From assembly GCF_031085175.1 (NCBI RefSeq), contig NZ_JAVHUY010000002.1, positions 186,001-250,000 of the forward strand: a stretch of 64,000 nt of DNA, given 5' to 3'. Under the pieces are notes generated by a model. That model was not told the DNA's origin. It saw only the letters and a list, made by a program, of their open reading frames with translations, and did not search any database. Origin of the DNA: Phytohabitans maris (GTDB taxonomy: Bacteria; Actinomycetota; Actinomycetes; Mycobacteriales; Micromonosporaceae). Numbering within the stretch: the stretch's first letter is position 1; each line of letters starts with the position of its first letter. Positions 1 through 64,000 of this stretch are shown in pieces. The position numbers were made by a program, and so were the translations under genes.

Positions 1-829
1 TGCCGAACCAGAAACCGCCGGTCGCGCTGCCCAGCGCCCAGAGCGCGAGCAGCAGGCCGCCGAGGCTGTCGCCGTCGCTGTGCCGGCTGGCGTACGCCGG
101 CACGATCACGCCGGCAGCGCCGAACGCGGTGCCGAGGCCCGCCACGCAGACCAGCAGCGCCGGGAAGCCGCCGATCCGGAGCGGGCCGAGCCCGCGCGTG
201 TGCTGCTCGGCGGGGTGCGGGCGCCAGCCACGCATCGCCTTGCCACGGGCGACGATCAGCGTGCCGACCAGGGTCAGGACGGCCGCCCCCACGATCGCGG
301 CGGCCGGGCTGGCGAAGAGCACGAAGCCGGCGACCAGCAGCGGGCCGATCACGAAGACGAGTTCGAAGAGCGTGGTCTCCGCCGCCAGCGCCGCGCCGCG
401 GACGTGGTGGCGGTCGCCGCCGGGCTCGGTGAGATCGTTCCAGGCGCCGCGGATGGCAGCGGTCAGCGGCGGGTACGTGGCGCCCGCCACCGCCGAGGCC
501 GCGAAGATCACCGGCATCGTGTCCATCCGGCTGGCGAGCATCAGCGCGCCGAGCGCGACGGGGTGGGCGATGCCGGTCAGCAGGAGTACCGGCGAGGGGC
601 CGATCCGGTCGGCGATGCGTCCCGCCACCGGGCTGAGGGCGGCGCCGGCCACGGCGTAGATGCCGCCCGCGATGGCGGCGGGGGTGTACCGGTCGGTGGC
701 CTGCTGGACGAGGAGCAGCAGCGCCAGCGGCGTCATGCCGATGCCCAGCCGGGCGACGATGCCGACCACGAGGAGGACCGGAGCGCCGGGGATCCGCCAG
801 ACCGCCGAGTAATGGCGCAGCGCGGCCAC
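1..829 (-). CDS. MFS transporter, 5' part only
   Basis: Reading the minus strand from a GTG at 829 gives an open frame of 276 codons that runs off the window edge, so the C-terminal part is missing. A clear ribosome site (GGGAGGTG) sits 5 bases before the GTG, which fixes the start. The protein is strongly hydrophobic with about eight predicted membrane segments and the loop motif [11 protein letters not shown] between helices 2 and 3, typical of major facilitator superfamily exporters. The fold and the loop motif support a proton-driven transporter of the cytoplasmic membrane; the substrate cannot be told. It is transcribed away from htpX and is probably monocistronic here. What could change: the missing C-terminus may place it in a specific drug-efflux subfamily. 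Confidence 0.8.
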
Positions 830-903
830 AGCGCACCTCCCATGTAATGACCGACAGACCCATCCGACCCTAACCAAGATCCGCCGGCGGCGGCTACACG
901 ATT

Positions 904-934
904 ACGGGCCCGGGGTCGGTGACCCCGGGCCCGT
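904..934. terminator. hairpin terminator after htpX
   Basis: A perfect 14-bp stem (904-917 with 921-934) closed by a GGT triloop lies 15 bases beyond the htpX stop. There is no T-tract, which is usual for terminators in high-GC actinomycetes. It also lies upstream of the divergent-facing 829 start, so it insulates the two minus-strand units from each other. Confidence 0.75.
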
Positions 935-949
935 ACAGAGAGGTGCGGA

Positions 950-1828
950 CTACCGCTGGAACTGGACCGGGCCGGAGTTGGCGGCCATCTGCTCCAAGCG
1001 GCGCACCCGCTCGGCCATCGGCGGGTGGGTGGAGAACAGCGACGCGATGCCGCCGCCCTTGAACGGGTTGTCGATCATCAGGTGGGCGGTGCTGGTGAGC
1101 TGGCCCTCCGCCGGGAGCGGCAGCCGCTGCGCGCCGTAGTGGATCTTGCGGAGCGCGGAGGCGAGCGCCAGCGGGTCGTTGGTCAGCCGCGCGCCGGAGG
1201 CGTCGGCCTGGTACTCGCGGCTCCGGCTGATCGCCAGCTGGATGACCGAGGCCGCGATCGGGCCGAGGATCACCATCAGCAGCAGCACGGCCGGGTTGAC
1301 GCCATCGTCGTCGTCTCCGCCCAGCGGGAGGAACAGCGCGATGTTGGCGACGAACGTGATGATGGTCGCGAGCGCGCCGGCGACGCTGGAGATCAAGATG
1401 TCGCGGTTGTAGACGTGCGACAGCTCGTGGCCGATGACGCCGCGCAGCTCGCGGTAGTCGAGGATCTGGGTGATGCCCTGCGTCACCGCGACCGCCGCGT
1501 GACGCGGGTTACGCCCGGTGGCGAAGGCGTTGGGCTGCATCGTGGGGCTCACGTACAGCCGGGGCATCGGCTGGCCCGCCTGGGTCGAGAGCTCCCGCAC
1601 CATCTGGTACAGAGCGGGGAACTCCGCCTCGCTGACCGGCTTGGCCCGCATCGACCGCAACGCGATCTTGTCGGACCAGAAGTAGCTGACGGCGTTGATG
1701 CCCAGCGCGATGATCACCGCGATGACCAGGCCGCCGCTGCCGCCGAACCAGTAGCCGAGGGCCAGCACGATACCGGAGAGCAGGCCGAGCAGAGCGGCCG
1801 TCTTGAGACCGTTCCAATGCCTGTGCAC
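950..1828 (-). CDS. htpX: HtpX membrane zinc metalloprotease (M48)
   Basis: HtpX degrades misfolded or damaged membrane proteins at the cytoplasmic membrane. The 292-residue protein has two N-terminal membrane segments, the zinc site HELSH in the middle, a second hydrophobic pair after it, and a downstream glutamate in the SREYQAD motif that supplies the third zinc ligand. The start is placed at the second GTG (1828) because AAGGAG lies nine bases ahead of it; the GTG at 1834 is only three bases from that site. Length and N-terminus ([13 protein letters not shown]) match actinobacterial HtpX. A strong hairpin follows the gene. It is upstream-adjacent to the complex I genes but separated by over 100 bases, so co-regulation is not implied. 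Confidence 0.93.
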
Positions 1829-1941
1829 GATCACTCACTCCTTCAGGACCCGGGACCGGAGGGCCCGGCATCAGGCGTAACAACCTGATGCCCCTCCTAT
1901 CATCCGCGCATTCCTGTGACCTTGCTGAGAGTCGGCCCAGG

Positions 1942-3371
1942 TCAGGAGAGGTCGAGCACCATCTGCGGAGCGAACCCCACCAATACCACCGCCAGCGTGG
2001 CCGCGCCCAGCGCCGCCGCCACCGCCCACGGCACCCGGGCGCGCACGCCGGCGGCGGGCGCGGGCCCGTAGAGGGCCGCGGCGACCCGCACGTAGTACGC
2101 GAGGCCGATCACCGCGTTGAGCGCGACCACCACGGCCAGCCAGCCGGCGCCGCCGTCGAGCAGCGAGCGCACCACCACGACCTTGGCGAAGAGCCCGGCC
2201 AGCCCCGGGGGCAGGCCGGCGAGGCCGACCAGCGCCAGCACCAGGGCGGCGCCGGCCCACGGGTGGGTGCGCGCGGCGCCGCGGTAGTCGGCGATCAGGC
2301 CGCCATCCTCGCCGGGGCGCAGCGCCACCACTGCGCCGAACGCGCCGATCTCCAAGAGGACATAAAAGACGGTGTACGCCACGGTGGCGGAAACGGCCAC
2401 GGACAGCGCCTCGGCGGTGCGCCCCTCCGCCAGCATGAACCCGCCGAGCGGGGCCAGGATGTACCCCGCCTGGGCCACGGACGACCAGGCGAGCAGGCGC
2501 ACCATGCGGGTCTGCCGGAGGGCGACCAGGTTGCCGACCGTCATCGTGAGCACGGCCAGCACCGCGAGGGCGGGACCGGCCAGGTCGAGCGCCGGGCGGA
2601 GGCCGTCGACGACCGCGTACAGGATCGCGATGACCCCGCCCAGCTTCGAGGCGGTGGAGAGGTAGGCGGCGATCGGGACGGGCGCGCCGTCGTACGTGGC
2701 CGGGGCCCACGCGTGGAACGGCACGGCGGCCACCTTGAACGCCAGCCCCGACAGCACCAGAACCACCGCCGCGCCGGTGAGCGGGAGGTCGGGCAGGCCG
2801 GTGGCGAGCGTGGCGAGGTGGACCCGACCGCTCACGGCGTACAGGAGGGCGGCGCCGAGCAGCGTCACCGCGGTCGCCACGACGCTGACCACGAAGAACG
2901 TGACCGCGCCCTCGGCGCTCGCCACGGTGCGGCGGCGGAGGCCGACCAGCGCGTACAGGGGGAGGGTGAGCGTCTCCAGCGCCACGATCAGCGTGATCAG
3001 GTCGCCGGCCGAGCCGAGCACCACACCGCCGGTCATCGAGCAGGCGAGCAGGAAGGCATACTCCCCCGGCGGGACGTCCCTGGTGGCGGCGGAGAGGCCG
3101 ATCACGCCGAGAGTGAGCAGCGCGAAGAGGGCGGCGATCAGGGCAGAACGGTCGTTCGCGACAAAGGAGCAGGCATCGGGCACGCAGAACGTCTGGCGGT
3201 CGTCCCCCGACCCGATCCCGATGGCGCCCGCCGCGGTGGCGAGCGCCCCGAGCGCGGCCACCGCGAGCACCGCGGCGCGGCGGGCCAGGACGAGGTCGGT
3301 GAGCAGCACGAGTACGGCGGTGCCGGCGGCCAGGTAGGCGGGCAGCAGCGCGAGGTGGTCGACCGACTGCG

Positions 3372-3375
<4 letters not shown>
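1942..3375 (-). CDS. nuoN: NADH-quinone oxidoreductase subunit N
   Basis: Antiporter-like membrane subunit of complex I, 477 residues with about 13-14 membrane helices. The conserved glutamate of helix 5 is seen in ALETLTLPLYAL, and the lysine of helix 7 in FKVAAVPFHAW followed by TYDGAPVPIAAYLSTASK, the signature of the proton-translocating family. Its GTG start at 3375 overlaps the nuoM stop in a GTGA junction, so translation is probably coupled. It is the last gene of the nuoI-J-K-L-M-N run. Nothing is missing internally, so the pump half-channel residues are present. Confidence 0.95.
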
Positions 3376-4846
<1,471 letters not shown>

Positions 4847-4850
<4 letters not shown>

Positions 4851-6592
4851 AGGATCACCCCCAGGGCGGCGAGCAGGACGGCGGCGGCGAGTACCGCGGT
4901 GGCGGCGCGCGGCAGGCCGCTGCGGTGTGCGGTGGCGAGGCGCCGGCCGAGGCCCACGGCGAGACGTCCGGTGCCCTCGACCGCCCCGTCGACCCCCGCC
5001 TCGTCGGCGAGCCGGATCCCGTGGGCCAGGGACCGCACCGGGCGTACCAGGAGGAGGTGCTGGACCTCGTCGAGCCAGAACGCGCGGGCGAAGGCCGGGA
5101 CGGTCGGCACGCCGCGCCAACCCACGACGGCGCCGGCGGCCAGCAGCGCGACCGGGAGCAGCGCCCAGGCGTCGATGCTGGCCTCTTCGAGGCCGATGGC
5201 CTCGCGAAACGCCGGCCAGAAGACGGCCAGGCCGAGGAGGGCGCTGGGGACGGCGAGGAGGGCGATCGGCCAGCGCATGAGCGGCGGTGCTTCGTGGCCG
5301 TGGGCGTTGGCGGGCCCGAAGAACACGCCGCGCAGCAGGCGGGCGGCGTAGAGGGCGGTGATCGCGATGCCGGCCAGCGCGGCCAGCCAGACCAGCCACC
5401 CCACCCACTCAGGCGCCGGGCCGTGCGGGTGGTGGGCGGCGACGACGATGCTCTCCTTGCTCCAGAAGCCGGCGAGCGGCGGGAGGCCGGCGAGCGCGCC
5501 CAACCCGATCGCGAACGACCAGAACGTCACCGGCATGTCTCGCCGCAGCCCGCCCATCCGCGACATCAGGGTGCTGCCGACCGCGTGGATCACGCAGCCG
5601 GCGGCAAGGAAGAGCAGCGCCTTGAACGCGGCGTGGGTGAGCAGGTGGAAGAGCGCGGCGGAGGTGGAGCCGACCGCGAGCGCACCGGCCATGTAGCCGA
5701 TCTGGGAGACGGTGGACCAGGCGAGTACCCGCTTGATGTCGTCTTGCGCGGTGGCGGCGAGCGCGCCGAGCAGCAGCGTGATCGCCGCCATGACGCCGAG
5801 GACGGCCAGGGCGGTGCCGGTGAAGAGCGGGTACAGCCGGGTCACGACGTAGATTCCGGCGGCCACCATCGTCGCGGCGTGGATGAGCGCGGAGATCGGG
5901 GTTGGGCCGGCCATCGCGTCGGGCAGCCAGGTGTGCAGCGGGAACTGGGCACTCTTGCCCGCCACGCCGGCGAGGAGCAGCAGGCCGGCGACGGTGAGCG
6001 TGGTGGCGCTGTAGTCGTGGGCGAGCACGCCGGCGATGCGGAACGTGCCCGCGCCGATGCCGAGCACCGCGATCCCGAGCAGGAAGCCGACGTCGCCGAC
6101 CCGGGTGACGATGAACGCCTTGACCGCGGCGGCCGGGGCCTCGGGGAGGCGGCGGTCGTGGCCGATGAGGAGGTACGAGCAGATGCCCATCACCTCCCAG
6201 CCGACCAGCAACATGATCAGGTCACCGGCGACGACGACCAGCAGCATGGCGGCGGTGAAGAGGCTGACCTGGGCCGCGTACGGCGGGTAGCGGTCGTCGC
6301 CGGCGAGGTAGGCGATCGAGTAGACCTGCACGGCGAGGGCGACCACGCCGACCGCGACGGCGACGAGGATCGCGGGCTGGTCGACCCGCGCGCCGAAGGT
6401 GACGGTGAGGTCGCCGATGTCCAGCCATCTCTGGCTTTCGTCTGATTTATTCAGAAATGGAGCGATGGCGAGCGCGCCGCCCGCGCCGATGACCGCTACC
6501 GTGGCCGCCGCTCTTCTGGCTCGCAGGGGCAGCAGGAGACCGACGAGGGCGGCGGCGAACGGCACGGCCGGGAGGAGCACCCCCGGGATCAC
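4847..6592 (-). CDS. nuoL: NADH-quinone oxidoreductase subunit L
   Basis: Largest antiporter-like subunit at the distal end of the membrane arm, 581 residues. GWEVMGICSYLLIGHD and GKSAQFPLHTWLPDAM hold the conserved glutamate and lysine; HAATMVAAGIYVVTR follows. The C-terminus keeps a lateral-helix-like amphipathic segment and a final membrane helix. At 581 residues it is slightly shorter than typical NuoL of a little over 600. Start GTG 6592 overlaps the nuoK stop, the stop overlaps the nuoM start, so the three are coupled. Confidence 0.95.
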
Positions 6593-6903
6593 GCGTCGAT
6601 CCTTTCCAGCGGTACCTCGTCGACGGCCACGCTCGCTCGCAGGCGGTACAGCTGGAGCACGATCGCCAGCCCCACGCCCACCTCGGCGGCGGCGATCACG
6701 ATGACGAAGAGCGCGAAGACCTGGCCGGTGTGCGGCAGCGCGGCCCGTACGGTGGTGTCGGCGGTGACCAGGATCAGGTTGACCGCGTTGAGCATGAGCT
6801 CGACCGACATCAGCAGCAGCACCGCGTTACGGCGGCGCAGGACTCCGTAGACCCCGATGCCGAAGAGCAGGGCGGCCGTGACGTACGGGATGACCGGCCT
6901 CAT
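6589..6903 (-). CDS. nuoK: NADH-quinone oxidoreductase subunit K
   Basis: Small complex I membrane subunit of 104 residues with three helices. The two buried glutamates of the family are seen in SVELMLNAVNL and AAAEVGVGLAI. The start is the ATG at 6903, which overlaps the nuoJ stop (ATGA); the frame extends further upstream but those residues are not NuoK-like. Ends at a GTGA junction with nuoL. Confidence 0.95.
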   Translation of the reverse strand: MRPVIPYVTAALLFGIGVYGVLRRRNAVLLLMSVELMLNAVNLILVTADTTVRAALPHTGQVFALFVIVIAAAEVGVGLAIVLQLYRLRASVAVDEVPLERIDA

Positions 6904-7511
6904 CGGTCCGCCCCCGCGCCTCGCCGGTCCGCCCCTGCCCCTGCCCCTGCGTCTCGCCGGTCCGCACCTGCCCCCGGGTCTCGCCGGTCTGCCCCTGGCC
7001 ACGCGTCTCGCCGGTCTGCCCCTATGTCTGGGCGCGAGATCACGATCGCCCCGACGAGCGCGGCGAGCAGGAGCACGGAGAGTACCTCGAACGGGAGCAC
7101 CCAGGAGCCGAAGATGTCGCTGCCAAGCCGCTCGGCGGTGCCCGCCTCGGGCAGGTCCACTGTGGTCCACCGGAACGCGTCGACCAGCAACGCGGCCAGT
7201 CCCAGCCCGGCCCCGCCACCGACCAGCACGGCCGGCCAGCCGGGGCGGTCGAGGTCGTCGGAGGCGCCGATCGGGGCGCGAGTCAGCATCACCGCGAAGA
7301 GCAGCAGCACCACGACCGCGCCCACGTAGATCAGCACCTGCACCCAGGCCACGAGCTCGGCGGTGAGCACCAGGTAGAGGCCGGCCATCGCGCCGAGGCA
7401 GACCACCAGGTACAGGCCGGCGCGCACCAGGTGCTTGGTGGTCACCACGAGCAGCGCCGAGCCCACCGCCACGGCACCCAGCCCGAGCAGCAGCACGTCG
7501 GCGGCGGTCAT
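6900..7511 (-). CDS. nuoJ: NADH-quinone oxidoreductase subunit J with repetitive tail
   Basis: Complex I membrane subunit with five helices within about the first 165 residues ([17 protein letters not shown] onward), total 203 residues. The start ATG at 7511 overlaps the nuoI stop (ATGA). After the last helix the protein continues with a hydrophilic tail built from repeats of the type GADRRD separated by Pro, Ala and Gly; this part is repetitive at DNA level too (see the repeat at 6903-7022). NuoJ normally ends with a short tail that is not repetitive, so this is an expansion. The helices themselves look intact. Confidence 0.93.
6903..7022. repeat. tandem repeat coding for the NuoJ tail
   Basis: The plus strand shows five imperfect copies of a unit close to TCTCGCCGGTCTGCCCCT, spaced by variable CCTGCC or GCCACG inserts. 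On the minus strand they encode GADRR blocks at the NuoJ C-terminus and keep the frame. The nuoK start follows directly. A similar, longer in-frame expansion is seen at the end of nuoC in the same locus. Confidence 0.8.
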
Positions 7512-8017
7512 GGGGTCTGCGCCTTCTTGGCCGCGGTCGCCTCTTCCTTGCTCGGCTCGCCGTTGGGGTCGTGCACGGGCGGCGGCGGCACGGTGGCCAT
7601 CCACTCCCCGAGCCGTCCCTTGTCGTGGAGGAGGTCACGGATGTCGTACTCGGCGTACTCGAACTCGGGCGTCCAGTAGAGCGCGTCGAAGGGACAGGCT
7701 TCGATGCAGATCCCGCAGTACATGCAGAGCGAGAAGTCGATGTCGAAGCGGTCGAGCACGTTGCGCTGGCGGGCCCGGGCCGCGCCGGGCACGACCACCT
7801 CTTCCTTGTGCGAGTCGATGTAGATGCACCAGTCGGGGCACTCGCGGGCGCACAGCATGCAGACCGTGCAGTTCTCCTCCAGCAGCGCGATCACCCCGCG
7901 CGAGCGCGGCGGGAGGTCGGGCGCCACGTCCGGGTACTGCTGCGTGTGCGACCGGCGGGTCATCGTCTTGAGGGTGACGGCCAGCCCCTTCGCCAGCCCC
8001 TCGCCAGGCACGCCCAT
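7508..8017 (-). CDS. nuoI: NADH-quinone oxidoreductase subunit I
   Basis: Ferredoxin-like peripheral subunit of 169 residues carrying clusters N6a and N6b. Both four-cysteine sets are complete: [12 protein letters not shown] and [12 protein letters not shown]. The C-terminal region is a short, charged, proline-rich tail. ATG at 8017 has a weak AGGA upstream. The gene heads the nuoI-J-K-L-M-N run; the next gene upstream (8085-8666) is on the other strand, so nuoI probably has its own promoter in the 67 bases between them. Confidence 0.95.
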
Positions 8018-8084
8018 GCCGCATATCCTGCCCCGTCAGCCGCTGGGGCGCGAGCACCACAACAGATCGGCGTACCGTGAGGGC

Positions 8085-8666
8085 ATGACCGCAGCACTCA
8101 GCGAAATCCACCCGCCGCCGGGCGGATGGACCACTGATGACCTGGATGCCCTGCCGGAGGACGGCTACCGCCGCGAGCTGATTGACGGGGTTCTTATCCT
8201 GTCGCCGTCCCCGACCGATATCCATCAGATCATCGCCGGGCGCTTGATGGTCACGCTTGAGGAAGGCTGTCCAGACGATCTCCAGGTCGCCCAGGGCGTC
8301 GAGGTGCGAGTGAGTAAACGCCGGTCGTTCATCCCGGACGTCCTGGTGACCACCGATGCGGCAGCTCAACGACGGACGTCAAAGTATGAGCCGCACGAGG
8401 TGGTGCTGGCCGTCGAGATCGTCTCCGATGGTTCGCAGACGATGGACCGCATCACCAAGCCAGCCCTCTACGCCCAAGCGGGCATCCCGTACTACTGGCG
8501 GATAGAGACCGAGAACGGCATCGTGGTCCACACCCACAAGATCGACTCCGCCGACGAGATCTACCAGCCGACGGGGCAGTTCACGGACGTCGTCAAGATC
8601 GACGAGCCGTGGCCGATCAGCCTACCGGTCAGCCGGATCACTCCTCGGCACTACCGGGCGGGGTGA
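8085..8666 (+). CDS. Uma2-family (DUF820) endonuclease-like protein
   Basis: A 193-residue member of the Uma2 family, which has a restriction-endonuclease-like (PD-(D/E)XK) fold and is abundant in actinomycetes and cyanobacteria; cellular role is not established. The core is visible: YRRELIDGVL near residue 30, FIPDVLV near 87 and LAVEIVSDGSQ near 115, then KPALYAQAGIPYYW, the usual C-terminal signature. The ATG at 8085 follows GTGAGGG. It is inserted, on the opposite strand, between nuoH and nuoI and its last 29 bases overlap the 3' end of the minus-strand SnoaL-like gene. Codon use is noticeably less GC-extreme than its neighbours, which suggests a later arrival. Confidence 0.85.
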   Translation: MTAALSEIHPPPGGWTTDDLDALPEDGYRRELIDGVLILSPSPTDIHQIIAGRLMVTLEEGCPDDLQVAQGVEVRVSKRRSFIPDVLVTTDAAAQRRTSKYEPHEVVLAVEIVSDGSQTMDRITKPALYAQAGIPYYWRIETENGIVVHTHKIDSADEIYQPTGQFTDVVKIDEPWPISLPVSRITPRHYRAG

Positions 8667-9057
8667 ACTCGACGCCGAGCTGCTGCAAGACCTGAAAGAG
8701 CTCGTTGACGCTCCAGACGTCACTGATCTTGCCGTCGCCGTCGAAGCGGAGGAACGTGGCGCCCGAGTAGCTGACCACCTCGCCGGTGGGTGGCACCGGG
8801 CCGAACCGGCCGGTCTGGGTGCCGGCGGCGCGCCAGTGGACGGCCGCGCGCTCACCGTCCACGAGCAGATCGACGATCTTGTAGCGCAGGTCCGGGAACG
8901 CCGCGCGGCGCTCACCGTGCCAGGCCAGCACGCCCTGCGGGCCGCTCTCGCCGAGGCCAGGGCAGTCAGAGGCGACCAGGTCGTACGCCGTTTCCACTTG
9001 GTTGCCGTTCCAGACGTCGGCAACGAACTGTCGTACCGCGGTGTCCACATCGACCAC
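8638..9057 (-). CDS. SnoaL-like / NTF2-fold protein
   Basis: A 139-residue protein of the SnoaL-like polyketide cyclase / ester cyclase superfamily (NTF2-like cone fold). Features seen: N-terminal helix DTAVRQFVADVWN, FPDLRYKIVDLLVDGERAAVHW in the middle and a FRDG-type strand FLRFDGDGKISDVW near the end. The start is one of two GTG codons, 9057 or 9048; neither has a good ribosome site. It follows nuoH by 11 bases on the same strand and so is likely read on the nuoC-nuoH transcript. Members of this fold do many things (isomerase, hydrolase, binding), so no reaction is assigned. Confidence 0.75.
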   Translation of the reverse strand: MVDVDTAVRQFVADVWNGNQVETAYDLVASDCPGLGESGPQGVLAWHGERRAAFPDLRYKIVDLLVDGERAAVHWRAAGTQTGRFGPVPPTGEVVSYSGATFLRFDGDGKISDVWSVNELFQVLQQLGVEFTPPGSAEE

Positions 9058-9068
9058 GGTCGCGCAGC

Positions 9069-10031
9069 TTACATGAGAACCTTGACAGCCGCGGTCAACA
9101 CCAGCTGTGCCAGCGCGAGTGGCACGAGTACCAGCCAACACAGGCGCTGGAGCTGATCTTCGCGCAGCCGGGGGTACGAGACGCGGAGCCAAATGATCAC
9201 AAAGGACACCGCGAAAACCTTGATCAGCGTCCACAGCCAGCCGAGGTAGTCGTCGCCGAACGGGCCCTGCCAGCCGCCCAGGAAGAGCACGGTCGTGAGG
9301 GCGGCGATGACCACGATGCCCACGTACTCGGCGAGGAGGAAGAACGCGAAGCGCAGGCCGGTGTACTCGGTCATGTATCCGAAGACGAGCTCGGAGTCGG
9401 CGATCGGCATGTCGAACGGCGGCCGCCGGATCTCGGCCACCCCGGCCACGAAGAAGACCACCATCGCGGGCGCCTGCCACAGCAGCCACCACGGCTCCCA
9501 CGCCTCGACGATGCCGGGCAGCGAGAGGGTGCCGGCGGCCATCGCCACGCTGGCGGCGGCGAGCACCAGCGGCAGCTCGTACCCGAGGAGCTGGGCCGCG
9601 GCGCGGAGGCCGCCGAGCAGGCTGTACTTGTTGGCCGACGCCCAGCCGGACATCAGCACCGCCACCACGCCCACGCCGACCACGGCGAGTACGAAGAAGA
9701 GCCCGATGTCGAGCGGCTCGCCGACCAGGTCGCCGGGGCCGAGCGGGATGACGAGGAGGGCGAGCAGGTAGGGCACGAGGGCGACCACCGGCGCGAGCCG
9801 GAAGACCGGCCGGTCGGCGGCGCTCGGGGTGACGTCCTCCTTCTGCACGAACTTGACGCCGTCGGCGATCAGCTGGGCCCAGCCGTGGAAGGCACCCGCG
9901 TACATCGGGCCGAGCCGCCCCTGCATGTGGGCCATCACCTTGTGCTCGGCCTGGCCGACGAGCAGCGGCAGGGTGAGGAAGGCGACGACCACACCGGCGA
10001 CCCGGATGATCAGCTCCAGCCAGAGCGGCAT
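9069..10031 (-). CDS. nuoH: NADH-quinone oxidoreductase subunit H
   Basis: Membrane subunit of 320 residues and eight helices that forms the quinone chamber together with NuoB and NuoD. The quinone-loop signature is present: RRPPFDMPIADSELVFGYM then TEYTGLRFAFFLLAEY. GRLGPMYAGAFHGWAQLIADGVKF is the conserved first loop. The ATG at 10031 overlaps the nuoC stop by one base (TGATG). The frame runs further upstream through the nuoC tail, but that is shadow. Its usual neighbour NuoG is absent, as is NuoD. Confidence 0.95.
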   Translation of the reverse strand: MPLWLELIIRVAGVVVAFLTLPLLVGQAEHKVMAHMQGRLGPMYAGAFHGWAQLIADGVKFVQKEDVTPSAADRPVFRLAPVVALVPYLLALLVIPLGPGDLVGEPLDIGLFFVLAVVGVGVVAVLMSGWASANKYSLLGGLRAAAQLLGYELPLVLAAASVAMAAGTLSLPGIVEAWEPWWLLWQAPAMVVFFVAGVAEIRRPPFDMPIADSELVFGYMTEYTGLRFAFFLLAEYVGIVVIAALTTVLFLGGWQGPFGDDYLGWLWTLIKVFAVSFVIIWLRVSYPRLREDQLQRLCWLVLVPLALAQLVLTAAVKVLM

Positions 10032-10957
10032 CAGCGGCCCTCCTCGCCGCCGGACCCCGGGCCGCCCTCGCCGCCAGACCCCGGGCCCGCCTCGCCACCG
10101 GACCGCGGACCGCGCGAGGCCCCGGACGCCGGGCCCTCGCCGCCGGACGCCCGGCCCGCCTCGCCACCGGAACCCGGGCCGCCTGAAGCACCGCCGGACG
10201 CCGGACCCGCCTCGCCACCGGATCGCGGACCGCGCGCGGCGCCGGACGCCGGGCCCGCCTCGCCGCCGGATCGCGGACTGCGCGAGACGCCGGACACCGG
10301 GCCGCGGGGGGCGCCGGACGCCGGGCCGCCTGAAGCGCCGCGGGCCGGGCCGGGCGCTGGAGGCGCCGGAGCGGGTCCCCACTCGCCGGGGGCGGGCACT
10401 CCCGGCGGGCGCATCGGGGCGCGCTTGCCGCCGCCGTGCCCGGACTCGCCCGGCTCCTTGGCGCCCGGCCACGGCTTGGCCACGCGGGACGCCAGCACGA
10501 ACTCCTTGCGCAGCGGATGCCCCTCGAACTCCGGCGCCAGCAGCAGCGGCCGCAGCTCGCCGTGCCCGGGAAAGTCGATCCCGAACATCTCGTGCGTCTC
10601 CCGCTCGTGCCAGGCCGCGCCCGGGTAGACCGGCACGACCGACTCGACGGCCGGCGTGTCGCGGGGCACGCGGGTGCGGACGAGCACCCCGTGCCGCTGG
10701 CTCGTGGACCAGAGGTGGGCCACGACCGAGAAGCCCTCGTCGAGTTCGTCGACCGCGGAGAGCCAGTCGAAGAAGTCGAAGGCCAGCGTCGCGTCGTCGC
10801 GGGCGGCGAGCAGCGCCGCCGCCCAGGAGCGCGGGGGCACGTCGACGGTCGCGCGCGCGTAGGACTGGCCGCCGGAGACGGACGCCACGACGTCCGGGGC
10901 GGGCCCGAGCACCTCGACCAGCCGCGCACCGACCTCGTCCGGCGTCATGTTGGGCAT
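10031..10957 (-). CDS. nuoC: NADH-quinone oxidoreductase subunit C with long repetitive tail
   Basis: Peripheral (30-kDa) subunit of complex I. The family domain occupies about residues 1-180 and contains the signature [16 protein letters not shown] followed by LRPLLL. After the usual actinobacterial ending [17 protein letters not shown] the protein continues for roughly 100 residues of Gly/Ser/Pro/Arg repeats ([13 protein letters not shown] type). Tail length is unusual; most NuoC end soon after EWGP. The ATG at 10957 has no obvious ribosome site and an alternative ATG lies three codons in. It stands alone, unfused to NuoD and without a nuoD gene beside it. Confidence 0.93.
10034..10345. repeat. 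GC-rich tandem repeats coding for the NuoC tail
   Basis: About 300 bases of degenerate repeats built on two units, CGCCGGACGCCGGGCCC and CTCGCCACCGGATCGCGG, in several copies (for example near 10192, 10240 and 10310). They stay in frame with nuoC and give alternating GPASG and RGPRSGGEA blocks. Such arrays are prone to slippage, so their length should vary between strains. Confidence 0.8.
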
Positions 10958-11011
10958 TTTAGGGCTACCGGAGGCAGGAGCATGACCGTCGACCGTGCCG
11001 AGCCGGCCGGG

Positions 11012-11920
11012 CTACACGGTGGTCGTGGTGCTCACCGCGGCCGGGAGCAGGGAGTCGACCTCGGCGCTCGGCGGCGGCAGAGCACCGGGGCGGGCGCAGA
11101 CGGCGGCCGCGGTCGCGCTGGCGTACCGCAACGCGCGGGTGACCGACTCCGGCGTCAGGTCACCGCCGAGATGCCCGAGCAGGCCGGTGGTGAAGGCATC
11201 CCCGGCGCCGACCGTGTCGGCCACCGTGACGGGCGGCGCGGCACAGACCGTCACGAGCCCATCGTGTACGGCGATCGCGCCCTCGCCGCCCCGGGTCACC
11301 ACGACCAAGCGGGGACCCAGCGCCGCCCACCGCCGGGCCACCACGAGATCCGGCTCGCCCGGGCAGAGCCAGCGCAGGTCCTCGTCGCTCACCTTGACCA
11401 CGTCCGCCGCCCGCACGATCTCCTCGACCCGGGCGAGCGCGCCGGCCCGCTCGCCGACGAGCGCGGGGCGGATGTTCGGGTCGTACGACACCAGCGCGCC
11501 GGCCCGTTTCGCCGCCTCGACCACCGCCAGGGCCGACGCGTCGCCGGGTGCGACCGCGGTGGCGAGGGAGCCGGTGTGCACGCAGTCGACGCCGGTGAGG
11601 TCGGGTTTGCCCTGGTACGCCCAGGTGAAGCGGAAGTCATAGGTGGCCCCGCCGGCCTTGTCCACCCGCGCGAACGCGACGCTGGTGGCCGGCGTCTCGA
11701 CGAGCTCGCCGAGCGCGACACCGTACGCCTCCAGGTGGCCGCGGAGCAGCCCGCCGAACAGGTCGGTGCCCACCTCGCTGGCGAACCGCACCTCGTGCCC
11801 GCCGGCGGCCAGCCCGACCGCCACGTTGAGCGGGCTCCCGCCCGGCGTGGCGGCAAAACTCCACGAGCCGCCACGGCTGATCAGGTCGACCAGACTCTCC
11901 CCCACCACCAGGAACGCCAC
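11012..11920 (-). CDS. PfkB-family sugar kinase (fructokinase-like)
   Basis: ATP-dependent carbohydrate kinase of the ribokinase/PfkB family, about 302 residues. N-terminal strand [12 protein letters not shown], the glycine-rich [12 protein letters not shown] substrate loop, and the C-terminal signature [18 protein letters not shown] with the catalytic aspartate are all present. Most like fructokinases, but the sugar cannot be fixed from sequence. The start is uncertain: GTG 11920 gives the usual short lead before VVGE, whereas GTG 11938 would abut the divergent gene at 11939. Neither has a ribosome site, so a leaderless mRNA is possible. It lies 54 bases upstream of nuoC on the same strand. 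Confidence 0.85.
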
Positions 11921-11938
11921 GAGCGTAAGGATAGGCAC

Positions 11939-12910
11939 ATGACCGCGACGCCATCGCTGCCCGTCATCGACATATCCGCGCCCGGTGACGGCCCGGTTCG
12001 GGAGATCGAGGCGGCCTGCCGCGACACCGGCTTCTTCTACGTCACCGGGCACGGGGTACCGCCCCGGCTGCTCGCCGAGCTCGACGCGGTGAGCCGGGCG
12101 TTCTTCGCGCTGCCCGAGGCGGAGAAGATGCGGATCTCGATGGAGCGCGGCGGCCGGGCGTGGCGCGGGTACTTTCCGGTGGGCGGCGAGCTGACCTCGG
12201 GCCGGCCGGACCTCAAGGAGGGTGTCTATTTCGGCACCGAGCTGCCCGACGACCACCCGCGGGTGCGCGCCGGGCTGCCGCTGCACGGGCACAACCTCTT
12301 CCCGGAACGGGTACCGGCGCTGCGCCCGGCCGTACTGTCCTACCTGGACGCGCTCACCGGCGTGGCCCAGGCGGTGCTGCGGCTGGTGGCCCGCGCCCTC
12401 GACCTGCCCGGCGACTACTTCGCGTCCGGCTACACGGCCGAGCCCACCGTCCTCTTCCGGATCTTCCACTACCCGCCGTCGCCGCCGGACAGCGACGACT
12501 GGGGTGTCGGCGAGCACACCGACTACGGCCTGCTCACGCTCCTGGCCCAGGACGGCAACGGCGGCCTGCAGGTGCGTACGCCGGGCGGCTGGATCGACGC
12601 GCCACCACTGGCCGGCACGTTCGTCTGCAACATCGGCGACATGCTGGAACGGCTCACCGACGGCTGGTACCGCTCGACACTGCACCGGGTGCGCAACGTG
12701 AGCGGCCGCGACCGCCTGTCGTACCCGTTCTTCTTCGATCCGGACTTCACCGCCGAGGTGCCGGCGCTCCCGGCGGCGGCCCGGACCACCGCGGCGGGCG
12801 AGCCTCGCTGGGACGGGGAGGATCCACGGGCGTTCGAGGGTACGTACGGCGACTACCTGCTGAGGAAGGTGTCGAAGGTGTTTCCGCAGCTCTCCGGCGA
12901 GGTGCTCTGA
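11939..12910 (+). CDS. 2-oxoglutarate/Fe(II) oxygenase, isopenicillin N synthase family
   Basis: A 323-residue non-haem iron dioxygenase of the isopenicillin-N-synthase-like group. The N-terminal DIOX_N region has [11 protein letters not shown], and the jelly-roll core shows the iron ligands HTD (in [12 protein letters not shown]) and a later histidine in STLHRVRN, with the 2-oxoglutarate-binding pair in RLSYPFF. AAGGA sits seven bases before the ATG. It is transcribed divergently from the sugar kinase with essentially no spacer. The substrate is unknown; there is no antibiotic cluster beside it, so a general metabolic or ethylene-forming-like role is equally possible. Confidence 0.88.
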
Positions 12911-13022
12911 AGCCCCCGCTCGTGGGTGCCCAGTCGGCGCCGTCACGGCTGTCGACCGTCCACCCCAGCGCCGACGCGACTGCCAGCGCGGCGAAGAACC
13001 CGGCGAGTACCAGAAGGTCCAT
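12747..13022 (-). CDS. small single-helix membrane protein
   Basis: A 91-codon frame starting with ATG 13022, two bases after the stop of the upstream MarR-GNAT gene, so probably coupled to it. The first 20 residues form one membrane helix ([20 protein letters not shown]), followed by [17 protein letters not shown], a pattern I recognise from short actinomycete proteins of about 45-60 residues. From about residue 38 onward the frame is antisense to the 2-oxoglutarate oxygenase 3' end and looks like composition-driven read-on. The functional protein may thus be shorter or the stop may have been lost. No function known. Confidence 0.5.
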
Positions 13023-13024
13023 GG

Positions 13025-13936
13025 CTACAGGTCCCGCGACCAGATCTCTTCGACCATGTCGTGGCCGAAGGCCCGCGACTTCTTCTCCTCGTCGAGCGTG
13101 AAGCCCTGCCGCTGGTAGATGCGGTGTGCGTCGACGGTCGCGTCATACGTCCACAGCATGATCCGCTCGTAGCCGGCGCGGCGGGCGAAGCGCAGGCACT
13201 CCTCGACCAGCCGGCCACCCACGCCCATCCCCCGCGCGGCCGGCTCGACCAGCAGCAGCCGGAGCTGGGCGGTGGTGTCGTCGCGGCGCACGCAGAGCAC
13301 GCAGCCGACCGGGGCGCCGTCGACCTCGGCGATCCACGCCGCCTCGCGCCGCGGGTCGTGGTCCGCCGCGTAGTCGGCGACGACGCGGGCCACCAGCGCC
13401 TCGAAGGACTCGTCCCACCCGAACTCGCGCGCGTAGATCGCGCCGTGCCGCTGCACGACCCAGCCCAGGTCGCCCGGGGCCGGCGGGCGGAGGACCACCA
13501 TGCCGGCCGGCGCCTGCCCGCCGAGCAGCGCGCGGATCGTGCCCATCGCGCCGAGCAGCCGCCGCTGGTCGACCTCGCCCAGACCGCCGATCAGCTCGGC
13601 GATCTCGGCGTCGCTGCGGCGGTCGAGGTCGGCCTGCAGGTCGCGGCCGGCGCCGGTCAGCTCGATCACCTGCCGCCGGGCGTCCGCCGCCGATCGGGAG
13701 CGCCGCACCAGGCCGTCGGCCTCGAACCGGGCCAGGATGCGGCTCAGGTAGCCGGCGTCGAGGCCGAGCACGCGGCGCAGGTCGACCACCTCGGCGGCGG
13801 CGCCGTGCGCGAGCTCGAAGAGGACCCGCGCCTCGGTCAGCGTGTATGGCGAGCTCAGCAGCCCCTCCTGGAGCACGCCGATCACGCCGGTGTAGAAGCG
13901 GTTGAACGCGCGCACATCCGCCACCGGGTCGCTCAT
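13025..13936 (-). CDS. MarR-type regulator fused to GNAT acetyltransferase
   Basis: A 303-residue two-domain protein. Residues 1-150 are a winged-helix MarR domain (DVRAFNRFYTGVIGVL, LSRILARFEADGLVRR, ADARRQVIELT). Residues 155-303 are a GNAT acetyltransferase with the acetyl-CoA loop LVEPAARGMGVGGRLVEEC and the late motif YERIMLWTYDATVDAHRIYQRQGF. Start ATG 13936 has GAGGTG six bases upstream. This fusion is widespread in actinobacteria; targets are unknown. It lies back-to-back with the dehydrogenase gene at 14010, with a 73-base shared promoter region. Confidence 0.9.
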   Translation of the reverse strand: MSDPVADVRAFNRFYTGVIGVLQEGLLSSPYTLTEARVLFELAHGAAAEVVDLRRVLGLDAGYLSRILARFEADGLVRRSRSAADARRQVIELTGAGRDLQADLDRRSDAEIAELIGGLGEVDQRRLLGAMGTIRALLGGQAPAGMVVLRPPAPGDLGWVVQRHGAIYAREFGWDESFEALVARVVADYAADHDPRREAAWIAEVDGAPVGCVLCVRRDDTTAQLRLLLVEPAARGMGVGGRLVEECLRFARRAGYERIMLWTYDATVDAHRIYQRQGFTLDEEKKSRAFGHDMVEEIWSRDL

Positions 13937-14009
13937 TGCCCACCTCAACTAATCCTTTGACTCCGTCAACTATCTCGTGGTCCTGCGCCGAGCGCAAGAG
14001 GCGTCGAGA

Positions 14010-15059
14010 ATGACCCGCATGCGGGCAGTCACCGTCACCCCGGGCACCAAGGACTCGCTGCGACTCGTCGACGACGCACCAGAGCCCCTCGAGGAGGAGG
14101 GGCCGGTGCTGGTCGAGGCGCTGGCCGTCGGCGTCTGTGCCACCGACCGCGAGATCATCGCGGCGGAGTACGGCGAAGCGCCGCCCGGCGACGAGATGCT
14201 GATCCTCGGCCACGAGTCGCTGGGGCGGGTGCTGGAGGACCCGACCGGCACGTTCCAGGCGGGCGACCTGGTCGCCGGCATCGTCCGCCACCCCGACCCG
14301 GTGCCCTGCCCCAACTGCGCGGTCGGCGAGTGGGACATGTGCCGCAACGGGCTGTACACCGAGTGCGGGATCAAGGCGCGGCACGGGTTCGCCCGCGAGC
14401 GGTGGCGGGTCGAGCCGGACTTCGCGGTGCCGCTCGACCCGGCCCTCTCCGAGGTCGGCGTGCTGCTCGAACCGACCAGCATCGTGGCCAAGGCCTGGGA
14501 GCACATCGCCGCGGTGGGTGCCCGCGCGCACTGGGAGCCGCAGAGCGTACTGGTCACCGGCGCCGGCCCGATCGGCCTGCTCGCCGCCCTGCTCGCCACC
14601 CAGCGGGGGCTGACCGTGCACATCCTCGATCGGGCCACGGACGGGCCGAAGCCGGCGCTCGCCGCCCGGCTCGGCGCGACGTACCACACCGGGCAGGTCA
14701 AGGATCTCGACTTCGAGCCGGACGTCGTCGTGGAGTGCACCGGGGCGCCGCCGGTGGTGGTGCAGGTGATCGACAAGGTCGGGCGGGACGGCGTGGTGTG
14801 CCTGACCGGCGTCTCGGCGATCGGCGGGCAGGTCGCCATCGACGCCGGCGCGCTGGCCCGGGCCGTCGTGCTGGAAAACAACGTGGTCTTCGGCTCGGTC
14901 AACGCCAACCACCGCCACTGGCAGGCGGCCGCCGACGCGCTGTGCGACGCCGACCGCGGCTGGCTGGGCGACCTGATCACGCGCCGCGTCCCGGTGGACG
15001 GCTACGCCGAGGCGTACGCCCCCCGGGACGGGGACATCAAGGTGGTTCTAGGGTTCTAG
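14010..15059 (+). CDS. zinc-dependent medium-chain dehydrogenase, glucose 1-dehydrogenase type
   Basis: A 349-residue medium-chain dehydrogenase. The catalytic zinc region shows GVCATDREI and ILGHESLGRV, the structural-zinc lobe has CPNCAVGEWDMC, and the nucleotide fold has VTGAGPIGLLAALLA. The C-terminal NVVFGSVNANHRHW is characteristic of the glucose 1-dehydrogenase subgroup (oxidation of D-glucose or related aldoses with NAD(P)). The start ATG 14010 follows GAGG by eight bases; the longer frame from 13977 lacks a site. Its last 12 bases overlap the convergent dehydrogenase gene. Confidence 0.88.
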   Translation: MTRMRAVTVTPGTKDSLRLVDDAPEPLEEEGPVLVEALAVGVCATDREIIAAEYGEAPPGDEMLILGHESLGRVLEDPTGTFQAGDLVAGIVRHPDPVPCPNCAVGEWDMCRNGLYTECGIKARHGFARERWRVEPDFAVPLDPALSEVGVLLEPTSIVAKAWEHIAAVGARAHWEPQSVLVTGAGPIGLLAALLATQRGLTVHILDRATDGPKPALAARLGATYHTGQVKDLDFEPDVVVECTGAPPVVVQVIDKVGRDGVVCLTGVSAIGGQVAIDAGALARAVVLENNVVFGSVNANHRHWQAAADALCDADRGWLGDLITRRVPVDGYAEAYAPRDGDIKVVLGF

Positions 15060-16034
15060 AACGATCTTGCCGACCACCGCGCGGTCGTCAAGCATCCGCA
15101 GCGCCTTGGGCGCCTCGGCCAGCGGCAGCCGGGCGGCCACCCGCGGCTGGAGCTCGCCCGCGCGGAGCAGGCCGATGACCGTGGCGAGGTCCTCGTCGAA
15201 GTGGTTGCGGTGGTTGATCGAGTAGAACCGGCCGCGCCGGCCGTTGGGCAGCAGTGACCACCAGAGCAGGCGCCCCATCGTGCTCACGTACGGCGCCATC
15301 CGCCAGCCGGTGTCGTCGAGGGTGGCGGCGCTGCCGTACACGATCAGGACGCCGCCGCGGCCGAGCATCGCCCACGACCGCTTGAGGCCGGGGCCGGCGG
15401 CGTGGTCGAAGACGGCCGCCACCCCACCGGGCGCGTGCTGGCGCACCTTCTCCACCAGCAGCGGGTCGCGGTAGTCGAGCGGGATCGCGCCCATCTCCCG
15501 CACCTGGTCGTGCTTGCCGGGCGAGGCGGTGCCGATCACCCGCGCGCCGGCCCGCAGGGCGAGCCGGACCAGCAGCGTCCCCACGCCGCCGGCCGCGCCG
15601 TGCACCAGCACCGTCTGGCCGGCGGCCACCTTGGCCACGCGATGGACCATCTGGTACGCCGTGACACCGTTCGTGACCAGCGCGACGACCTCGGCGGCAT
15701 CCAGGTCCGGGGGAACGGGCACCAGGTGCGCGGCGGGCAGCACCACCCGCTCGGCCCACGCACCGGTGCGGGTCATCCCGGCGACCCGGCCGCCGAGCGC
15801 GACGCCCGGTCCGGCCGCCTCCACCTCGCCGACCAGGTCGTAACCGGGGACGAACGGAAACTTCGGCTGGGCGTAGTAGCGCCCGCGCAGCATCTGCACC
15901 TCGGCGAACGCGACGCCGGTCGCCTCCACTTTGACCCGCACCTGGCCGGGGCCGGGCTCGGGCAGGTCGCGCTCGGCGAACTCCAGCACCTCGGGACCGC
16001 CGGCGTGGGGCATGACCACCTGAGTCGTCTTCAT
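15048..16034 (-). CDS. medium-chain quinone oxidoreductase-like dehydrogenase
   Basis: A 328-residue zinc-free medium-chain reductase related to quinone oxidoreductase/VAT-1. It has FVPGYDLVGEV, the cofactor loop VLVHGAAGGVGTLLVRLA (GGVG favours NADPH), and the C-terminal DDRAVVGKIVLEP. No CxxC structural-zinc lobe is present. It is transcribed divergently from a TetR regulator, with a palindromic operator between them, so it is very likely the TetR target. Probable role is reduction of quinones or reactive enones; substrate not known. Confidence 0.88.
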   Translation of the reverse strand: MKTTQVVMPHAGGPEVLEFAERDLPEPGPGQVRVKVEATGVAFAEVQMLRGRYYAQPKFPFVPGYDLVGEVEAAGPGVALGGRVAGMTRTGAWAERVVLPAAHLVPVPPDLDAAEVVALVTNGVTAYQMVHRVAKVAAGQTVLVHGAAGGVGTLLVRLALRAGARVIGTASPGKHDQVREMGAIPLDYRDPLLVEKVRQHAPGGVAAVFDHAAGPGLKRSWAMLGRGGVLIVYGSAATLDDTGWRMAPYVSTMGRLLWWSLLPNGRRGRFYSINHRNHFDEDLATVIGLLRAGELQPRVAARLPLAEAPKALRMLDDRAVVGKIVLEP

Positions 16035-16072
16035 AGTTAGATCCTCTCCCTAGAGTTAGAAGATGTTGAGTT

Positions 16073-16089
16073 AGTTAGAAGCTCTAACT
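16073..16089. promoter_or_regulatory. TetR-type palindromic operator
   Basis: The gap between the divergent reductase (start 16034) and TetR gene (start 16108) contains the perfect inverted repeat AGTTAGA-AGC-TCTAACT. A further GAGTTAGA half-site lies at 16053-16060 and another GTTAGA at 16093-16098. This A/T-rich cluster stands out in very GC-rich surroundings and is placed to repress both genes. Confidence 0.7.
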
Positions 16090-16107
16090 CAGGTTAGACT
16101 CTCGTAC

Positions 16108-16779
16108 GTGGAAACCGCAACCCGCCGGGAGAGACTCCGAGCACAGACCCGCGAGGAGGCGAAGGCGGCGGCCCTACGGCAGATCGCCGCCGCCGGGCCG
16201 CACTCGCTGTCGCTGAACGCCATCGGCAAGGAGCTCGGGATGACCGGGCCGGCCCTCTACCGGTACTTCGACGGGCGGGACGGGCTGCTCACCGAGCTGA
16301 TCAGCGACGGGTACCACGATCTGGCGGACGCGGTCGAGGCGGCCGGCGAGGCGGCGGCGGGGGCGGAGCCGGCCGACCGGATCCGGGCGCTCGCGCGGGC
16401 GTTCCGGAATTGGGCGATCGCCCAGCCACACCGGTACCTGCTGCTGTTCGGCACGCCGGTTCCCGGGTATCAGGCACCGGCGCACACGATCGAGGCGGCG
16501 ACCCGGACGCTGCAGGCGTTCCTCGAGCCGATCGCGGCGCTCGGTCCGGGCTCGCGGGCGGCGGTGCTGGAGGAGCAGCTCGCGGCGGGCCTGGCCGACC
16601 GGAGCCCGGACCACCCGTGGTCGGGGCCGGTGCTGCGGCTCGGCGTGAGCGGCTGGACCCGCATGCACGGCGTGGTCAGCCTGGAGGTGGAGGGGCACTT
16701 CGGCCCGATGGGGTTCGATCCCGGCCTCCTCTTCGAGGCCGAGATCGAATCGTTGATCGAGGAAGCGGCCTCCTCGTGA
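16108..16779 (+). CDS. TetR-family transcriptional regulator
   Basis: A 223-residue repressor. The N-terminal helix-turn-helix is clear (SLNAIGKELGMTGPALYRYF, residues about 36-55), with a C-terminal ligand domain of the WHG/TetR_C_13 type ending FDPGLLFEAEIESLIEE. It starts at GTG 16108. The divergent reductase and the palindrome in between suggest self-regulation and control of 15048-16034, released by an unknown electrophile or drug. The stop codon is the TGA of the TGATC inside the palindrome at 16770. Confidence 0.9.
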   Translation: METATRRERLRAQTREEAKAAALRQIAAAGPHSLSLNAIGKELGMTGPALYRYFDGRDGLLTELISDGYHDLADAVEAAGEAAAGAEPADRIRALARAFRNWAIAQPHRYLLLFGTPVPGYQAPAHTIEAATRTLQAFLEPIAALGPGSRAAVLEEQLAAGLADRSPDHPWSGPVLRLGVSGWTRMHGVVSLEVEGHFGPMGFDPGLLFEAEIESLIEEAASS

Positions 16780-16835
16780 TCGAAGCTCCCGTCAAGTCGT
16801 TCTAGCGACTTGGGAGGAGCTTCGATCACGAGGAG
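16770..16835. terminator. family 1 intergenic palindrome, copy 1
   Basis: A 30-bp imperfect stem (27 of 30 paired) with loop TTCTAG: left arm 16770-16799, right arm 16806-16835. Core sequence GTGATCGAAGCTCCC. It lies between the convergent TetR and DUF2252 genes and its left arm supplies the TetR stop codon. Related copies are at 40847 and 46219. Best read as a bidirectional terminator belonging to a dispersed repeat family. Confidence 0.85.
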
Positions 16836-16843
16836 AGGGCAGC

Positions 16844-18154
16844 TCAGAGGCCGGGTAGCTTCCCGTTGCGGAAGAGGTCCACGAAGATCTGGTGGTCCTG
16901 GCGGGCCCGGATGCCGTACTCGTGGGCGAAGTCGACCAGGTGCGCCACGAACCCCTCGGGGTCGCGGTCGACCGCCGCCACGATCGTCTCCTCCGTGGAG
17001 AAGTCGACCAGGTCGTGGCTGGACTCGTCGTCCGCGACCGAGTGCATGCGGGCCACCGCGCGGCCGAGGTCGGTCACCACGCCGGCCAGCTCGTCCGGCT
17101 CGTTCACGTCGGACCAGTCCAGGTCCGCGGCGTACGGCGACACCTCCGCGACCAGCTGGCCCACACCCTGCAGCTCGGTGAAGCCCAGCCAGGGGTCGGC
17201 GTGCGCCTGGAGTGCCCGCTGCGACTCGGCCGTACGGTGCCCCTGGTGCCGGAAGTAGCCACGCACCTTCTCGTCGGCGATGTGGCGGGCGACGGCGGGC
17301 ACCTGGGCCTGCTTCATGTAGATGACGACGTCGTTCTCCAGCGCCTGGGTGTGCCCTTCGAGCAGCAGGTTGTACGAGGGCAGCCCCGCCGACCCGATGC
17401 CCACGCCCTTGCGCAGCACCACGTCCTTGATGTGCGCGGCGACCGGCCGCTGGGCCGCGGTGGCCTCGGGGAGCGTGGTGAGGTACCGCTCGAACGCGGC
17501 CACCACCGTCGCCCGCGTCTCGGCGTCGATCTCGTACACCCCGTCGCCGAGCGAAAACCGCCGCTCGTAGTTGTCGATCGTCGTCTGCTCCTTGAGCAGG
17601 TCGACCCGCGTGTTGAGGCGCGCCTGCTGGAGCACGGTGCGCAGGACGCCGTCCGCGTTCTCCAGCGTGATCGAGCCGATCGCGTCGTCACCCCCGGCGG
17701 CGATCGCGCGCAGCTCGGTGAGGTACGCGCTGGCGAACCGGGTCACCAGGTCGCTGATCACCGCGTCGGAGAGCGCCTTGGCGTACCCGATGAGGGCCAC
17801 GCTCGCCGAGAAGCGCTTGAGGTCCCACGAGAACGGCCCGACGTACGCCTCGTCGAAGTCGTTGACGTTGAAGACGAGCTGCCCCGACGAGTTCATGTAG
17901 GTGCCGAAGTTTTCCGCGTGCAGGTCACCGTGGATCCACACGCGGCTGGTCCACTCGTCCAGAAACCGCTGGTCGGCGAAGTCGCCGGTCATGTCCGCGT
18001 AGAAGAGGGCGGCACTGCCGCGGTAGAACGCGAACGGGGAGGCGGCCATCTTCCGAAACTTCCGCCGGAACGCCGCCGGGTCCAGCGCCATAAGCTCGCC
18101 GAACTCCGCCAGCAGCACGTCGACGATCTTGGCGGGACGCTGATCATTGCTCAT
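16844..18154 (-). CDS. DUF2252 protein (kinase-like fold)
   Basis: A 436-residue DUF2252 protein. The core has WIHGDLHAENFG followed about 20 residues later by FNVNDFDEAYVGPFSWDLKR, which resembles the catalytic and metal-binding loops of aminoglycoside-kinase-like (APH/ChoK) enzymes. The family is common in actinobacteria and has no settled function, so a small-molecule kinase is only an inference. ATG 18154 is chosen because the residues before it are not conserved. It follows proA by 34 bases on the same strand and may be read through from proBA. Confidence 0.85.
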   Translation of the reverse strand: MSNDQRPAKIVDVLLAEFGELMALDPAAFRRKFRKMAASPFAFYRGSAALFYADMTGDFADQRFLDEWTSRVWIHGDLHAENFGTYMNSSGQLVFNVNDFDEAYVGPFSWDLKRFSASVALIGYAKALSDAVISDLVTRFASAYLTELRAIAAGGDDAIGSITLENADGVLRTVLQQARLNTRVDLLKEQTTIDNYERRFSLGDGVYEIDAETRATVVAAFERYLTTLPEATAAQRPVAAHIKDVVLRKGVGIGSAGLPSYNLLLEGHTQALENDVVIYMKQAQVPAVARHIADEKVRGYFRHQGHRTAESQRALQAHADPWLGFTELQGVGQLVAEVSPYAADLDWSDVNEPDELAGVVTDLGRAVARMHSVADDESSHDLVDFSTEETIVAAVDRDPEGFVAHLVDFAHEYGIRARQDHQIFVDLFRNGKLPGL

Positions 18155-18188
18155 AGATCCGCAGGCTAGACCCGTCCCGCCAGCCCGG

Positions 18189-19433
18189 TTACCGCCGCAG
18201 GTGGGCGTCACCCGTTACGACGTACTTGGTGGAGGTCAGCTCGGGCAGGCCCATCGGACCGCGGGCGTGCAGCTTCTGGGTGGAGATGCCGATCTCGGCG
18301 CCGAAGCCGAACTCGCCGCCGTCGGTAAACCGGGTCGAGGCGTTGACCATCACCGCGGCCGCGTCCACCTGCGCCACGAACTCGCGGGAGGCCGCCACCG
18401 ACTCGGTGACGATGGCTTCGGTGTGCTGCGTGCCGTACCGGCGGATGTGCCGCACCGCGTCCCGCAGCGAGTCGACGACGGCGGCCGAGATGTCCGCGGA
18501 CAGGTACTCGGTGGCGAAGTCCTCCTCGGTCGCCGGCACCACCGCGGAGGAGTGGGCGGCGACCCGGGCGTCGCCGTGGACCGTGACGCCGGCCTCGGCG
18601 AACGCCGCCAGCATCCGGGGCAGGAACGCGTCCGCGACCGCGGCGTGCACCAGCAGCGACTCGGCGGTGTTGCAGGTGGAGAGGCGCTGGGTCTTGCTGT
18701 TCAGCACGATGGCGAGCGCCTTGTCGAGGTCGGCTGCCGCGTCCACGTACACGTGGCAGTTGCCCACGCCGGTCTCGATGACCGGGACCGTCGACTCCTC
18801 GACCACCGCCTTGATCAGCGATGCGCCGCCCCGGGGGATGAGGACGTCGACCAGGCCCCGGGCGCGCATCAGCTCCTTGACCGAGTCGCGGGTGGTGGCG
18901 TCGAGCAGTTGCACGGCGTCGGCGGGCAGGCCGACGCCCTCGACGGCGTCGCGGAGGACGGCGGTGAGCGCGGCGTTGGAGCGGGCGGCGGACGACGAGC
19001 CGCGCAGCAGCGCGGCGTTGCCGGACTTGAGGCAGATGCCGGCCGCGTCGACGGTGACGTTGGGGCGGCCCTCGTAGACGATGCCGACCACGCCGAACGG
19101 CACGCGGATCTGCCGCAGCTCAAGGCCGTTGGGGAGGGTGGAGCCGCGCACGACCTCGCCCACCGGGTCGGGCAGGGCGGCCATCTGGCGCAGCGCGTCG
19201 GCCATGGCGGCGACCCGCCCCTCGGTGAGGGAGAGGCGATCGACCATGGCCGCGGTCAGGCCACCTTCGCGGGCCGCTGCCACGTCCGCGGCGTTGGCGG
19301 TCAAGACCTCGGCGGTACGGGCCACCAGCGCGTCGGCCATCGCCAGCAGCGCGGCGTCCTTTGTGGCCCGGGTGGCGGTGCCCAGCGCGGTGGCCGCCTC
19401 GCGGGCCCGCTGTGCCTGCTCGTTGACGCTCAT
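18189..19433 (-). CDS. proA: glutamate-5-semialdehyde dehydrogenase (gamma-glutamyl phosphate reductase)
   Basis: Second step of proline synthesis: NADPH reduction of glutamyl-5-phosphate. A 414-residue aldehyde-dehydrogenase-fold enzyme with the catalytic cysteine in [14 protein letters not shown], substrate region [13 protein letters not shown], and [21 protein letters not shown] split across the C-terminal family signature. ATG 19433 has a GAAGGTGAG site. It follows proB by 15 bases, so the two form the proBA operon; in actinobacteria they are often apart from proC, which is not in this window. Confidence 0.97.
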
Positions 19434-19448
19434 CGAAACTCTCACCTT

Positions 19449-20573
19449 CTACAGCAGGACCAGGTCGTCGCGGTGGACAACTTCACGCTCGTAGGCCGGG
19501 CCGAGCGCCGCGGCGAGTTCCACAGTGGAGCGGCCGAGCAGCGAGGGGAGCTCGACCGCGTCGTAGTTGACCAGCCCGCGGGCGACCGGCGCGCCCGACG
19601 AGTCGACCAGGTCGACCGGGTCGCCGGCGGTGAACGCACCGTCGACCGCGGTGATGCCGGCGGGCAGCAGCGACTTGCGCCGGGCCACGACGGCCTGCAC
19701 CGCGCCCGGGTCGAGGTGCAGCCGGCCGCGCGGCGAGGTGGCGTGGGCCAGCCAGAAGAGGCGGGCGGTCGGCCGCTGCCGTACCGGATGGAAGAGCGTG
19801 CCCACCTCCTCGCCGGCCAGGGCCGCGGGGGCGAGCGGGGCGGCGGTCAGGACCACCGGGATGCCGAATCCGGTGGCGATCCGCGCGGCCTCGACCTTCG
19901 TGATCATGCCGCCGGTGCCCACGCCGGCCTTGCCGGGGCGGCCCAGCGTGATGCCGTCGAGGTCGGCCTCGGCGCGCACGTCGCTGACCTTGCGGGTGTC
20001 CGGCCGGGCCGGGTCGCCGGTGTAGAGGGCGTCGACGTCGGTGAGGAGCACGAGCAGGTCGGCGTGGACCAGCGCGGCGACGAGCGCGGCCAGCCGGTCG
20101 TTGTCGCCGAAGCGGATCTCCTCGGTGGCGACCGTGTCGTTTTCGTTGACGATCGGCACGGCCCGCAGGTCGAGGAGCTTGCGCAGCGTTCGGTACGCGT
20201 TGCGGTAGTGCACGCGCCGGGTCACGTCGTCGACGGTCAGCAGCACCTGGCCGACGACGAGGCCGTGCCGGTCGAAGCTGGCCGCGTACCGCCCGATGAG
20301 CAGCCCCTGCCCCACGCTCGCCGCCGCCTGCTGGGTGGCCAGGTCGCGCGGTCGCCGCGGGATGGCGAGCGGGGCGAGGCCGGCGGCGATGGCGCCCGAG
20401 GAGACGAGCACGACCTCGCGGCCGCCGGCGCAGAGCCCGGCGAGCACGTCGGTGAGGGCGTCGACGCGCGCGGTGTCCAGCCCTCCCGCCGCCGTGGTCA
20501 GCGACGACGAGCCGATCTTGACGACGACGCGCCGGGCTGAGGTTACTGCTTCGCGCACCCAACCATTCTGCAT
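19449..20573 (-). CDS. proB: glutamate 5-kinase with PUA domain
   Basis: First, feedback-controlled step of proline synthesis. About 374 residues: amino-acid kinase domain (VVVKIGSSSLT, LVSSGAIAAGL, VNENDTVA, FGDNDRLAALVAA, GTGGMITKVEAA) and a C-terminal PUA domain (DPGAVQAVVARRKSLLPAGI onward). The exact start is uncertain: ATG 20573 and GTG 20558 are both plausible, the latter giving the common VREAVTSARRVV beginning. It is divergent from the alkyltransferase-like gene with only about 24 bases between. Confidence 0.95.
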   Translation of the reverse strand: MQNGWVREAVTSARRVVVKIGSSSLTTAAGGLDTARVDALTDVLAGLCAGGREVVLVSSGAIAAGLAPLAIPRRPRDLATQQAAASVGQGLLIGRYAASFDRHGLVVGQVLLTVDDVTRRVHYRNAYRTLRKLLDLRAVPIVNENDTVATEEIRFGDNDRLAALVAALVHADLLVLLTDVDALYTGDPARPDTRKVSDVRAEADLDGITLGRPGKAGVGTGGMITKVEAARIATGFGIPVVLTAAPLAPAALAGEEVGTLFHPVRQRPTARLFWLAHATSPRGRLHLDPGAVQAVVARRKSLLPAGITAVDGAFTAGDPVDLVDSSGAPVARGLVNYDAVELPSLLGRSTVELAAALGPAYEREVVHRDDLVLL

Positions 20574-20597
20574 AGGCTGTCGTTCCATGGCGCGTTG

Positions 20598-20921
20598 GTG
20601 TCAACCGTGACCCCGGAGGAGTACGTCGAGGAGGTGCTGGCCCTCGTCGAGCGGATACCACCGGGGCGGGTGATGTCGTACGGGGCGATCGCCGACTACC
20701 TGGCTGACCGCTCCGGCCGCTCCTCCGCCCGCCTGGTCGGCTCGATCATGGCCCGGTACGGCGGCCCGGTCCCGTGGCACCGCGTAGTCAACAACGCCGG
20801 CCGCGTAGTCCCCGGCCACGAGCTCGAGGCCATGGCCCGACTGATCGCCGAAGCCACCCCCCTCCACAACGGCCGGGTGGACATGAAGCGCGCGGCTTGG
20901 TCCCCCACCCCACGCGGTTGA
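20598..20921 (+). CDS. alkyltransferase-like (ATL) DNA-repair protein
   Basis: A 107-residue homologue of the C-terminal domain of O6-alkylguanine-DNA alkyltransferase. Helix-turn-helix ARLVGSIMARYG and the active-site region PVPWHRVVNNAGR are present, but the reactive cysteine of PCHRV is replaced by tryptophan. By analogy with studied ATL proteins it should bind O6-alkylguanine, flip it and pass the lesion to nucleotide excision repair rather than remove the alkyl group. GTG starts at 20598 and 20607 are both possible. Its stop is the TGA of TGATC at the palindrome that follows. Confidence 0.9.
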   Translation: MSTVTPEEYVEEVLALVERIPPGRVMSYGAIADYLADRSGRSSARLVGSIMARYGGPVPWHRVVNNAGRVVPGHELEAMARLIAEATPLHNGRVDMKRAAWSPTPRG

Positions 20922-20981
20922 TCAGGGAGTTGGTGGGGAGACACGCCGCGCGCCACGCCCACCAAGTCCCTGATCAACCGC
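20914..20981. terminator. family 3 intergenic palindrome, copy 1
   Basis: A 24-bp stem with one mismatch (20914-20937 with 20958-20981) and a 20-base GC-rich loop. Core GTTGATCAGGGAGTTGGT. It lies between the convergent ATL and gamma-glutamyltransferase genes and contains the ATL stop codon. A second copy is at 35091. Probable bidirectional terminator. Confidence 0.85.
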
Positions 20982-20990
20982 TTGGGACGG

Positions 20991-22445
20991 CTAGGCAACC
21001 GCGCCTACGCCGCCGCGGCGGGGGTCGCCGGCGGCGCCCGCCAGGCCGACCGCGCTGACGCCGCCGAAGTAGTGGTTCTTGTCGGGCCAGCGGTTGACGT
21101 CGTAGCCGGCCTGGGTCAGAGCGGCCAGCTCGTCCTCGGGGTAGCCGAGCTCGGCGTGCACCGTGTCGTCCACCACGTGGAAACGCGGCCTCGCGATCGC
21201 GGCCGGCATGTCCAGGCCGTCGACCAGCACGCCGAGCAGGGTGTCGACCAGGGCGGTACGGATGCGTGAGGCGCCCGCGGAGCCGGCGGCGACCACCAGC
21301 GCACCGCTGCCGTCGACCACCACGAGCGGGCACATCATCGACTGCATGCGGCGCCCCGGCTCCAGGTCCGGCGTGATCAGTTCGCCCTCGCCGAGCATGG
21401 AGTTGAGGTTGATGCCGAGGCCGGGCAGCCACACGCCGGCGCCGATGCCCAGCGTGGTGGTGATCACACAGGCGTCGCCCTCGTGGTCGACCACCGAGAT
21501 GTTGGTGGTGTCGCCGAGCCGCTGGCGGCCCCAGGTGCGCAGCGCGCCGGCCACCGCCACCGCGCGCGAGGGGCGGGGCATCGCGGCCAGGTCGGCGGGG
21601 AGCGCGGCGAGCGTGTCGATGGTGCCGTTGAGGTCGTGCCGGGCGTACACGTGGGCACCGTTGACCAGTGCGTGCCCCACCTCCAGCTCCAGCACCCGGT
21701 ACGCGGCCAGGTCCTCCGGGCCGAGCGCGCCGCCGGCCGCCCGTACGGTGTCGACCATCAGGTGGCCGAGCCGGCCGGTGTAGAAGGTCGCCGGCCCCTC
21801 CTCGGCGAGGATGCCGAGCGCGCGGTCGAGCCCCGGGTGGTGCAGCAGCTCGCCGCCCTGGAGCAGTTCGCCGCCGGGCGCGTAGATGGCGGCGCCCTCG
21901 CCGGGCAGCAGCGCGGGCGCGACCGAGACCAGGGTTCGGGCCTGCGCGGCGGGGAGCACGACCCCGCTGCTGGCCAGCGTGATCGCCGGCTCCACGACCC
22001 GCTGCCAGGGCAGCCGGCCCCAGCGCCGGTGCACCTCGCCGCAGCCGGCCGGTACGCCGGGCACGCCGACGCTGGCGCCGCCGATCGAGTACGTCTGCGG
22101 CACGCCGCCGAAGACGACCTCGATCGGCACCATCGGCCCCGGGACGGTGTCTCCGTCGAGCCCTGGCACCGAGCAGAAGAAGTCCAGACACGTCACGGTC
22201 TGTGTCGAGGCGTCGTAATAGGTGGCGAAGCCGCCCCCGCCGATCCCGGTCAGGATGCTCTCGCTCGTCGCGGTGGCGAGCACGGCCGCCACCGCGGCGT
22301 CGGCCGCCGAGCCACCCGCGGCGAGGATGCGCAGCCCGACCTCGGCCGTGGCCGGGTGACCTGCGGCTACGCCAGCGGGCACGGGCATCGCCTCCGCTCG
22401 GGGCGGGGTGGCGACCGCAGTCGCCGTCGGGACACCAATACTCAC
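20991..22445 (-). CDS. gamma-glutamyltransferase
   Basis: N-terminal-nucleophile hydrolase of the gamma-glutamyltranspeptidase family, about 484 residues, made as one chain that self-cleaves. The processing site and nucleophile are in GDTTNISVVD (threonine), preceded by the large-subunit motif GHPATAEVGLRILAAGG and ESILTGIGGGG. The small-subunit glycine pair that forms the oxyanion hole is seen in VVVAAGSAGASR. It lacks a clear secretion signal, so an intracellular or non-classical enzyme acting on glutathione-like or gamma-glutamyl compounds is likely (actinomycetes use mycothiol). GTG 22445 is preferred over upstream starts but has no strong ribosome site. Confidence 0.85.
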   Translation of the reverse strand: MSIGVPTATAVATPPRAEAMPVPAGVAAGHPATAEVGLRILAAGGSAADAAVAAVLATATSESILTGIGGGGFATYYDASTQTVTCLDFFCSVPGLDGDTVPGPMVPIEVVFGGVPQTYSIGGASVGVPGVPAGCGEVHRRWGRLPWQRVVEPAITLASSGVVLPAAQARTLVSVAPALLPGEGAAIYAPGGELLQGGELLHHPGLDRALGILAEEGPATFYTGRLGHLMVDTVRAAGGALGPEDLAAYRVLELEVGHALVNGAHVYARHDLNGTIDTLAALPADLAAMPRPSRAVAVAGALRTWGRQRLGDTTNISVVDHEGDACVITTTLGIGAGVWLPGLGINLNSMLGEGELITPDLEPGRRMQSMMCPLVVVDGSGALVVAAGSAGASRIRTALVDTLLGVLVDGLDMPAAIARPRFHVVDDTVHAELGYPEDELAALTQAGYDVNRWPDKNHYFGGVSAVGLAGAAGDPRRGGVGAVA

Positions 22446-22584
22446 GCGCCGCAGCGTAGAACCATCTACCGCCGCGTGCGGGCCGATGGCTAACATCCCC
22501 GGCCATGAGCGAGCGCAGCGAGCGAATGATCAGGCTCAGCGCCGCTAGAGCCTCGTGGCCGCCCGCAGCGAAGCGAGGACGGCG

Positions 22585-23931
22585 ATGAGTGCCGGGCTGC
22601 CCCGGAGGGTGCACATCGGGTACGCGTCGGGGTCGCTGGCCACCGGCACTTTCGGGACGGTGCCGGGGCTGCTGTTACTTCCGTACCTCACCGACACGAT
22701 GGGGGTCGCGGCAGGGTTCGCCGGGCTCCTGGTGCTCGTTCCGAAGGCGTGGGATGTGCTCGTCAACCCCGTGGCCGGACGGATATCCGATAGGTGGGGC
22801 GGGCGGCGCCCGTACCTCCTGGGGGGTGGTTTTGCCCTCGCCCTGCTCTTCGCGGCGATCTTCGCCGCGCCGGCCGGGACCGGCGCTGGCGCCGCGGCCT
22901 ATGTCGCGGTGGCCTTCCTGGCGTCCGCGACGGCCTATGCCTTCTTCCAGGTGCCGTATGTGGCGATGCCCGCGGAGATCACCGACGGGTACGCCGAGCG
23001 GACCCGCCTGATGACCTGGCGGGTGGCGTTCCTGGCGCTGGCGATCCTGGTCTCCGGCGCGATCGCGCCGCTGGTGGTGAACGCCGGCGGCGACGGCATC
23101 CCGGGGCACCGGTGGATGGGGCTCTTCTGCGCCGCGCTGATCGTGCTCGGCGCGGTCGGCGCGTACGCGGGCACCCGTGGCGCCCCCACGAGCCCGGTGC
23201 GGGAGAGCGAGCCGAGCCTGCGCGCCCAGCTGCGGGTGGCGGCCGGCAATCGGCCGTTCCGGCTGCTGCTGGCCTGCTTCGTGGTCCAGGCGGCGGGGAT
23301 CGGCACGATGCTCGCCGGCGTGAAGTACTTCGCCGACCACGTGATCGAACGGCCGGACGACGGCCCGACCGTGCTCTTCGCCTGCTTCGTGGGGCCGGCG
23401 CTGCTGGTGATGCCGGTGTGGCGGCGGGTGGGCGCGCGGGCCGGCAAGCCGCGCGCGTTCGGGTGGGCCTCGCTGATCTTCTCCGCCGCCGCGCTCGCGC
23501 TGGTGGCCGCGCCCGCGCTGCCACCCATCGCCGTCTACCTGCTGGTGGCCGCGATCGGCTGCGGCTACGCCGGCGAGCAGGTCTTCGCACTCTCCATGCT
23601 GCCGGACTGCATCGCCTACGACACCGCACGCACCGGCCGCCGGCAAGCCGGCGTCTTCACCGGCCTCTGGACGGCCGGGGAGACACTCGGCCTCGCGCTC
23701 GGACCCGGGATCTACGCGGTGGTCCTGCAAATCTTCGGGTACGTCTCGTCGGCGAGCGGCGAAGCGGCGGCGCAGGACGGCACGGCGCGGCTGGGCGTGC
23801 TGCTCGGCTTCACGGTGCTCCCCGCCGTGGTGGTGGGGGCGGCGCTGCTCCTCATGCGCGGATACGACCTGACCGAGGAGCGTCTGTACGGTGATCGGCA
23901 TGTCGTTGCCGAAGGACGGCCTGCCGGCTGA
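22585..23931 (+). CDS. GPH-family (MelB-like) MFS symporter
   Basis: A 448-residue twelve-helix transporter of the glycoside-pentoside-hexuronide:cation symporter family. Loop motif RISDRWGGRRPYLLGG after helix 2, FFQVPYVAMPAEIT after helix 4 and SMLPDCIAYDTARTGRRQAG in the second half are family features. ATG 22585 follows GAGGACGGCG. The last 41 bases overlap the start of the PLP decarboxylase gene, so transporter and enzyme are co-translated; the natural guess is uptake of the decarboxylase substrate or of a related polar compound. Confidence 0.85.
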   Translation: MSAGLPRRVHIGYASGSLATGTFGTVPGLLLLPYLTDTMGVAAGFAGLLVLVPKAWDVLVNPVAGRISDRWGGRRPYLLGGGFALALLFAAIFAAPAGTGAGAAAYVAVAFLASATAYAFFQVPYVAMPAEITDGYAERTRLMTWRVAFLALAILVSGAIAPLVVNAGGDGIPGHRWMGLFCAALIVLGAVGAYAGTRGAPTSPVRESEPSLRAQLRVAAGNRPFRLLLACFVVQAAGIGTMLAGVKYFADHVIERPDDGPTVLFACFVGPALLVMPVWRRVGARAGKPRAFGWASLIFSAAALALVAAPALPPIAVYLLVAAIGCGYAGEQVFALSMLPDCIAYDTARTGRRQAGVFTGLWTAGETLGLALGPGIYAVVLQIFGYVSSASGEAAAQDGTARLGVLLGFTVLPAVVVGAALLLMRGYDLTEERLYGDRHVVAEGRPAG

Positions 23932-25294
23932 GCAGGTGCTCGACGAGATCCGGGCCTTGCGGGCGGCCGACCGCCCGACGCACGGCGGGCGCCTCTTCGC
24001 GTACGTCTACGACCCGGGACTCGACGGCCTCGACGAGCTGGCCATGTCGGCGTACGCCCTCGCCGCGCACGTCAACGGCCTCGACCCGACCGCGTTCCCG
24101 TCCCTGCTGGCGATGGAGAACACGCTGGTCGGCGCCGCGGCCACGCTGCTGGGCGGCGGCCCGGACACGGTCGGAAACGTGACCAGCGGCGGCACCGAGT
24201 CGCTGATGCTGGCGGTGAAGGCGGCCCGCGACGGCGCACCGGGAGTCGAGCGGCCGCGCATGGTGGTGCCGGTGACCGGGCACGCCGCGTTCACGAAGGC
24301 GGCGCACTACCTCGGCGTGGCGCTCGACCTCGTACCCGCTTCGCCATCCACATTGCGCCCGGCGGCCGAGGACGTCGCGGCGGCGATCGGGCCGGACACG
24401 GTGCTGGTCGCCTGCTCCGCGCCGGCGTACGCGCACGGCGTCGTGGACCCGGTGGCGGAGATCGCGGCCGTGGCGTCGGCGGCCGGCGTACGGTGCCACG
24501 TGGACGCCTGCTTCGGCGGCTGGACCCTCCCCTACCTGCGGCGGCTCGGTGTGGACGTACCGCCGTTCGACCTCTCGGTGCCCGGGGTCACGTCGATCTC
24601 GGTCGACCTGCACAAGTACGCGTACACGCCGAAGGGTGTGTCGGTGCTGCTGCACCGGGACGCCGAGCTGCGCCGGCCGCAGTACTTCGCGTACGCCGGG
24701 TGGCCCGGCTACACGATGGTCAACCCGGTGATCTCGTCCACCCGCTCGGGCGGCCCGATCGCCGCCGCGTACGCGGTGCTGCGCCACATCGGCGACAGCG
24801 GCTACCTCGCGCTCGCGTCCCGCACGCTGGAGGCGGTACGTTCGCTGGCTCTCGCCGTCTCCGGCGTGGAGGGACTGCGGCTGCTCGCACCACTGGAGTC
24901 CACGGTGGTCTGCTTCACCGCCGACTCGTTCGACGTCTTCGTGCTGGCCGACGAGCTCGCCGCGCGGGGGTGGCACACCCAGCCCCAGTTCGCGTACGGC
25001 GAGCTGCCGGCCAGCATCCACCTGAGCGTGACCGCCTCGGTGGCACCCCGGGTCGCCGAGTTCGGCCCCGACCTGGCGGCGGCGGCCCAGGCGGCGCGGG
25101 CGGCCGGTCCGGTGTCGCTGCCCTCCGTTTCGCTGGACACGCCACTGCCCGAGCTACTGGCCGCGCTCGGCTTCGGCGCCGGGCTGCCGGACCGCATGGC
25201 CCCGGTGAACGCGCTGCTCAACGCGGCCCCGCCGGAGGTACGCGAGGCGCTGCTGGTCGACTTCCTCGGCCACCTGCAGCGTCCCGCGCTCTGA
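23891..25294 (+). CDS. PLP-dependent decarboxylase / sphingosine-1-phosphate lyase-like
   Basis: A 467-residue fold-type I PLP enzyme of the group II decarboxylase family. It has NVTSGGTESLMLAVKAARD, the aspartate of HVDACFGGW, and the PLP lysine in SVDLHKYAYTPKGVSVLL; the Lys-Tyr and TPKG context resembles sphingosine-1-phosphate lyase and archaeal tyrosine/aspartate decarboxylases more than bacterial glutamate decarboxylase. Start GTG 23891 has GAGGAG ten bases upstream; ATG 23900 is the alternative. It overlaps the transporter gene. Substrate unknown. Confidence 0.82.
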   Translation: MIGMSLPKDGLPAEQVLDEIRALRAADRPTHGGRLFAYVYDPGLDGLDELAMSAYALAAHVNGLDPTAFPSLLAMENTLVGAAATLLGGGPDTVGNVTSGGTESLMLAVKAARDGAPGVERPRMVVPVTGHAAFTKAAHYLGVALDLVPASPSTLRPAAEDVAAAIGPDTVLVACSAPAYAHGVVDPVAEIAAVASAAGVRCHVDACFGGWTLPYLRRLGVDVPPFDLSVPGVTSISVDLHKYAYTPKGVSVLLHRDAELRRPQYFAYAGWPGYTMVNPVISSTRSGGPIAAAYAVLRHIGDSGYLALASRTLEAVRSLALAVSGVEGLRLLAPLESTVVCFTADSFDVFVLADELAARGWHTQPQFAYGELPASIHLSVTASVAPRVAEFGPDLAAAAQAARAAGPVSLPSVSLDTPLPELLAALGFGAGLPDRMAPVNALLNAAPPEVREALLVDFLGHLQRPAL

Positions 25295-25333
25295 GCCCAG
25301 CGCAGGTCGCGCGGGCTGTGGTTGACTTGTGTC

Positions 25334-26086
25334 GTGCAGTTGCCAGGAGTGCTCGGCGAGCCGATCCGCTTCGTGCTCAACTGGGGTCGGCGCTACTCGC
25401 TGTGGGTCTTCAACTTCGGCCTGGCCTGCTGCGCCATCGAGTTCATCGCGACCAGCATGGGCCGGCACGACTTCATCCGGCTCGGTGTGATCCCGTTCGC
25501 GCACGGCCCCCGCCAAGCCGACCTCATGGTGGTCTCCGGCACGGTCACCGACAAGATGGCACCGGCGATCAAGCGCCTCTACGACCAGATGCCCGAGCCC
25601 AAGTACGTGATCTCCTTCGGCGCCTGCTCCAACTGCGGCGGCCCGTACTGGGACTCCTACTCGGTCACCAAGGGCGTCGACCAGATCATCCCCGTCGACG
25701 TGTACGTGCCCGGCTGCCCACCCCGCCCCGAGGCGCTGCTGCACGGCATCCTCCGCCTCCAGGAAAAGATCGCCGGCGAGCAGTCCGGCATCGGCGGCGT
25801 GGCCCGGCCGGACCCGCTCGCCGCCCCGGAGGCCGAGGCGCTGACCGCACCCCTGGTCACGGCGCCGCCGTCAGAGCACCGGGTGGTCGTACCCGACAAC
25901 ATCGACTGGCACCGCGGCGTCGCGGCGCCACAGCCTCCCCCGCTCCGCCCCGACGGCCGCCTGCCGGTCCACGAGATCACCGGCGACCGCGCCGGGGCGG
26001 GCGCCCCGTTCGGCGACGACCGCGAGTTGCCCCTGCCGCCGGACAAGCTCGACTACCAGCACCCCCACCCCGAAGACCGCGACTGA
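25334..26086 (+). CDS. nuoB: NADH-quinone oxidoreductase subunit B, stand-alone, extended tail
   Basis: Complex I subunit that carries cluster N2 and passes electrons to quinone. All four ligands are present: the CC pair in LACCAIEF, the cysteine in [11 protein letters not shown] and that in [12 protein letters not shown]. Residues 1-150 match the family; about 100 further residues are a Pro/Ala/Asp-rich tail (ending HPHPEDRD) not seen in most NuoB. GTG 25334 is the most likely start; no ribosome site is evident. It lies 14 kb from the rest of the nuo genes, on the other strand, behind the decarboxylase with a 39-base gap. Confidence 0.92.
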
Positions 26087-26581
26087 CTCCCTCCCGCCGA
26101 CGATCTATTTCAGACTTTGGGCTACCGCGATGTTCGCCGTGGTCTGGACCGTTGCGCGGGGGTCCCCGGGGAAACGTGGAGCGTTTCTTGGGGTGCGTTC
26201 CCGCGGCCTCACCCTCCGCTCCTGGTCACGGTCACCCCGCCTGCCGCGCCGCCGGAACCGCTCCGGCCGCGTGCGCGGCCCGCGCTGGGGCGGTCGATGC
26301 GCACGCGAAGCTACCGAGCTACCCCGTCCATGCGTCCGGCCCCGACCCGGAGGACCGGGCCTTGATCGACATCGACCCCGGCTGGCCTCTGAGTAGATCG
26401 TGGTACTCAGGTGCCCCTCCAGGGGCCTCCGAGTACCACGATCTGCACCTCCAGCCGACATCAGAGCGCCGATCAAGGGACAGCGGCCACCATTGATCAA
26501 GGGCCTGGGGTTACCGGTGTGCCCTCTTCACGCCCAGCGTGATCAACACCAGTTGTGAAGACTCAAATCTTGAAGATTCTC
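26087..26581. repeat. non-coding gap with composite repeat, copy 1
   Basis: No credible gene in these 495 bases between convergent nuoB and 26582-27391. It holds a conserved 36-bp block at 26121-26156 (GCTACCGCGATGTTCGCC ... GGACCGTTGCG) and a family 2 palindrome at 26395-26444: a 24-bp stem with about three mismatches around a CC loop, core AGATCGTGGTACTCAGG. After it come two GATCAAGGG words (26472 and 26497). The same block and palindrome recur at 49468-49616 and, with the block inverted, at 57508-57741. The palindrome probably ends transcription from both sides. Confidence 0.8.
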
Positions 26582-27391
26582 TCAGCGGATGGCGCGGATG
26601 GCGGCGAGCGTGGTGTGGACGTCGAAGGCCGAGCCGTCGTCGCTGGGCCAGCCGCCGTCGCTGCGCTGGGTCTCGGCCAGCCGGCGGCGGGCGGCGGTCA
26701 GCAGCCACTCGTCCACCGCGATCCCGACGCGGCGCAGGGTCGACGCCATCGACGCCACGTCGGCGGGGCTCATCTGGCCCAGCCGGTCGCCGAGCATGAT
26801 CTGGATGCGGGCGGACTCGTAGAACATGTCCTGCCGGTGCAGCACCGCGGCGCTCAGCCACGCGCTCGCCAGGAACGACTTCCACGAGCCGTCCGCGCCG
26901 ATGTGCGCGGCGATCGCCTGGGCTGCCGGTCTGAGCAGGGCGCCGTACTGGCCGCCGCCCCAGCCGGCGTCCAGATCGGAGACGGTGAGCCAGAAGGCGG
27001 CGTTCGCGGTCAGATAGAGCCTGGCCTCGGGGTCGCCGGGCGTGGCCCACGACGGTGCCTCGCCGGCCAGCGAGTCGTCTTCCTCCCACATGCTGTTGTG
27101 CTGGCGGCCGGCGAGCCAGTCCAACCCGCGGCGGGCCGCCGGGCGGCCGAGCGCGCCGAGGTCGTCAAGCTCGGCCAGCCGGAAGCAGGTGGCGTCGACC
27201 GACGCCACCTCGGCGCCCCACGTGGCCGGCCAACCGCCGTCGGGCGCCTGGCCGATCTCCGCGGTGGCGAGGATGTCTTCGGTCGGGATGGCACCGGTGC
27301 GCAGGTACGACAGACGGGCGCGATCCACGGCGTCCCCGTGGGCCACCACGAACCCGATCGCGCCGTCCATGTCGACCACGGGCGAAACCAT
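26582..27391 (-). CDS. prenyltransferase/squalene-oxidase-repeat protein
   Basis: A 269-residue all-alpha protein with several QW-like repeats: GQAPDGGWPATWG near residue 50, GADGSWKSFLASAW near 175 and QRSDGGWPSDDGSAFDVH near 248. These are the alpha/alpha-barrel repeats of terpene cyclases and protein prenyltransferases. The catalytic DxDD motif of squalene-hopene cyclase is not seen and the protein is less than half the length of a cyclase, so it is probably a binding or regulatory relative. It follows moeZ on the same strand by 49 bases, a neighbourhood I recall as common in actinomycetes. Confidence 0.78.
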   Translation of the reverse strand: MVSPVVDMDGAIGFVVAHGDAVDRARLSYLRTGAIPTEDILATAEIGQAPDGGWPATWGAEVASVDATCFRLAELDDLGALGRPAARRGLDWLAGRQHNSMWEEDDSLAGEAPSWATPGDPEARLYLTANAAFWLTVSDLDAGWGGGQYGALLRPAAQAIAAHIGADGSWKSFLASAWLSAAVLHRQDMFYESARIQIMLGDRLGQMSPADVASMASTLRRVGIAVDEWLLTAARRRLAETQRSDGGWPSDDGSAFDVHTTLAAIRAIR

Positions 27392-27440
27392 ACCGGCGGG
27401 CTTGGGGTCACGCCTCGGTAGGACAGCCCCGAAGACCAGG

Positions 27441-28622
27441 TCAGTAGGCCGGTAGCGAAGGGTCGACCTGCTTGATCCAGGAGAGCACGCCGCCCTGTAC
27501 GTGCACCGCGTCCTTGAAGCCCGCCGCCTTGAGCGCGGCCAACGCCTCGGCCGACCGGACACCCGACTTGCAGTGCAGCACGATCTGCTGGTCCTGCGGG
27601 AAGCGGGACAGCGCCTCGCCGGAGAGGATGTCGCCCTTAGGGATCAGCGTGGCGCCGGGGATGCGCACGATCTGGTACTCGGCGGGCTCACGGACGTCGA
27701 CCAGGAAGAGGTCCTTGCCGGAGTCCTGCCAGTCCTTGAGCTCGCGGGCCGTGATCGTGGAGTCGACCGCCGCCTCCTGGGCCTCGACCGACACCGCGCC
27801 GCAGAAGTCCTCGTAGTCTTCCAGCAGGTCGGTGACCGTCGGGTTGTCGCCGCAGAGCGCGCAGTTGGGGTCCTTGCGGACCTTGATCTTCCGGTACGAC
27901 ATCTCCAGCGCGTCGTAGACCATCAGGCCGCCCACCAGCGGGTCGCCGACGCCGGTCAGCACCTTGATCGCCTCGGTGACCTGGATGGAGCCGATCGACG
28001 CGCAGAGCACGCCGAGCACGCCGCCCTCGGCGCAGGAGGGGACCATGCCGGGCGGCGGGGGCTCCGGGTAGAGGCAGCGGTAGCAGGGGCCGTGCTCGGC
28101 CCAGAAGACCGACGCCTGGCCGTCGAAGCGGTAGATCGAACCCCACACGTACGGCTTGCCGAGCAGCACGGCCGCGTCGTTGACCATGTAGCGGGTGGCG
28201 AAGTTGTCGGTGCCGTCGACGATCAGGTCGTACTGCGAGAAGATCTCCCGCACGTTGTCCCGGTCGAGCGACGTGTTGTGGATGACCACGTTGACGTACG
28301 GGTTGATCTCGCGGACCGACTCGGCCGCCGACTCCGCCTTCGGGCGGCCGACGTCCGACTGGCCGTGGATGATCTGGCGCTGCAGGTTGGACTCGTCGAC
28401 CGTGTCGAAGTCGATGATGCCGAGCGTGCCCACGCCAGCGGCCGCCAGGTACATCAGGGCGGGCGAACCGAGGCCACCGGCGCCCACACAGAGCACTTTC
28501 GCGTTCTTCAGTCGCTTTTGCCCGTCCATCGCGACGTCCGGGATGATCAGGTGGCGAGAATAGCGGCGGATCTCGTCGACGGACAGCTCGGCGGCGGGCT
28601 CGACGAGCGGGGGCAGCGACAC
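27441..28622 (-). CDS. moeZ: adenylyltransferase/sulfurtransferase MoeZ
   Basis: E1-like enzyme that adenylates and thiolates small sulfur-carrier proteins (MoaD-, CysO- and ThiS-like), 393 residues. The ThiF/MoeB domain has VLCVGAGGLGSPALMYLAAAG and DNFATRYMVNDAAV, with zinc cysteines CYRC and CALC. The C-terminal rhodanese domain has LFLVDVREPAEY and the sulfur-carrying cysteine in LHCKSGVRSAEAL. GTG 28622 has GGGGAG seven bases ahead. It serves molybdopterin, cysteine, thiamine or thio-natural-product sulfur supply. In M. tuberculosis the equivalent gene is followed by the same neighbours. Confidence 0.95.
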   Translation of the reverse strand: MSLPPLVEPAAELSVDEIRRYSRHLIIPDVAMDGQKRLKNAKVLCVGAGGLGSPALMYLAAAGVGTLGIIDFDTVDESNLQRQIIHGQSDVGRPKAESAAESVREINPYVNVVIHNTSLDRDNVREIFSQYDLIVDGTDNFATRYMVNDAAVLLGKPYVWGSIYRFDGQASVFWAEHGPCYRCLYPEPPPPGMVPSCAEGGVLGVLCASIGSIQVTEAIKVLTGVGDPLVGGLMVYDALEMSYRKIKVRKDPNCALCGDNPTVTDLLEDYEDFCGAVSVEAQEAAVDSTITARELKDWQDSGKDLFLVDVREPAEYQIVRIPGATLIPKGDILSGEALSRFPQDQQIVLHCKSGVRSAEALAALKAAGFKDAVHVQGGVLSWIKQVDPSLPAY

Positions 28623-28763
28623 GGTGGACTCCCCGGAGGCTAAGAGAGAGCGCTAACCGCACCATTGTTGCTCGCTGGTGACGGGACGGGGCAATGACGT
28701 GGCACACGGCCCACAACGCGGGATCAGGGAATGTCCGGGCCCTCAGGGCAGCGCCGCGCCCGC

Positions 28764-29759
28764 TTAGGGCATCGCCGGGCCCGAATATCTGCGGCCGGCC
28801 AAGTACGGCCACGCGTACGCCAGGCAGCCCTTGAGCCCGAGCGTCTGCTGCTGCATCACCGGAGCGGGCGCGCCGGGCGCCGGGCAGCCCTCGTGGCCGT
28901 GGCCGAGCTGGTGCCCGACCTCGTGGTTGATCGCGTACGCCCGGTAGGTCGAGACCGGTGCCCCGTAGTCGGGTACCGCGTTGAGCCAGCGGCCGAGGTT
29001 GATGACGACCTGGCCGGGGAGGCGGCACGAGGTGTACCGCTCGGTGGCCAGTCCACCCCGCGCGCACATCCGCTCCGAGGTGGCCGGCGTGGCCAGGTAG
29101 ATCGTGAACTCGGCGGTCGCGCCCTTGGGCACCCGCTGGAGCCGGAAGCTCTTGGCCGCCACCCAGCTGCGCGGGTCGCCGAGGATCGCGTCCACCTCGG
29201 CCGCGAACATGGTGCCGTCCTGCCCGCTCCCGTCCTCGACCGCGACCCGGAAGCGGCGCAGCGTGCCGGCCGTGCCGAGCACCCGCCCACCCTTCGAGAC
29301 CTCGGCGAACGACCCTTTGCCCCGCTCCGGTACCGCCACCGCGGCCACCGGTTGCGATGCCACCGGGGACGGCGACGCGGCCTGGGTGGGCGAGGGCGCG
29401 GGCGACGAGGGAACGGCCGACGGGGTCGGCGGCAGCGACGGGGACCCGGCTGGGGCCGGGACCGGGGAGAGCGACGGCGGGTGCGCGGCCGGCGCGGACG
29501 TCGCCAGGGTGGGAGACGCGTCCGGCGCCGCCGCGGGGACGAGCGCGGGCTGGTAGCGGACCGCGTCGACCACGACCAGGCCGGTGCCGGCGAGCAGGAG
29601 GACAAGCAGGGCGGTACGCCGCCGCCGGTGCCACATCCGCTCCTCCGCGGCGGTCCGCCCCGCGGCCGCCTCGGCCTCCGGCCGCCCGCGGCGAGGCGTG
29701 GAGGTACGCGAGGCGCGTGCCGCTGGCGGAACGGGGGCACGAGGTACGCGCGTCGTCAT
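28764..29759 (-). CDS. DUF3152 membrane-anchored zinc-peptidase-like protein, copy 1
   Basis: A 331-residue protein: cytoplasmic basic N-terminus, one membrane helix (about residues 48-66), a long Pro/Ser/Ala linker, then an extracellular DUF3152 domain with the extended zinc motif NHEVGHQLGHGHEGCP (HExxHxxGxxH). Conserved YTSCRLPGQVVINLGRW and QQQTLGLKGC flank it, and four cysteines could form disulfides. It is therefore a likely secreted metallopeptidase of the metzincin type; substrate unknown. ATG 29759 is preferred. It lies between moeZ and a second DUF3152 gene, mirroring the Rv3206c-Rv3207c arrangement. Confidence 0.88.
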   Translation of the reverse strand: MTTRVPRAPVPPAARASRTSTPRRGRPEAEAAAGRTAAEERMWHRRRRTALLVLLLAGTGLVVVDAVRYQPALVPAAAPDASPTLATSAPAAHPPSLSPVPAPAGSPSLPPTPSAVPSSPAPSPTQAASPSPVASQPVAAVAVPERGKGSFAEVSKGGRVLGTAGTLRRFRVAVEDGSGQDGTMFAAEVDAILGDPRSWVAAKSFRLQRVPKGATAEFTIYLATPATSERMCARGGLATERYTSCRLPGQVVINLGRWLNAVPDYGAPVSTYRAYAINHEVGHQLGHGHEGCPAPGAPAPVMQQQTLGLKGCLAYAWPYLAGRRYSGPAMP

Positions 29760-29844
29760 GGTCCACTCAGCGTGCCAGTGCTCATGCAAAGAGCTATCAA
29801 GGCACGCCGGCTTGTCCAGATTTATGCCGCCATTTCCCGGAAGG

Positions 29845-30663
29845 TTACTTCAGCGGGCCGGCATAACGGTGGCCGCTCACGAAGGGCCACGGGTTGGCCG
29901 TGCAGCCCTTGAGGCCGAGCGTCTGCTGCATCATCACCGGCGCCGGCCGCCCCCGCCCCGGGCACAGCTCGTGCCGGTGTCCCAACTGGTGCCCGACCTC
30001 GTGGTTGACCACGTAGTCGCGGTACAGCGAGAGCGGCACCTCGGCCGCCACGAAATGGTCGACCGAGAGGCGCCACCGGTCCAGGTTGATGATCACGCCG
30101 CCGCCGACCCGGCAGGAGGTGTACGGCCGGCCGCGCACCGTGATGTCGACCCCGCCCGCCCCGCACATCCGGCCGGCGGTCTCCCGGGTGGCCAAGTGGA
30201 TCGTGAAGTTGTAGGGCCCGCCGCGGGGCACCCGCTGCATGCGCAGCCCGCCGGCGGTCCAGCTCCGGGCGTGGCCGAGCGCCGCGTCGACCACCGCCCC
30301 GAACTCGTCGATGTCTTCCCCCGCGCCCCGCTCCACCGCCACCCGGTACCGCAGGAGGGTGCCGGAGCGCCCGCGGACCGGGCCGGCCGTCGCCGCGTAC
30401 TCGAAAATGCCACTCCCCCTGGTCGGCACCGGCCCGGGGAGCCGCAGCACCGCCGGCGCCGGCCTGGGTGAGGCCGACGGAGATGGCGGCGGGGATGGCT
30501 GCGACGGTGATGGCGTCGGCGGCAGCGGGACGGCCAGCGTCTCGGTGGCGGGCGGCGGCACCGGTGCGGCCGGCGAGAGGTCGACGGGTAACACCCCGAG
30601 CGCCAGCAGCGCGAGACCCGCCAGCGCGGCGGTCCCGGCGACCACGCCCAGGGCGCGACTCAC
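29845..30663 (-). CDS. DUF3152 zinc-peptidase-like protein, copy 2
   Basis: A 272-residue paralogue of its neighbour: short N-terminus, a membrane helix (about residues 4-24), Pro/Ser linker and a DUF3152 domain with NHEVGHQLGHRHELCP, YTSCRVGGGVIINLDRW and QQTLGLKGC. The zinc motif HExxHxxGxxH is intact. GTG 30663 overlaps the stop of the upstream hydrolase (GTGA), so the pair is coupled. Tandem DUF3152 genes suggest a local duplication; the linker regions have diverged completely while the catalytic domains are conserved. Confidence 0.87.
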   Translation of the reverse strand: MSRALGVVAGTAALAGLALLALGVLPVDLSPAAPVPPPATETLAVPLPPTPSPSQPSPPPSPSASPRPAPAVLRLPGPVPTRGSGIFEYAATAGPVRGRSGTLLRYRVAVERGAGEDIDEFGAVVDAALGHARSWTAGGLRMQRVPRGGPYNFTIHLATRETAGRMCGAGGVDITVRGRPYTSCRVGGGVIINLDRWRLSVDHFVAAEVPLSLYRDYVVNHEVGHQLGHRHELCPGRGRPAPVMMQQTLGLKGCTANPWPFVSGHRYAGPLK

Positions 30664-31682
30664 GCCGGCGCCACCCGCGGATTCGTGCGGCGCGCCGGGC
30701 GGACCGCCCGGCTCAGCCGGGGAGCGCGGGCGGTGGGGTGGTGGATCTCGTCCAGGAGCGCGACCGCCGCCCGGGCCACCACCCGGGGCACCTCCATCTG
30801 GGCCACGTGCCCGACCTGGTCGAGGATGAGCAGCCGGCTGTCCGGGACGGCCCGGGCCACCGCCGGCGCCACCCGGATGTCGACGAGCTGGTCCTGGCGG
30901 CCGCCGATCACGAGGGTGGGTGCGCTGATCCGGGCGGCGATCCGCCACAGCGAGCCGTCGCCCGGCAGGTACGCCCGCAGGAAGCTGGAGACCAGCCCGC
31001 GCAGCGAGCGCAGGTAGGCCGGGATGTAGTGGTCGAGCTCGTACCGGATGCGGATCTCCTCGATCGCCTCCAGCCGCCGCCGCTCGCTCACCCGGGTGGG
31101 GTCGGCGAAGCAGGTGGCGATGATCTGGTTGGCCATGTCTTCCGGCGTGATCCGGGACAGGAAGCGCATCGCGAGCCGGTCGCCGCGCGGGATGGCGAGC
31201 AGCGGCAGCACCCGGCTCTGGCTGGAGCGGCGCGGGTCCAGGAACGGCATGGCCGGCGAGACCAGGGTCAGCGACCGTACGAGGTCGGGGCGGGTGCCGG
31301 CCACACGTACCGAGATCGCCCCGCCGAGCGAGTTGCCGAACAGGTGCACCGGGCCGCGGCCGGAGTGCTCGATCCACCGGATCACCCGGTCGGCGAAGGA
31401 GGCGACCGTGTAGCTGCGGGCCGGCTCGCTGCGCCCGAAGCCCGGCAGGTCGATCGCCTGCCCGTCGAGGCGGTTGGCGAGCAGGCCGGCGAGGTCGGTC
31501 CAGTTTGTCGAGGAGCCGCCGAGGCCGTGCACGTAGAGCGCGGGCTCGGCACCGGGCGCGGTGGCCGGCGTCTCGCGCACGAACACGCTGGAGCCGTCGA
31601 GCATCTCCGACCGGCCCGGCCAGGGCGGCGCCTCCCGGTCCGCCGGGAAAATGTCATCCGCTCCGAGCAGCGCACGCTTCAT
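30660..31682 (-). CDS. alpha/beta-fold hydrolase
   Basis: A 340-residue alpha/beta hydrolase. Oxyanion strand YVHGLGGSSTNW, nucleophile elbow LFGNSLGGAIS (serine), aspartate in GGRQDQLVD and histidine in QVGHVAQMEVP complete the triad. No secretion signal. It could be an esterase, lipase or C-C hydrolase; the closest positional counterpart in M. tuberculosis is LipV (Rv3203), from memory. It is the first gene of an operon with the second DUF3152 protein. Confidence 0.87.
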   Translation of the reverse strand: MKRALLGADDIFPADREAPPWPGRSEMLDGSSVFVRETPATAPGAEPALYVHGLGGSSTNWTDLAGLLANRLDGQAIDLPGFGRSEPARSYTVASFADRVIRWIEHSGRGPVHLFGNSLGGAISVRVAGTRPDLVRSLTLVSPAMPFLDPRRSSQSRVLPLLAIPRGDRLAMRFLSRITPEDMANQIIATCFADPTRVSERRRLEAIEEIRIRYELDHYIPAYLRSLRGLVSSFLRAYLPGDGSLWRIAARISAPTLVIGGRQDQLVDIRVAPAVARAVPDSRLLILDQVGHVAQMEVPRVVARAAVALLDEIHHPTARAPRLSRAVRPARRTNPRVAPA

Positions 31683-31722
31683 CGATCAATGATGCCCCGG
31701 CCGGGGCGGAAGATGCCGCTCC

Positions 31723-33816
31723 TTACGCGAGCAATGCCTCCAAACGGCGGTTTACGGCGTTGAGTGTCGCACGTACGACAGCTTGCCGCGGGTCGCCCGC
31801 CACCAGCGCGGAACCGGCGAGCTGCTCGACCCAGCCGCCGCAGACCAGCAGCACCACGACGACCGCTACCTCGCAGCTGCCGAACGGCACCACGGCCGCG
31901 TGCTCGACGAAGCACTTGCCCCGGTCGCCCACCTGCTCGGCGGTGCTCAGCAGGTCGTCGACCGCGGCCGCACCGGCCTCGGCGCAGAGGCGCAACACGT
32001 ACGCGTCGACGGCCGGGCCGTTGGCCCGCCCGATGGCCCGCCGCTCCTCGGCCGCGAGCTTGACCTCGACGGTGGCGTCCAGCCCGAACGTGCTGACCTG
32101 CACCTCGTCGATCACGATGCGGGGGCCGGGCTTGCCCGGCGGCAACGGGCGCGGCGGCGCGGGCTCGACGGGAGCGCTCTGACCCAACGGGCTCTCCTCC
32201 CGCGCCCGGCGGGCCCGGCGGCGCGGCGTCTCGGGGGCCGGCCGCCGCTGCTCGGCGACCGGGCCGCCTTGCTGGGCGGGCAGGTACGACCCGGCCGGTG
32301 CCGGGAAGGAGCCGGTGGCCGTGGGCTCGGTGCGGGCGCGGGCCGGCTGGGCCGCGGTGGACGGCTCCTTGGGCGCGGCGGCGAGCCCCATCCGGTCTTG
32401 GAGGAGGCGGGCGACGATGCGGCTGACCTCGGCCGGGTCGGCGCCGTCGGCGAGGTCGAGGCGGAGGCTGTGCGCCCCGGCCTCGGTGGTGCGCAGCGAG
32501 GCGTCCTGCACACCCTCCACCCCGCGCACGGCCGCCAGGATCGCCTGCACGTCGAAGCCCTCGGGGCGCTCCCGCGGCTGCACGTCGTCGCGGCGCAAGT
32601 GGCTCCAGATCCGGGTGAGGTCAGGTCCGTCAGCGGGGGACTCGGCGGGCGGCTCGGGCGCGGTGGGCACGTCCGGCTCGGCCGGTACCCGCTGCGGGAG
32701 CGCGTCCGGCTCCGGTGTTCGCGGGGGTGGTGGCGGCGCGACCTGGCTGGTGGTGGTCGCCGGGCCCGGTGGCGCCGGTGGCGCGGCCTGGGGCGACGGG
32801 CCGGTGCGCGGGTCGCTGGCCAGGTCGGTGGGGCGCCCCGCCGTACGCGGCTCGGCCGGCGGCGGCTCCGGTGCCCGCTCCGGCTGCGGCCACTCCTGTG
32901 CCCAGGTGGCGGCCGGGCGGGCCGGCGCCGGGGACGCGGAACGGACCGGTGGCGCCGGGCGGCTCGGTGCCGGCGGGGACACCGGCCGCTCGTAGAGCGA
33001 GGTATCGTAGCCGGGCCGCTCGTACGACGGCTGGGGGCGGAACCCGGGCGGCACGTCGGCGGCGGCCGCGGACTTGCCCGCGTCGCGCGCCTCCCGCCAC
33101 TGCTGGGGCGTCATCGGGGCGCCGGCCTGCGACCGGGAGGCGGTCGGGCCGAACGACGGCCGGGGCGGCACGACCGGCGGCACGCTGGGCGCCTGCGGCG
33201 GCTGGCCGGGGGCGGCGCTCTCCGGTGGCGGCGCCGGCCGGCGGGTCGGCAGGGCGTCGGCACCGTGGCGGGCCACCTCGGCGCCGTGGCGGGGTCCCTC
33301 CGGCTGGGGCGGGTGCGCCGCCTGGACCGGCGGGGCGGGCCGGTCGACGGCGATCGGCGGGACCGGGGTCACCTCGGACATGCCGGCGACCCGGGCGGCG
33401 TCCTCCAGATCCCCCTCGTACGGGTACGGCGGGGCGCTCGACGGCACGCGCAGGGCGACCGGCGTGGAGTCGGCGCCGTTGACCGAGGGGTGCGGCTGGG
33501 CCTGCTGCGGTGGCTGCTGCTGGGGGGCGGGGCTGAGCGGGGCGAGCAGGTCGGCGTAGCGCGGGGCGTCGGCCCAGCCGTGCCCCGACCCGCCGTCGGC
33601 CGGGCCGTTGCGCCAGGTCGGCTGCACCGGCTCGGGGGCGGGCTCCAGCGCGGCGCCGGCGTTCGACCAGACCGCGTCGACCGCCGCCCAGCCGTTGAGC
33701 CGGGCCTGACCAGCGCCGTCAGCCTTACCGCCGCGGTCGGCGCGCTCACCGTGCGGAACTGCGCCGTTGCCGTTGCCTCCCGGCGTGACGCCACCGCCTT
33801 GCCCTGTTTCGTCCAC
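31723..33816 (-). CDS. large Pro/Ala-rich protein with conserved C-terminal module
   Basis: A 697-residue protein I cannot name. Roughly residues 1-410 are disordered, Pro/Ala/Gln/Glu-rich with no membrane segment. Two folded pieces follow: about 425-485 (VQAILAAVRGVEGVQDASLR ... VSRIVARLLQDRMG), which has the alternating pattern of a small alpha/beta domain, and 565-697 (IVIDEVQVSTFGLDATVEVK ... AVVRATLNAVNRRLEALL), a conserved C-terminal module. The long disordered arm suggests a scaffold or partner-binding role. GTG 33816 starts it. It is divergent from the TetR gene at 33970. Confidence 0.75.
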   Translation of the reverse strand: MDETGQGGGVTPGGNGNGAVPHGERADRGGKADGAGQARLNGWAAVDAVWSNAGAALEPAPEPVQPTWRNGPADGGSGHGWADAPRYADLLAPLSPAPQQQPPQQAQPHPSVNGADSTPVALRVPSSAPPYPYEGDLEDAARVAGMSEVTPVPPIAVDRPAPPVQAAHPPQPEGPRHGAEVARHGADALPTRRPAPPPESAAPGQPPQAPSVPPVVPPRPSFGPTASRSQAGAPMTPQQWREARDAGKSAAAADVPPGFRPQPSYERPGYDTSLYERPVSPPAPSRPAPPVRSASPAPARPAATWAQEWPQPERAPEPPPAEPRTAGRPTDLASDPRTGPSPQAAPPAPPGPATTTSQVAPPPPPRTPEPDALPQRVPAEPDVPTAPEPPAESPADGPDLTRIWSHLRRDDVQPRERPEGFDVQAILAAVRGVEGVQDASLRTTEAGAHSLRLDLADGADPAEVSRIVARLLQDRMGLAAAPKEPSTAAQPARARTEPTATGSFPAPAGSYLPAQQGGPVAEQRRPAPETPRRRARRAREESPLGQSAPVEPAPPRPLPPGKPGPRIVIDEVQVSTFGLDATVEVKLAAEERRAIGRANGPAVDAYVLRLCAEAGAAAVDDLLSTAEQVGDRGKCFVEHAAVVPFGSCEVAVVVVLLVCGGWVEQLAGSALVAGDPRQAVVRATLNAVNRRLEALLA

Positions 33817-33969
33817 CGTGCGCTCCTCGGTTGCCCTCGCTGAGGCTACCGTGTGCTGACAGCAGCGATAAGCCGCAACGTCAGGCTAGTTCGCCGGTAG
33901 GTCGATGTTTACCGATCCGTCGGATTGGCCGAAAGTCTTAGGGTGATACGTGAAAGTCGAGGTGACGGC

Positions 33970-34608
33970 ATGGCCGTAGGGTCGGGAAGCGCGCCGGCGA
34001 CGGGGCGGCCCACGCGCCTGCCGCGTTCCGCGCGTCGCAAGCAGCTCCTGGAGGCGGCGCAGGAGGTCTTCGTGGCGCAGGGGTACCACGCGGCCGCGAT
34101 GGACGACATCGCGGAGCGGGCGGGTGTCTCCAAGCCCGTCCTCTACCAGCACTTCCCCGGAAAGCTTGAGCTCTACCTGGCGCTGCTCGACACGCACTGC
34201 GACGCGATCGTGGCCAAGGTGCAGAGCGCGATGTCCGCCACCAACGACAACAAGGAGCGGGTGCGCGGCGCCGTCCAGGCGTACTTCGACTTCGTCGACC
34301 ACGAGAGCGAGGCGTTCCGGCTGGTCTTCGAGTCCGACCTGCGCAACGAGCCGGCCGTACGGGAGCGGGTCGAGCGGGTGGAGAGCGGCTGCATCGCCGC
34401 CATCACCGACACGATCATCTCGGACACCGGCGTGAGCCGGGCGCGGGCCGAGCTGCTGGCGTCCGGGCTGGTGGGTGCGGCTGAGACGGCCGCGCAGTTC
34501 TGGCTGGCCGCCGGCCGCCAGGTGCCAAAGGCGGAGGCCGAGGCCCTCGTGGCGGCGCTCAACTGGCGGGGCATCGGCAGCTTCCCGCTCCAGGGCGAGC
34601 CCGCCTGA
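33970..34608 (+). CDS. TetR-family regulator
   Basis: A 212-residue repressor: N-terminal helix-turn-helix with MDDIAERAGVSKPVLYQHFP (about residues 45-64) and an all-helical ligand domain ending WRGIGSFPLQGEP. ATG 33970 has GAGGTG upstream. In M. tuberculosis the TetR gene Rv3208 sits in the same place, before the DUF3107 gene, so this is a conserved member of the block rather than an accessory regulator. Target not visible; the 153-base gap to the divergent 697-residue gene is the obvious control region. Confidence 0.9.
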   Translation: MAVGSGSAPATGRPTRLPRSARRKQLLEAAQEVFVAQGYHAAAMDDIAERAGVSKPVLYQHFPGKLELYLALLDTHCDAIVAKVQSAMSATNDNKERVRGAVQAYFDFVDHESEAFRLVFESDLRNEPAVRERVERVESGCIAAITDTIISDTGVSRARAELLASGLVGAAETAAQFWLAAGRQVPKAEAEALVAALNWRGIGSFPLQGEPA

Positions 34609-34826
34609 CCCGCTCCGCGGGCCGCGAGCGCAGCGCTCAAGCACAGCGAGCCGCGCGGACCGCAAGCACCGCGCTCCGCGGACCGCAAGCACCGCGCTCC
34701 GCGCAGGGTGCGAGCGCAGCGCTCCGCGCAGGGCTTAATGCGAGCCGCGAGGCGCGGCGAGATTCCCGCGCGGCGGTCGGATACCGTTGCACCGGCGGAG
34801 CATCCGCCGCGATAGAGGAGGGTCAC
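34609..34826. repeat. GC-rich simple and tandem repeats
   Basis: A non-coding stretch of 218 bases. It contains an exact 23-bp tandem duplication (34658-34680 and 34681-34703) and two copies of GCGAGCGCAGCGCTC (34624 and 34710), with many partial CCGCGAGC words. It resembles the GAGCGAGCGCAGCGAGCG words that occur at 22505. A ribosome site for the next gene (GAGGAGG) lies at its end. No structure beyond the repeats is evident. Confidence 0.75.
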
Positions 34827-35054
34827 GTGGAGGTCAAGATCGGCGTGCAGTACGCACCGCGCGAGCTCGTGATCGAGAGCGCGCAGACGCCGACCGAGGT
34901 GGAAAAGATCGTGACCGACGCGATCGAGTCCGACGGCGGTGTGCTGTCGCTGCAGGACGAAAAGGGCCGGCGGATCATCGTGCCGGTCTCCAAGGTGGCG
35001 TACGTCGAGATCGCCGAGGCGTCTCCGCGCCCGGTCGGTTTCACGGCCCGCTGA
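34827..35054 (+). CDS. DUF3107 small protein
   Basis: A 75-residue protein of the actinobacteria-specific DUF3107 family (TB9.4/Rv3208A in M. tuberculosis, from memory). It begins VKIGVQYAPRELVIES and ends with RRIIVPVSKVAYVEI, a small beta-rich fold. The GTG at 34827 has a strong GAGGAGG site. Function unknown; it is typically highly expressed and always near the MoeZ/helicase block. A family 3 palindrome follows it. Confidence 0.9.
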   Translation: MEVKIGVQYAPRELVIESAQTPTEVEKIVTDAIESDGGVLSLQDEKGRRIIVPVSKVAYVEIAEASPRPVGFTAR

Positions 35055-35090
35055 GCGGCCGCTCCACGGCCACGCCCGCTCACGCTTGAA

Positions 35091-35152
35091 GTTGATCAGG
35101 GAGTTGGTGGGCGTGCCGCCCGGCGCGTCACTCCATTAGGTCCCTGATCAAC
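35091..35152. terminator. family 3 intergenic palindrome, copy 2
   Basis: GTTGATCAGGGA at 35091-35102 pairs perfectly with TCCCTGATCAAC at 35141-35152; the inner part (AGTTGGTGGGCGTG against CACTCCATTAGG) pairs weakly. The left arm matches copy 1 at 20914 almost base for base. It separates the convergent DUF3107 and MiaE-like genes. Probable bidirectional terminator. Confidence 0.82.
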
Positions 35153-35162
35153 CCCAAAGGCG

Positions 35163-35840
35163 CTAGTTGTTGAGGCCGACCGCCGCCATCCGTGCGGTGT
35201 GGGCGGCGGTCAGGCGCTTCAGGAGCGCCTGCACACCCGCCTGGTCCTTCGAGCCCTCCACGATCAGGACGGTAAGCGCGATCCGCTCCCCGGCCATCCG
35301 CTGGGCCTGGGAGAGCCCCTCACCCACCAGGCGGCGGGCCCACATCGAGAGCCGGTTGGCCACCTTGGGGTCGGCGGCGATCGCGGCCCGGATCTCCCCC
35401 GCGGCAAACTCGTTGTACTGCGAGTCGTGCAGCACCTCGAGCACCAGGTCGCGGTCTTCCGGCACGAGAAACGCGGCGACCTCGCGGAAGAAGTCGTCGG
35501 CGATGCCGTCCCACACGTACGCCTTCGTGAGCGCCTCCAGCCAGTCTCTCGGCTCGGTCAGCTCGTGGTACTCCTGCAGGGGCGCCACGTACGGCGTCAT
35601 GGCCGCGTCCGGGTCGGCGCCGAGCTCGGAGAGGCGCCCGGCGAGGCGGCGGTAGTTGACGATCTCCACGGCGGCCATCTCGCTGAGCACCGCCCGGCGC
35701 CGCAGGTCGGGGGCGAGACGGGCGTCGGCGGCCATCCGGTCGAAGGCCAGCAGCTCGGCGTACGCCACCATGCCGAGCAGCTCGACGACGGCGGAGCCCG
35801 GCTGGGAGACCTCGGACACGCCCTGGGAGACTTCTGTCAC
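35163..35840 (-). CDS. ferritin-like MiaE-type protein
   Basis: A 225-residue four-helix-bundle protein of the ferritin-like/MiaE_2 group. Metal-ligand motifs are seen as E28 in MVAYAELLAFDRMA, EMAAVEIVNYRRL (ExxxxE/ExxN type) and later HDSQYNEFAAGEI. MiaE hydroxylates the isopentenyl side chain of modified tRNA A37 in Salmonella; whether this relative does so is not known. Positional match to Rv3210c beside the RhlE-type helicase is from memory. It has an ATG at 35840 and is convergent with the DUF3107 gene. Confidence 0.8.
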   Translation of the reverse strand: MTEVSQGVSEVSQPGSAVVELLGMVAYAELLAFDRMAADARLAPDLRRRAVLSEMAAVEIVNYRRLAGRLSELGADPDAAMTPYVAPLQEYHELTEPRDWLEALTKAYVWDGIADDFFREVAAFLVPEDRDLVLEVLHDSQYNEFAAGEIRAAIAADPKVANRLSMWARRLVGEGLSQAQRMAGERIALTVLIVEGSKDQAGVQALLKRLTAAHTARMAAVGLNN

Positions 35841-35954
35841 GCCCGCAGGCTACTCGCCCCGACCCCCTTCGCGGTGCCAGCGGTCACCCGGATCCGGGCC
35901 CGGTGGACACATTCTGAGCATGGTCCGTCCACGTCAGGTAGCATTGCGCAAGTT

Positions 35955-35992
35955 GCCGCTGGCCAGAGATCGTTCCTTCCCCAGCCAGCGGC
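35955..35992 (+). promoter_or_regulatory. structured leader hairpin upstream of the DEAD-box gene
   Basis: GCCGCTGGC (35955-35963) pairs perfectly with GCCAGCGGC (35984-35992), followed by GATCGC/GCGATC pairing at about 36007-36026. The hairpin stands about 115 bases before the helicase start, in a 267-base gap. RNA-helicase genes often have long, self-regulating leaders, so this may be a cis-acting control element; equally it could be the 3' end of an upstream small RNA. Confidence 0.45.
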
Positions 35993-36107
35993 GCGCGTGC
36001 GGCCCGCGATCGCATCGATTACCGCGATCGCGCGTGGCCCGCGCCAGACCGGATGAGCGCCCTAGGACGAGACGGGGCGCACCACGAGAGGGCACCCCTA
36101 AAACTCC

Positions 36108-37709
<1,602 letters not shown>

Positions 37710-37744
37710 CCCACGCGGGTACCCACCCAGATCGCGAAGCTGAA

Positions 37745-37777
37745 GGAGCCCCTCCGCCAAGCTGGCGGAGGGGCTCC
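37745..37777. terminator. hairpin terminator between convergent genes
   Basis: GGAGCCCCTCCGCC (37745-37758) pairs perfectly with 37764-37777 around an AAGCT loop. It is placed after the DEAD-box gene and before the convergent secreted-protein gene, and its sequence is unrelated to the three palindrome families. Confidence 0.85.
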
Positions 37778-37817
37778 CGGCCCCGGTGCGCTGCGGGTCA
37801 CACCGGGGAGCCGTGGG

Positions 37818-38624
37818 TCAGCTGACCGTGCAGGGGGCCAGGGCGTCGAGACCCACGGGACGCGCGTCGATGCGGCCGATGGCGGTCGCGATCCGGTTGA
37901 TCGTGGCGACGCGCTTGCTCTCCAGCGGTCCGAGGATCGCGTTCTGCACGAAGTTCGGGCCACCCTGGCCCACCGTGCTCACCAGCCGGGCGTTCGCCTC
38001 GGCGATCTGGGTCTCCAGGAGCGCGAGGTTGCGGTCGACCTCGGCCTGCGCGCCGGCCGGTACCGCCGGAAGCTCGCTCTCGACGTCCGGGCAGGTGATC
38101 GTGCCGACCTCGCCGGCCGGCGGCTCCTCCTGCGCGGGTGGCTCTTCGGCGGGCGGCTCCTCCGCCGGCGGCTCACCCGCCGGGGCCTCCGGATCCTCGG
38201 CCGCACCGCCGCCACCGCCGGCGGCGAGCGTGCAGGTGGCGAGGGACTCCAGCCCCTGCGGCCGCGTACCCTGCCGGCCGATCGAGATCGCGATCCGGTC
38301 GATGGTGGCGACGCGCTTGTCCTTCAGCGGCCCGAGGATCGCGTTCTGCACGAAGTTCGGGCCGCCCTCGCCCTGGCTGGTGGCGAGGCGGCGGTTCGCC
38401 TCGTCGATCTGGGTGTTCAGCAGCGCGAGGTTTCGTGACACCTCGGCCTGCGCGGACGCCGGTACGCCGCTCAGCTTGTCGCCCACCGTGGGGCAGTCGA
38501 CGGTCGGTGCGGCCGACTCGCCACCGGCGGCGGCGACACCGATGCCCGTGCCGAAGAGGGCGAGCGCCACACCCGCGGTGATGGCGATCTTCGTGCGGCG
38601 GCTGATCTCTCTGCTCCTGGACAT
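37818..38624 (-). CDS. secreted protein with internal duplication
   Basis: A 268-residue exported protein of unknown function. After a signal peptide (basic start then ITAGVALALFGTGIGVAAAG) come two copies of a module of about 85 residues. Both contain AQAEV-RNLALL-TQI-EAN-RL, then GGPNFVQNAILGPL and KRVATI-RIA, and each copy has two cysteines. A Pro/Glu-rich linker (PPAEEPPAEEPPAQ) separates them. The duplication is also strong at DNA level, so it is recent or under conversion. ATG 38624 has AGGAGAG nine bases ahead. A CebR-like operator lies 77 bases upstream, which hints at control by cellulose-derived sugars. Confidence 0.82.
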   Translation of the reverse strand: MSRSREISRRTKIAITAGVALALFGTGIGVAAAGGESAAPTVDCPTVGDKLSGVPASAQAEVSRNLALLNTQIDEANRRLATSQGEGGPNFVQNAILGPLKDKRVATIDRIAISIGRQGTRPQGLESLATCTLAAGGGGGAAEDPEAPAGEPPAEEPPAEEPPAQEEPPAGEVGTITCPDVESELPAVPAGAQAEVDRNLALLETQIAEANARLVSTVGQGGPNFVQNAILGPLESKRVATINRIATAIGRIDARPVGLDALAPCTVS

Positions 38625-38700
38625 GCGCGTGCACTCTCCTGTGCGGTGTGGAGAAGCGCCGTCCGATGACTGAGTGCCATCCGCTTCGCACGTCATTACG

Positions 38701-38716
38701 TTGGGAGTGCTCCCAA
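38701..38716. promoter_or_regulatory. CebR-like operator (TGGGAG-N2-CTCCCA)
   Basis: TTGGGAGTGCTCCCAA is a 16-bp perfect inverted repeat around TG and differs from the well-studied streptomycete CebR box TGGGAGCGCTCCCA at one central base. CebR is a LacI-type repressor of cellulose/cello-oligosaccharide genes. The site lies in the 129-base gap between the divergent secreted-protein gene (38624) and the methyltransferase gene (38754). Confidence 0.65.
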
Positions 38717-38753
38717 GGGTTCAACCGAAGATCCACGGATAGGCTTTTCAACC

Positions 38754-39896
38754 ATGGTGCGCCCGCTCGACGACGCGCTCGCCGAGGTGCGGGCGCTGCT
38801 GCTGGACCCGGGGCTCACCCGGGCCGTCGCCGCCGGCCGGCGCCGGGGCCAGGTCCCGTCGGTGGTCCGCGCGGAGGTCCGCCCGGTCACCCTCAAGGGC
38901 GGCACCCGGTTGCAGATCGTGACCAGCGACGGCGCTCGCCCGCACACCCGCAACGTGGCGCCCGGCCCCGAGGCCGGTGCGGCGGTCGACGCGCTGCTGG
39001 CCGAGCCGTTCGGCAACTGGCACGTGGAGACCGCCGAGGCGACCGTGCAGCTACGGGTGACCAAGAAGGGCGAGGCCCAGGTGCACCGGGCGGCGGCCGA
39101 GCGCTCCGCCGAGCCGGGCGCGCACGACCGGGCCAAGGAGTACCTGCTCGACCCCGGCGACCCGCTCTTCGACGAGATCGGCGGCAGCGCGGCCAAGCGG
39201 CGGCAGGTGGACGCGTTCCTGCGCGCGCTCGCCGCCTCCGTCACCCCTCTACCGGAGCGGCTGCGCGTGGTCGACCTGGGCTGCGGCAACGCGTACCTCA
39301 CGTTCGCCGCGTACCGCTACCTCGCCGGGCAGGGCGTCGACGTCGAGGTGGTCGGGGTGGACGTGCGCGAGGACCAGCGCCGCCGCAACACCGAGCTGGC
39401 CGAGCGGCTGGGCTGCGCCGACCGCGTACGGTTCGTGGCTGGCACGATCGCCGACGCCGAGATCGGACCGCCGCCCGACCTGGTGCTGGCGCTGCACGCC
39501 TGCGACACCGCCACCGACGAGGCGCTCGCCCGGGCCGTCAAGTGGGAGGCGCGGTGGGTGCTCGCCGCCCCGTGCTGCCACCACGACATCGCCGCGCAGC
39601 TGCGGGGGCGGGCGGCCGTCGAGCCGTACCCGCTGCTCACCCGGCAGGGGATCCTCCGCGAGCGCTTCGCGGACGTCCTCACCGACGCGCTGCGGGCGGG
39701 TCTGCTCCGGCTTGAGGGGTACAGGGTCGAGGTGGTCGAGTTTGTCGACTCCCGCCACACGCCGCGCAACCTGCTGCTGCGGGCGCGCCGCACGGGTACG
39801 CCGCCGACGGCGGAGCAACGGGAGGAGTACACCCGGATGGTGGACGAGTGGGGCGTGACGCCGGCGCTGCAGCGACTGCTCACACCCGCAGGGTGA
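38754..39896 (+). CDS. SAM-dependent methyltransferase (Methyltransf_32/RRNAD1-like)
   Basis: A 380-residue class I methyltransferase. An N-terminal region of about 150 residues precedes the SAM-binding motif VVDLGCGNAYLTFAAY, then VVGVDVREDQRRRN, LALHACDTATDEAL and the distinctive LAAPCCHHDIAAQL. The PCCHHD motif links it to a group of eukaryotic and bacterial methyltransferases whose substrates are mostly unknown (RNA or protein). No signal peptide. Its 3' end overlaps the convergent gene by 17 bases. Confidence 0.82.
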   Translation: MVRPLDDALAEVRALLLDPGLTRAVAAGRRRGQVPSVVRAEVRPVTLKGGTRLQIVTSDGARPHTRNVAPGPEAGAAVDALLAEPFGNWHVETAEATVQLRVTKKGEAQVHRAAAERSAEPGAHDRAKEYLLDPGDPLFDEIGGSAAKRRQVDAFLRALAASVTPLPERLRVVDLGCGNAYLTFAAYRYLAGQGVDVEVVGVDVREDQRRRNTELAERLGCADRVRFVAGTIADAEIGPPPDLVLALHACDTATDEALARAVKWEARWVLAAPCCHHDIAAQLRGRAAVEPYPLLTRQGILRERFADVLTDALRAGLLRLEGYRVEVVEFVDSRHTPRNLLLRARRTGTPPTAEQREEYTRMVDEWGVTPALQRLLTPAG

Positions 39897-40764
39897 ACTC
39901 GGCGGTGCGCACCGTGCCGGCGACCTGGAAGTCGAAGTACATCCGGTAGCGCCCCGGGCTCGGCACGGCGAGCCAAAACTTCACCGCGCCGCCCACGAGC
40001 TCGGGCTCGGGGTGGACGTGCACGTAGCCGAGGTCGCCCTCGCGGAGCACCACCAGGTGGCCGTACGCGCCGAGGTAGCGCTCCAGCGTGGCGGCCGGCG
40101 CGACGGTGAAGAGCAGCGGCTGGACGGCGGCGGTCTGCGGCGTGCCCTGGTAGCCGACCGTGAAGCCGTCGACGGTCGCTTGGGTCGCGGCCTCCGGGAG
40201 GGCGCGGGGCGTGTAGTCGCCGCGCACGGTGAGGTCGGTGCCGAGCGTGACGGCGCTCTGGCCGGTGGGGGCGTTGGCGGTGAAGTCCGCGTACGCCCGC
40301 CAGACGCCCGGCTCGCCCAGCGTGAGCGGCACGCTCCACCGGCCGTCCGGCGCCATGGTCGGATGGAGGTGCTGGTAGCCGGTCAGGTCGCGGCGCACCA
40401 CGATCAGGTGCAGTGGCTTGTCGTGCACGATCGCGAAGTCGGTGACCGGCCGCTGCCCGCTGTCGACGATCCGGAAGGCGAGCTCACCGGCCCGGCCCGG
40501 GGTGAAGGTGGTGGCCTCCGGCACCAGCGTGTACCCGTTCGCGCTGATCTCCAGGCCGCCCGCGGCGGCCCCGCTCCCGCCCCCGGTCGAGTGGGTGTGC
40601 GCCCCGGTGCCGGGTGAATGGGTGTGGTCGGCGGTGGCGGTCGGCGCCGCGACGGCCGCGGTGGGCCGGGCCGTGTCTCCGCCGGTCAGCCGGCCGAGCC
40701 CGAAGCCACCGATCACCGCGACAACCAACCCGGCGACGATGAAGGCGACCCGGCTGTTGTTCAC
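39880..40764 (-). CDS. membrane-anchored His-rich extracellular protein
   Basis: A 294-residue protein with an N-terminal membrane helix (VAFIVAGLVVAVIGGFGLG), then a His/Thr/Gly-rich segment (DHTHSPGTGAHTHS) and a beta-rich domain. The motif HDKPLHLIVVRRDLTGYQHL recurs in actinobacterial proteins annotated as secreted or metal-associated; YVHVHPEP and a final FDFQVAGTVRTAEFTLRV complete it. Histidine richness suggests metal (copper or zinc) binding outside the cell, but this is inference. ATG 40764. Confidence 0.75.
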   Translation of the reverse strand: MNNSRVAFIVAGLVVAVIGGFGLGRLTGGDTARPTAAVAAPTATADHTHSPGTGAHTHSTGGGSGAAAGGLEISANGYTLVPEATTFTPGRAGELAFRIVDSGQRPVTDFAIVHDKPLHLIVVRRDLTGYQHLHPTMAPDGRWSVPLTLGEPGVWRAYADFTANAPTGQSAVTLGTDLTVRGDYTPRALPEAATQATVDGFTVGYQGTPQTAAVQPLLFTVAPAATLERYLGAYGHLVVLREGDLGYVHVHPEPELVGGAVKFWLAVPSPGRYRMYFDFQVAGTVRTAEFTLRV

Positions 40765-40846
40765 GCGTACCAGTATTGCGGTTCGATGTGATCCAATGCC
40801 TCTGGCGTATTTCGCCCCATTTGCCGGCCGCCGCTTCCTCCCCGCT

Positions 40847-40908
40847 GCCCGTGATCAAAGCTCCCTTGAAGTCGTTCTAGCGACTTGGAGGGAGCTTTGA
40901 TCATGGGC
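40847..40908. terminator. family 1 intergenic palindrome, copy 2
   Basis: A 28-bp stem (25 paired, one further G-T) with loop TTCTAG: 40847-40874 with 40881-40908, core GTGATCAAAGCTCCC. It lies between recQ (ends 40919, minus) and the downstream minus gene, so here it would act on the RecQ transcript only. The loop and mismatch positions match copy 1 at 16770. Confidence 0.85.
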
Positions 40909-40918
40909 GGGCACCCTG

Positions 40919-43012
40919 CTAGCCGCTCACGGCCAGTGCCAGCGGGAGGACCAGCGGGGCGCCGGCCAGGCGGAGCTGGCGGGCGGCCATCGTCATCGTC
41001 CAGCCGGAGTCGACCAGGTCGTCGACGAGCAGCACCGGACCGTCGAGTGTGGCCAGCCGCGCGGCCAGGTCGTCCGGCGGGGCGAACGCACCGTGCAGCG
41101 CGCGCACCCGCTGGGCGCTGTTTCCCCGCGCCCCACCAGCGTCGCCGGCCGGCGGGAGCAGGCCGAGCAGCGGCAGCCGGCCGACCGTCGCGATGTGCTC
41201 GGCCAGGCCGCGAACCAGCTCCGGATGCCGGCGCGAGCCGATCGCCACGATGCCGACCGGGCGGGCCGGCCACGGGTCGTCGCCGCGGGCCCAGGTCTTG
41301 AGCACCTCCACCACCGCGCCGGCGACGTCGGCGGGGAGCGGGGCGTCGGGCGAGTCGGCGCTGGCGACGGTGCGCAGCCGCGAGCCCCAGCCGAGGTCGG
41401 AGAGGCGCCCGACCGCGCGCCCGCCCGCCGCCTGCTCGCCCGGCGGGATCTTGCCGCGCAGGGAGACGCCGACCTGCTCCAGGCCGGTGGGCCAGAGCTT
41501 CTTCGGCGGGATCTCGACGCCCGCCCGCCCCAGGAACGCCTGCGCCGCTCTCATCGCGGCTTCGGAGACCGCCGTGTCGTACCGCCGGCCGGCGCAGTTG
41601 TCGCACCGTCCACAGGGGACCGCACCGGGGTCGTCGAGGCACCGGCGCAGGAACTCCATCCGGCACTCACCGGTGGCCGTGTAGTCGCGCATCGACTGCT
41701 GCTCGGCCGTACGCGCCTCGGCGACGCGGCGCAGCCTGGTCGCGTCGTACGTCCACGGGTCGCCGGTCGCGAGCCAGCCCCCGCGCACCCGGCGCACCGC
41801 ACCGTCGACGTCGAGCACCTTGAGCATCAGCTCCAGCCGGGTGCGTCGCAGATCGACGATCGGCTCCAGCGCGGGCGTCGAGAGTGGACGGTCGGTGGAG
41901 AGGGCGGCCAGCACGGCGCGCACCTGGTCTTCCGGCGGAAACGCGAGCGAGGCGAAGTAGCGCCAGATCGCCGCGTCCTCCGGGCCGGGCAGCAGCAGTA
42001 CCTCCGCCTGCTCGACCGCCCGGCCCGCGCGCCCCACCTGCTGGTAGTACGCGATCGGCGAGGGCGGCGCGCCCAGGTGGACCACGAAGCCGAGGTCGGG
42101 CTTGTCGAAGCCCATGCCCAGCGCCGACGTGGCCACCAGCGCCTTGACCTTGTTGTCCAGCAGGTCCTGCTCGGCCGAGCGGCGGTCGGCGTCGTCGGAC
42201 TGCCCGGTGTACGACGCGACCGCGTACCCCCGGGAGCGGAGGAACTCGGCCGTCTCGCCCGCCGCCGCGACCGTGAGCGTGTAGACGATCCCCGAGCCGG
42301 GGAGCCGGTCGAGGTGGTCGGCGAGCCAGGCGAGGCGGTGTGCCGGCGTACCGAGGTCGAGCACGGCCAGGCGCAGCGAGTCGCGGTCGAGCGCCCCGCG
42401 CAGCACGAGCGCGTCGCCAAGCTGCTCGGCCACGTCGGCGGTGACCCGGGCGTTGGCGGTAGCGGTGGTGGCCAGTACCGGCGTGCGCTCGGGCAGCCCG
42501 GCCAGGAACGTGCGCAGCCGCCGGTAGTCGGGCCGGAAGTCGTGCCCCCAGTCGGATACGCAGTGTGCCTCGTCGACCACGAGCAGCCCGGTGGTCGCGG
42601 CCAACCGGGGCAGTACCGAGTCACGGAAGTCGGGGTTGTTGAGCCGCTCGGGGCTGATCAGCAGCACGTCGACCGCGCCGGAACGGATCTCGTCGGTGAT
42701 CTGGTCCCACTCGTCGAGGTTGGCCGAGTTGATCGTGCGGGCGTGGATGCCGGCCCGGGCCGCCGCCTCGACCTGGTTGCGCATCAGCGCCAGCAGCGGC
42801 GACACGATGACGGTGGGACCGGTGGTGCCCTGCTGGCGCAGGAGCGCTGTGGCCACGAAGTACACCGCGGACTTGCCCCACCCGGTGCGCTGCACACAGA
42901 GCACCCGCCGCCTCCCGGCGACCAGCGCCTCGATCGCCCGCCACTGGTCGTCGCGCAGCTTGGCGTGATCGCCGGCCAGGCGCTGGAGGATGGCTTCCGC
43001 TCGTTCCCGCAT
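40919..43012 (-). CDS. RecQ-family helicase fused to ComFC-like phosphoribosyltransferase domain
   Basis: A 697-residue fusion. Residues 1-500 are a RecQ-type superfamily 2 helicase: LRDDQWRAIEALVAGRR, QRTGWGKSAVY (motif I), VDEAHCVSDWGHDFRPDYRRL (motif II, split here), TTATANARV, and GRAGRAVEQAE (motif VI), followed by a RecQ zinc site ending CGRCDNC. No HRDC domain. Residues about 575-697 are a type I phosphoribosyltransferase domain: NSAQRVRALHGAF and the PRPP loop VLLVDDLVDSGWT, the ComFC/amidophosphoribosyltransferase-like pattern. Combination of a helicase with a ComFC-like domain parallels ComFA/ComFC of competent bacteria. ATG 43012. Confidence 0.9.
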   Translation of the reverse strand: MRERAEAILQRLAGDHAKLRDDQWRAIEALVAGRRRVLCVQRTGWGKSAVYFVATALLRQQGTTGPTVIVSPLLALMRNQVEAAARAGIHARTINSANLDEWDQITDEIRSGAVDVLLISPERLNNPDFRDSVLPRLAATTGLLVVDEAHCVSDWGHDFRPDYRRLRTFLAGLPERTPVLATTATANARVTADVAEQLGDALVLRGALDRDSLRLAVLDLGTPAHRLAWLADHLDRLPGSGIVYTLTVAAAGETAEFLRSRGYAVASYTGQSDDADRRSAEQDLLDNKVKALVATSALGMGFDKPDLGFVVHLGAPPSPIAYYQQVGRAGRAVEQAEVLLLPGPEDAAIWRYFASLAFPPEDQVRAVLAALSTDRPLSTPALEPIVDLRRTRLELMLKVLDVDGAVRRVRGGWLATGDPWTYDATRLRRVAEARTAEQQSMRDYTATGECRMEFLRRCLDDPGAVPCGRCDNCAGRRYDTAVSEAAMRAAQAFLGRAGVEIPPKKLWPTGLEQVGVSLRGKIPPGEQAAGGRAVGRLSDLGWGSRLRTVASADSPDAPLPADVAGAVVEVLKTWARGDDPWPARPVGIVAIGSRRHPELVRGLAEHIATVGRLPLLGLLPPAGDAGGARGNSAQRVRALHGAFAPPDDLAARLATLDGPVLLVDDLVDSGWTMTMAARQLRLAGAPLVLPLALAVSG

Positions 43013-43080
43013 CGCCCCTTCCTATCAGCCGCACCCGACACCGGCAGCCCGCCGCACGCCGATCAAGGCCCACCGCCCGG

Positions 43081-43653
43081 TCAAGGATGGGCGTGCTCGG
43101 CCGGCGTCCGGGTGGGCAGGCCGCGTAGCAGCACGTCGAGGAAGAGGTCGAAGCGCGGCTCGGTCGGCCCCATGTCGTGCGGGGCCTGCCGCGCGCCGAG
43201 CCACTGCACGACGCCGAGCCCGAAGACCAGCCAGCTCTGCTGCGCCATCGCGGGCGTCGCCCCGGCGGCCCGGAACGCCTCGATCACCCGGTCGCGCAGC
43301 CGCCCGAAGGACTCCGGGTTGTGCCGGTGCGGCCGGGCCACGTGTGCCGCGTACCCCGGCACCGCGAGGAACTCGTCGTGCATCGCCCAGGCGAGCCGGG
43401 CCAGCCAGTCTCGCCAGCCCTCGGCGGTCGGGGTGGTCGTGGGGAGGATGCGCTCGACCATCACCTCGCTGATCAGGTCGAACAGCTCGTCGCGGTCGGC
43501 GACCCACCGGTACAGCGCCGAGTGGGACACCTCCAGCCGGGCGGCGAGGTCGCGCATGGTCAGCGTGCCGAGGTCGGACTCCAGCGCGGCGGACACGATC
43601 AGCTCGCGGCTGAGCCGGGCCGGCCGGCCGAGCTTTGATCGCTGGTCAGGCAT
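43081..43653 (-). CDS. TetR-family regulator of the adjacent MFS pump
   Basis: A 190-residue repressor with the helix-turn-helix LTMRDLAARLEVSHSALYRWV (split from about residue 30) and a TetR_C ligand domain. It is divergent from the drug-efflux type MFS gene at 43747; the 93-base gap contains a perfect palindrome and a repeated half-site. The pair is a standard drug-responsive efflux module. Confidence 0.9.
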   Translation of the reverse strand: MPDQRSKLGRPARLSRELIVSAALESDLGTLTMRDLAARLEVSHSALYRWVADRDELFDLISEVMVERILPTTTPTAEGWRDWLARLAWAMHDEFLAVPGYAAHVARPHRHNPESFGRLRDRVIEAFRAAGATPAMAQQSWLVFGLGVVQWLGARQAPHDMGPTEPRFDLFLDVLLRGLPTRTPAEHAHP

Positions 43654-43682
43654 CCCGGCGAGCCTAATCCACCACAGAGATA

Positions 43683-43697
43683 GTGACCGGTGGTCAC
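43683..43697. promoter_or_regulatory. palindromic operator between TetR and MFS genes
   Basis: GTGACC-GGT-GGTCAC is a perfect inverted repeat in the divergent promoter region, and a further GGTCACC half-site occurs at 43710-43716. Likely TetR binding sequence. Confidence 0.65.
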
Positions 43698-43746
43698 AAA
43701 TGCTGTTAGGGTCACCTTACCTAGTCCGTCCGAGGTGAGGACCGAT

Positions 43747-45171
43747 GTGTTGATCGCCGCTGTCACGACCGCCGCGCTGGCCACCGGCACCCGTCGCCAG
43801 GCCACCCCGACCCTGCTGCTGGCCGCCCTCGCGGTCGCGGTCTGCCAGACCATCGTGGTCGCCGCGCTACCCGTCTTCGGCCGCGAGCTCGGCGTCAGCG
43901 CCACCGCGGCGACCTGGCTGCTGACCGCGTTCATGCTGGCCGCGGCGGTGGCCACGCCGATCGCGGGCCGCCTCGGCGACCTGTACGGCCACCGCCGCGT
44001 CCTGGTCGCCGGCCTCCTCGCGCTAGCCGCCGGCAGCCTGCTGGCCGCCCTCAGCGACCACGCCGGCTCGTTCACCGGCCTGCTGGTCGGCCGGGCCGTC
44101 CAGGGGCTCTCCGCCGGAGTGTTTCCCGTGACGTTCGGCCTGGCCCGGCTCACGGCACCGGCGGAGAAGCTGAACGGGCTGGTCGCCGCCCTGAGCGCGA
44201 TGTTCGGGATGGGCGGCGCGGTTGGCATGGTCGTCGCGGGCCCGATCGTCGCCGTGAGCGGTACCGCGTGGCTCTTTTGGCTCGGTCTTGTCCTCGCGGG
44301 GGCCGCGCTCGCCGGCGCGGCCGGCCTCCCCGCGGGGCGGCCGGCCACCTCGCGCCAGGGACGGCCGGACCTCCTCGGCGCCACGTTGCTCTCCGGGACG
44401 CTGGTCGCCCTGCTGCTCGGCATCAGCCAGGGACGCGCGTGGGGCTGGGGCTCGGCGGCAACCGTGTCGACGTTCGCGGGCTGCCTCCTGCTCGGCGCCG
44501 CGTTCGTCGCGGTCGAGATGCGGACCGCCGTGCCGATCGTCGACATGCGGCTGCTGCGCCGGCCCGCGCTGGTCGGCACCAACATCGCCACCGTGGTGAT
44601 CAGCGTCGGCATGTTCGCCGCGGTCACCGTCATCCCGCGGTACTCGCAGACGCCCACCGCGGCCGGCTACGGGTTTGGCGACAGCCCGGCCGAGACCGGC
44701 CTGCTCATCGCCCCCACCGCGGTACTGATGGTGGTCGCCGCGCCGGTGGCGGCCCGCCTGTCCCGGCGTACCGGCGGGCGAGCGACGTTCCAGCTGGGCG
44801 CCGCGCTCGCCGTGGCCGGGCTCGGCCTGCTCGCGTTCGCGCACAGCCAGCCGTGGCACTTCTACCTGGCCGGGGCGGTCCTCGGCGCGGCGTACGGCTT
44901 CGCGTTCGCCTCGCTCGGCGCGCTCGTCATCGGCGCGGTCGACCACACGCAGACCGGTGCGGCCTCCGGCGTCAACACGATCCTCCGCACGATCGGCGGC
45001 GCCCTCGGCGCGCAGCTCGCCGCGGTGGTGCTGGCCAGCTCCGCCCGGCCGCCGTCCGCGTTGCCCACGGAGTCCGGGTACGTCGCGGCCTTTCTCGCCT
45101 CGGCCGCTGTCGCCGCGCTCGCGTTCGTGGCCGCCCTGACGATCCGCCGACCGGTTCACTACTCTGAGTAG
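43747..45171 (+). CDS. MFS multidrug exporter, DHA2 (EmrB/QacA) family
   Basis: A 474-residue 14-helix exporter. AALPVFGRELGVSATAATWL near the start (AALPxIGxxLGxSxxxxxW pattern), loop motif GRLGDLYGHRRVLVAG and a mid-protein break between two six-helix halves mark the DHA2 family. Start GTG 43747 is read after GAGGTGAGGA; the frame extends upstream without support. Probably exports a drug or endogenous metabolite sensed by the divergent TetR. Confidence 0.9.
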   Translation: MLIAAVTTAALATGTRRQATPTLLLAALAVAVCQTIVVAALPVFGRELGVSATAATWLLTAFMLAAAVATPIAGRLGDLYGHRRVLVAGLLALAAGSLLAALSDHAGSFTGLLVGRAVQGLSAGVFPVTFGLARLTAPAEKLNGLVAALSAMFGMGGAVGMVVAGPIVAVSGTAWLFWLGLVLAGAALAGAAGLPAGRPATSRQGRPDLLGATLLSGTLVALLLGISQGRAWGWGSAATVSTFAGCLLLGAAFVAVEMRTAVPIVDMRLLRRPALVGTNIATVVISVGMFAAVTVIPRYSQTPTAAGYGFGDSPAETGLLIAPTAVLMVVAAPVAARLSRRTGGRATFQLGAALAVAGLGLLAFAHSQPWHFYLAGAVLGAAYGFAFASLGALVIGAVDHTQTGAASGVNTILRTIGGALGAQLAAVVLASSARPPSALPTESGYVAAFLASAAVAALAFVAALTIRRPVHYSE

Positions 45172-45250
45172 AATCCGCCGCTTTGATCAGCAGAAGACGA
45201 CAATAATGCGTTCTTTCCGGACAGGTCGGGTGGCACATAGCGTTGAGGCT

Positions 45251-46222
45251 GTGAGCGGCGGACGGCGCACCATGATGCGTACGGCCGTGGTGGGCCTCGG
45301 GCTCGTCGGGCTGGCGCTGACCGTGCCCACGTTCGCGGCGGTCACCGGCGCTGCGGTCACCGGCGCAGAAAAGCCGCCGGCCGCCGACAGGCAGCCGGCC
45401 GCCGCCCCAGCCGGGCAGGCCAAGAAGTGCTGCCTCGTTCAGCTGGACGGGCCCGCCCGCACCGTGACCGCCGGCGGCGCGCCCGCCCGCTTCGAGCTGG
45501 TCGTGAGCCACTCCGCCAGGGGCTGCACGCAGACCCGGCGCACCATCGCAGTACGGCTGGAGGGCCTCGCCCCCGAGCACGTCCGGCTCGAACGGGTGGT
45601 GGCCGGGCAGGCGCTCGCCCTGCACGGCACCCCGGCCGCGGCCAGCACGGTCGAGGTGGTCGACCCGCTCGTCGACTCGAAGCTGATCTGCGGCGCGGAC
45701 ACCGAGGTGGCGGCGAGCTACCGGATCGCGTTCCTGGACGGCGCGCCGCCCGGGCAGGCCGAGCTCGTCGTCTCGGCGCATGCGGTCAACGGAAGGCTGC
45801 TCGACAGCGCCCGCGCGACGACCGTGGTGGTCGGGCCGGTCAGCACGACCGCGCCGCCGCCGCAGAGCACGCCGCCGGCGCCACCGGCCACCGAAGCTCC
45901 GGCGGAGACCGCCGCGCCGCCGGTCCAGGAGGAGCCCGAACCACCCTCGGCGGCCCAGCCGCCAGCCGCTGCCCGCCCGCCCCTCGACCCCAGCGCCGAG
46001 GCCAACCCGCTCTCGACCACGCTGCTGACGTCGAGCATCGTCTTCGCGCTCTCGGCGATGCTGCTGCTCGGCGTGCTGTGGCGGCTGCGCCGCCCCCGGC
46101 CCGAGGCGTCGCCGCGGCATGCGGCATCCACGGGGCACGAACCGCAGACCGCGACGCTCCCGCCCGGGGTGGGCGCGGAGCTGGCCATGCTCACCGAAGA
46201 CCCCATGAGGCCAGGGTCGTGA
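45251..46222 (+). CDS. exported protein with C-terminal membrane anchor
   Basis: A 323-residue protein of unknown function. Signal peptide at the N-terminus (MMRTAVVGLGLVGLALTVPT), a beta-rich domain with four cysteines (KKCCLVQLDGPARTV, GCTQTRRTIAVRLEG, LICGAD), then a long Pro/Ala/Glu linker and a single membrane helix near residue 275 (LTSSIVFALSAMLLLGVLW) with a short cytoplasmic tail. The layout resembles wall-spanning surface proteins. GTG 45251 has GAGG upstream. Its stop codon is the TGA of TGATC in the following palindrome. Confidence 0.75.
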   Translation: MSGGRRTMMRTAVVGLGLVGLALTVPTFAAVTGAAVTGAEKPPAADRQPAAAPAGQAKKCCLVQLDGPARTVTAGGAPARFELVVSHSARGCTQTRRTIAVRLEGLAPEHVRLERVVAGQALALHGTPAAASTVEVVDPLVDSKLICGADTEVAASYRIAFLDGAPPGQAELVVSAHAVNGRLLDSARATTVVVGPVSTTAPPPQSTPPAPPATEAPAETAAPPVQEEPEPPSAAQPPAAARPPLDPSAEANPLSTTLLTSSIVFALSAMLLLGVLWRLRRPRPEASPRHAASTGHEPQTATLPPGVGAELAMLTEDPMRPGS

Positions 46223-46272
46223 TCAAGGCTCCCCCGACGTCGTTGGAACGACTTCAAGGGAGCCTTGATCAC
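46219..46272. terminator. family 1 intergenic palindrome, copy 3
   Basis: A 26-bp stem with about three mismatches and a two-base loop (46219-46244 with 46247-46272), core GTGATCAAGGCTCCC. It separates two convergent genes and supplies the stop codon of the upstream one. Mismatches fall in the same part of the stem as in copies 1 and 2. Confidence 0.85.
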
Positions 46273-46289
46273 AGACGAAAGGGCGGAAG

Positions 46290-47381
46290 CTACTTCGCGA
46301 AGCCCACCCGGGCGGCCACGGCCGTGTCCGGGTGGTCGCTGAAGACGCCGTCCAGGCCCAGGCCGTAGAAGAGCGCGAACTCGGCGAAGATGTCACCGCG
46401 CGCGTTCGGGTCGGTGCCGATCCGGAAGTCGGCCGGGAGGAACTGGTTTTCCGCCCGGAAGGTCCACGCGTGCACGATCAGGTCGTTACGGTGCGCGTCG
46501 CGGATCAGCGTGGTCGGCGCGAGGAGCTTGCCGGTGGCGTCGCGCGGCACGATGAGGTTCTTCTCCACGCCCACACCGTCGGCGTACCGGCTGATCCACT
46601 TCAGACCCTCGGGCTTGACCAGGTCGGCGTAGGTGCGCGGGTCGTTCGCCACGACGAAGTCGTACGGCTTGCCGGAGGAGTTGATCAGCTGGGCGAGCTT
46701 GACGTCGATCAACTTGTCGAGCTTGCGGAGGTTGGCCGTCTCGAAGGACTGGACGATCACCGCGTCCTTCTTCTCGGTGAGCCGGTTGCGCTTGAGGATC
46801 CGGACCAGCGGCTCCTCCAGCGGCAGCCCGATGCCCTGGAAGTACGTCGGGTGCTTGGTCTCCGGGTACACGCCGATCGTCCGGCCGTGCCGGCGGCTCT
46901 CGGCCCGGGCCAGGTCGATGACCTCCTGGAAGGTCGGGATCTCGAGCGTGCCGTCGAACGCGGTGTTCGTCGGGCGCACCTGCGGCAGCCGCTCCTTGGC
47001 CCGCAGCGTCTTCAGCTCGGCCAGCGTGAAGTCCTCGGTGAACCACCCGGTCACCGCCACGCCGTCGATCGTCTTGGTCGCCTTGCGGCTGGCAAACTCG
47101 GGCTTGGTGGAGACGTCCGTGGTGCCGGAGATCTCGTTTTCGTGGCGCGCCACCAGGACACCGTCCTTGGTGGAGACCAGGTCGGGCTCGATGTAGTCGG
47201 CTCCGGCCGCGATCGCCAGCCGGTACGCCTCGAGCGTGTGCTCGGGGCGGTAGCCGCTGGCTCCGCGGTGTCCGATGACGGTCGGCTCTTCGTCGCGGTG
47301 TGCGACGGCGCCGGAAGGTACGGCAACGATGGCCGCCAGCATAGCGCCGGCCAAGACCACTACTGGAAGTTTGGTTCGCAC
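46290..47381 (-). CDS. secreted glycerophosphodiester phosphodiesterase
   Basis: GlpQ-type enzyme that releases glycerol-3-phosphate from phospholipid head-group diesters or teichoic-acid-like polymers. About 363 residues with a signal peptide (LPVVVLAGAMLAAIVAVPSG). The catalytic HRGASGYRPEHT, metal ligands in YIEPDLVSTKDG and ARHENEISGTTD, and VYPETKHP are present; the catalytic pair of histidines is intact. The 'long' periplasmic-type lid insert is also there. Start GTG 47381 is a choice; ATG 47444 is possible. Divergent from trkH with about 70 bases between. Confidence 0.88.
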   Translation of the reverse strand: MRTKLPVVVLAGAMLAAIVAVPSGAVAHRDEEPTVIGHRGASGYRPEHTLEAYRLAIAAGADYIEPDLVSTKDGVLVARHENEISGTTDVSTKPEFASRKATKTIDGVAVTGWFTEDFTLAELKTLRAKERLPQVRPTNTAFDGTLEIPTFQEVIDLARAESRRHGRTIGVYPETKHPTYFQGIGLPLEEPLVRILKRNRLTEKKDAVIVQSFETANLRKLDKLIDVKLAQLINSSGKPYDFVVANDPRTYADLVKPEGLKWISRYADGVGVEKNLIVPRDATGKLLAPTTLIRDAHRNDLIVHAWTFRAENQFLPADFRIGTDPNARGDIFAEFALFYGLGLDGVFSDHPDTAVAARVGFAK

Positions 47382-47449
47382 GGCCAGAGTCAAGCCGCCC
47401 TGGACGAAGGCAGACTTTCCAATGATCGGCCGTGATATGAACATGCCTG

Positions 47450-48787
47450 ATGCGCCGGACCCTGCAGCACCCCGCTCGGATCGTGCCGCTCGCGTTCCTG
47501 GGCGTGATCGCGATCGGCACCGTCCTGCTCCTGCTGCCCGTCTCCACCCGCGGGCCGGGGTCGGCGTCGTTCATGACCGCGCTCTTCACCGCGGCCTCGG
47601 CGATCTGCACGACCGGACTGTCCCCGGTGGACGCGGCCACCTACTGGTCGGACTTCGGGCACGTCATGATCGCGCTGCTCACCCAGGTGGGCGGCTACGG
47701 CATCGCCACGATGGCGACGCTGCTCGGCCTGCTCGTCTCCCAGCGCCTGGGCCTGCGCAGCCGGCTGATGGCGCGGGCCGAGACGAGCTCCGGCCTGGCC
47801 CTCGGCGAGGTACGCACGGTGCTCGTGCTCGCCGCGGTCGTGATGCTCGCCAGCGAGGCGGTGATCGCGACGATCGTGGCCGGCCGGCTCTGGCTCGCGT
47901 ACGACATGCCGCTGGGGTCGGCCATCTGGGAGGGTGTGTTCAACGCGATACAGGCGTTCAACAACTCGGGTTTCTCGCTGCGCAGTGACGGCCTCTTCGG
48001 GTTCGTCGGCGACTGGTGGATTTGCGTGCCGCTGGCGCTCGGCGTGATCATCGGTGGCCTGGGCGTGCCCGTGCTGTACGAGCTCTTCCACGAGCTGCGC
48101 CGCCCGTCCGCCTGGTCGACACATACCCGGCTGACCGTGTGGGGTTCGCTGGTGCTGCTGGCGGCGGGCTTCGCGACCGTGCTGGTCTTCGAGTGGACCA
48201 ACCCCGGCACCCTCGGTCCGCTCAGCGTCACGCAGAAGATCCTGGCCGCCTTCGTACAGGGCACGATCCCCCGTTCCGGTGGCTTCAACACGGTCGACTA
48301 CGGCGCGATGGACGCCGACACGACCACGCTCATCACCGGCCTGATGTTCATCGGCGGCGGCAGCGCGAGCACCGCCGGCGGCGTCAAGGTCACCACGTTC
48401 TTCCTGCTCGCGTACGTGATCTGGACCGAGGTGCGGGGCGAGCGCGACGTCGTGGTCGGCCGCCGTCGGATCGCCGAGGCCACCCAGCGGCAGGCGACCT
48501 CGGTCGCCCTTCTCGGCGTGGCGACGGTCGCCGCCGGTACCTCGGGGCTGCTCGCTCTCAGCGAGGGTGTTTCGATGGACCGGGCCCTGTTCGAGGTGAC
48601 GTCGGCGTTCAGCACCGCGGGCATCACCGTCGGCCTGACCCCCGAGCTGTCCAGACCGGGACAGCTCGTGCTGATCGTGTTGATGTTCATCGGCCGGGTG
48701 GGGCCGATCGCGGTCGCCGCGGCGCTCGCGCTCAACACCCGCCACCGGCTGTACCGATACCCGGAGGAGCGACCCATCGTTGGCTGA
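47450..48787 (+). CDS. TrkH/KtrB-family potassium uptake membrane subunit
   Basis: Potassium channel-like translocation subunit, 445 residues, with four M1-P-M2 repeats. Selectivity-loop regions are visible as FTAASAICTTGLSPVD, FNAIQAFNNSGFSL, GTIPRSGGFNTVDYG and TSAFSTAGITVGLTP. It pairs with the cytosolic RCK subunit encoded by the next gene, whose start overlaps its stop by eight bases. Together they form a regulated Ktr/Trk system for potassium uptake, important in osmotic adaptation. Confidence 0.93.
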   Translation: MRRTLQHPARIVPLAFLGVIAIGTVLLLLPVSTRGPGSASFMTALFTAASAICTTGLSPVDAATYWSDFGHVMIALLTQVGGYGIATMATLLGLLVSQRLGLRSRLMARAETSSGLALGEVRTVLVLAAVVMLASEAVIATIVAGRLWLAYDMPLGSAIWEGVFNAIQAFNNSGFSLRSDGLFGFVGDWWICVPLALGVIIGGLGVPVLYELFHELRRPSAWSTHTRLTVWGSLVLLAAGFATVLVFEWTNPGTLGPLSVTQKILAAFVQGTIPRSGGFNTVDYGAMDADTTTLITGLMFIGGGSASTAGGVKVTTFFLLAYVIWTEVRGERDVVVGRRRIAEATQRQATSVALLGVATVAAGTSGLLALSEGVSMDRALFEVTSAFSTAGITVGLTPELSRPGQLVLIVLMFIGRVGPIAVAAALALNTRHRLYRYPEERPIVG

Positions 48788-49457
48788 GAAGACCAAGGCG
48801 CCGACCGCGTACGAAAACGTGGCGGTGATCGGCCTCGGCCGCTTCGGCGGTCAGGTGGCCGAGTCGCTGACCCGGCTCGGTCACGAGGTGCTCGGCGTCG
48901 ACGAGGACCCCAACCTGGTGCAGCAGTGGTCCGACCGGCTCACCCACGTCGTACAGGCTGACGCCACCGACGAGGAGGTGCTGCGGCAGATCGGCATGAC
49001 CGAGTTCGCCCGGGCGGTCGTCGGCATCGGCACCGACATCGAGGCGAGCGTGCTGACCGTACTGGCGCTGACCGAGATCGGCGTGCGCGAGATCTGGGCA
49101 AAGGCGATCTCGGTAAAGCACGGCAAGATCCTGCGCTCGGTCGGCGCCCACCACGTCATTTACCCCGAAGCGACGATGGGCGAGCGGGTGGCCCACCTGA
49201 TCACCAGCCGCATGCTCGACTTCATCGAGCTGGACGACGACTTCGCCATCGCCAAGACCCGCGCCCCGCGCCAAGCGGTCGGCCGCACGCTGGCCGAGGT
49301 CGCCCTCCGCACGAAGTACGGCGTCACGGTGGTCGGGGTCAAGACGCACGGCGCCGACTTCATCTACGCCACGCCCGACACCGTCGTACCCAGCTCGGCG
49401 GTGCTCATCGTGGCCGGCACCACCGAGCAGGTGCAGCGCTTCGCCGCCACGACGTAG
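48780..49457 (+). CDS. TrkA/KtrA-family potassium channel regulatory subunit
   Basis: A 225-residue cytosolic gating subunit with an RCK_N domain (nucleotide-binding VAVIGLGRFGGQVAESL, VDEDPNLVQ, VVQADATDEEVLRQIG) and an RCK_C domain in the last 80 residues. It binds ATP/ADP or NADH and c-di-AMP in studied homologues. The start is a TTG at 48780 inside the trkH gene with GGAGGAG upstream, so translation is coupled. This is the last gene before the gene-poor stretch. Confidence 0.92.
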   Translation: MAEKTKAPTAYENVAVIGLGRFGGQVAESLTRLGHEVLGVDEDPNLVQQWSDRLTHVVQADATDEEVLRQIGMTEFARAVVGIGTDIEASVLTVLALTEIGVREIWAKAISVKHGKILRSVGAHHVIYPEATMGERVAHLITSRMLDFIELDDDFAIAKTRAPRQAVGRTLAEVALRTKYGVTVVGVKTHGADFIYATPDTVVPSSAVLIVAGTTEQVQRFAATT

Positions 49458-49616
49458 CCACCAATGAGCTACCGCGACGTCCGCGGCGGTCCGGACCGTT
49501 GCGGTCTACAGCTGCTGCGGACCGGGGCAAGATCCCGTCTGAAGAAACGTCGAACCCCTTGTGCGGGTGATCGCGGTATTTAGGTGCCCCTCCGGGGGCA
49601 CTCATGTACCACGATC
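49458..49616. repeat. composite repeat, copy 2 (conserved block plus family 2 palindrome)
   Basis: The 36-bp conserved block lies at 49468-49503 (GCTACCGCGACGTCCGC ... GGACCGTTGCG) and the palindrome at 49569-49616, 22-bp arms around TCCG with some mismatches, core GATCGCGGTATTTAGG. The sequence after the palindrome again ends GCGCCGATCAAGGG. It lies just after trkA, where it would stop the trkHA transcript. Confidence 0.8.
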
Positions 49617-50495
49617 TGATCCTGCGGCTGATCTCGGGCGCCGATCAAGGGAAAGGGGCGGCCTAGCGCGGAGCGCCCGGGTGGTGGCGCGGTGCGGGGT
49701 TGGGGTTGTGGACCGCGCCTACGCGCCGGTCGACCCCAGGCTGCGGAATTGGCGGGCGACTACCAACGAAGCCGCGCTCGCCATCGCGCTAAGTGCCGAA
49801 ACGCGGGCCGAAGCAAGCTCATCGCCAGCCGTGAAGCTTCGCCAGACGGTGCATAAAGATGGCCCTCACCCGAGCCACCGGGGAGGGCCATCAGTGCACC
49901 TGAAGCTCGCCCGCGTCAACAGACAATCCGTCAGGTTATTTGGTGCGGGCCCGGCGGCTTCGCCTTAGCCGTGCCCAGGCCGCCAGTATGGCACGCGCCC
50001 CCCGGGCAGGGAAAACCCACGGCAATTCCCGTACGCGAGCGATCAGAAATCAGCCCCGCTTTGAATTCGAAACCAGCGCCGACAAGCACATCGGATAAGG
50101 CACCACCGGGTAACGAATGGCCACTTGGCTTCTCTCATCAAATCGTTGGCACCAAGGCGACCGGATCGATTTTGGCACCTTCGCGACCAGCCCTTGGCGG
50201 CTCACACCCAAGCAAGCGCAGCGTTGGGCACCCTATGCCAAACCCGGTTTGCCTTGGGGTGGTCCCCCCAATCGGCGCGCGTAGGAGGCAAAATTGCAAA
50301 GGCGGGCCGAAAGTTGCGCAGGCGACGATTGGTGGGTCACTATGACTGTCGCGCCACACGCTTCCCGCATCTTTCGCCGTCGACGCTTCGGAAGCCACTC
50401 CGCGGCTGGATACCACGGGATGACCGATGTGTAGGAGGCCGTGCGGCGTTCGTAGTCCCGCGTCAACCGAAAATCCGGAGGGAGGTGAGGTGGAT
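49617..50495. other. gene-poor region, lower GC, one long hairpin
   Basis: No coding region that I can support in about 880 bases. The open frames here have none of the third-position GC bias of real genes and the base composition is visibly more mixed. At 49848-49900 there is a long stem-loop: GGTGCA, GATGGCCCTC, a 15-base loop, GAGGGCCATC, TGCACC. It may be a terminator or part of an untranslated RNA. The remainder looks like decayed or foreign sequence. Confidence 0.5.
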
Positions 50496-50609
50496 ATGAG
50501 CGCGGAGCTTGATGTACGGGTTCGGATCACCAGGACGATCCTGGTCCCGGCCGTCATCCTGATCATTCTGATCATCGTGACGGTTCGGTCCGGCTGGACG
50601 CCCGGCTGA
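50496..50609 (+). CDS. 37-residue single-helix membrane peptide
   Basis: A very short gene: MSAELDVRVRITRT, then a membrane helix ILVPAVILIILIIVTV and a short RSGWTPG tail. The ribosome site GGAGGGAGGTGAGG directly ahead of ATG 50496 is one of the strongest in the window, and a hairpin terminator follows at 50621, so this is likely a true small transcription unit. Function unknown; toxin-like or regulatory membrane peptides have this shape. Confidence 0.6.
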   Translation: MSAELDVRVRITRTILVPAVILIILIIVTVRSGWTPG

Positions 50610-50620
50610 TCTCGCGCCAG

Positions 50621-50653
50621 CGCCCGCCGGGGTTTTCCTCGCCTCGGCGGGCG
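50621..50653. terminator. hairpin terminator after the 37-residue gene
   Basis: CGCCCGCCG (50621-50629) pairs perfectly with CGGCGGGCG (50645-50653) around a 15-base loop containing TTTT. It begins 12 bases after the small gene's stop. Confidence 0.7.
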
Positions 50654-50792
50654 TCACGGACCGGAGTCTGCCGGGCCAACGGCTTGCCGACCACCCCGAG
50701 CCGGCGCGGGTGTGGACGCTCACGTCACCCCCTCGCCGCGCGGACAACAACCCGCGCTGACCACCCCAAGACGCGGACGGCAGCCGATGTGC

Positions 50793-50822
50793 TCTGCCTG
50801 ACGCGGCGCCGCGTCAGGCAGA
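50793..50822. terminator. perfect palindrome at the 3' end of the 117-residue gene
   Basis: TCTGCCTGACGCGGC followed directly by its exact complement, giving a 15-bp stem without a loop in duplex form. It lies six bases from the stop of the minus-strand gene 50828-51181, in the right place for a terminator. Could also be a protein-binding site, being perfectly symmetrical. Confidence 0.65.
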
Positions 50823-50827
50823 AGCAC

Positions 50828-51181
50828 CTACGGGCGGCGCCGCCGCCATGCGAACGCCAGTCCGGCACCCAACGCGCTGAGGCACACACCGGCGCTGGTC
50901 GCGAGGACGGCCCAGTAGGGAGCCTGCGCGCCCAGGCCGGCAGCGGCCGGTCCCGTCGCGAGCAACGCCGCTCCGACGCAGATGAGCAGGTAGGTCACGG
51001 CGTCGTCGAGCGACTGGTTGGCCTTGAGGCGCAGCCCGAGCCGCCGTTGCTCCAGGTCGGCGTTGAGCGTGAGCTGGTTGGGCTCGGGCGCCCGGACGAA
51101 GGTGGGATCGTTCGGACTGTAGCTGTTCGGCTCCCGGGTGAGGTCAATCGACCGGGCGACCTGTCGCTTCCGGGATGTCAT
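50828..51181 (-). CDS. small two-helix membrane protein
   Basis: A 117-residue protein: hydrophilic first half (MTSRKRQVARSIDLTREP...), then two membrane helices (about residues 62-82 and 88-112) ending in WRRRRP. GAGCGAGGTGCAAG before the ATG at 51181 is a good ribosome site and a perfect palindrome follows the stop. No family recognised. The basic C-terminus places both ends inside the cell. Confidence 0.6.
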   Translation of the reverse strand: MTSRKRQVARSIDLTREPNSYSPNDPTFVRAPEPNQLTLNADLEQRRLGLRLKANQSLDDAVTYLLICVGAALLATGPAAAGLGAQAPYWAVLATSAGVCLSALGAGLAFAWRRRRP

Positions 51182-51862
51182 CTTGCACCTCGCTCACTGG
51201 TTGCTTGCCGGATGTTGAGCGCTCCGGTTCGGGGGTGCCCGGGAGTGTCGGATGCGACCGAAGACCTGACAAACACAGTACGAAAGGCTGTTGTTGTGCA
51301 GCTCGTGACTGCTCTTTAGTCACAGTACCTGCACTCGGGCCGGTTGCCTCTAGACGCCGGTCGGCCACGTGGTGAGCAAGTTGCCAACGGCGAATGCGGT
51401 CGGCAAGTCAGCCCGACAGCCGCCCTGGCCAGGTCCTTAGGAGATCCGGAAGCCCAGCCGGCTAGGCAGGACAGGGGCGATTTGCCGGATTCGCCAGAGC
51501 ATCTCGGTCGATGGGGTGACACGAATCACTCCGCCCGTCGCGGCATGTCCCCATCAAGTCGGGCGAGGTTCCGCCTAGCTGGGACTTGACGATCGCTGCG
51601 CGCTGGTCGATGGTGGAGTCATGACCGATACATACATCGCTCAGACGATGGGCATCAGCCATTCGTATCATGTCGCTAGCGGCCCCCTGGGCTATGGTGG
51701 GCCGTAGCGGTACAAGCTACATGCGAACGCCATGTCAGGTCAGGATGGTCCGCGTACGATGGTGATCGCAGGCACGGATGGCAGGCGCCGGCGCCCCCAG
51801 CCCCAGGTGCTGGGTGCCACCGCGTCCGTGTCTCTTTGGCGCCACGGAGGAGTGTGTCCCGA
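51182..51862. other. intergenic stretch without recognisable gene
   Basis: About 680 bases between divergent small genes. No frame shows coding bias. The only structure I see is GTGACT (51305) and AGTCAC (51318) with a seven-base loop. The promoters for both flanking genes should be here, but I cannot place them with confidence. Confidence 0.5.
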
Positions 51863-52186
51863 ATGGATACCAACAAGAATCGTGCTGTCGCCGTGCGGGA
51901 GCAGACCGAGGAAAAGACAGTAGAGCCCGAGACGACCCCGCCGTCCGTGCCTCCGACGGCCGCCAGTGGTAGCCCAGGGGGTCTGGTCCGGGTAACAGTC
52001 AACCTGACGCCGAAGTCGGCGGACGCGCTGGAGGCGATCAGCGGCGCGACCGGTCTGTCGAAGACCGATGTGATCAACCGGTCGTTGCAGGTCTACCAGC
52101 TGGTCGAGGAGCTGCTCGACCGGGGTGGCGGCAGCATTCTCATCAAGCACCCGAGTGGCGAGCTGGAGCGGGTCTACATCCTGTGA
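51863..52186 (+). CDS. ribbon-helix-helix-like small protein
   Basis: A 107-residue protein. Residues 1-40 are disordered (Pro/Thr/Glu-rich), residues 41-85 fit a ribbon-helix-helix pattern: a strand LVRVTVNLTP, then KSADALEAISGATGLSKTDV and INRSLQVYQLVEELL. The end, ILIKHPSGELERVYIL, looks like a C-terminal strand pair. Such proteins bind DNA as dimers, often as antitoxins, but no toxin gene is adjacent. ATG 51863 has GGAGG with a 12-base spacer. Confidence 0.7.
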   Translation: MDTNKNRAVAVREQTEEKTVEPETTPPSVPPTAASGSPGGLVRVTVNLTPKSADALEAISGATGLSKTDVINRSLQVYQLVEELLDRGGGSILIKHPSGELERVYIL

Positions 52187-52383
52187 GGATCGGGCGTCTC
52201 GCTCTGTCGCCGCACGTGGATATCGGCGAGCGCGGTTAATTCGGCCGGCGGCAGGTCGACGTCGCGCCGGTCCGACGCATTTGTGGATTCCGCGGTGGAT
52301 GCGGACTCCGTGCCAAATGCGATTCTCGCGTCGGCGTGGTGCGTAGGCATCTGCTCCGACAAGTCCAGCCTGTCGCCTATCAT
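52174..52383 (-). CDS. possible 69-residue hypothetical protein
   Basis: A 69-codon frame with ATG 52383 preceded by GAGGGGTCACGGC, an acceptable ribosome site. The protein is acidic and hydrophilic with ELTALADIHVRR near the end and no recognised domain. It overlaps the 3' end of the convergent 107-residue gene by 13 bases. Codon bias is weaker than in proven genes, so it may not be real. Confidence 0.35.
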   Translation of the reverse strand: MIGDRLDLSEQMPTHHADARIAFGTESASTAESTNASDRRDVDLPPAELTALADIHVRRQSETPDPHRM

Positions 52384-52603
52384 GCCGTGACCCCTCTAGA
52401 CATGCTGACTCGCCAAAGTCTGCCAGGAACGCCCTTGGAGCAGCTGATCCGTTTGGCGCCACCTCGCGTAACGTTCGGGTGGGGTGCCCAAGTCGGCCGG
52501 TGGATTAACGGCGCCCTCGTGTCAGATTGGCGTCAGTCATGACCGGGGCGACGTGATGTACGGCTCAATAGCCGGCCGTCGCTTCGCCCATTAAAATCCG
52601 CCT
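52384..52603. other. short gap, no gene seen
   Basis: Between the small genes and the SDR gene nothing convincing is coded. It should hold the SDR promoter; the A/T-rich word CCATTAAAAT just before the SDR start at 52604 is the only deviation in composition. Confidence 0.4.
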
Positions 52604-53377
52604 GTGTCCGCATACCTGGAGCGTCTTTTCTCGCTGGATGGGCGCGTGGCGGTCGTGACCGGTGGCAGCTCGGGGATCGGCCGCGCGATCGCGGAGGCCC
52701 TCGGTCGCGCGGGCGCCAAGGTGGTGCTGGTCGCGCGGCGCGAGGCGCCGCTGGCCGCGGTCGTCGCCGAGCTCGCCGCCGTCGGGGTGGAGGCGGCGGC
52801 GGTCTGCGCCGACCTCGGCGACCGCCAGGCACTGCGGGCGGCGGCCGAGGCGGCCGCCGGGTGGTACGGCGAGCCCGACATCCTGGTCAACTCCGCCGCC
52901 ATCAACCGGCGCCCGCACCTGTCCGACCTCACCGAAGACGACTGGGACGCGACGATCTCCGCCAACCTCGCCGCGCCCTTCCTGCTCGGCCAGCGCTTCG
53001 GCCCGCCGATGGCGGCCCGGGGCTGGGGCCGGATCATCAACATCGCCTCCCAGCAGTCGGTACGGGCGTACGGCAACAGCGGTGCGTACGGGGCGGCGAA
53101 GGCGGGGCTGGCCGGGCTGACCCGCGCGCAGGCCGAGGCGTGGTCGCGGCACGGCGTCACGTCCAACGCGATCGCGCCCGGCATCGTGCGCACGCCGCTG
53201 ACCGCGGAGTTCTTCGCCGACCCGGCGCGGGTGGCGTCGGCGGCCGCCCGCACGATGGTGGGGCGCAATGGCGAGCTGGGCGACTTCGCGGGTGCGGCGG
53301 TGTTTCTGGCGAGCGCGTCGAGCGGATACGTGACCGGCCAGACACTCTTCGTGGACGGCGGCTTCTCCGTCGCGTGA
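52604..53377 (+). CDS. short-chain dehydrogenase/reductase
   Basis: A 257-residue classical SDR. Cofactor motif TGGSSGIGRAIAEAL, the structural NSAA in place of NNAG, and the catalytic Ser-Tyr-Lys in IASQQSVRAYGNSGAYGAAK are present. VARREAPLA after the second strand (arginine) favours NADP(H). C-terminal GQTLFVDGGFSV is typical. Close to gluconate 5-dehydrogenase or 3-oxoacyl-ACP reductase-type members; substrate not defined. GTG 52604. Confidence 0.9.
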   Translation: MSAYLERLFSLDGRVAVVTGGSSGIGRAIAEALGRAGAKVVLVARREAPLAAVVAELAAVGVEAAAVCADLGDRQALRAAAEAAAGWYGEPDILVNSAAINRRPHLSDLTEDDWDATISANLAAPFLLGQRFGPPMAARGWGRIINIASQQSVRAYGNSGAYGAAKAGLAGLTRAQAEAWSRHGVTSNAIAPGIVRTPLTAEFFADPARVASAAARTMVGRNGELGDFAGAAVFLASASSGYVTGQTLFVDGGFSVA

Positions 53378-53462
53378 TCGGTCCGTCCTATACCACAGCG
53401 GTGCCTTAATTCTGAGGCTCGTGTGACTAGCGGGGCTGCTGGTTCCGGTAGGCTCTCGCACC

Positions 53463-54446
53463 GTGCTTCGTCGTCCGCTAGCGGTGCTGCTCGGTCTGGT
53501 CCTGGCTTGGATCGCCACGGGGCCCGCGGCGGCAGCGCCAAACACCGACGACGAGGGCGCCTCCAAGACCCTCCGGGTGCAGTTGGAGGCAGCCAACAAG
53601 GGGCACATCGAGGCCAAGGCCAAGCTCGCCAATTCTAAAAAGCACCAGCTCGAGCTCAACCTCCAGCTGCGCAAGGTCCAAGAGCAGCTGGCCGTGGTCA
53701 GCGGCGAGGTGGCCGTGCTCGCCGCGGAGTCCTACCGGGTCGGCCGGCTCACGCCGATCAACATGATGCTCAACAGCGCCACGCCCAACGAGTTCCTGCA
53801 GCGGGCCTCCGGCCTCGAGCTGCTGGCCCAGCGCGACGGCGCGGCGATGCGCCGGCTCACCGAGGCGCGCGAAGAGGTCGCGCGCACCAAGGCCGCGATC
53901 GACAACGAGGTCCGCGAGCAGGCCAAGCAGGTCGCCATCATGGCCGCGAAGAAGAAGGACCTGGAGAAGGCGCTCGGCATCGGTACGGCCGGCGGTTTCG
54001 TCGACGCCAGCTCGCCGCTCGCCCAGCCGGCGCCGCGCAACTCCGACGGTTCCTGGCCGAGCGAAAAGTGCATCGTCGACGACCCGACCACGAGCGGCTG
54101 CATCACCGCGCGCACGCTGCACGCGTACAACCAGGCGCGGGCGGCCGGCTTCAAGCGGTACACGTCCTGCAAGCGCAGCGGGGGCGGTGGTGAGCATCCG
54201 TTGGGCCGGGCATGTGACTTCTCGTCAGCGGAGTCGACCTTCAAAGACAGTGACGCGACCGGTGACGACCGCACATATGGCAACCGGTTGGCCGCGTTTT
54301 TCGTGAAGAACGCCGACCGTCTGGGCGTGCTCTACGTGATCTGGTTCCGGCAGATCTGGTCGCCGGCGTCGGGCTGGAGGGCGTACAGCGGGAGTGGTAG
54401 TGCGGCGGCACGGCACACGAATCACGTGCACCTCTCGATAATCTGA
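53463..54446 (+). CDS. secreted coiled-coil protein with M15-like peptidase domain
   Basis: A 327-residue exported protein: signal peptide (LLGLVLAWIATGPAAAA), a long coiled coil (about residues 30-170, heptad-rich with Lys, Glu and Gln), a linker, then a C-terminal domain with EHPLGRACDFS (HxxGxxxD) and HTNHVHLSI (HxH). These are the zinc ligands of the M15/LAS peptidase fold, which cuts peptidoglycan cross-links. A coiled coil plus hydrolase resembles PcsB/RipC-type wall remodelling enzymes. Starts at GTG 53463. Confidence 0.85.
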   Translation: MLRRPLAVLLGLVLAWIATGPAAAAPNTDDEGASKTLRVQLEAANKGHIEAKAKLANSKKHQLELNLQLRKVQEQLAVVSGEVAVLAAESYRVGRLTPINMMLNSATPNEFLQRASGLELLAQRDGAAMRRLTEAREEVARTKAAIDNEVREQAKQVAIMAAKKKDLEKALGIGTAGGFVDASSPLAQPAPRNSDGSWPSEKCIVDDPTTSGCITARTLHAYNQARAAGFKRYTSCKRSGGGGEHPLGRACDFSSAESTFKDSDATGDDRTYGNRLAAFFVKNADRLGVLYVIWFRQIWSPASGWRAYSGSGSAAARHTNHVHLSII

Positions 54447-54462
54447 TTACCCTTTCTCCTTG

Positions 54463-55977
54463 ATGGAGACAATTCCGCAGACCACCACACCCCTGCCGCC
54501 CAAGCTCGCGGCCGCACTCGTCTTCCTGGCGAGCGGCGCCGTCCTCGTGCTGGAGACGGTCGCGTTACGCCTCGTGGGGCCGTACGTCGGCGTGACCCTC
54601 CAGGTGACCAGCGCGGTCATCGGCGTCGCGCTGGGCGCCATCGCCTACGGGGCGTGGCTGGGCGGCTACCTCGCCGACCGGCAGGACCCGCGCCGCCTCC
54701 TCGCTCCGGCGCTGGTGCTCGCCGCGATCGCCACGGCCGTGACGCTGCCGGTCGTACGGTGGGCCGGCGAGGGGCTGCGCGGCAGCGCCGACACCGGCAT
54801 CATCCTGCTCACCGCGCTGGCCGTCTTCCTTCCCGCCGCGCTGCTCTCCGGCGTCAGCCCGCTGGTGGTCAAGCTCCAGCTCGGCGACCTGCGGCGCACC
54901 GGCCAGGTGGTCGGCAAGCTGTCCAGCATCGGCACGCTGGGCGGCATCACGGCCACGCTGGTCACCGGCTTCGTGCTGGTCGCCGCCCTGCCCACCACCG
55001 TGATCATCCTGGGGCTGGCCGGGCTGCTCGGCGCGATCGGCATCGGCCTCGGGGTGTACCTGCACCGCCGGGACCCCGTGCCGAGCCCGCCCCGCGCCCG
55101 CGCGCTGCTCGCCGCGGTCGGGCTGGCCGGCGCCGGACTCTCCACTGTGGCGCCCAACCCCTGCGACGTCGAGACGGCGTACCACTGCGCGACGGTCGTC
55201 GAGGACCCGGCCTACCCGTTCGGCCGCACCCTGATGCTCAACTCGGCCCGCCACTCGTACGTCGACCTGGGCAACCCGGAGCACCTGGAGTTCGCGTACA
55301 CCCAGTGGATCGCTGCGGTCGCCGACAAGATGGCGCCGGAGGGCAGGCCGCTCGACGCGCTGCATCTGGGCGGCGGCGGGTTCACGATGCCGCGCTACCT
55401 CAACGCCACCCGCCCGGGCGGCACCAACGAGGTGTACGAGATCGACGGCGGGCTCGTCGACCTGGCCCGCGACGAGCTGGGGCTACGCACCGGCCCCGAC
55501 CTCACGCCGGTGGTCGGTGACGCCCGCGTGCTGCTCACCGCCCGCCCCGCGGCGAGCGTTGACTTCGTGGTGGGCGACGCGTTCGGCCACCTGGTGGTCC
55601 CCTGGCACCTCGCCACCCGGGAGATGGCCGAGCAGATCCACCGCACGCTGCGTCCCGGCGGCGTGTACACGCAAAACGTGATCGACTACCCGCCGCTGCG
55701 CTTCATCCGCGCCGAGATGGCGACCGTCGCCGAAGTCTTCCCGCACGTCGCGCTGATCGCCCCGCCCAACGCGCTGGCCGGCAACCAGGGCGCCAACTTC
55801 GTGATCGTCGCCTCCGACCGGCCGCTGCCCCTCGACGCGATCCACGCCCAGCTCGTCAGCGCCTCGCTGGAACCGGTCACGCTTCTTTCCGGCGCCCAGC
55901 TGAAGGAGTTCGTGGCGGACGCGCGGGTGCTGACCGACGACTTCGCACCGGTCGACCAACTCCTTGCCGGACCGTGA
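54463..55977 (+). CDS. membrane-bound spermidine synthase-like protein
   Basis: A 504-residue protein with seven or eight membrane helices in the first 220 residues and a C-terminal Rossmann-fold domain of the spermidine-synthase type (LHLGGGGFTMPRYL, VYEIDGGLVDLARDEL, VVGDARVLL, VVGDAFGHLVVPWHL). These MFS-like/synthase fusions are common in actinobacteria. The catalytic aspartates for polyamine transfer are only partly recognisable, so it may act on another amine. ATG 54463. A 45-base gap separates it from the kinase gene that follows on the same strand. Confidence 0.85.
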   Translation: METIPQTTTPLPPKLAAALVFLASGAVLVLETVALRLVGPYVGVTLQVTSAVIGVALGAIAYGAWLGGYLADRQDPRRLLAPALVLAAIATAVTLPVVRWAGEGLRGSADTGIILLTALAVFLPAALLSGVSPLVVKLQLGDLRRTGQVVGKLSSIGTLGGITATLVTGFVLVAALPTTVIILGLAGLLGAIGIGLGVYLHRRDPVPSPPRARALLAAVGLAGAGLSTVAPNPCDVETAYHCATVVEDPAYPFGRTLMLNSARHSYVDLGNPEHLEFAYTQWIAAVADKMAPEGRPLDALHLGGGGFTMPRYLNATRPGGTNEVYEIDGGLVDLARDELGLRTGPDLTPVVGDARVLLTARPAASVDFVVGDAFGHLVVPWHLATREMAEQIHRTLRPGGVYTQNVIDYPPLRFIRAEMATVAEVFPHVALIAPPNALAGNQGANFVIVASDRPLPLDAIHAQLVSASLEPVTLLSGAQLKEFVADARVLTDDFAPVDQLLAGP

Positions 55978-56022
55978 CCGTTCCCAGGTGTAGCCGCTGA
56001 CGGGCGGGGCAATTGATTTGGC

Positions 56023-57468
56023 ATGACGGTGCTGGGAGGGCGGTACCGCCTTGTTGAACGGCTCGGCGCGGGCGGCATGGCGGTGGTCTGGCGGGCGTAC
56101 GACGAAGTGCTCGACCGACCGGTCGCCGTAAAGGTGCTCGCGCCCCGGCTCGCCGCCGACCCCCACCGCCGCCGGCAGCTGCGCGCCGAGGCGCAGGCGG
56201 CCGGAAAGCTCTGCCACCCGCACATCACGAACGTGTACGACTACGGCGAGCGGGACGAGTCCCCGTACGTGGTCATGGAGCTGATCGACGGGCAGTCGAT
56301 GGCGACGGCGCTCGACCGCGATGGCCCCCTGCCCTGGCCGGAGGCGGTCAAGGCGTGCGGCGAGGTGGCGTCCGCGCTCGCCGTCGCGCACGCGCACGGC
56401 GTCGTGCACCGCGACGTGAAGCCCTCCAACGTCATGCTCACCGCCGCCGGGGCGAAGGTGGTCGACTTCGGCATCTCCGCGCTGGTCGGCGCGAGCGACG
56501 CGACACCCGACGGCAGCCTTCTCGGCACTCCCGCGTACCTCGCGCCGGAGCGGCTGGAGGGTGGGCAGGTCTCGCCGGCCACCGACGTGTACGCGCTGGG
56601 CCTGCTCCTCTACCGCGCGCTCACCGGGCACCTGCCGTGGGAGGCGGCCACCACGACGCAGATGCTCCGCGCCCACCGGTACAGCGACCCCGGCCCGCTG
56701 CCACCCGTCGAAGGGCTGCCCGAGGCGGTCGCCCTGCTCTGCCGGCGGTGCCTGGCCAAGCGGCCGGAGAACCGGCCGAGCAGCGCGGAGGCGGCGGGCG
56801 TGCTGGCGTCGTTCTCGTCGCCCTCGTGGGTCCCGGTCGCCACACCGGCCCCACCGGCACGCGGGCGCCAGTGGACCGGCGCGGCACTGGCCGCGGCCGC
56901 GCTGCTCGCCGTCGTCGGAGGGCTGTGGGTCCACGGCAGCAGGAGCCCATCGGGTACGGCCGGCGCGGGCGCCGCCGCCGCCGCGGTGGTACTGCCCGAG
57001 GCCTCGACCCGGCCCGCGCTGGCCTGCTCGGTGGCGTACGCGCTGAAGCGGGACTCCGGTCGCGAGTTCCACGCTGACCTGACCGTCACGAACGCCGGTG
57101 GGCAGCCGGTCGACGGGTGGCGGCTGACCTTCGCGTTCCCGGGCGACCAGCGGCTCGTCGGCGCCCGCTCGGTGAAGTTCGCGCAGGCCGGCCGCGACGT
57201 GGTGATCGAACCGTCGGGCCAGCGGGCGATCGCGGCCGGCGACTCGGTGGCGATGGGCCTGACCGGCCGGTACGAGAAGGGGAATCCGCTACCCACCGCG
57301 TTCGCGGTGGACGGCACCGAGTGCGAGGCGTTGGTCTCCGGCGCCCCGCCGGCGCCAGCCAGCCCCGGCTCGGGCCCCGGCTCGGGCTCCGGCGCGTCCG
57401 ACGGCGACAACTCCGGCAAGGGCAACGGCAAATCAGGAAAGGGCAACGGCGACGAAGAGAACGACTAA
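56023..57468 (+). CDS. transmembrane Ser/Thr protein kinase with extracellular CBM2-like domain
   Basis: A 481-residue receptor-like kinase. The N-terminal kinase domain is complete: GAGGMAVVW loop, VAVKVL (K37), HRDVKPSN (D131), DFG (148-150), and GTPAYLAPE. A single membrane helix spans about residues 286-303. Outside is a domain of about 100 residues (333-434) bounded by two cysteines, with TNAGGQPVDGWRLTFAF, matching the carbohydrate-binding module family 2. Only the core tryptophan is seen; the exposed ones that bind cellulose are missing, so the ligand may differ. A Gly/Ser/Lys tail follows. It may sense wall or plant glycans. Confidence 0.88.
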   Translation: MTVLGGRYRLVERLGAGGMAVVWRAYDEVLDRPVAVKVLAPRLAADPHRRRQLRAEAQAAGKLCHPHITNVYDYGERDESPYVVMELIDGQSMATALDRDGPLPWPEAVKACGEVASALAVAHAHGVVHRDVKPSNVMLTAAGAKVVDFGISALVGASDATPDGSLLGTPAYLAPERLEGGQVSPATDVYALGLLLYRALTGHLPWEAATTTQMLRAHRYSDPGPLPPVEGLPEAVALLCRRCLAKRPENRPSSAEAAGVLASFSSPSWVPVATPAPPARGRQWTGAALAAAALLAVVGGLWVHGSRSPSGTAGAGAAAAAVVLPEASTRPALACSVAYALKRDSGREFHADLTVTNAGGQPVDGWRLTFAFPGDQRLVGARSVKFAQAGRDVVIEPSGQRAIAAGDSVAMGLTGRYEKGNPLPTAFAVDGTECEALVSGAPPAPASPGSGPGSGSGASDGDNSGKGNGKSGKGNGDEEND

Positions 57469-57507
57469 AGACCTCTCGGGTCGGGTCACGGTTCGGGCCG
57501 CCTGGGT

Positions 57508-57741
57508 GATCGTGGTATCTGGGTGCCCCTATCGGGGCACTGAAATACCATGATCTGCGCCTGGGTCGATCTCGGAAGGTGGTCGCCTCCGCAGGAGGGC
57601 TCGGACCACCCGGACGGGGAGCGGTGCCGCAGGCGGGCCGGGTCGTTCGGCCGGGGTGGGGTGGGTTGTGAACCGCGGAGGGCGAGGCCGCGGAAACGCA
57701 GCCGCGCAACGGTCTGGACCACCAGCGGACGTCGCGGTAGC
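57508..57741. repeat. composite repeat, copy 3 (palindrome plus inverted conserved block)
   Basis: The palindrome is at 57508-57555, 22-bp arms around TATC, core GATCGTGGTATCTGGG. The conserved 37-bp block lies at 57705-57741 on the opposite strand relative to copies 1 and 2. A further word (GCGTTTCCGCGGCCTCGCCC, read on the minus strand near 57680) resembles 26194-26213 in copy 1. It occupies most of the 284-base gap between the convergent kinase and phosphatase genes; no gene is present. Confidence 0.78.
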
Positions 57742-57752
57742 TCGGGTCCGCG

Positions 57753-58550
57753 TCAGCTGAGCAGGGTGGCGTGGACGCGGCGCCAGGTGGCCTCGTTGGC
57801 GGCGGCGAGCAGGCCGTGGCCGTCGCCGGTCAGGTCGTACGGCGAGCCGTCCAGCCGGTGCACGACGCCGCCGGCCTCCTGGACCAGCAGCGTGCCGGGC
57901 ATGTGGTCCCACGGGAGCGTGCGCCAGAAGAGCACGAAGTCTTGGGCGCCGGTGACGATGTCGACGTACTCGCGGCCGGCGCAGTGCAGGCCCGGCAGCA
58001 CCTCGTCGATGGCCGACAGGCCGCGCTGGACGCGGGCCTTGATGTCGGCGGGGAGGAAGCGGCTCAGTGCGGCCCCGCGCAGCGGGCCGGAGGCACCGTC
58101 GGGCAGGGTGGCGCGGGTGCCGTCGACGTACGTGCCGGAGCCCGCCTCGGCCACCGCGAGCGTGCCGGCCAGCGGGTCGAGGATCCAGGCCGCGATCGGC
58201 GCACCGCCGCGGACCAGGCCGGCCATGATGGCGAACGGGCCGTGGCCGGCCGCGAAGTTGCCGGTGCCGTCGATCGGGTCGACGATCCAGACCGAGCCCG
58301 GCTCGTGGAGCAGCTCCAGCAGGGACGGGTCGGCGGCGACGCCCTCCTCGCCCACCACGAGCGAGTCCGGCAGGAGCGCGCGGAGGCCGTTGGCGATCAG
58401 CGTCTCGGCCCGCCGGTCGGCGACCGTGACCACCTCGCCGGGCGCCTTCTCCTCGACGTCGCCCTCGGCCAGGTGCTGAAAGGAGGGCAGCACCACGGTG
58501 GCCGCCGCCTCGCGCAGCAGCTGCCCGACCGAGTCGATCAGGTCAGCCAC
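57753..58550 (-). CDS. inositol monophosphatase family protein
   Basis: A 265-residue Mg-dependent phosphatase. The three metal motifs are present: [16 protein letters not shown] and, near the end, [16 protein letters not shown]. The family covers inositol-1-phosphatase, histidinol phosphatase (HisN) and fructose bisphosphatase-like enzymes, so the exact substrate is open. Its ATG overlaps the response-regulator stop by eight bases, putting it last in the phosphatase/kinase/regulator operon. Confidence 0.88.
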
Positions 58551-58995
58551 GAGGCGGCAGCTTCACCACGCTGACGAAGAACTCGTCGATCTGGCGGACC
58601 ACGGCGATGAACCGGTCGAAGTCGACCGGCTTGGTGACGTACGCGTTCGCGTGCAGCTCGTAGCTGCGCAGGATGTCTTCGTCGGCCTGCGAGGTGGTGA
58701 GGACGACCACCGGGATGCGGCCGAGCTTTTCGTCCTTCTTGATCTCGGCGAGCACCTCGCGGCCGTCGCGGCGGGGCAGGTTGAGGTCGAGCAGGATGAG
58801 GTCCGGCGGGACGGCGTCCTTGTACTCCCCCTGGCGGCGCAGGTAGGCGAGGGCGGCGTCGCCGTCGGTGACCACGGTGAGCTTGTTGCGGAGCTTGTGC
58901 TCCTCGAATGCCTCCTGCGTCATCAGGACGTCGCCCGGATCGTCTTCGACCAAGAGGACCTCGATCGGGCTCCTCCCGTCGGCGGGGACCGTCAC
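58543..58995 (-). CDS. single-domain response regulator (Rcp1-like)
   Basis: A 150-residue stand-alone receiver with the acidic pair [11 protein letters not shown], phospho-acceptor D70 in [13 protein letters not shown], and the conserved threonine and lysine in [13 protein letters not shown] and [11 protein letters not shown]. No output domain, like the Rcp1/CheY-type regulators paired with phytochrome-type kinases. GTG 58995 overlaps the kinase stop (GTGA). It probably passes a signal between the sensor kinase and the PP2C protein encoded upstream. Confidence 0.92.
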
Positions 58996-60587
58996 GCGTT
59001 CACCTCGCTGTCTCGCACCGGCTCATTCTCGCCCGCCGGCTCATCCTCCCTCCCGGCAAGCACCGGGAGCGTGAACCTGATCACCGTACCCTCGTCGACG
59101 TCCGGCGCGACCCAGATCCGGCCGCCATGGTATTCGACGATCTTCTTTGCGATGGCGAGGCCGATGCCGGTGCCCGGGTACGAATCCTTGGCGTGCAGCC
59201 GCTGAAAGATCACGAAAATCTTGTCGGCGAACTCCTGCTCGACGCCGATCCCGTTGTCGCGGCAGCTGATCTCCCACTCGTCGTCGACCCGCACCGCGGA
59301 GATGTGCACGCGAGGCGGGCGGTCGGGGTGGCGAAACTTCATCGAGTTGCTCACCAGGTTGGCCAGCAGCGTGGTCAGCAGCGCCTGCTCGCCCAGCACG
59401 GTGGGGAGCTCGTCCCAGGTCAGCTCCCCGCCGGCGTAGTTGCGGGCGGACTCGGTCTGGCTCGCCACGTCGGCCATCAGCACGTTGAGGTCGACCTCGG
59501 TAAAGCCAGCGGTCATCCGCCCGATCCGGGAGAACGCGAGCAGGTCGTTGATCAGGCGCTGCATCCGCTGCGCGCCGTCGACCGCGAACGCGATGTACTG
59601 GTCGGCGCGCTCGTCGAGCTGGCCCGCGTACCGCCGCTGGAGCAGCTGGCAGAAGCTGGCCACCTTGCGCAGCGGCTCCTGGAGGTCGTGCGAGGCCACG
59701 TACGCGAACTGCTCCAGGTCGCGGTTGGAGCGCATCAGCTCCTCGGCTTGGCTCTGGAGCTGGCCGTTGACCCACTCGACCCGCTCCCGCGCCTCGCGTA
59801 CCTCGGCGAGGTCGGCGGCGATCTTCCGGCGCATGCCCTCGACGTCGACGGCCAGCGTGGCGAGCTCAGGCGGGCCGGTGGTCTCGATCGGGTGGTCGTA
59901 CTGGCCGCCGGCCACCGCCCGGACCTGCTCGGCGAGGCCGGTCAACGGCTCGATCACCATCCGGCGCAGCGAGACCAGCAGCGCGACCCCGGCCAGCAGC
60001 ACGATCAGGGTGGCCGCGATGAGCAGTACGACCAGGAGGTTGCTGCTGCTCTTGGCCTGATCGGCCGTCTCGTTGCGAAATACCCGGATCTCGGCCTGCA
60101 GCGCCTCCACCGTGGCCCGGAGCTGGTCGAACTGCTGGCGGGACGCGTCGTTGACGAGCGCCTGGCCGGCCGCCGCGCCCTGGCTCCGGACCGTCGCGAT
60201 CACCGGCTCGGCGACGTCACGCCGCCAGGCGGAGGCGCCCTCGGTCACCCGCTGCAGGCGATCCCGGATGCCTTGCTCGTCTTCGACCAGGGCAAGCATG
60301 GCGTCGGTCAGCCGGCGCTCCTCGGCGATCCCGTTCGTGTACGGCTGGAGGTCCTGCTCGTTGCCGTTGAGCGCGAAGCCCCGCACCGACGTCTCCTGGT
60401 CGACCAGGGCGGTGAGCAGCGCCTCCGACTCGGTGCGCAGCGGGGTGGCGCGGTTGGCCAGCGTGTCGACCTGCGAGCGGGTGGCCGCGGCGGTGCCCGA
60501 GGCGGCGATCGCGACCAGCGCCAGCATCCCGCCGACCACGGCACAGAGTGCGGTCACCCGCTGCCGCAGGCTCCAGGATCGCTTCAC
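58992..60587 (-). CDS. CHASE3-domain sensor histidine kinase
   Basis: A 531-residue membrane kinase. Helix 1 (about 11-35), an extracellular CHASE3 domain (40-180), helix 2 (183-206), a HAMP linker (207-260), a coiled-coil stretch, then HisKA with H300 in [15 protein letters not shown] and an HATPase with [28 protein letters not shown] and [20 protein letters not shown]. The DLQEPLRKV box is the phytochrome-type subgroup that uses single-domain regulators. GTG 60587 overlaps the PP2C stop. The signal is unknown. Confidence 0.92.
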
Positions 60588-61798
60588 CGTCCGGCGCCCC
60601 TCGAGATCAGCAGCATCGCGACGTCGTCGGCGAGCGGGCCGTCGTTGGCGTCCTCGGCCCGCCCGATCAGCCACTGCGGCAGGGCGCGCAGGTCGACGTC
60701 GCGCGCCTCCCGCTCGCCGAGCAGCGCGCACAGGCCACTCACGTCGAGCCGCTCGTTGCCGCGCCCCACCCGCCCTTCGATGAGGCCGTCCGTGTACATC
60801 AACAGGGACCAGTCCTCACCGTCGAACTCCAGGTCGTAGGGGCGGGGCGGCCGGGGCTGCACGCCGAGCAGCAGCCCGTGCGGCGCCGGCACCGGCCGTA
60901 CCTTGCCGCCGGAGAGCAGCAGCGGTGGCGGGTGGCCGGCCAGCCGGAAGGTCGCCCGGTTGCCGGGGAGGTCGAGCGTCACGGCGGCGACGGTCGCGAA
61001 GATCTCGCGGGCCTTGCGCTCGCTCATCAGCACCTGCTCCAGCGCCGGCAGCACCGCGTCTTCGGGGACGCCGGCGAGGATCAGGGCCCGCCAGGCCACC
61101 CGGAGCTCGACGCCGAGCGCCGCCTCGTCGGCACCGTGGCCGCACACGTCGCCGACGATCAGGTGCAGCCGATGGTCCGCCTGCACCACGTCGTAGAAGT
61201 CGCCGCCGATGACGGCGGCATGCCGGCCCGGCTGGTAGAAGGGGTGGGTCTGGACCAGGTCGGTGGTCATCAACGGCTGGGGCAGCAGGCCGCGCTCCAG
61301 CCGGGCCGACTCCTCCGCGCGAAGCTCCACCTCGCGCAGCCGCCGGGCGTTTTCGTCGGCCCGCTTGCGCTCCACCGCGTAGCGCAGCGCGCGGGTCAGC
61401 AGCACCCCGTCGACCTGGCCCTTGAGCAGGTAGTCCTGTGCGCCCTCGGCGACCGCGCCGACGCCGAGGTGCTCGTCCTGGCGGCCGGTCAGCACGACGA
61501 CCGCCGCGTGCACGGCCATCATCAGCACCTGGCGGAGCCCGTCGAGCCCCTGCGCGTCGGGCAGGCCGAGATCGAGCAGGACGCAGTCGACGCCGGCCAC
61601 CCGCTCGCGCGCGTCGGTGAGGCTGCTGGCCACCACGAGGTCGACCTTGGCGTCGGCCTCGGCGAGCAGCTCGCCGACGAGGAACGCGTCGGCCTCGTCG
61701 TCTTCCACGAGGAGCACGCGCAGCCGCTCGCCGCTGGGCATGCTGGCACCCGGATCGGCCCCTCCGTACGGATATGCCCGCGGAGGCACGACGGTCAT
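60584..61798 (-). CDS. response regulator with PP2C (RsbU/SpoIIE) phosphatase
   Basis: A 404-residue two-domain protein: receiver (VLLVEDDEADAF, D76 in VLLDLGLPDAQG) followed by a short coiled coil and a PP2C-type Ser/Thr phosphatase (GGDFYDVVQADH, VGDVCGHGADEAALG, YTDGLIEGR, ADDVAMLLI). Such proteins normally dephosphorylate anti-sigma antagonists, switching on a sigma factor. No anti-sigma or antagonist gene is in the window, so the partner is elsewhere. It is first in the operon, then kinase, regulator and IMPase-like gene, all overlapping. Confidence 0.92.
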   Translation of the reverse strand: MTVVPPRAYPYGGADPGASMPSGERLRVLLVEDDEADAFLVGELLAEADAKVDLVVASSLTDARERVAGVDCVLLDLGLPDAQGLDGLRQVLMMAVHAAVVVLTGRQDEHLGVGAVAEGAQDYLLKGQVDGVLLTRALRYAVERKRADENARRLREVELRAEESARLERGLLPQPLMTTDLVQTHPFYQPGRHAAVIGGDFYDVVQADHRLHLIVGDVCGHGADEAALGVELRVAWRALILAGVPEDAVLPALEQVLMSERKAREIFATVAAVTLDLPGNRATFRLAGHPPPLLLSGGKVRPVPAPHGLLLGVQPRPPRPYDLEFDGEDWSLLMYTDGLIEGRVGRGNERLDVSGLCALLGEREARDVDLRALPQWLIGRAEDANDGPLADDVAMLLISRGAGR

Positions 61799-61921
61799 CG
61801 CGCGCCTCCGCGGGAGCGCGGCGATGACACCCGTGCGACAGACATGCCAACACGCTAGGCCACGTGTGGCAGTACCGGCGACCCGCCGTGCCCCAGGATG
61901 CCAGGGCGGCGTTCCGGCCGC

Positions 61922-64000
61922 ATGATGTCAGCCATGGTCGTGGATCTCGAACGCCCCGCGGACCGCGCTCTCACCCGCCCCCGCCGCCGCGGTCTGTCCG
62001 CGCTCGCGGCCGTCGCCGCGCTGGTCGCGGTCGGCGCGATCACCTTGCTCGACCTCCGGCCGCCGGAGCCCCGCCCCGCGGACGCGCCGGCGGCGGAGTT
62101 CAGCGCCGGTCGGGCGTACCCGCATGTGGCGGCGCTCGGCGCGCATACGCACGTGGCCGGCAGCGCCGCGAACGACCGTAACCGCGAGCGGATCGAGGCG
62201 ACGCTCCGCGATCTCGGCCTGTCCCCGGCGGTACAGGACACGGTGGGCACCGAGGCGGGGCAGCTCTCCGGCGGCTCGGGCGGCGCGACGTTCGCCCGGG
62301 TGCGCAACGTGGTGGCCACGCTACCCGGCACCGACTCGACGGGCCGGGTCTTCCTGGTCGCCCACTACGACTCGGTACAGGTGGGGCCGGGCGGCAACGA
62401 CGACGGCGCGGGCGTGGCCACGATCCTGGAGGTGGCGCGGGCGCTGACCAGCGGGCCGCGCCCCCGCAACGACGTGGTGTTCGTGCTGACCGACGCCGAG
62501 GAGGCGTGCCTCTGCGGCGCCTCGGCGTTCGTCTCGGCGCACCCGCTCGCCGCGAACGGTGGCGTGGTCCTCAACCTCGAAGCGCGCGGCAGCGGCGGCC
62601 CGGTCATCACGTTCGAGACGTCCCGCCGCAACGCCGGGCTGGTGAACGCCTTCGGGCGGGCCGCGCCGCACCCGGTGGGCACGTCGTTCGCGGTCGAGGT
62701 GTACCGGCTGCTGCCCAACGACACCGACTTCACCCCGTTTCTCGACAAGGGTTTCGCCGGCCTCAACTCCGCGTACATCGACGGCGCGGCCGTCTACCAC
62801 ACCCCGCTGGACACGCCCGCCACGATGGACCGGGCGAGCCTGCAGCAGCACGGCGACAACGCGCTGGCGCTGGCCCGCGAGTTCGGCCGGGTCGATCTGT
62901 CCACTGTGGAGGCCAGTGGCGACGCCACCTACTTCCCGGTCCCCGGCGGCCTGGCCCGCTACCCGGGCTGGCTGACCTGGCCGCTGGCGCTCGCCGCGCT
63001 GGTCGCGACCGCCGCGCTGGCCTGGCTCGCCCGCCGCCGCGGCCGCACCACCTGGCCGCGGGTGGTCGCCGGGCTCGGGCTGGGACTCGTGCCGGTGCTG
63101 CTCGCGCCGGTGCTGGCCCAACTGCTGTGGGCGCTGCTCGCCGCGATCCGGCCGGGATACACCGAGATGATCGACCCATACCGCCCGCTGTGGTTCCGGC
63201 TCGCGGTGATCTCACTCTCCGCGGCGGTCCTTTTCACCTGGTACGCGTTGCTGCGTCGCCGCCTCGGTCCGGCGGCTCTGGCCATCGGCGGTCTCGGCTG
63301 GCTTGTGGTGTTCGGCCTGGCGCTGGCGTTCGTGGCGCCCGGCGGCTCGTACCTGGCCGCGCTCCCCGCCCTCGCCGCCGCTCTGGCTGGGATCCTCGCG
63401 CTCGCCGTCCCGCGGATCGCGGTCGTGGCGGTCACCGCCGGCGCCGCCGTGGCCACCGTGATCCTGGTACCCACGGTCACGCTCCTCTTTCCCGCGCTGG
63501 GGTTGGCGATGGGCGCGGTGGGTGCCCTCTTCGCGGTACTGCTCGGGCTCGCCGCGCTGCCCGTGGTCGACCTGCTCTTCGCCGAAGCCGGCGGGCAGCG
63601 GGCGCTGGCCGCGATGCTGGCCCGGCGCCACGCGATCTACCCGGGGCTGGCCGGCGCGCTGGCCGCGGTCGCGTTCACGGTGACGGGGTTCTCGGCGAAC
63701 GGCTTCGACGCGGAGCACCCCTCGCCGACCCACCTCATGTACGCGCTGGACGCCGGCACCGGCAAGGCGACCTGGCTCAGCCTGGAGCGCGGCGAGCAGG
63801 AGTGGACGTCGCGGTACGTCTCCGGCGAGCCCGCGCCCCTGCCCGACTTTCCCGCCCTGGGCGACGGCGAGTTTCGCACCGGGCCGGCGCAGGCGGCCGC
63901 GCTGCCAGCGCCCACAGTGGACGTTCAGCCGCTCACCAGCGCGCCGGGCGAGCGGCACCTGCGCCTGCGCGTCCGGCCGCAGCGTCCGGTACGGCTGCTG
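61922..64000 (+). CDS. M28 family membrane aminopeptidase, 5' part
   Basis: An open frame of 693 codons to the window edge. After a signal-anchor (LSALAAVAALVAVGAITLL) comes an M28 peptidase domain with the two-zinc ligands in VAHYDSVQ, GGNDDGAGVA, LTDAEEACLCGAS, NLEARG and VYHTPLDT. The rest has about eight membrane helices, the layout of the vacuolar/ER Fxna-type M28 proteases, and a further extracellular region begins near residue 590. Starts at ATG 61922, 61925 or 61934 are equally possible. It should cut N-terminal residues outside the membrane. The C-terminus is missing. Confidence 0.88.
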   Translation, partial: MMSAMVVDLERPADRALTRPRRRGLSALAAVAALVAVGAITLLDLRPPEPRPADAPAAEFSAGRAYPHVAALGAHTHVAGSAANDRNRERIEATLRDLGLSPAVQDTVGTEAGQLSGGSGGATFARVRNVVATLPGTDSTGRVFLVAHYDSVQVGPGGNDDGAGVATILEVARALTSGPRPRNDVVFVLTDAEEACLCGASAFVSAHPLAANGGVVLNLEARGSGGPVITFETSRRNAGLVNAFGRAAPHPVGTSFAVEVYRLLPNDTDFTPFLDKGFAGLNSAYIDGAAVYHTPLDTPATMDRASLQQHGDNALALAREFGRVDLSTVEASGDATYFPVPGGLARYPGWLTWPLALAALVATAALAWLARRRGRTTWPRVVAGLGLGLVPVLLAPVLAQLLWALLAAIRPGYTEMIDPYRPLWFRLAVISLSAAVLFTWYALLRRRLGPAALAIGGLGWLVVFGLALAFVAPGGSYLAALPALAAALAGILALAVPRIAVVAVTAGAAVATVILVPTVTLLFPALGLAMGAVGALFAVLLGLAALPVVDLLFAEAGGQRALAAMLARRHAIYPGLAGALAAVAFTVTGFSANGFDAEHPSPTHLMYALDAGTGKATWLSLERGEQEWTSRYVSGEPAPLPDFPALGDGEFRTGPAQAAALPAPTVDVQPLTSAPGERHLRLRVRPQRPVRLL

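Follow-up and report, generated by a model that had tools for sequence, protein, structure and literature searches.

Why strong palindromes recur at the 3' ends of genes in this region of the Phytohabitans maris genome, and whether they arose there or were brought in, is the question raised by the 64,000-nucleotide stretch of DNA that we analysed (hereafter the window). The original prediction held that eight palindromes share TGATC near the outer end of the stem and were put behind genes as bidirectional terminators, either through a shared protein or by a copying process of the RAYT/REP kind. The eight proved to be real: their folds had z values from -5.7 to -12.6, and for each of them 0/200 shuffles folded as well. 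They belong to three repeat families, named A (54 nt, n=3), B (62 nt, n=2) and C (48 nt, n=3). As predicted, six of the eight lie between convergent genes, one 3' of recQ and one 3' of trkA, and the TGA of the palindrome serves as stop codon at 16779, 20921 and 46222, with which our own gene calls, made with a simple predictor, agreed. Within the window, Rfam gave 0 matches above gathering score.

Palindromes of the window and the corresponding sites of sister species

The first family A palindrome (16770..16835; unit 16776-16829, 54 nt, with flanks that lengthen the stem by 6 bp) lies between a TetR-type gene (16108-16779, + strand), whose stop at 16779 is the palindrome's own TGA, and a DUF2252 gene (16844-18154, - strand). 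It is missing in the sister species G005, G002 and G001, where the ends of both flanking genes overlap, and no plasmid or phage match to this element was found. The second (40847..40908; unit 40851-40904) is located 3' of recQ (40919-43012, - strand) and is missing in G005 and G001. The third, the GATCAAGGC variant (46219..46272), contributes the stop codon (TGA 46220-46222) of a gene at 45272-46222 (+ strand) and faces a GDPD gene (46290-47342, - strand); it is missing in five sisters, of which G005 and G001 have a strong different hairpin.

For family B, the palindrome at 20909..20986 (unit 20917-20978) provides the TGA stop at 20921 of an MGMT-like gene (20607-20921, + strand) next to a gamma-glutamyltransferase gene (20991-22388, - strand), and it is present in G002 and G001 and missing in G005, G003 and G004. 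The other B palindrome (35091..35152) separates a DUF3107 gene (34827-35054, + strand) from a MiaE-like gene (35163-35840, - strand), at a site where GC-rich hairpins occur in G005, G002 and G001. Family C palindromes stand further from genes: the one at 26396..26443 (48 nt, AGATC tips) is 309 nt 3' of a nuoB-like gene and 138 nt from the end of the convergent gene, that at 49569..49616 is 111 nt 3' of trkA (48780-49457, + strand), and that at 57508..57555 is 39 nt 3' of a kinase-CBM2 gene (56023-57468, + strand), with an inositol-monophosphatase gene (57753-58550, - strand) as its downstream neighbour.

Extending the comparison to seven A sites gave 18 site-by-genome comparisons with sisters, and A was found in none of them; for the C1 sites, the 60 kb of G005 compared contained no matching flanks. 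Four of the seven sites had a junction with almost nothing in it in one sister or more; others had a different hairpin. Unrelated strong GC hairpins occupy the slot of A site 71126 in G005 and G002 and that of A site 232219 in G005 and G001, and a different GATC palindrome occupies that of A site 25121 in G005. The G002 folds at 25121 and 232219 were weak (z -1.3 and -1.4), showing that a real hairpin is not present in every sister slot. In G005, a MITE-like element stands in one of the palindrome slots. As this sister is without any A, the function of A cannot be essential.

Tips and placement at gene ends

The shared TGATC held for family A (6/6 arms) and family B (4/4 arms) and failed for family C, where it occurs in 2/6 arms and the other four have AGATC instead; TGATC is therefore found in 12/16 arms, and GATC near the tip in 16/16. 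The tips read GTGATC, GTTGATC or AGATC, and the consensus of 90 A arms begins GTGATC. Family A folds into a 24-bp stem with a 6-nt loop, and family C was 48 nt long in 26/26 cases in a 1.24-Mb sample. Palindromes with unlike cores are marked by GATC near the tip in further Micromonosporaceae genomes as well. When 161 palindromes were clustered by 9-mers, GATC appeared in 5.2 of 38 clusters compared with 0.8 expected (best of 200 shuffles, 5), a rough support for enrichment as the clustering merged several families into one cluster. Loci of Streptomycetaceae and Catenulispora, 1.27 Mb in total, had 0/58 palindromes with a GATC tip.

The claim that every convergent gap with real spacing holds a hairpin was contradicted. 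A palindrome was present in 59/103 convergent gaps of at least 40 nt (1.24 Mb), and the 114-nt gap at 12911-13024 of the window folds like its shuffles (z -0.6). The palindrome-holding fractions for the other gaps of the sample were 73/353 (co-directional) and 8/154 (divergent). Two further gaps of the window, 37710-37817 and the one ending at 50827 (with a weak left gene call), have GC-rich hairpins lacking GATC. The former hairpin (37745..37777), in the convergent gap after a helicase gene (36108-37709, + strand), has a similar counterpart at the same place in G005 and G002, which sets it outside the repeat families.

The association with gene 3' ends rather than gene interiors was, on the other hand, borne out. 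In the 1.24-Mb sample 0/54 GATC-tipped palindromes lay within genes away from the 3' end, although such positions make up 85% of the total, and only three lay between divergent genes. A elements were between divergent genes in 3/45 cases, and their density per kb of gap was 0.68 for convergent, 0.27 for co-directional and 0.08 for divergent gaps. Where a 3' end adjoined, A was at most 30 nt from the stop codon for 37/42 elements, and for 29/31 in a second sample that had been selected for A hits. The stop codon was the tip TGA itself in 12/45 elements (8/34 in the second sample), and the few B elements seen likewise sat at stop codons, often supplying them. Family C differed, with 18/24 sampled elements at least 100 nt from the nearest stop.

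This distribution bears on the possibility that the palindromes are neutral repeats which inserted at random, were purged from genes and promoters and survived between gene ends with no function there. The emptiness of gene interiors and the three divergent cases are what purging would produce, and both the MITE-like element in one of the slots of G005 and the mostly mid-gap position of C agree with it. Survival in harmless places does not, however, account for closeness to the stop where there is room to be elsewhere: in gaps of at least 200 nt, A lay at most 45 nt from the stop codon in 10/12, exceeding uniform placement (Fisher p 8e-6 for these 12 gaps). Nor would purging alone predict that the insertion supplies the stop at the coding end in 12/45, a result which target preference fits. 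We consider the neutral explanation unlikely.

Copy number and spread among genomes

Family A is a genome-wide feature: its pattern gave 243 matches in its own genome and the reversed control pattern gave 0. The 54-nt A pattern had 0 matches in five congeners, two of which have a sister variant. It was found in one other genus, in 3/11 species with 12, 1 and 9 copies, and in 4/354 genomes of the family overall; the pattern of the 54-nt superfamily extended to 9/354 genomes in 5/44 genera. A strict 22-nt A pattern retrieved nothing in named genome contigs. Family B was present in 132/354 genomes (six genera) and family C in 81/354 (11 genera), with 177 copies in its own genome and 291 in G005; C is a separate family with a wider spread within Micromonosporaceae. 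No report of such palindromes in Micromonosporaceae was present among the top-ranked literature matches, a set with subscription journals mostly outside its scope.

With their high copy number (243 for A and 177 for C), extragenic position, palindromic structure and preference for gene 3' ends, these families correspond to REPs in the broad sense.

Stem conservation and the question of origin in place

Members of the 54-nt superfamily have a constant tip and core and a mid-stem that differs between species with its pairing preserved. At the ten mid-stem pairs unconstrained by the search pattern, nine had compensatory changes (51 cells), and unpaired combinations were seen in only 3/220 cells. 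Over the whole helix, there were 61 double changes compared with 14.7 in shuffles. A arm bases are near-invariant at positions 12-14, 19, 21, 23, 24 and 26, all of them outside the search constraint, and at positions 17 and 20 pairing within the genome was no better than chance; one-sided changes numbered only six in 527 cells. These two observations fit palindromy at the DNA level or founder sub-families as well as they fit selection on RNA. The flanks of A elements are C-rich before and G-rich after, and none of the palindromes is followed by a T tract. Loop orientation (TTCTAG versus CTAGAA) had no clear link to gene strand and was mixed in 14 oriented co-directional cases.

Could the palindromes instead be immobile terminators, arisen or selected site by site, whose likeness is due to a sequence-specific factor, different from species to species, that acts in termination or binds DNA? 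Tight siting at stop codons, the different hairpins that some sisters have at the corresponding place, the near-invariant arm bases and the compensated mid-stem changes would all be expected of such a system. It is hard to reconcile, however, with nearly empty junctions, with 243 versus 0 copies between species that are ~90% identical, with exact lengths, and with a loop orientation that shows no clear tie to the gene strand; furthermore, point mutation is an improbable source of a 54-nt unit that a single species carries in hundreds of places. Origin in place is therefore quite unlikely in our view.

Five sisters with no A, empty sites, fixed lengths and patchy spread agree with the copying process invoked in the original prediction; its RAYT component found no support.

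Search for a mobilizing enzyme or parent

The RAYT family PF01797 had no match in the P. maris genome, of which the assembly is 97% complete, nor in 10/12 carriers of 54-nt elements, and the same search was positive in 5/14 control genomes. The two carriers with a match, G090 and G094, share it with non-carriers of their genus (G089 and G091). No GTAG or CGTC tag adjoined A elements, and the flanks of 45 contained no constant GTAG.

These results bear on whether the palindromes are REP elements in the strict sense, moved by a Y1/HUH transposase. The likeness in life-style is considerable: according to the accessible part of PMC3733652, the GTAG REPs, mainly of gamma-Proteobacteria, are palindromic, present in hundreds of copies, mostly downstream of genes in convergent or co-directional gaps, species-specific in some families, and end in a sequence that often yields a stop codon. 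The same text gives them a length of 20-40 bp and a GTAG tag, compared with 48-62 nt and a GATC tip here, and GTAG REPs come with a RAYT. With no tag and no RAYT in this genome or in 10/12 carriers, a strict RAYT-driven origin appears very unlikely, and on present evidence the mobilizing enzyme is not a RAYT. Closer in one respect are the CGTC REPs, mainly of alpha-Proteobacteria, which the accessible part of PMC3733652 presents, on its authors' account, as palindromes apparently lacking a dedicated transposase; they have stems of 8-9 bp, loops mostly of 4-5 nt and a CGTC tag, as opposed to the 24-bp stem, 6-nt loop and GTGATC of family A.

MITEs, short non-coding inverted repeats that are copied in trans, offer another comparison. 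The palindromes are likewise short inverted repeats; they differ in showing no target-site duplication, and no parent with the same ends was found in the searches made. A duplication of at least 3 nt flanked 5/45 A elements compared with ~12/45 in shuffled flanks, and for one long-form copy (C12:8115) inspection by eye suggested an imperfect 8-nt repeat. Neither lone ends with an atypical core nor an autonomous parent were found, with ~1.5 of 9.9 Mb read fully. The 213 proteins encoded beside elements included no common neighbour; broad families recur among them and none is a candidate.

Insertion into the loop of a pre-existing hairpin was rejected, since flank complementarity was close to chance except for the first base (0.58 versus 0.43). 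An extra arm, GCTTTCGGAGTCGGGGTGATGGG, directly precedes an A element at seven places of the sample. Genome-wide it occurs at 20 places, where an A-like arm follows in nine (flagged) and in one more by eye and not in the rest; it was rejected as a parent, being a separate repeat often joined to A.

The arm might also be a short genomic signal of the DNA-uptake type, with terminators made from inverted pairs, as uptake signals are said to pair into terminator hairpins in the accessible part of PMC2267715. The half-arm gave 521 matches, only about twice the 243 full palindromes (the two patterns being different), and the arms with an atypical core, six in the P. maris genome and 18 in three others, were in 24/24 cases diverged palindromes or fragments of them. 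Single signals of the uptake type were rejected on these two grounds, and this origin is extremely improbable.

Proposed role at gene ends and significance

Taken together, our results suggest that A, B and C are probably fixed-length, GATC-tipped, REP-like repeats of Micromonosporaceae, copied by an enzyme and kept at gene ends. Non-coding palindromes would be copied to new sites by an enzyme acting in trans, and they would thereby have reached hundreds of copies in certain species while close relatives lack them. As no transposase, target-site duplication or parent was found, the case for enzymatic copying is a comparative one. Retention at gene ends may reflect harmlessness, usefulness or a 3'-end preference of the copying machinery. 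A bolder version, which we regard as rather unlikely, is that Micromonosporaceae possess a hairpin-copying system of a new type, which recognizes palindromes with a GATC tip and places them at stop codons. Each species would in this way give its gene ends a palindrome of its own, with a constant tip and core and with a mid-stem that serves as the mark of the species and shifts in concert across the copies and in the two arms. The palindromes would then be mobile bidirectional gene-end cassettes with no known transposase.

Mobility is supported by comparison; termination by the palindromes is what we infer. A terminator scan called 0/4 palindromes in 16000-35999 as canonical Rho-independent terminators. 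Term-seq of Streptomyces clavuligerus, another GC-rich actinomycete, revealed highly structured 3' ends lacking U, as well as bidirectional ends (PMC8269248, accessible part); these resemble the palindromes in being strong hairpins with no U tract, and differ in that the same part does not describe them as a repeat family. The accessible parts of PMC8266576 and PMC3364876 had no content that altered the reading. Judged from sequence, A and B probably act as bidirectional U-less 3' ends: in place, each would be a symmetric gene end composed of a stop codon and a very stable stem-loop, which would form in transcripts from either side and lead to termination or stop an exonuclease. Family C, mostly mid-gap between convergent genes, may not have a terminator role.

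If the explanation is true, REP-like elements would gain large actinobacterial families that are without RAYT, the enzyme underlying the REP model. What copies the CGTC-type REPs and others like them could then be tested in families whose lengths are fixed, whose empty sites can be seen and whose sister species have genomes for comparison, and GC-rich hosts would gain candidate parts for bidirectional termination. Hundreds of gene ends in one species would each be one inserted module that brings its stop codon together with a symmetric hairpin, overlapping convergent gene pairs could be separated in one step, and terminators would be replaced by mobile DNA instead of evolving in place.

Family assignment and gene context of the window palindromes

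The eight window palindromes were sorted into three families by searching for inverted repeats, calling genes and folding the sequence. Family A (54 nt; arms GTGATCRAAGCTCCC or near variants) lies at 16776–16829, 40851–40904 and 46219–46272, family B (62 nt; arms GTTGATCAGGGAG or near variants) at 20917–20978 and 35091–35152, and family C (48 nt; arms GATCGTGGTA or near variants) at 26396–26443, 49569–49616 and 57508–57555. All eight folded far better than shuffled sequence. The gene calls, made with a simple predictor trained on our own sample and not taken from annotation, bore out the original prediction of six palindromes between convergent genes, one 3′ of recQ and one 3′ of trkA, and of a TGA stop codon within the palindrome at three places. 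The common TGATC held only in part: TGATC was found near the tip in 12 of the 16 arms and GATC in all 16. The claim of a hairpin in every convergent gap failed, as the gap 12911–13024 was no better than shuffles (z −0.6), that holding 37745–37777 has a GC hairpin without GATC, and a wider sample of the genome had a palindrome in 59 of 103 convergent gaps of at least 40 nt. Following trkA, ~1 kb without a predicted gene (49458–50489) contains a C palindrome and other repeats, and 56023–57468 (+) encodes one protein combining a protein kinase domain with a cellulose-binding CBM2 domain.

Position was analysed in 1.237 Mb of Phytohabitans maris sequence, including the window (entire contigs, or long stretches from the beginning of a contig, chosen once the A matches had been listed), in which a pattern fixing positions 2–11 found 45 A elements. 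A gene 3′ end adjoined 42 of these, 37 of them ≤30 nt from the stop codon, and three lay between divergent genes; the tip TGA was the stop codon in 12. Within gaps of ≥200 nt, ten of 12 elements were ≤45 nt from a stop (joint probability 8e-6 under uniform placement). A second set (n=34), from stretches chosen for holding A, gave 29 of 31 at ≤30 nt, with the tip TGA as stop in eight, two divergent cases and one at an edge. The three B matches of the sample, found with a pattern that missed the window's second B, showed the same nearness. Genes flanked 24 of 26 C copies on both sides (18 convergent, six co-directional, none divergent); 18 of these 24 were ≥100 nt from the nearest stop, the six closer ones including the window copy 57508. 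By these stop distances, A and B fit gene ends, and C lies mostly mid-gap between convergent genes.

Distribution among genomes

The genome (9.87 Mb) was compared with five congeners (G001–G005). Syntenic stretches of four, and 40 kb of the fifth, had ~74–95% DNA identity to the window, with G005, G002 and G001 at roughly 90%; for recQ, the closest named relatives were in Micromonospora and Paractinoplanes (82% and less), which makes Micromonosporaceae the family of this genome. The recQ orthologue match in G003 (L079, L082) was split in two, with an in-frame stop within each piece.

A search of 354 genomes with the A pattern (54 nt, ≤3 mismatches) gave 243 matches in P. maris and none in the five congeners. 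Outside the genus, matches came from a single second genus, where three of the 11 species had 12, 1 and 9 copies, with the arms kept and the cores different; overall four genomes matched, and the reversed control matched none. A wider 54-nt pattern, fixing tips and core only, matched nine of the 354 genomes in five of 44 genera: 208 copies in P. maris, 59 in G003, 35 in G004, 11, 29 and 3 in the further genomes G102, G103 and G147, and one each in three more. The counts in G003 and G004 indicate that two congeners have a sister family of the same length, tip and core with a different mid-stem. B was found in 132 of the 354 genomes (six genera) and C in 81 (11 genera), C numbering 177 copies in P. 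maris, 291 in G005, 108 in G001 and none in G004. All three families are patchy, with large contrasts between sister species, and A is a species-level repeat.

Comparison of sites with congeners

Flanks of seven of the 45 sampled A elements were present in the sister sequence used for comparison, and A was absent in all 18 resulting site-by-genome comparisons. At contig positions 8115, 10584, 202776 (window 16776) and 226851 (window 40851), at least one sister had a near-empty junction; at 202776, the ends of the two convergent genes run into each other in G005, G002 and G001, whose counterparts in P. maris are parted by the A element. Unrelated strong GC hairpins occupied the A slot at 71126 (G005 and G002) and 232219 (G005 and G001), and another GATC palindrome was present in G005 at 25121. 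Folding in G002 was weak at 25121 and 232219 (z −1.3 and −1.4). The B copy at 20909 was present in G002 and G001 and not in G005, G003 or G004. No target-site duplication was seen at the sampled A elements.

Other elements were also observed. The G005 slot opposite C12:10584 (L166–L169, L184–L193) holds a ~190-nt inverted-repeat element with CTAG at each end and GGGCGTGTTTCATAAGGG-type ends, and the G003 3′-end slot opposite window 35091 (L174–L177) holds an inverted-repeat element; such elements are ~150–190 nt. The same G003 stretch contains 97-nt nested palindromes (CGTCGATCAAGGGC...GCCCTTGATCGACG inner within CGATCAAGG outer), about six in 80 kb, for example at 10607–10703 and 47301–47397 of the joined stretch. 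A 23-nt repeat of P. maris, GCTTTCGGAGTCGGGGTGATGGG (L228–L247), adjoins A, C or other repeats depending on the copy, and intergenic sequence resembles a patchwork of several repeats. G257 and G258 (L251, L252) have a lone 54-nt element within >2 kb without predicted genes; by its start, a neighbouring ORF is a putative IS30-type transposase.

Co-variation of the stem

Co-variation was scored in 22 hand-picked 54-nt elements from eight genomes, whose conserved tip and core are partly due to construction. The ten mid-stem pairs left free by the search pattern had two-sided changes in 51 cells, with 3 of 220 unpaired and compensatory variation in nine of the ten; one-sided changes were rare (6 of 527 cells). 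Among P. maris A elements, positions 7, 9, 15, 16 and 18 co-varied, and pairing of 17 and 20 was at chance level. Since this pattern equally fits DNA palindromes amplified as sub-families and selection on RNA, the co-varying pairs are by themselves no proof of a role as RNA. The palindromes have no T tract, and the A flanks are C-rich before and G-rich after the element. Separately, P. maris has palindromes of 50–94 nt in which long G runs face long C runs, some within predicted genes (C1:283221–283296, C1:378782–378875, C34:142207–142257, C34:289747–289832 and C78:38399–38449), which could be assembly artefacts.

The GATC tip and the relation to REP systems

GATC-tipped palindromes whose cores are unlike A, B or C occurred in P. 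maris, G003, G005, G102, G103 and named Micromonospora loci. GATC tips were found in three of nine palindromes from 15 named Micromonosporaceae loci (287 kb) and in none of 58 from 63 Streptomycetaceae and Catenulispora loci (1.27 Mb). Rough clustering put GATC in 5.2 of 38 clusters versus 0.8 expected; palindromes lacking a tip GATC made up 24 of 78 in P. maris, 8/9 in G005, 5/9 in G002 and 7/12 in G003. It is possible that one enzyme is common to the GATC-tipped palindromes. The candidate put forward originally, a RAYT (REP-associated tyrosine transposase; PF01797), the enzyme by which the classical REP system is defined, was not matched in P. maris or in ten of the 12 genomes carrying 54-nt elements, and five of 14 control genomes matched; at 95 contigs and 97% completeness, the assembly could lack a transposase.

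Di Nocera and colleagues report that one REP class, CGTC, apparently has no transposase of its own and that REPs of the GTAG class frequently provide TAG stop codons (PMC3733652). A, B and C differ from both classes in tag, length and stem, and are thus placed as REP-like repeats outside both. Genomes shown in the recent paper on the survey tool RepRanger include three actinobacterial ones, all three from outside Micromonosporaceae (PMC12306157).

A REP-like life-style is the best-supported reading of the palindromes. A non-coding palindrome would be spread by a trans-acting enzyme and be either tolerated or favoured at the ends of genes; there, its tip may close the reading frame and its stem would provide a strong 3′ hairpin for transcripts from both sides. 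Term-seq has recorded structured, U-lacking transcript ends and bidirectional ones in Streptomyces clavuligerus (PMC8269248).
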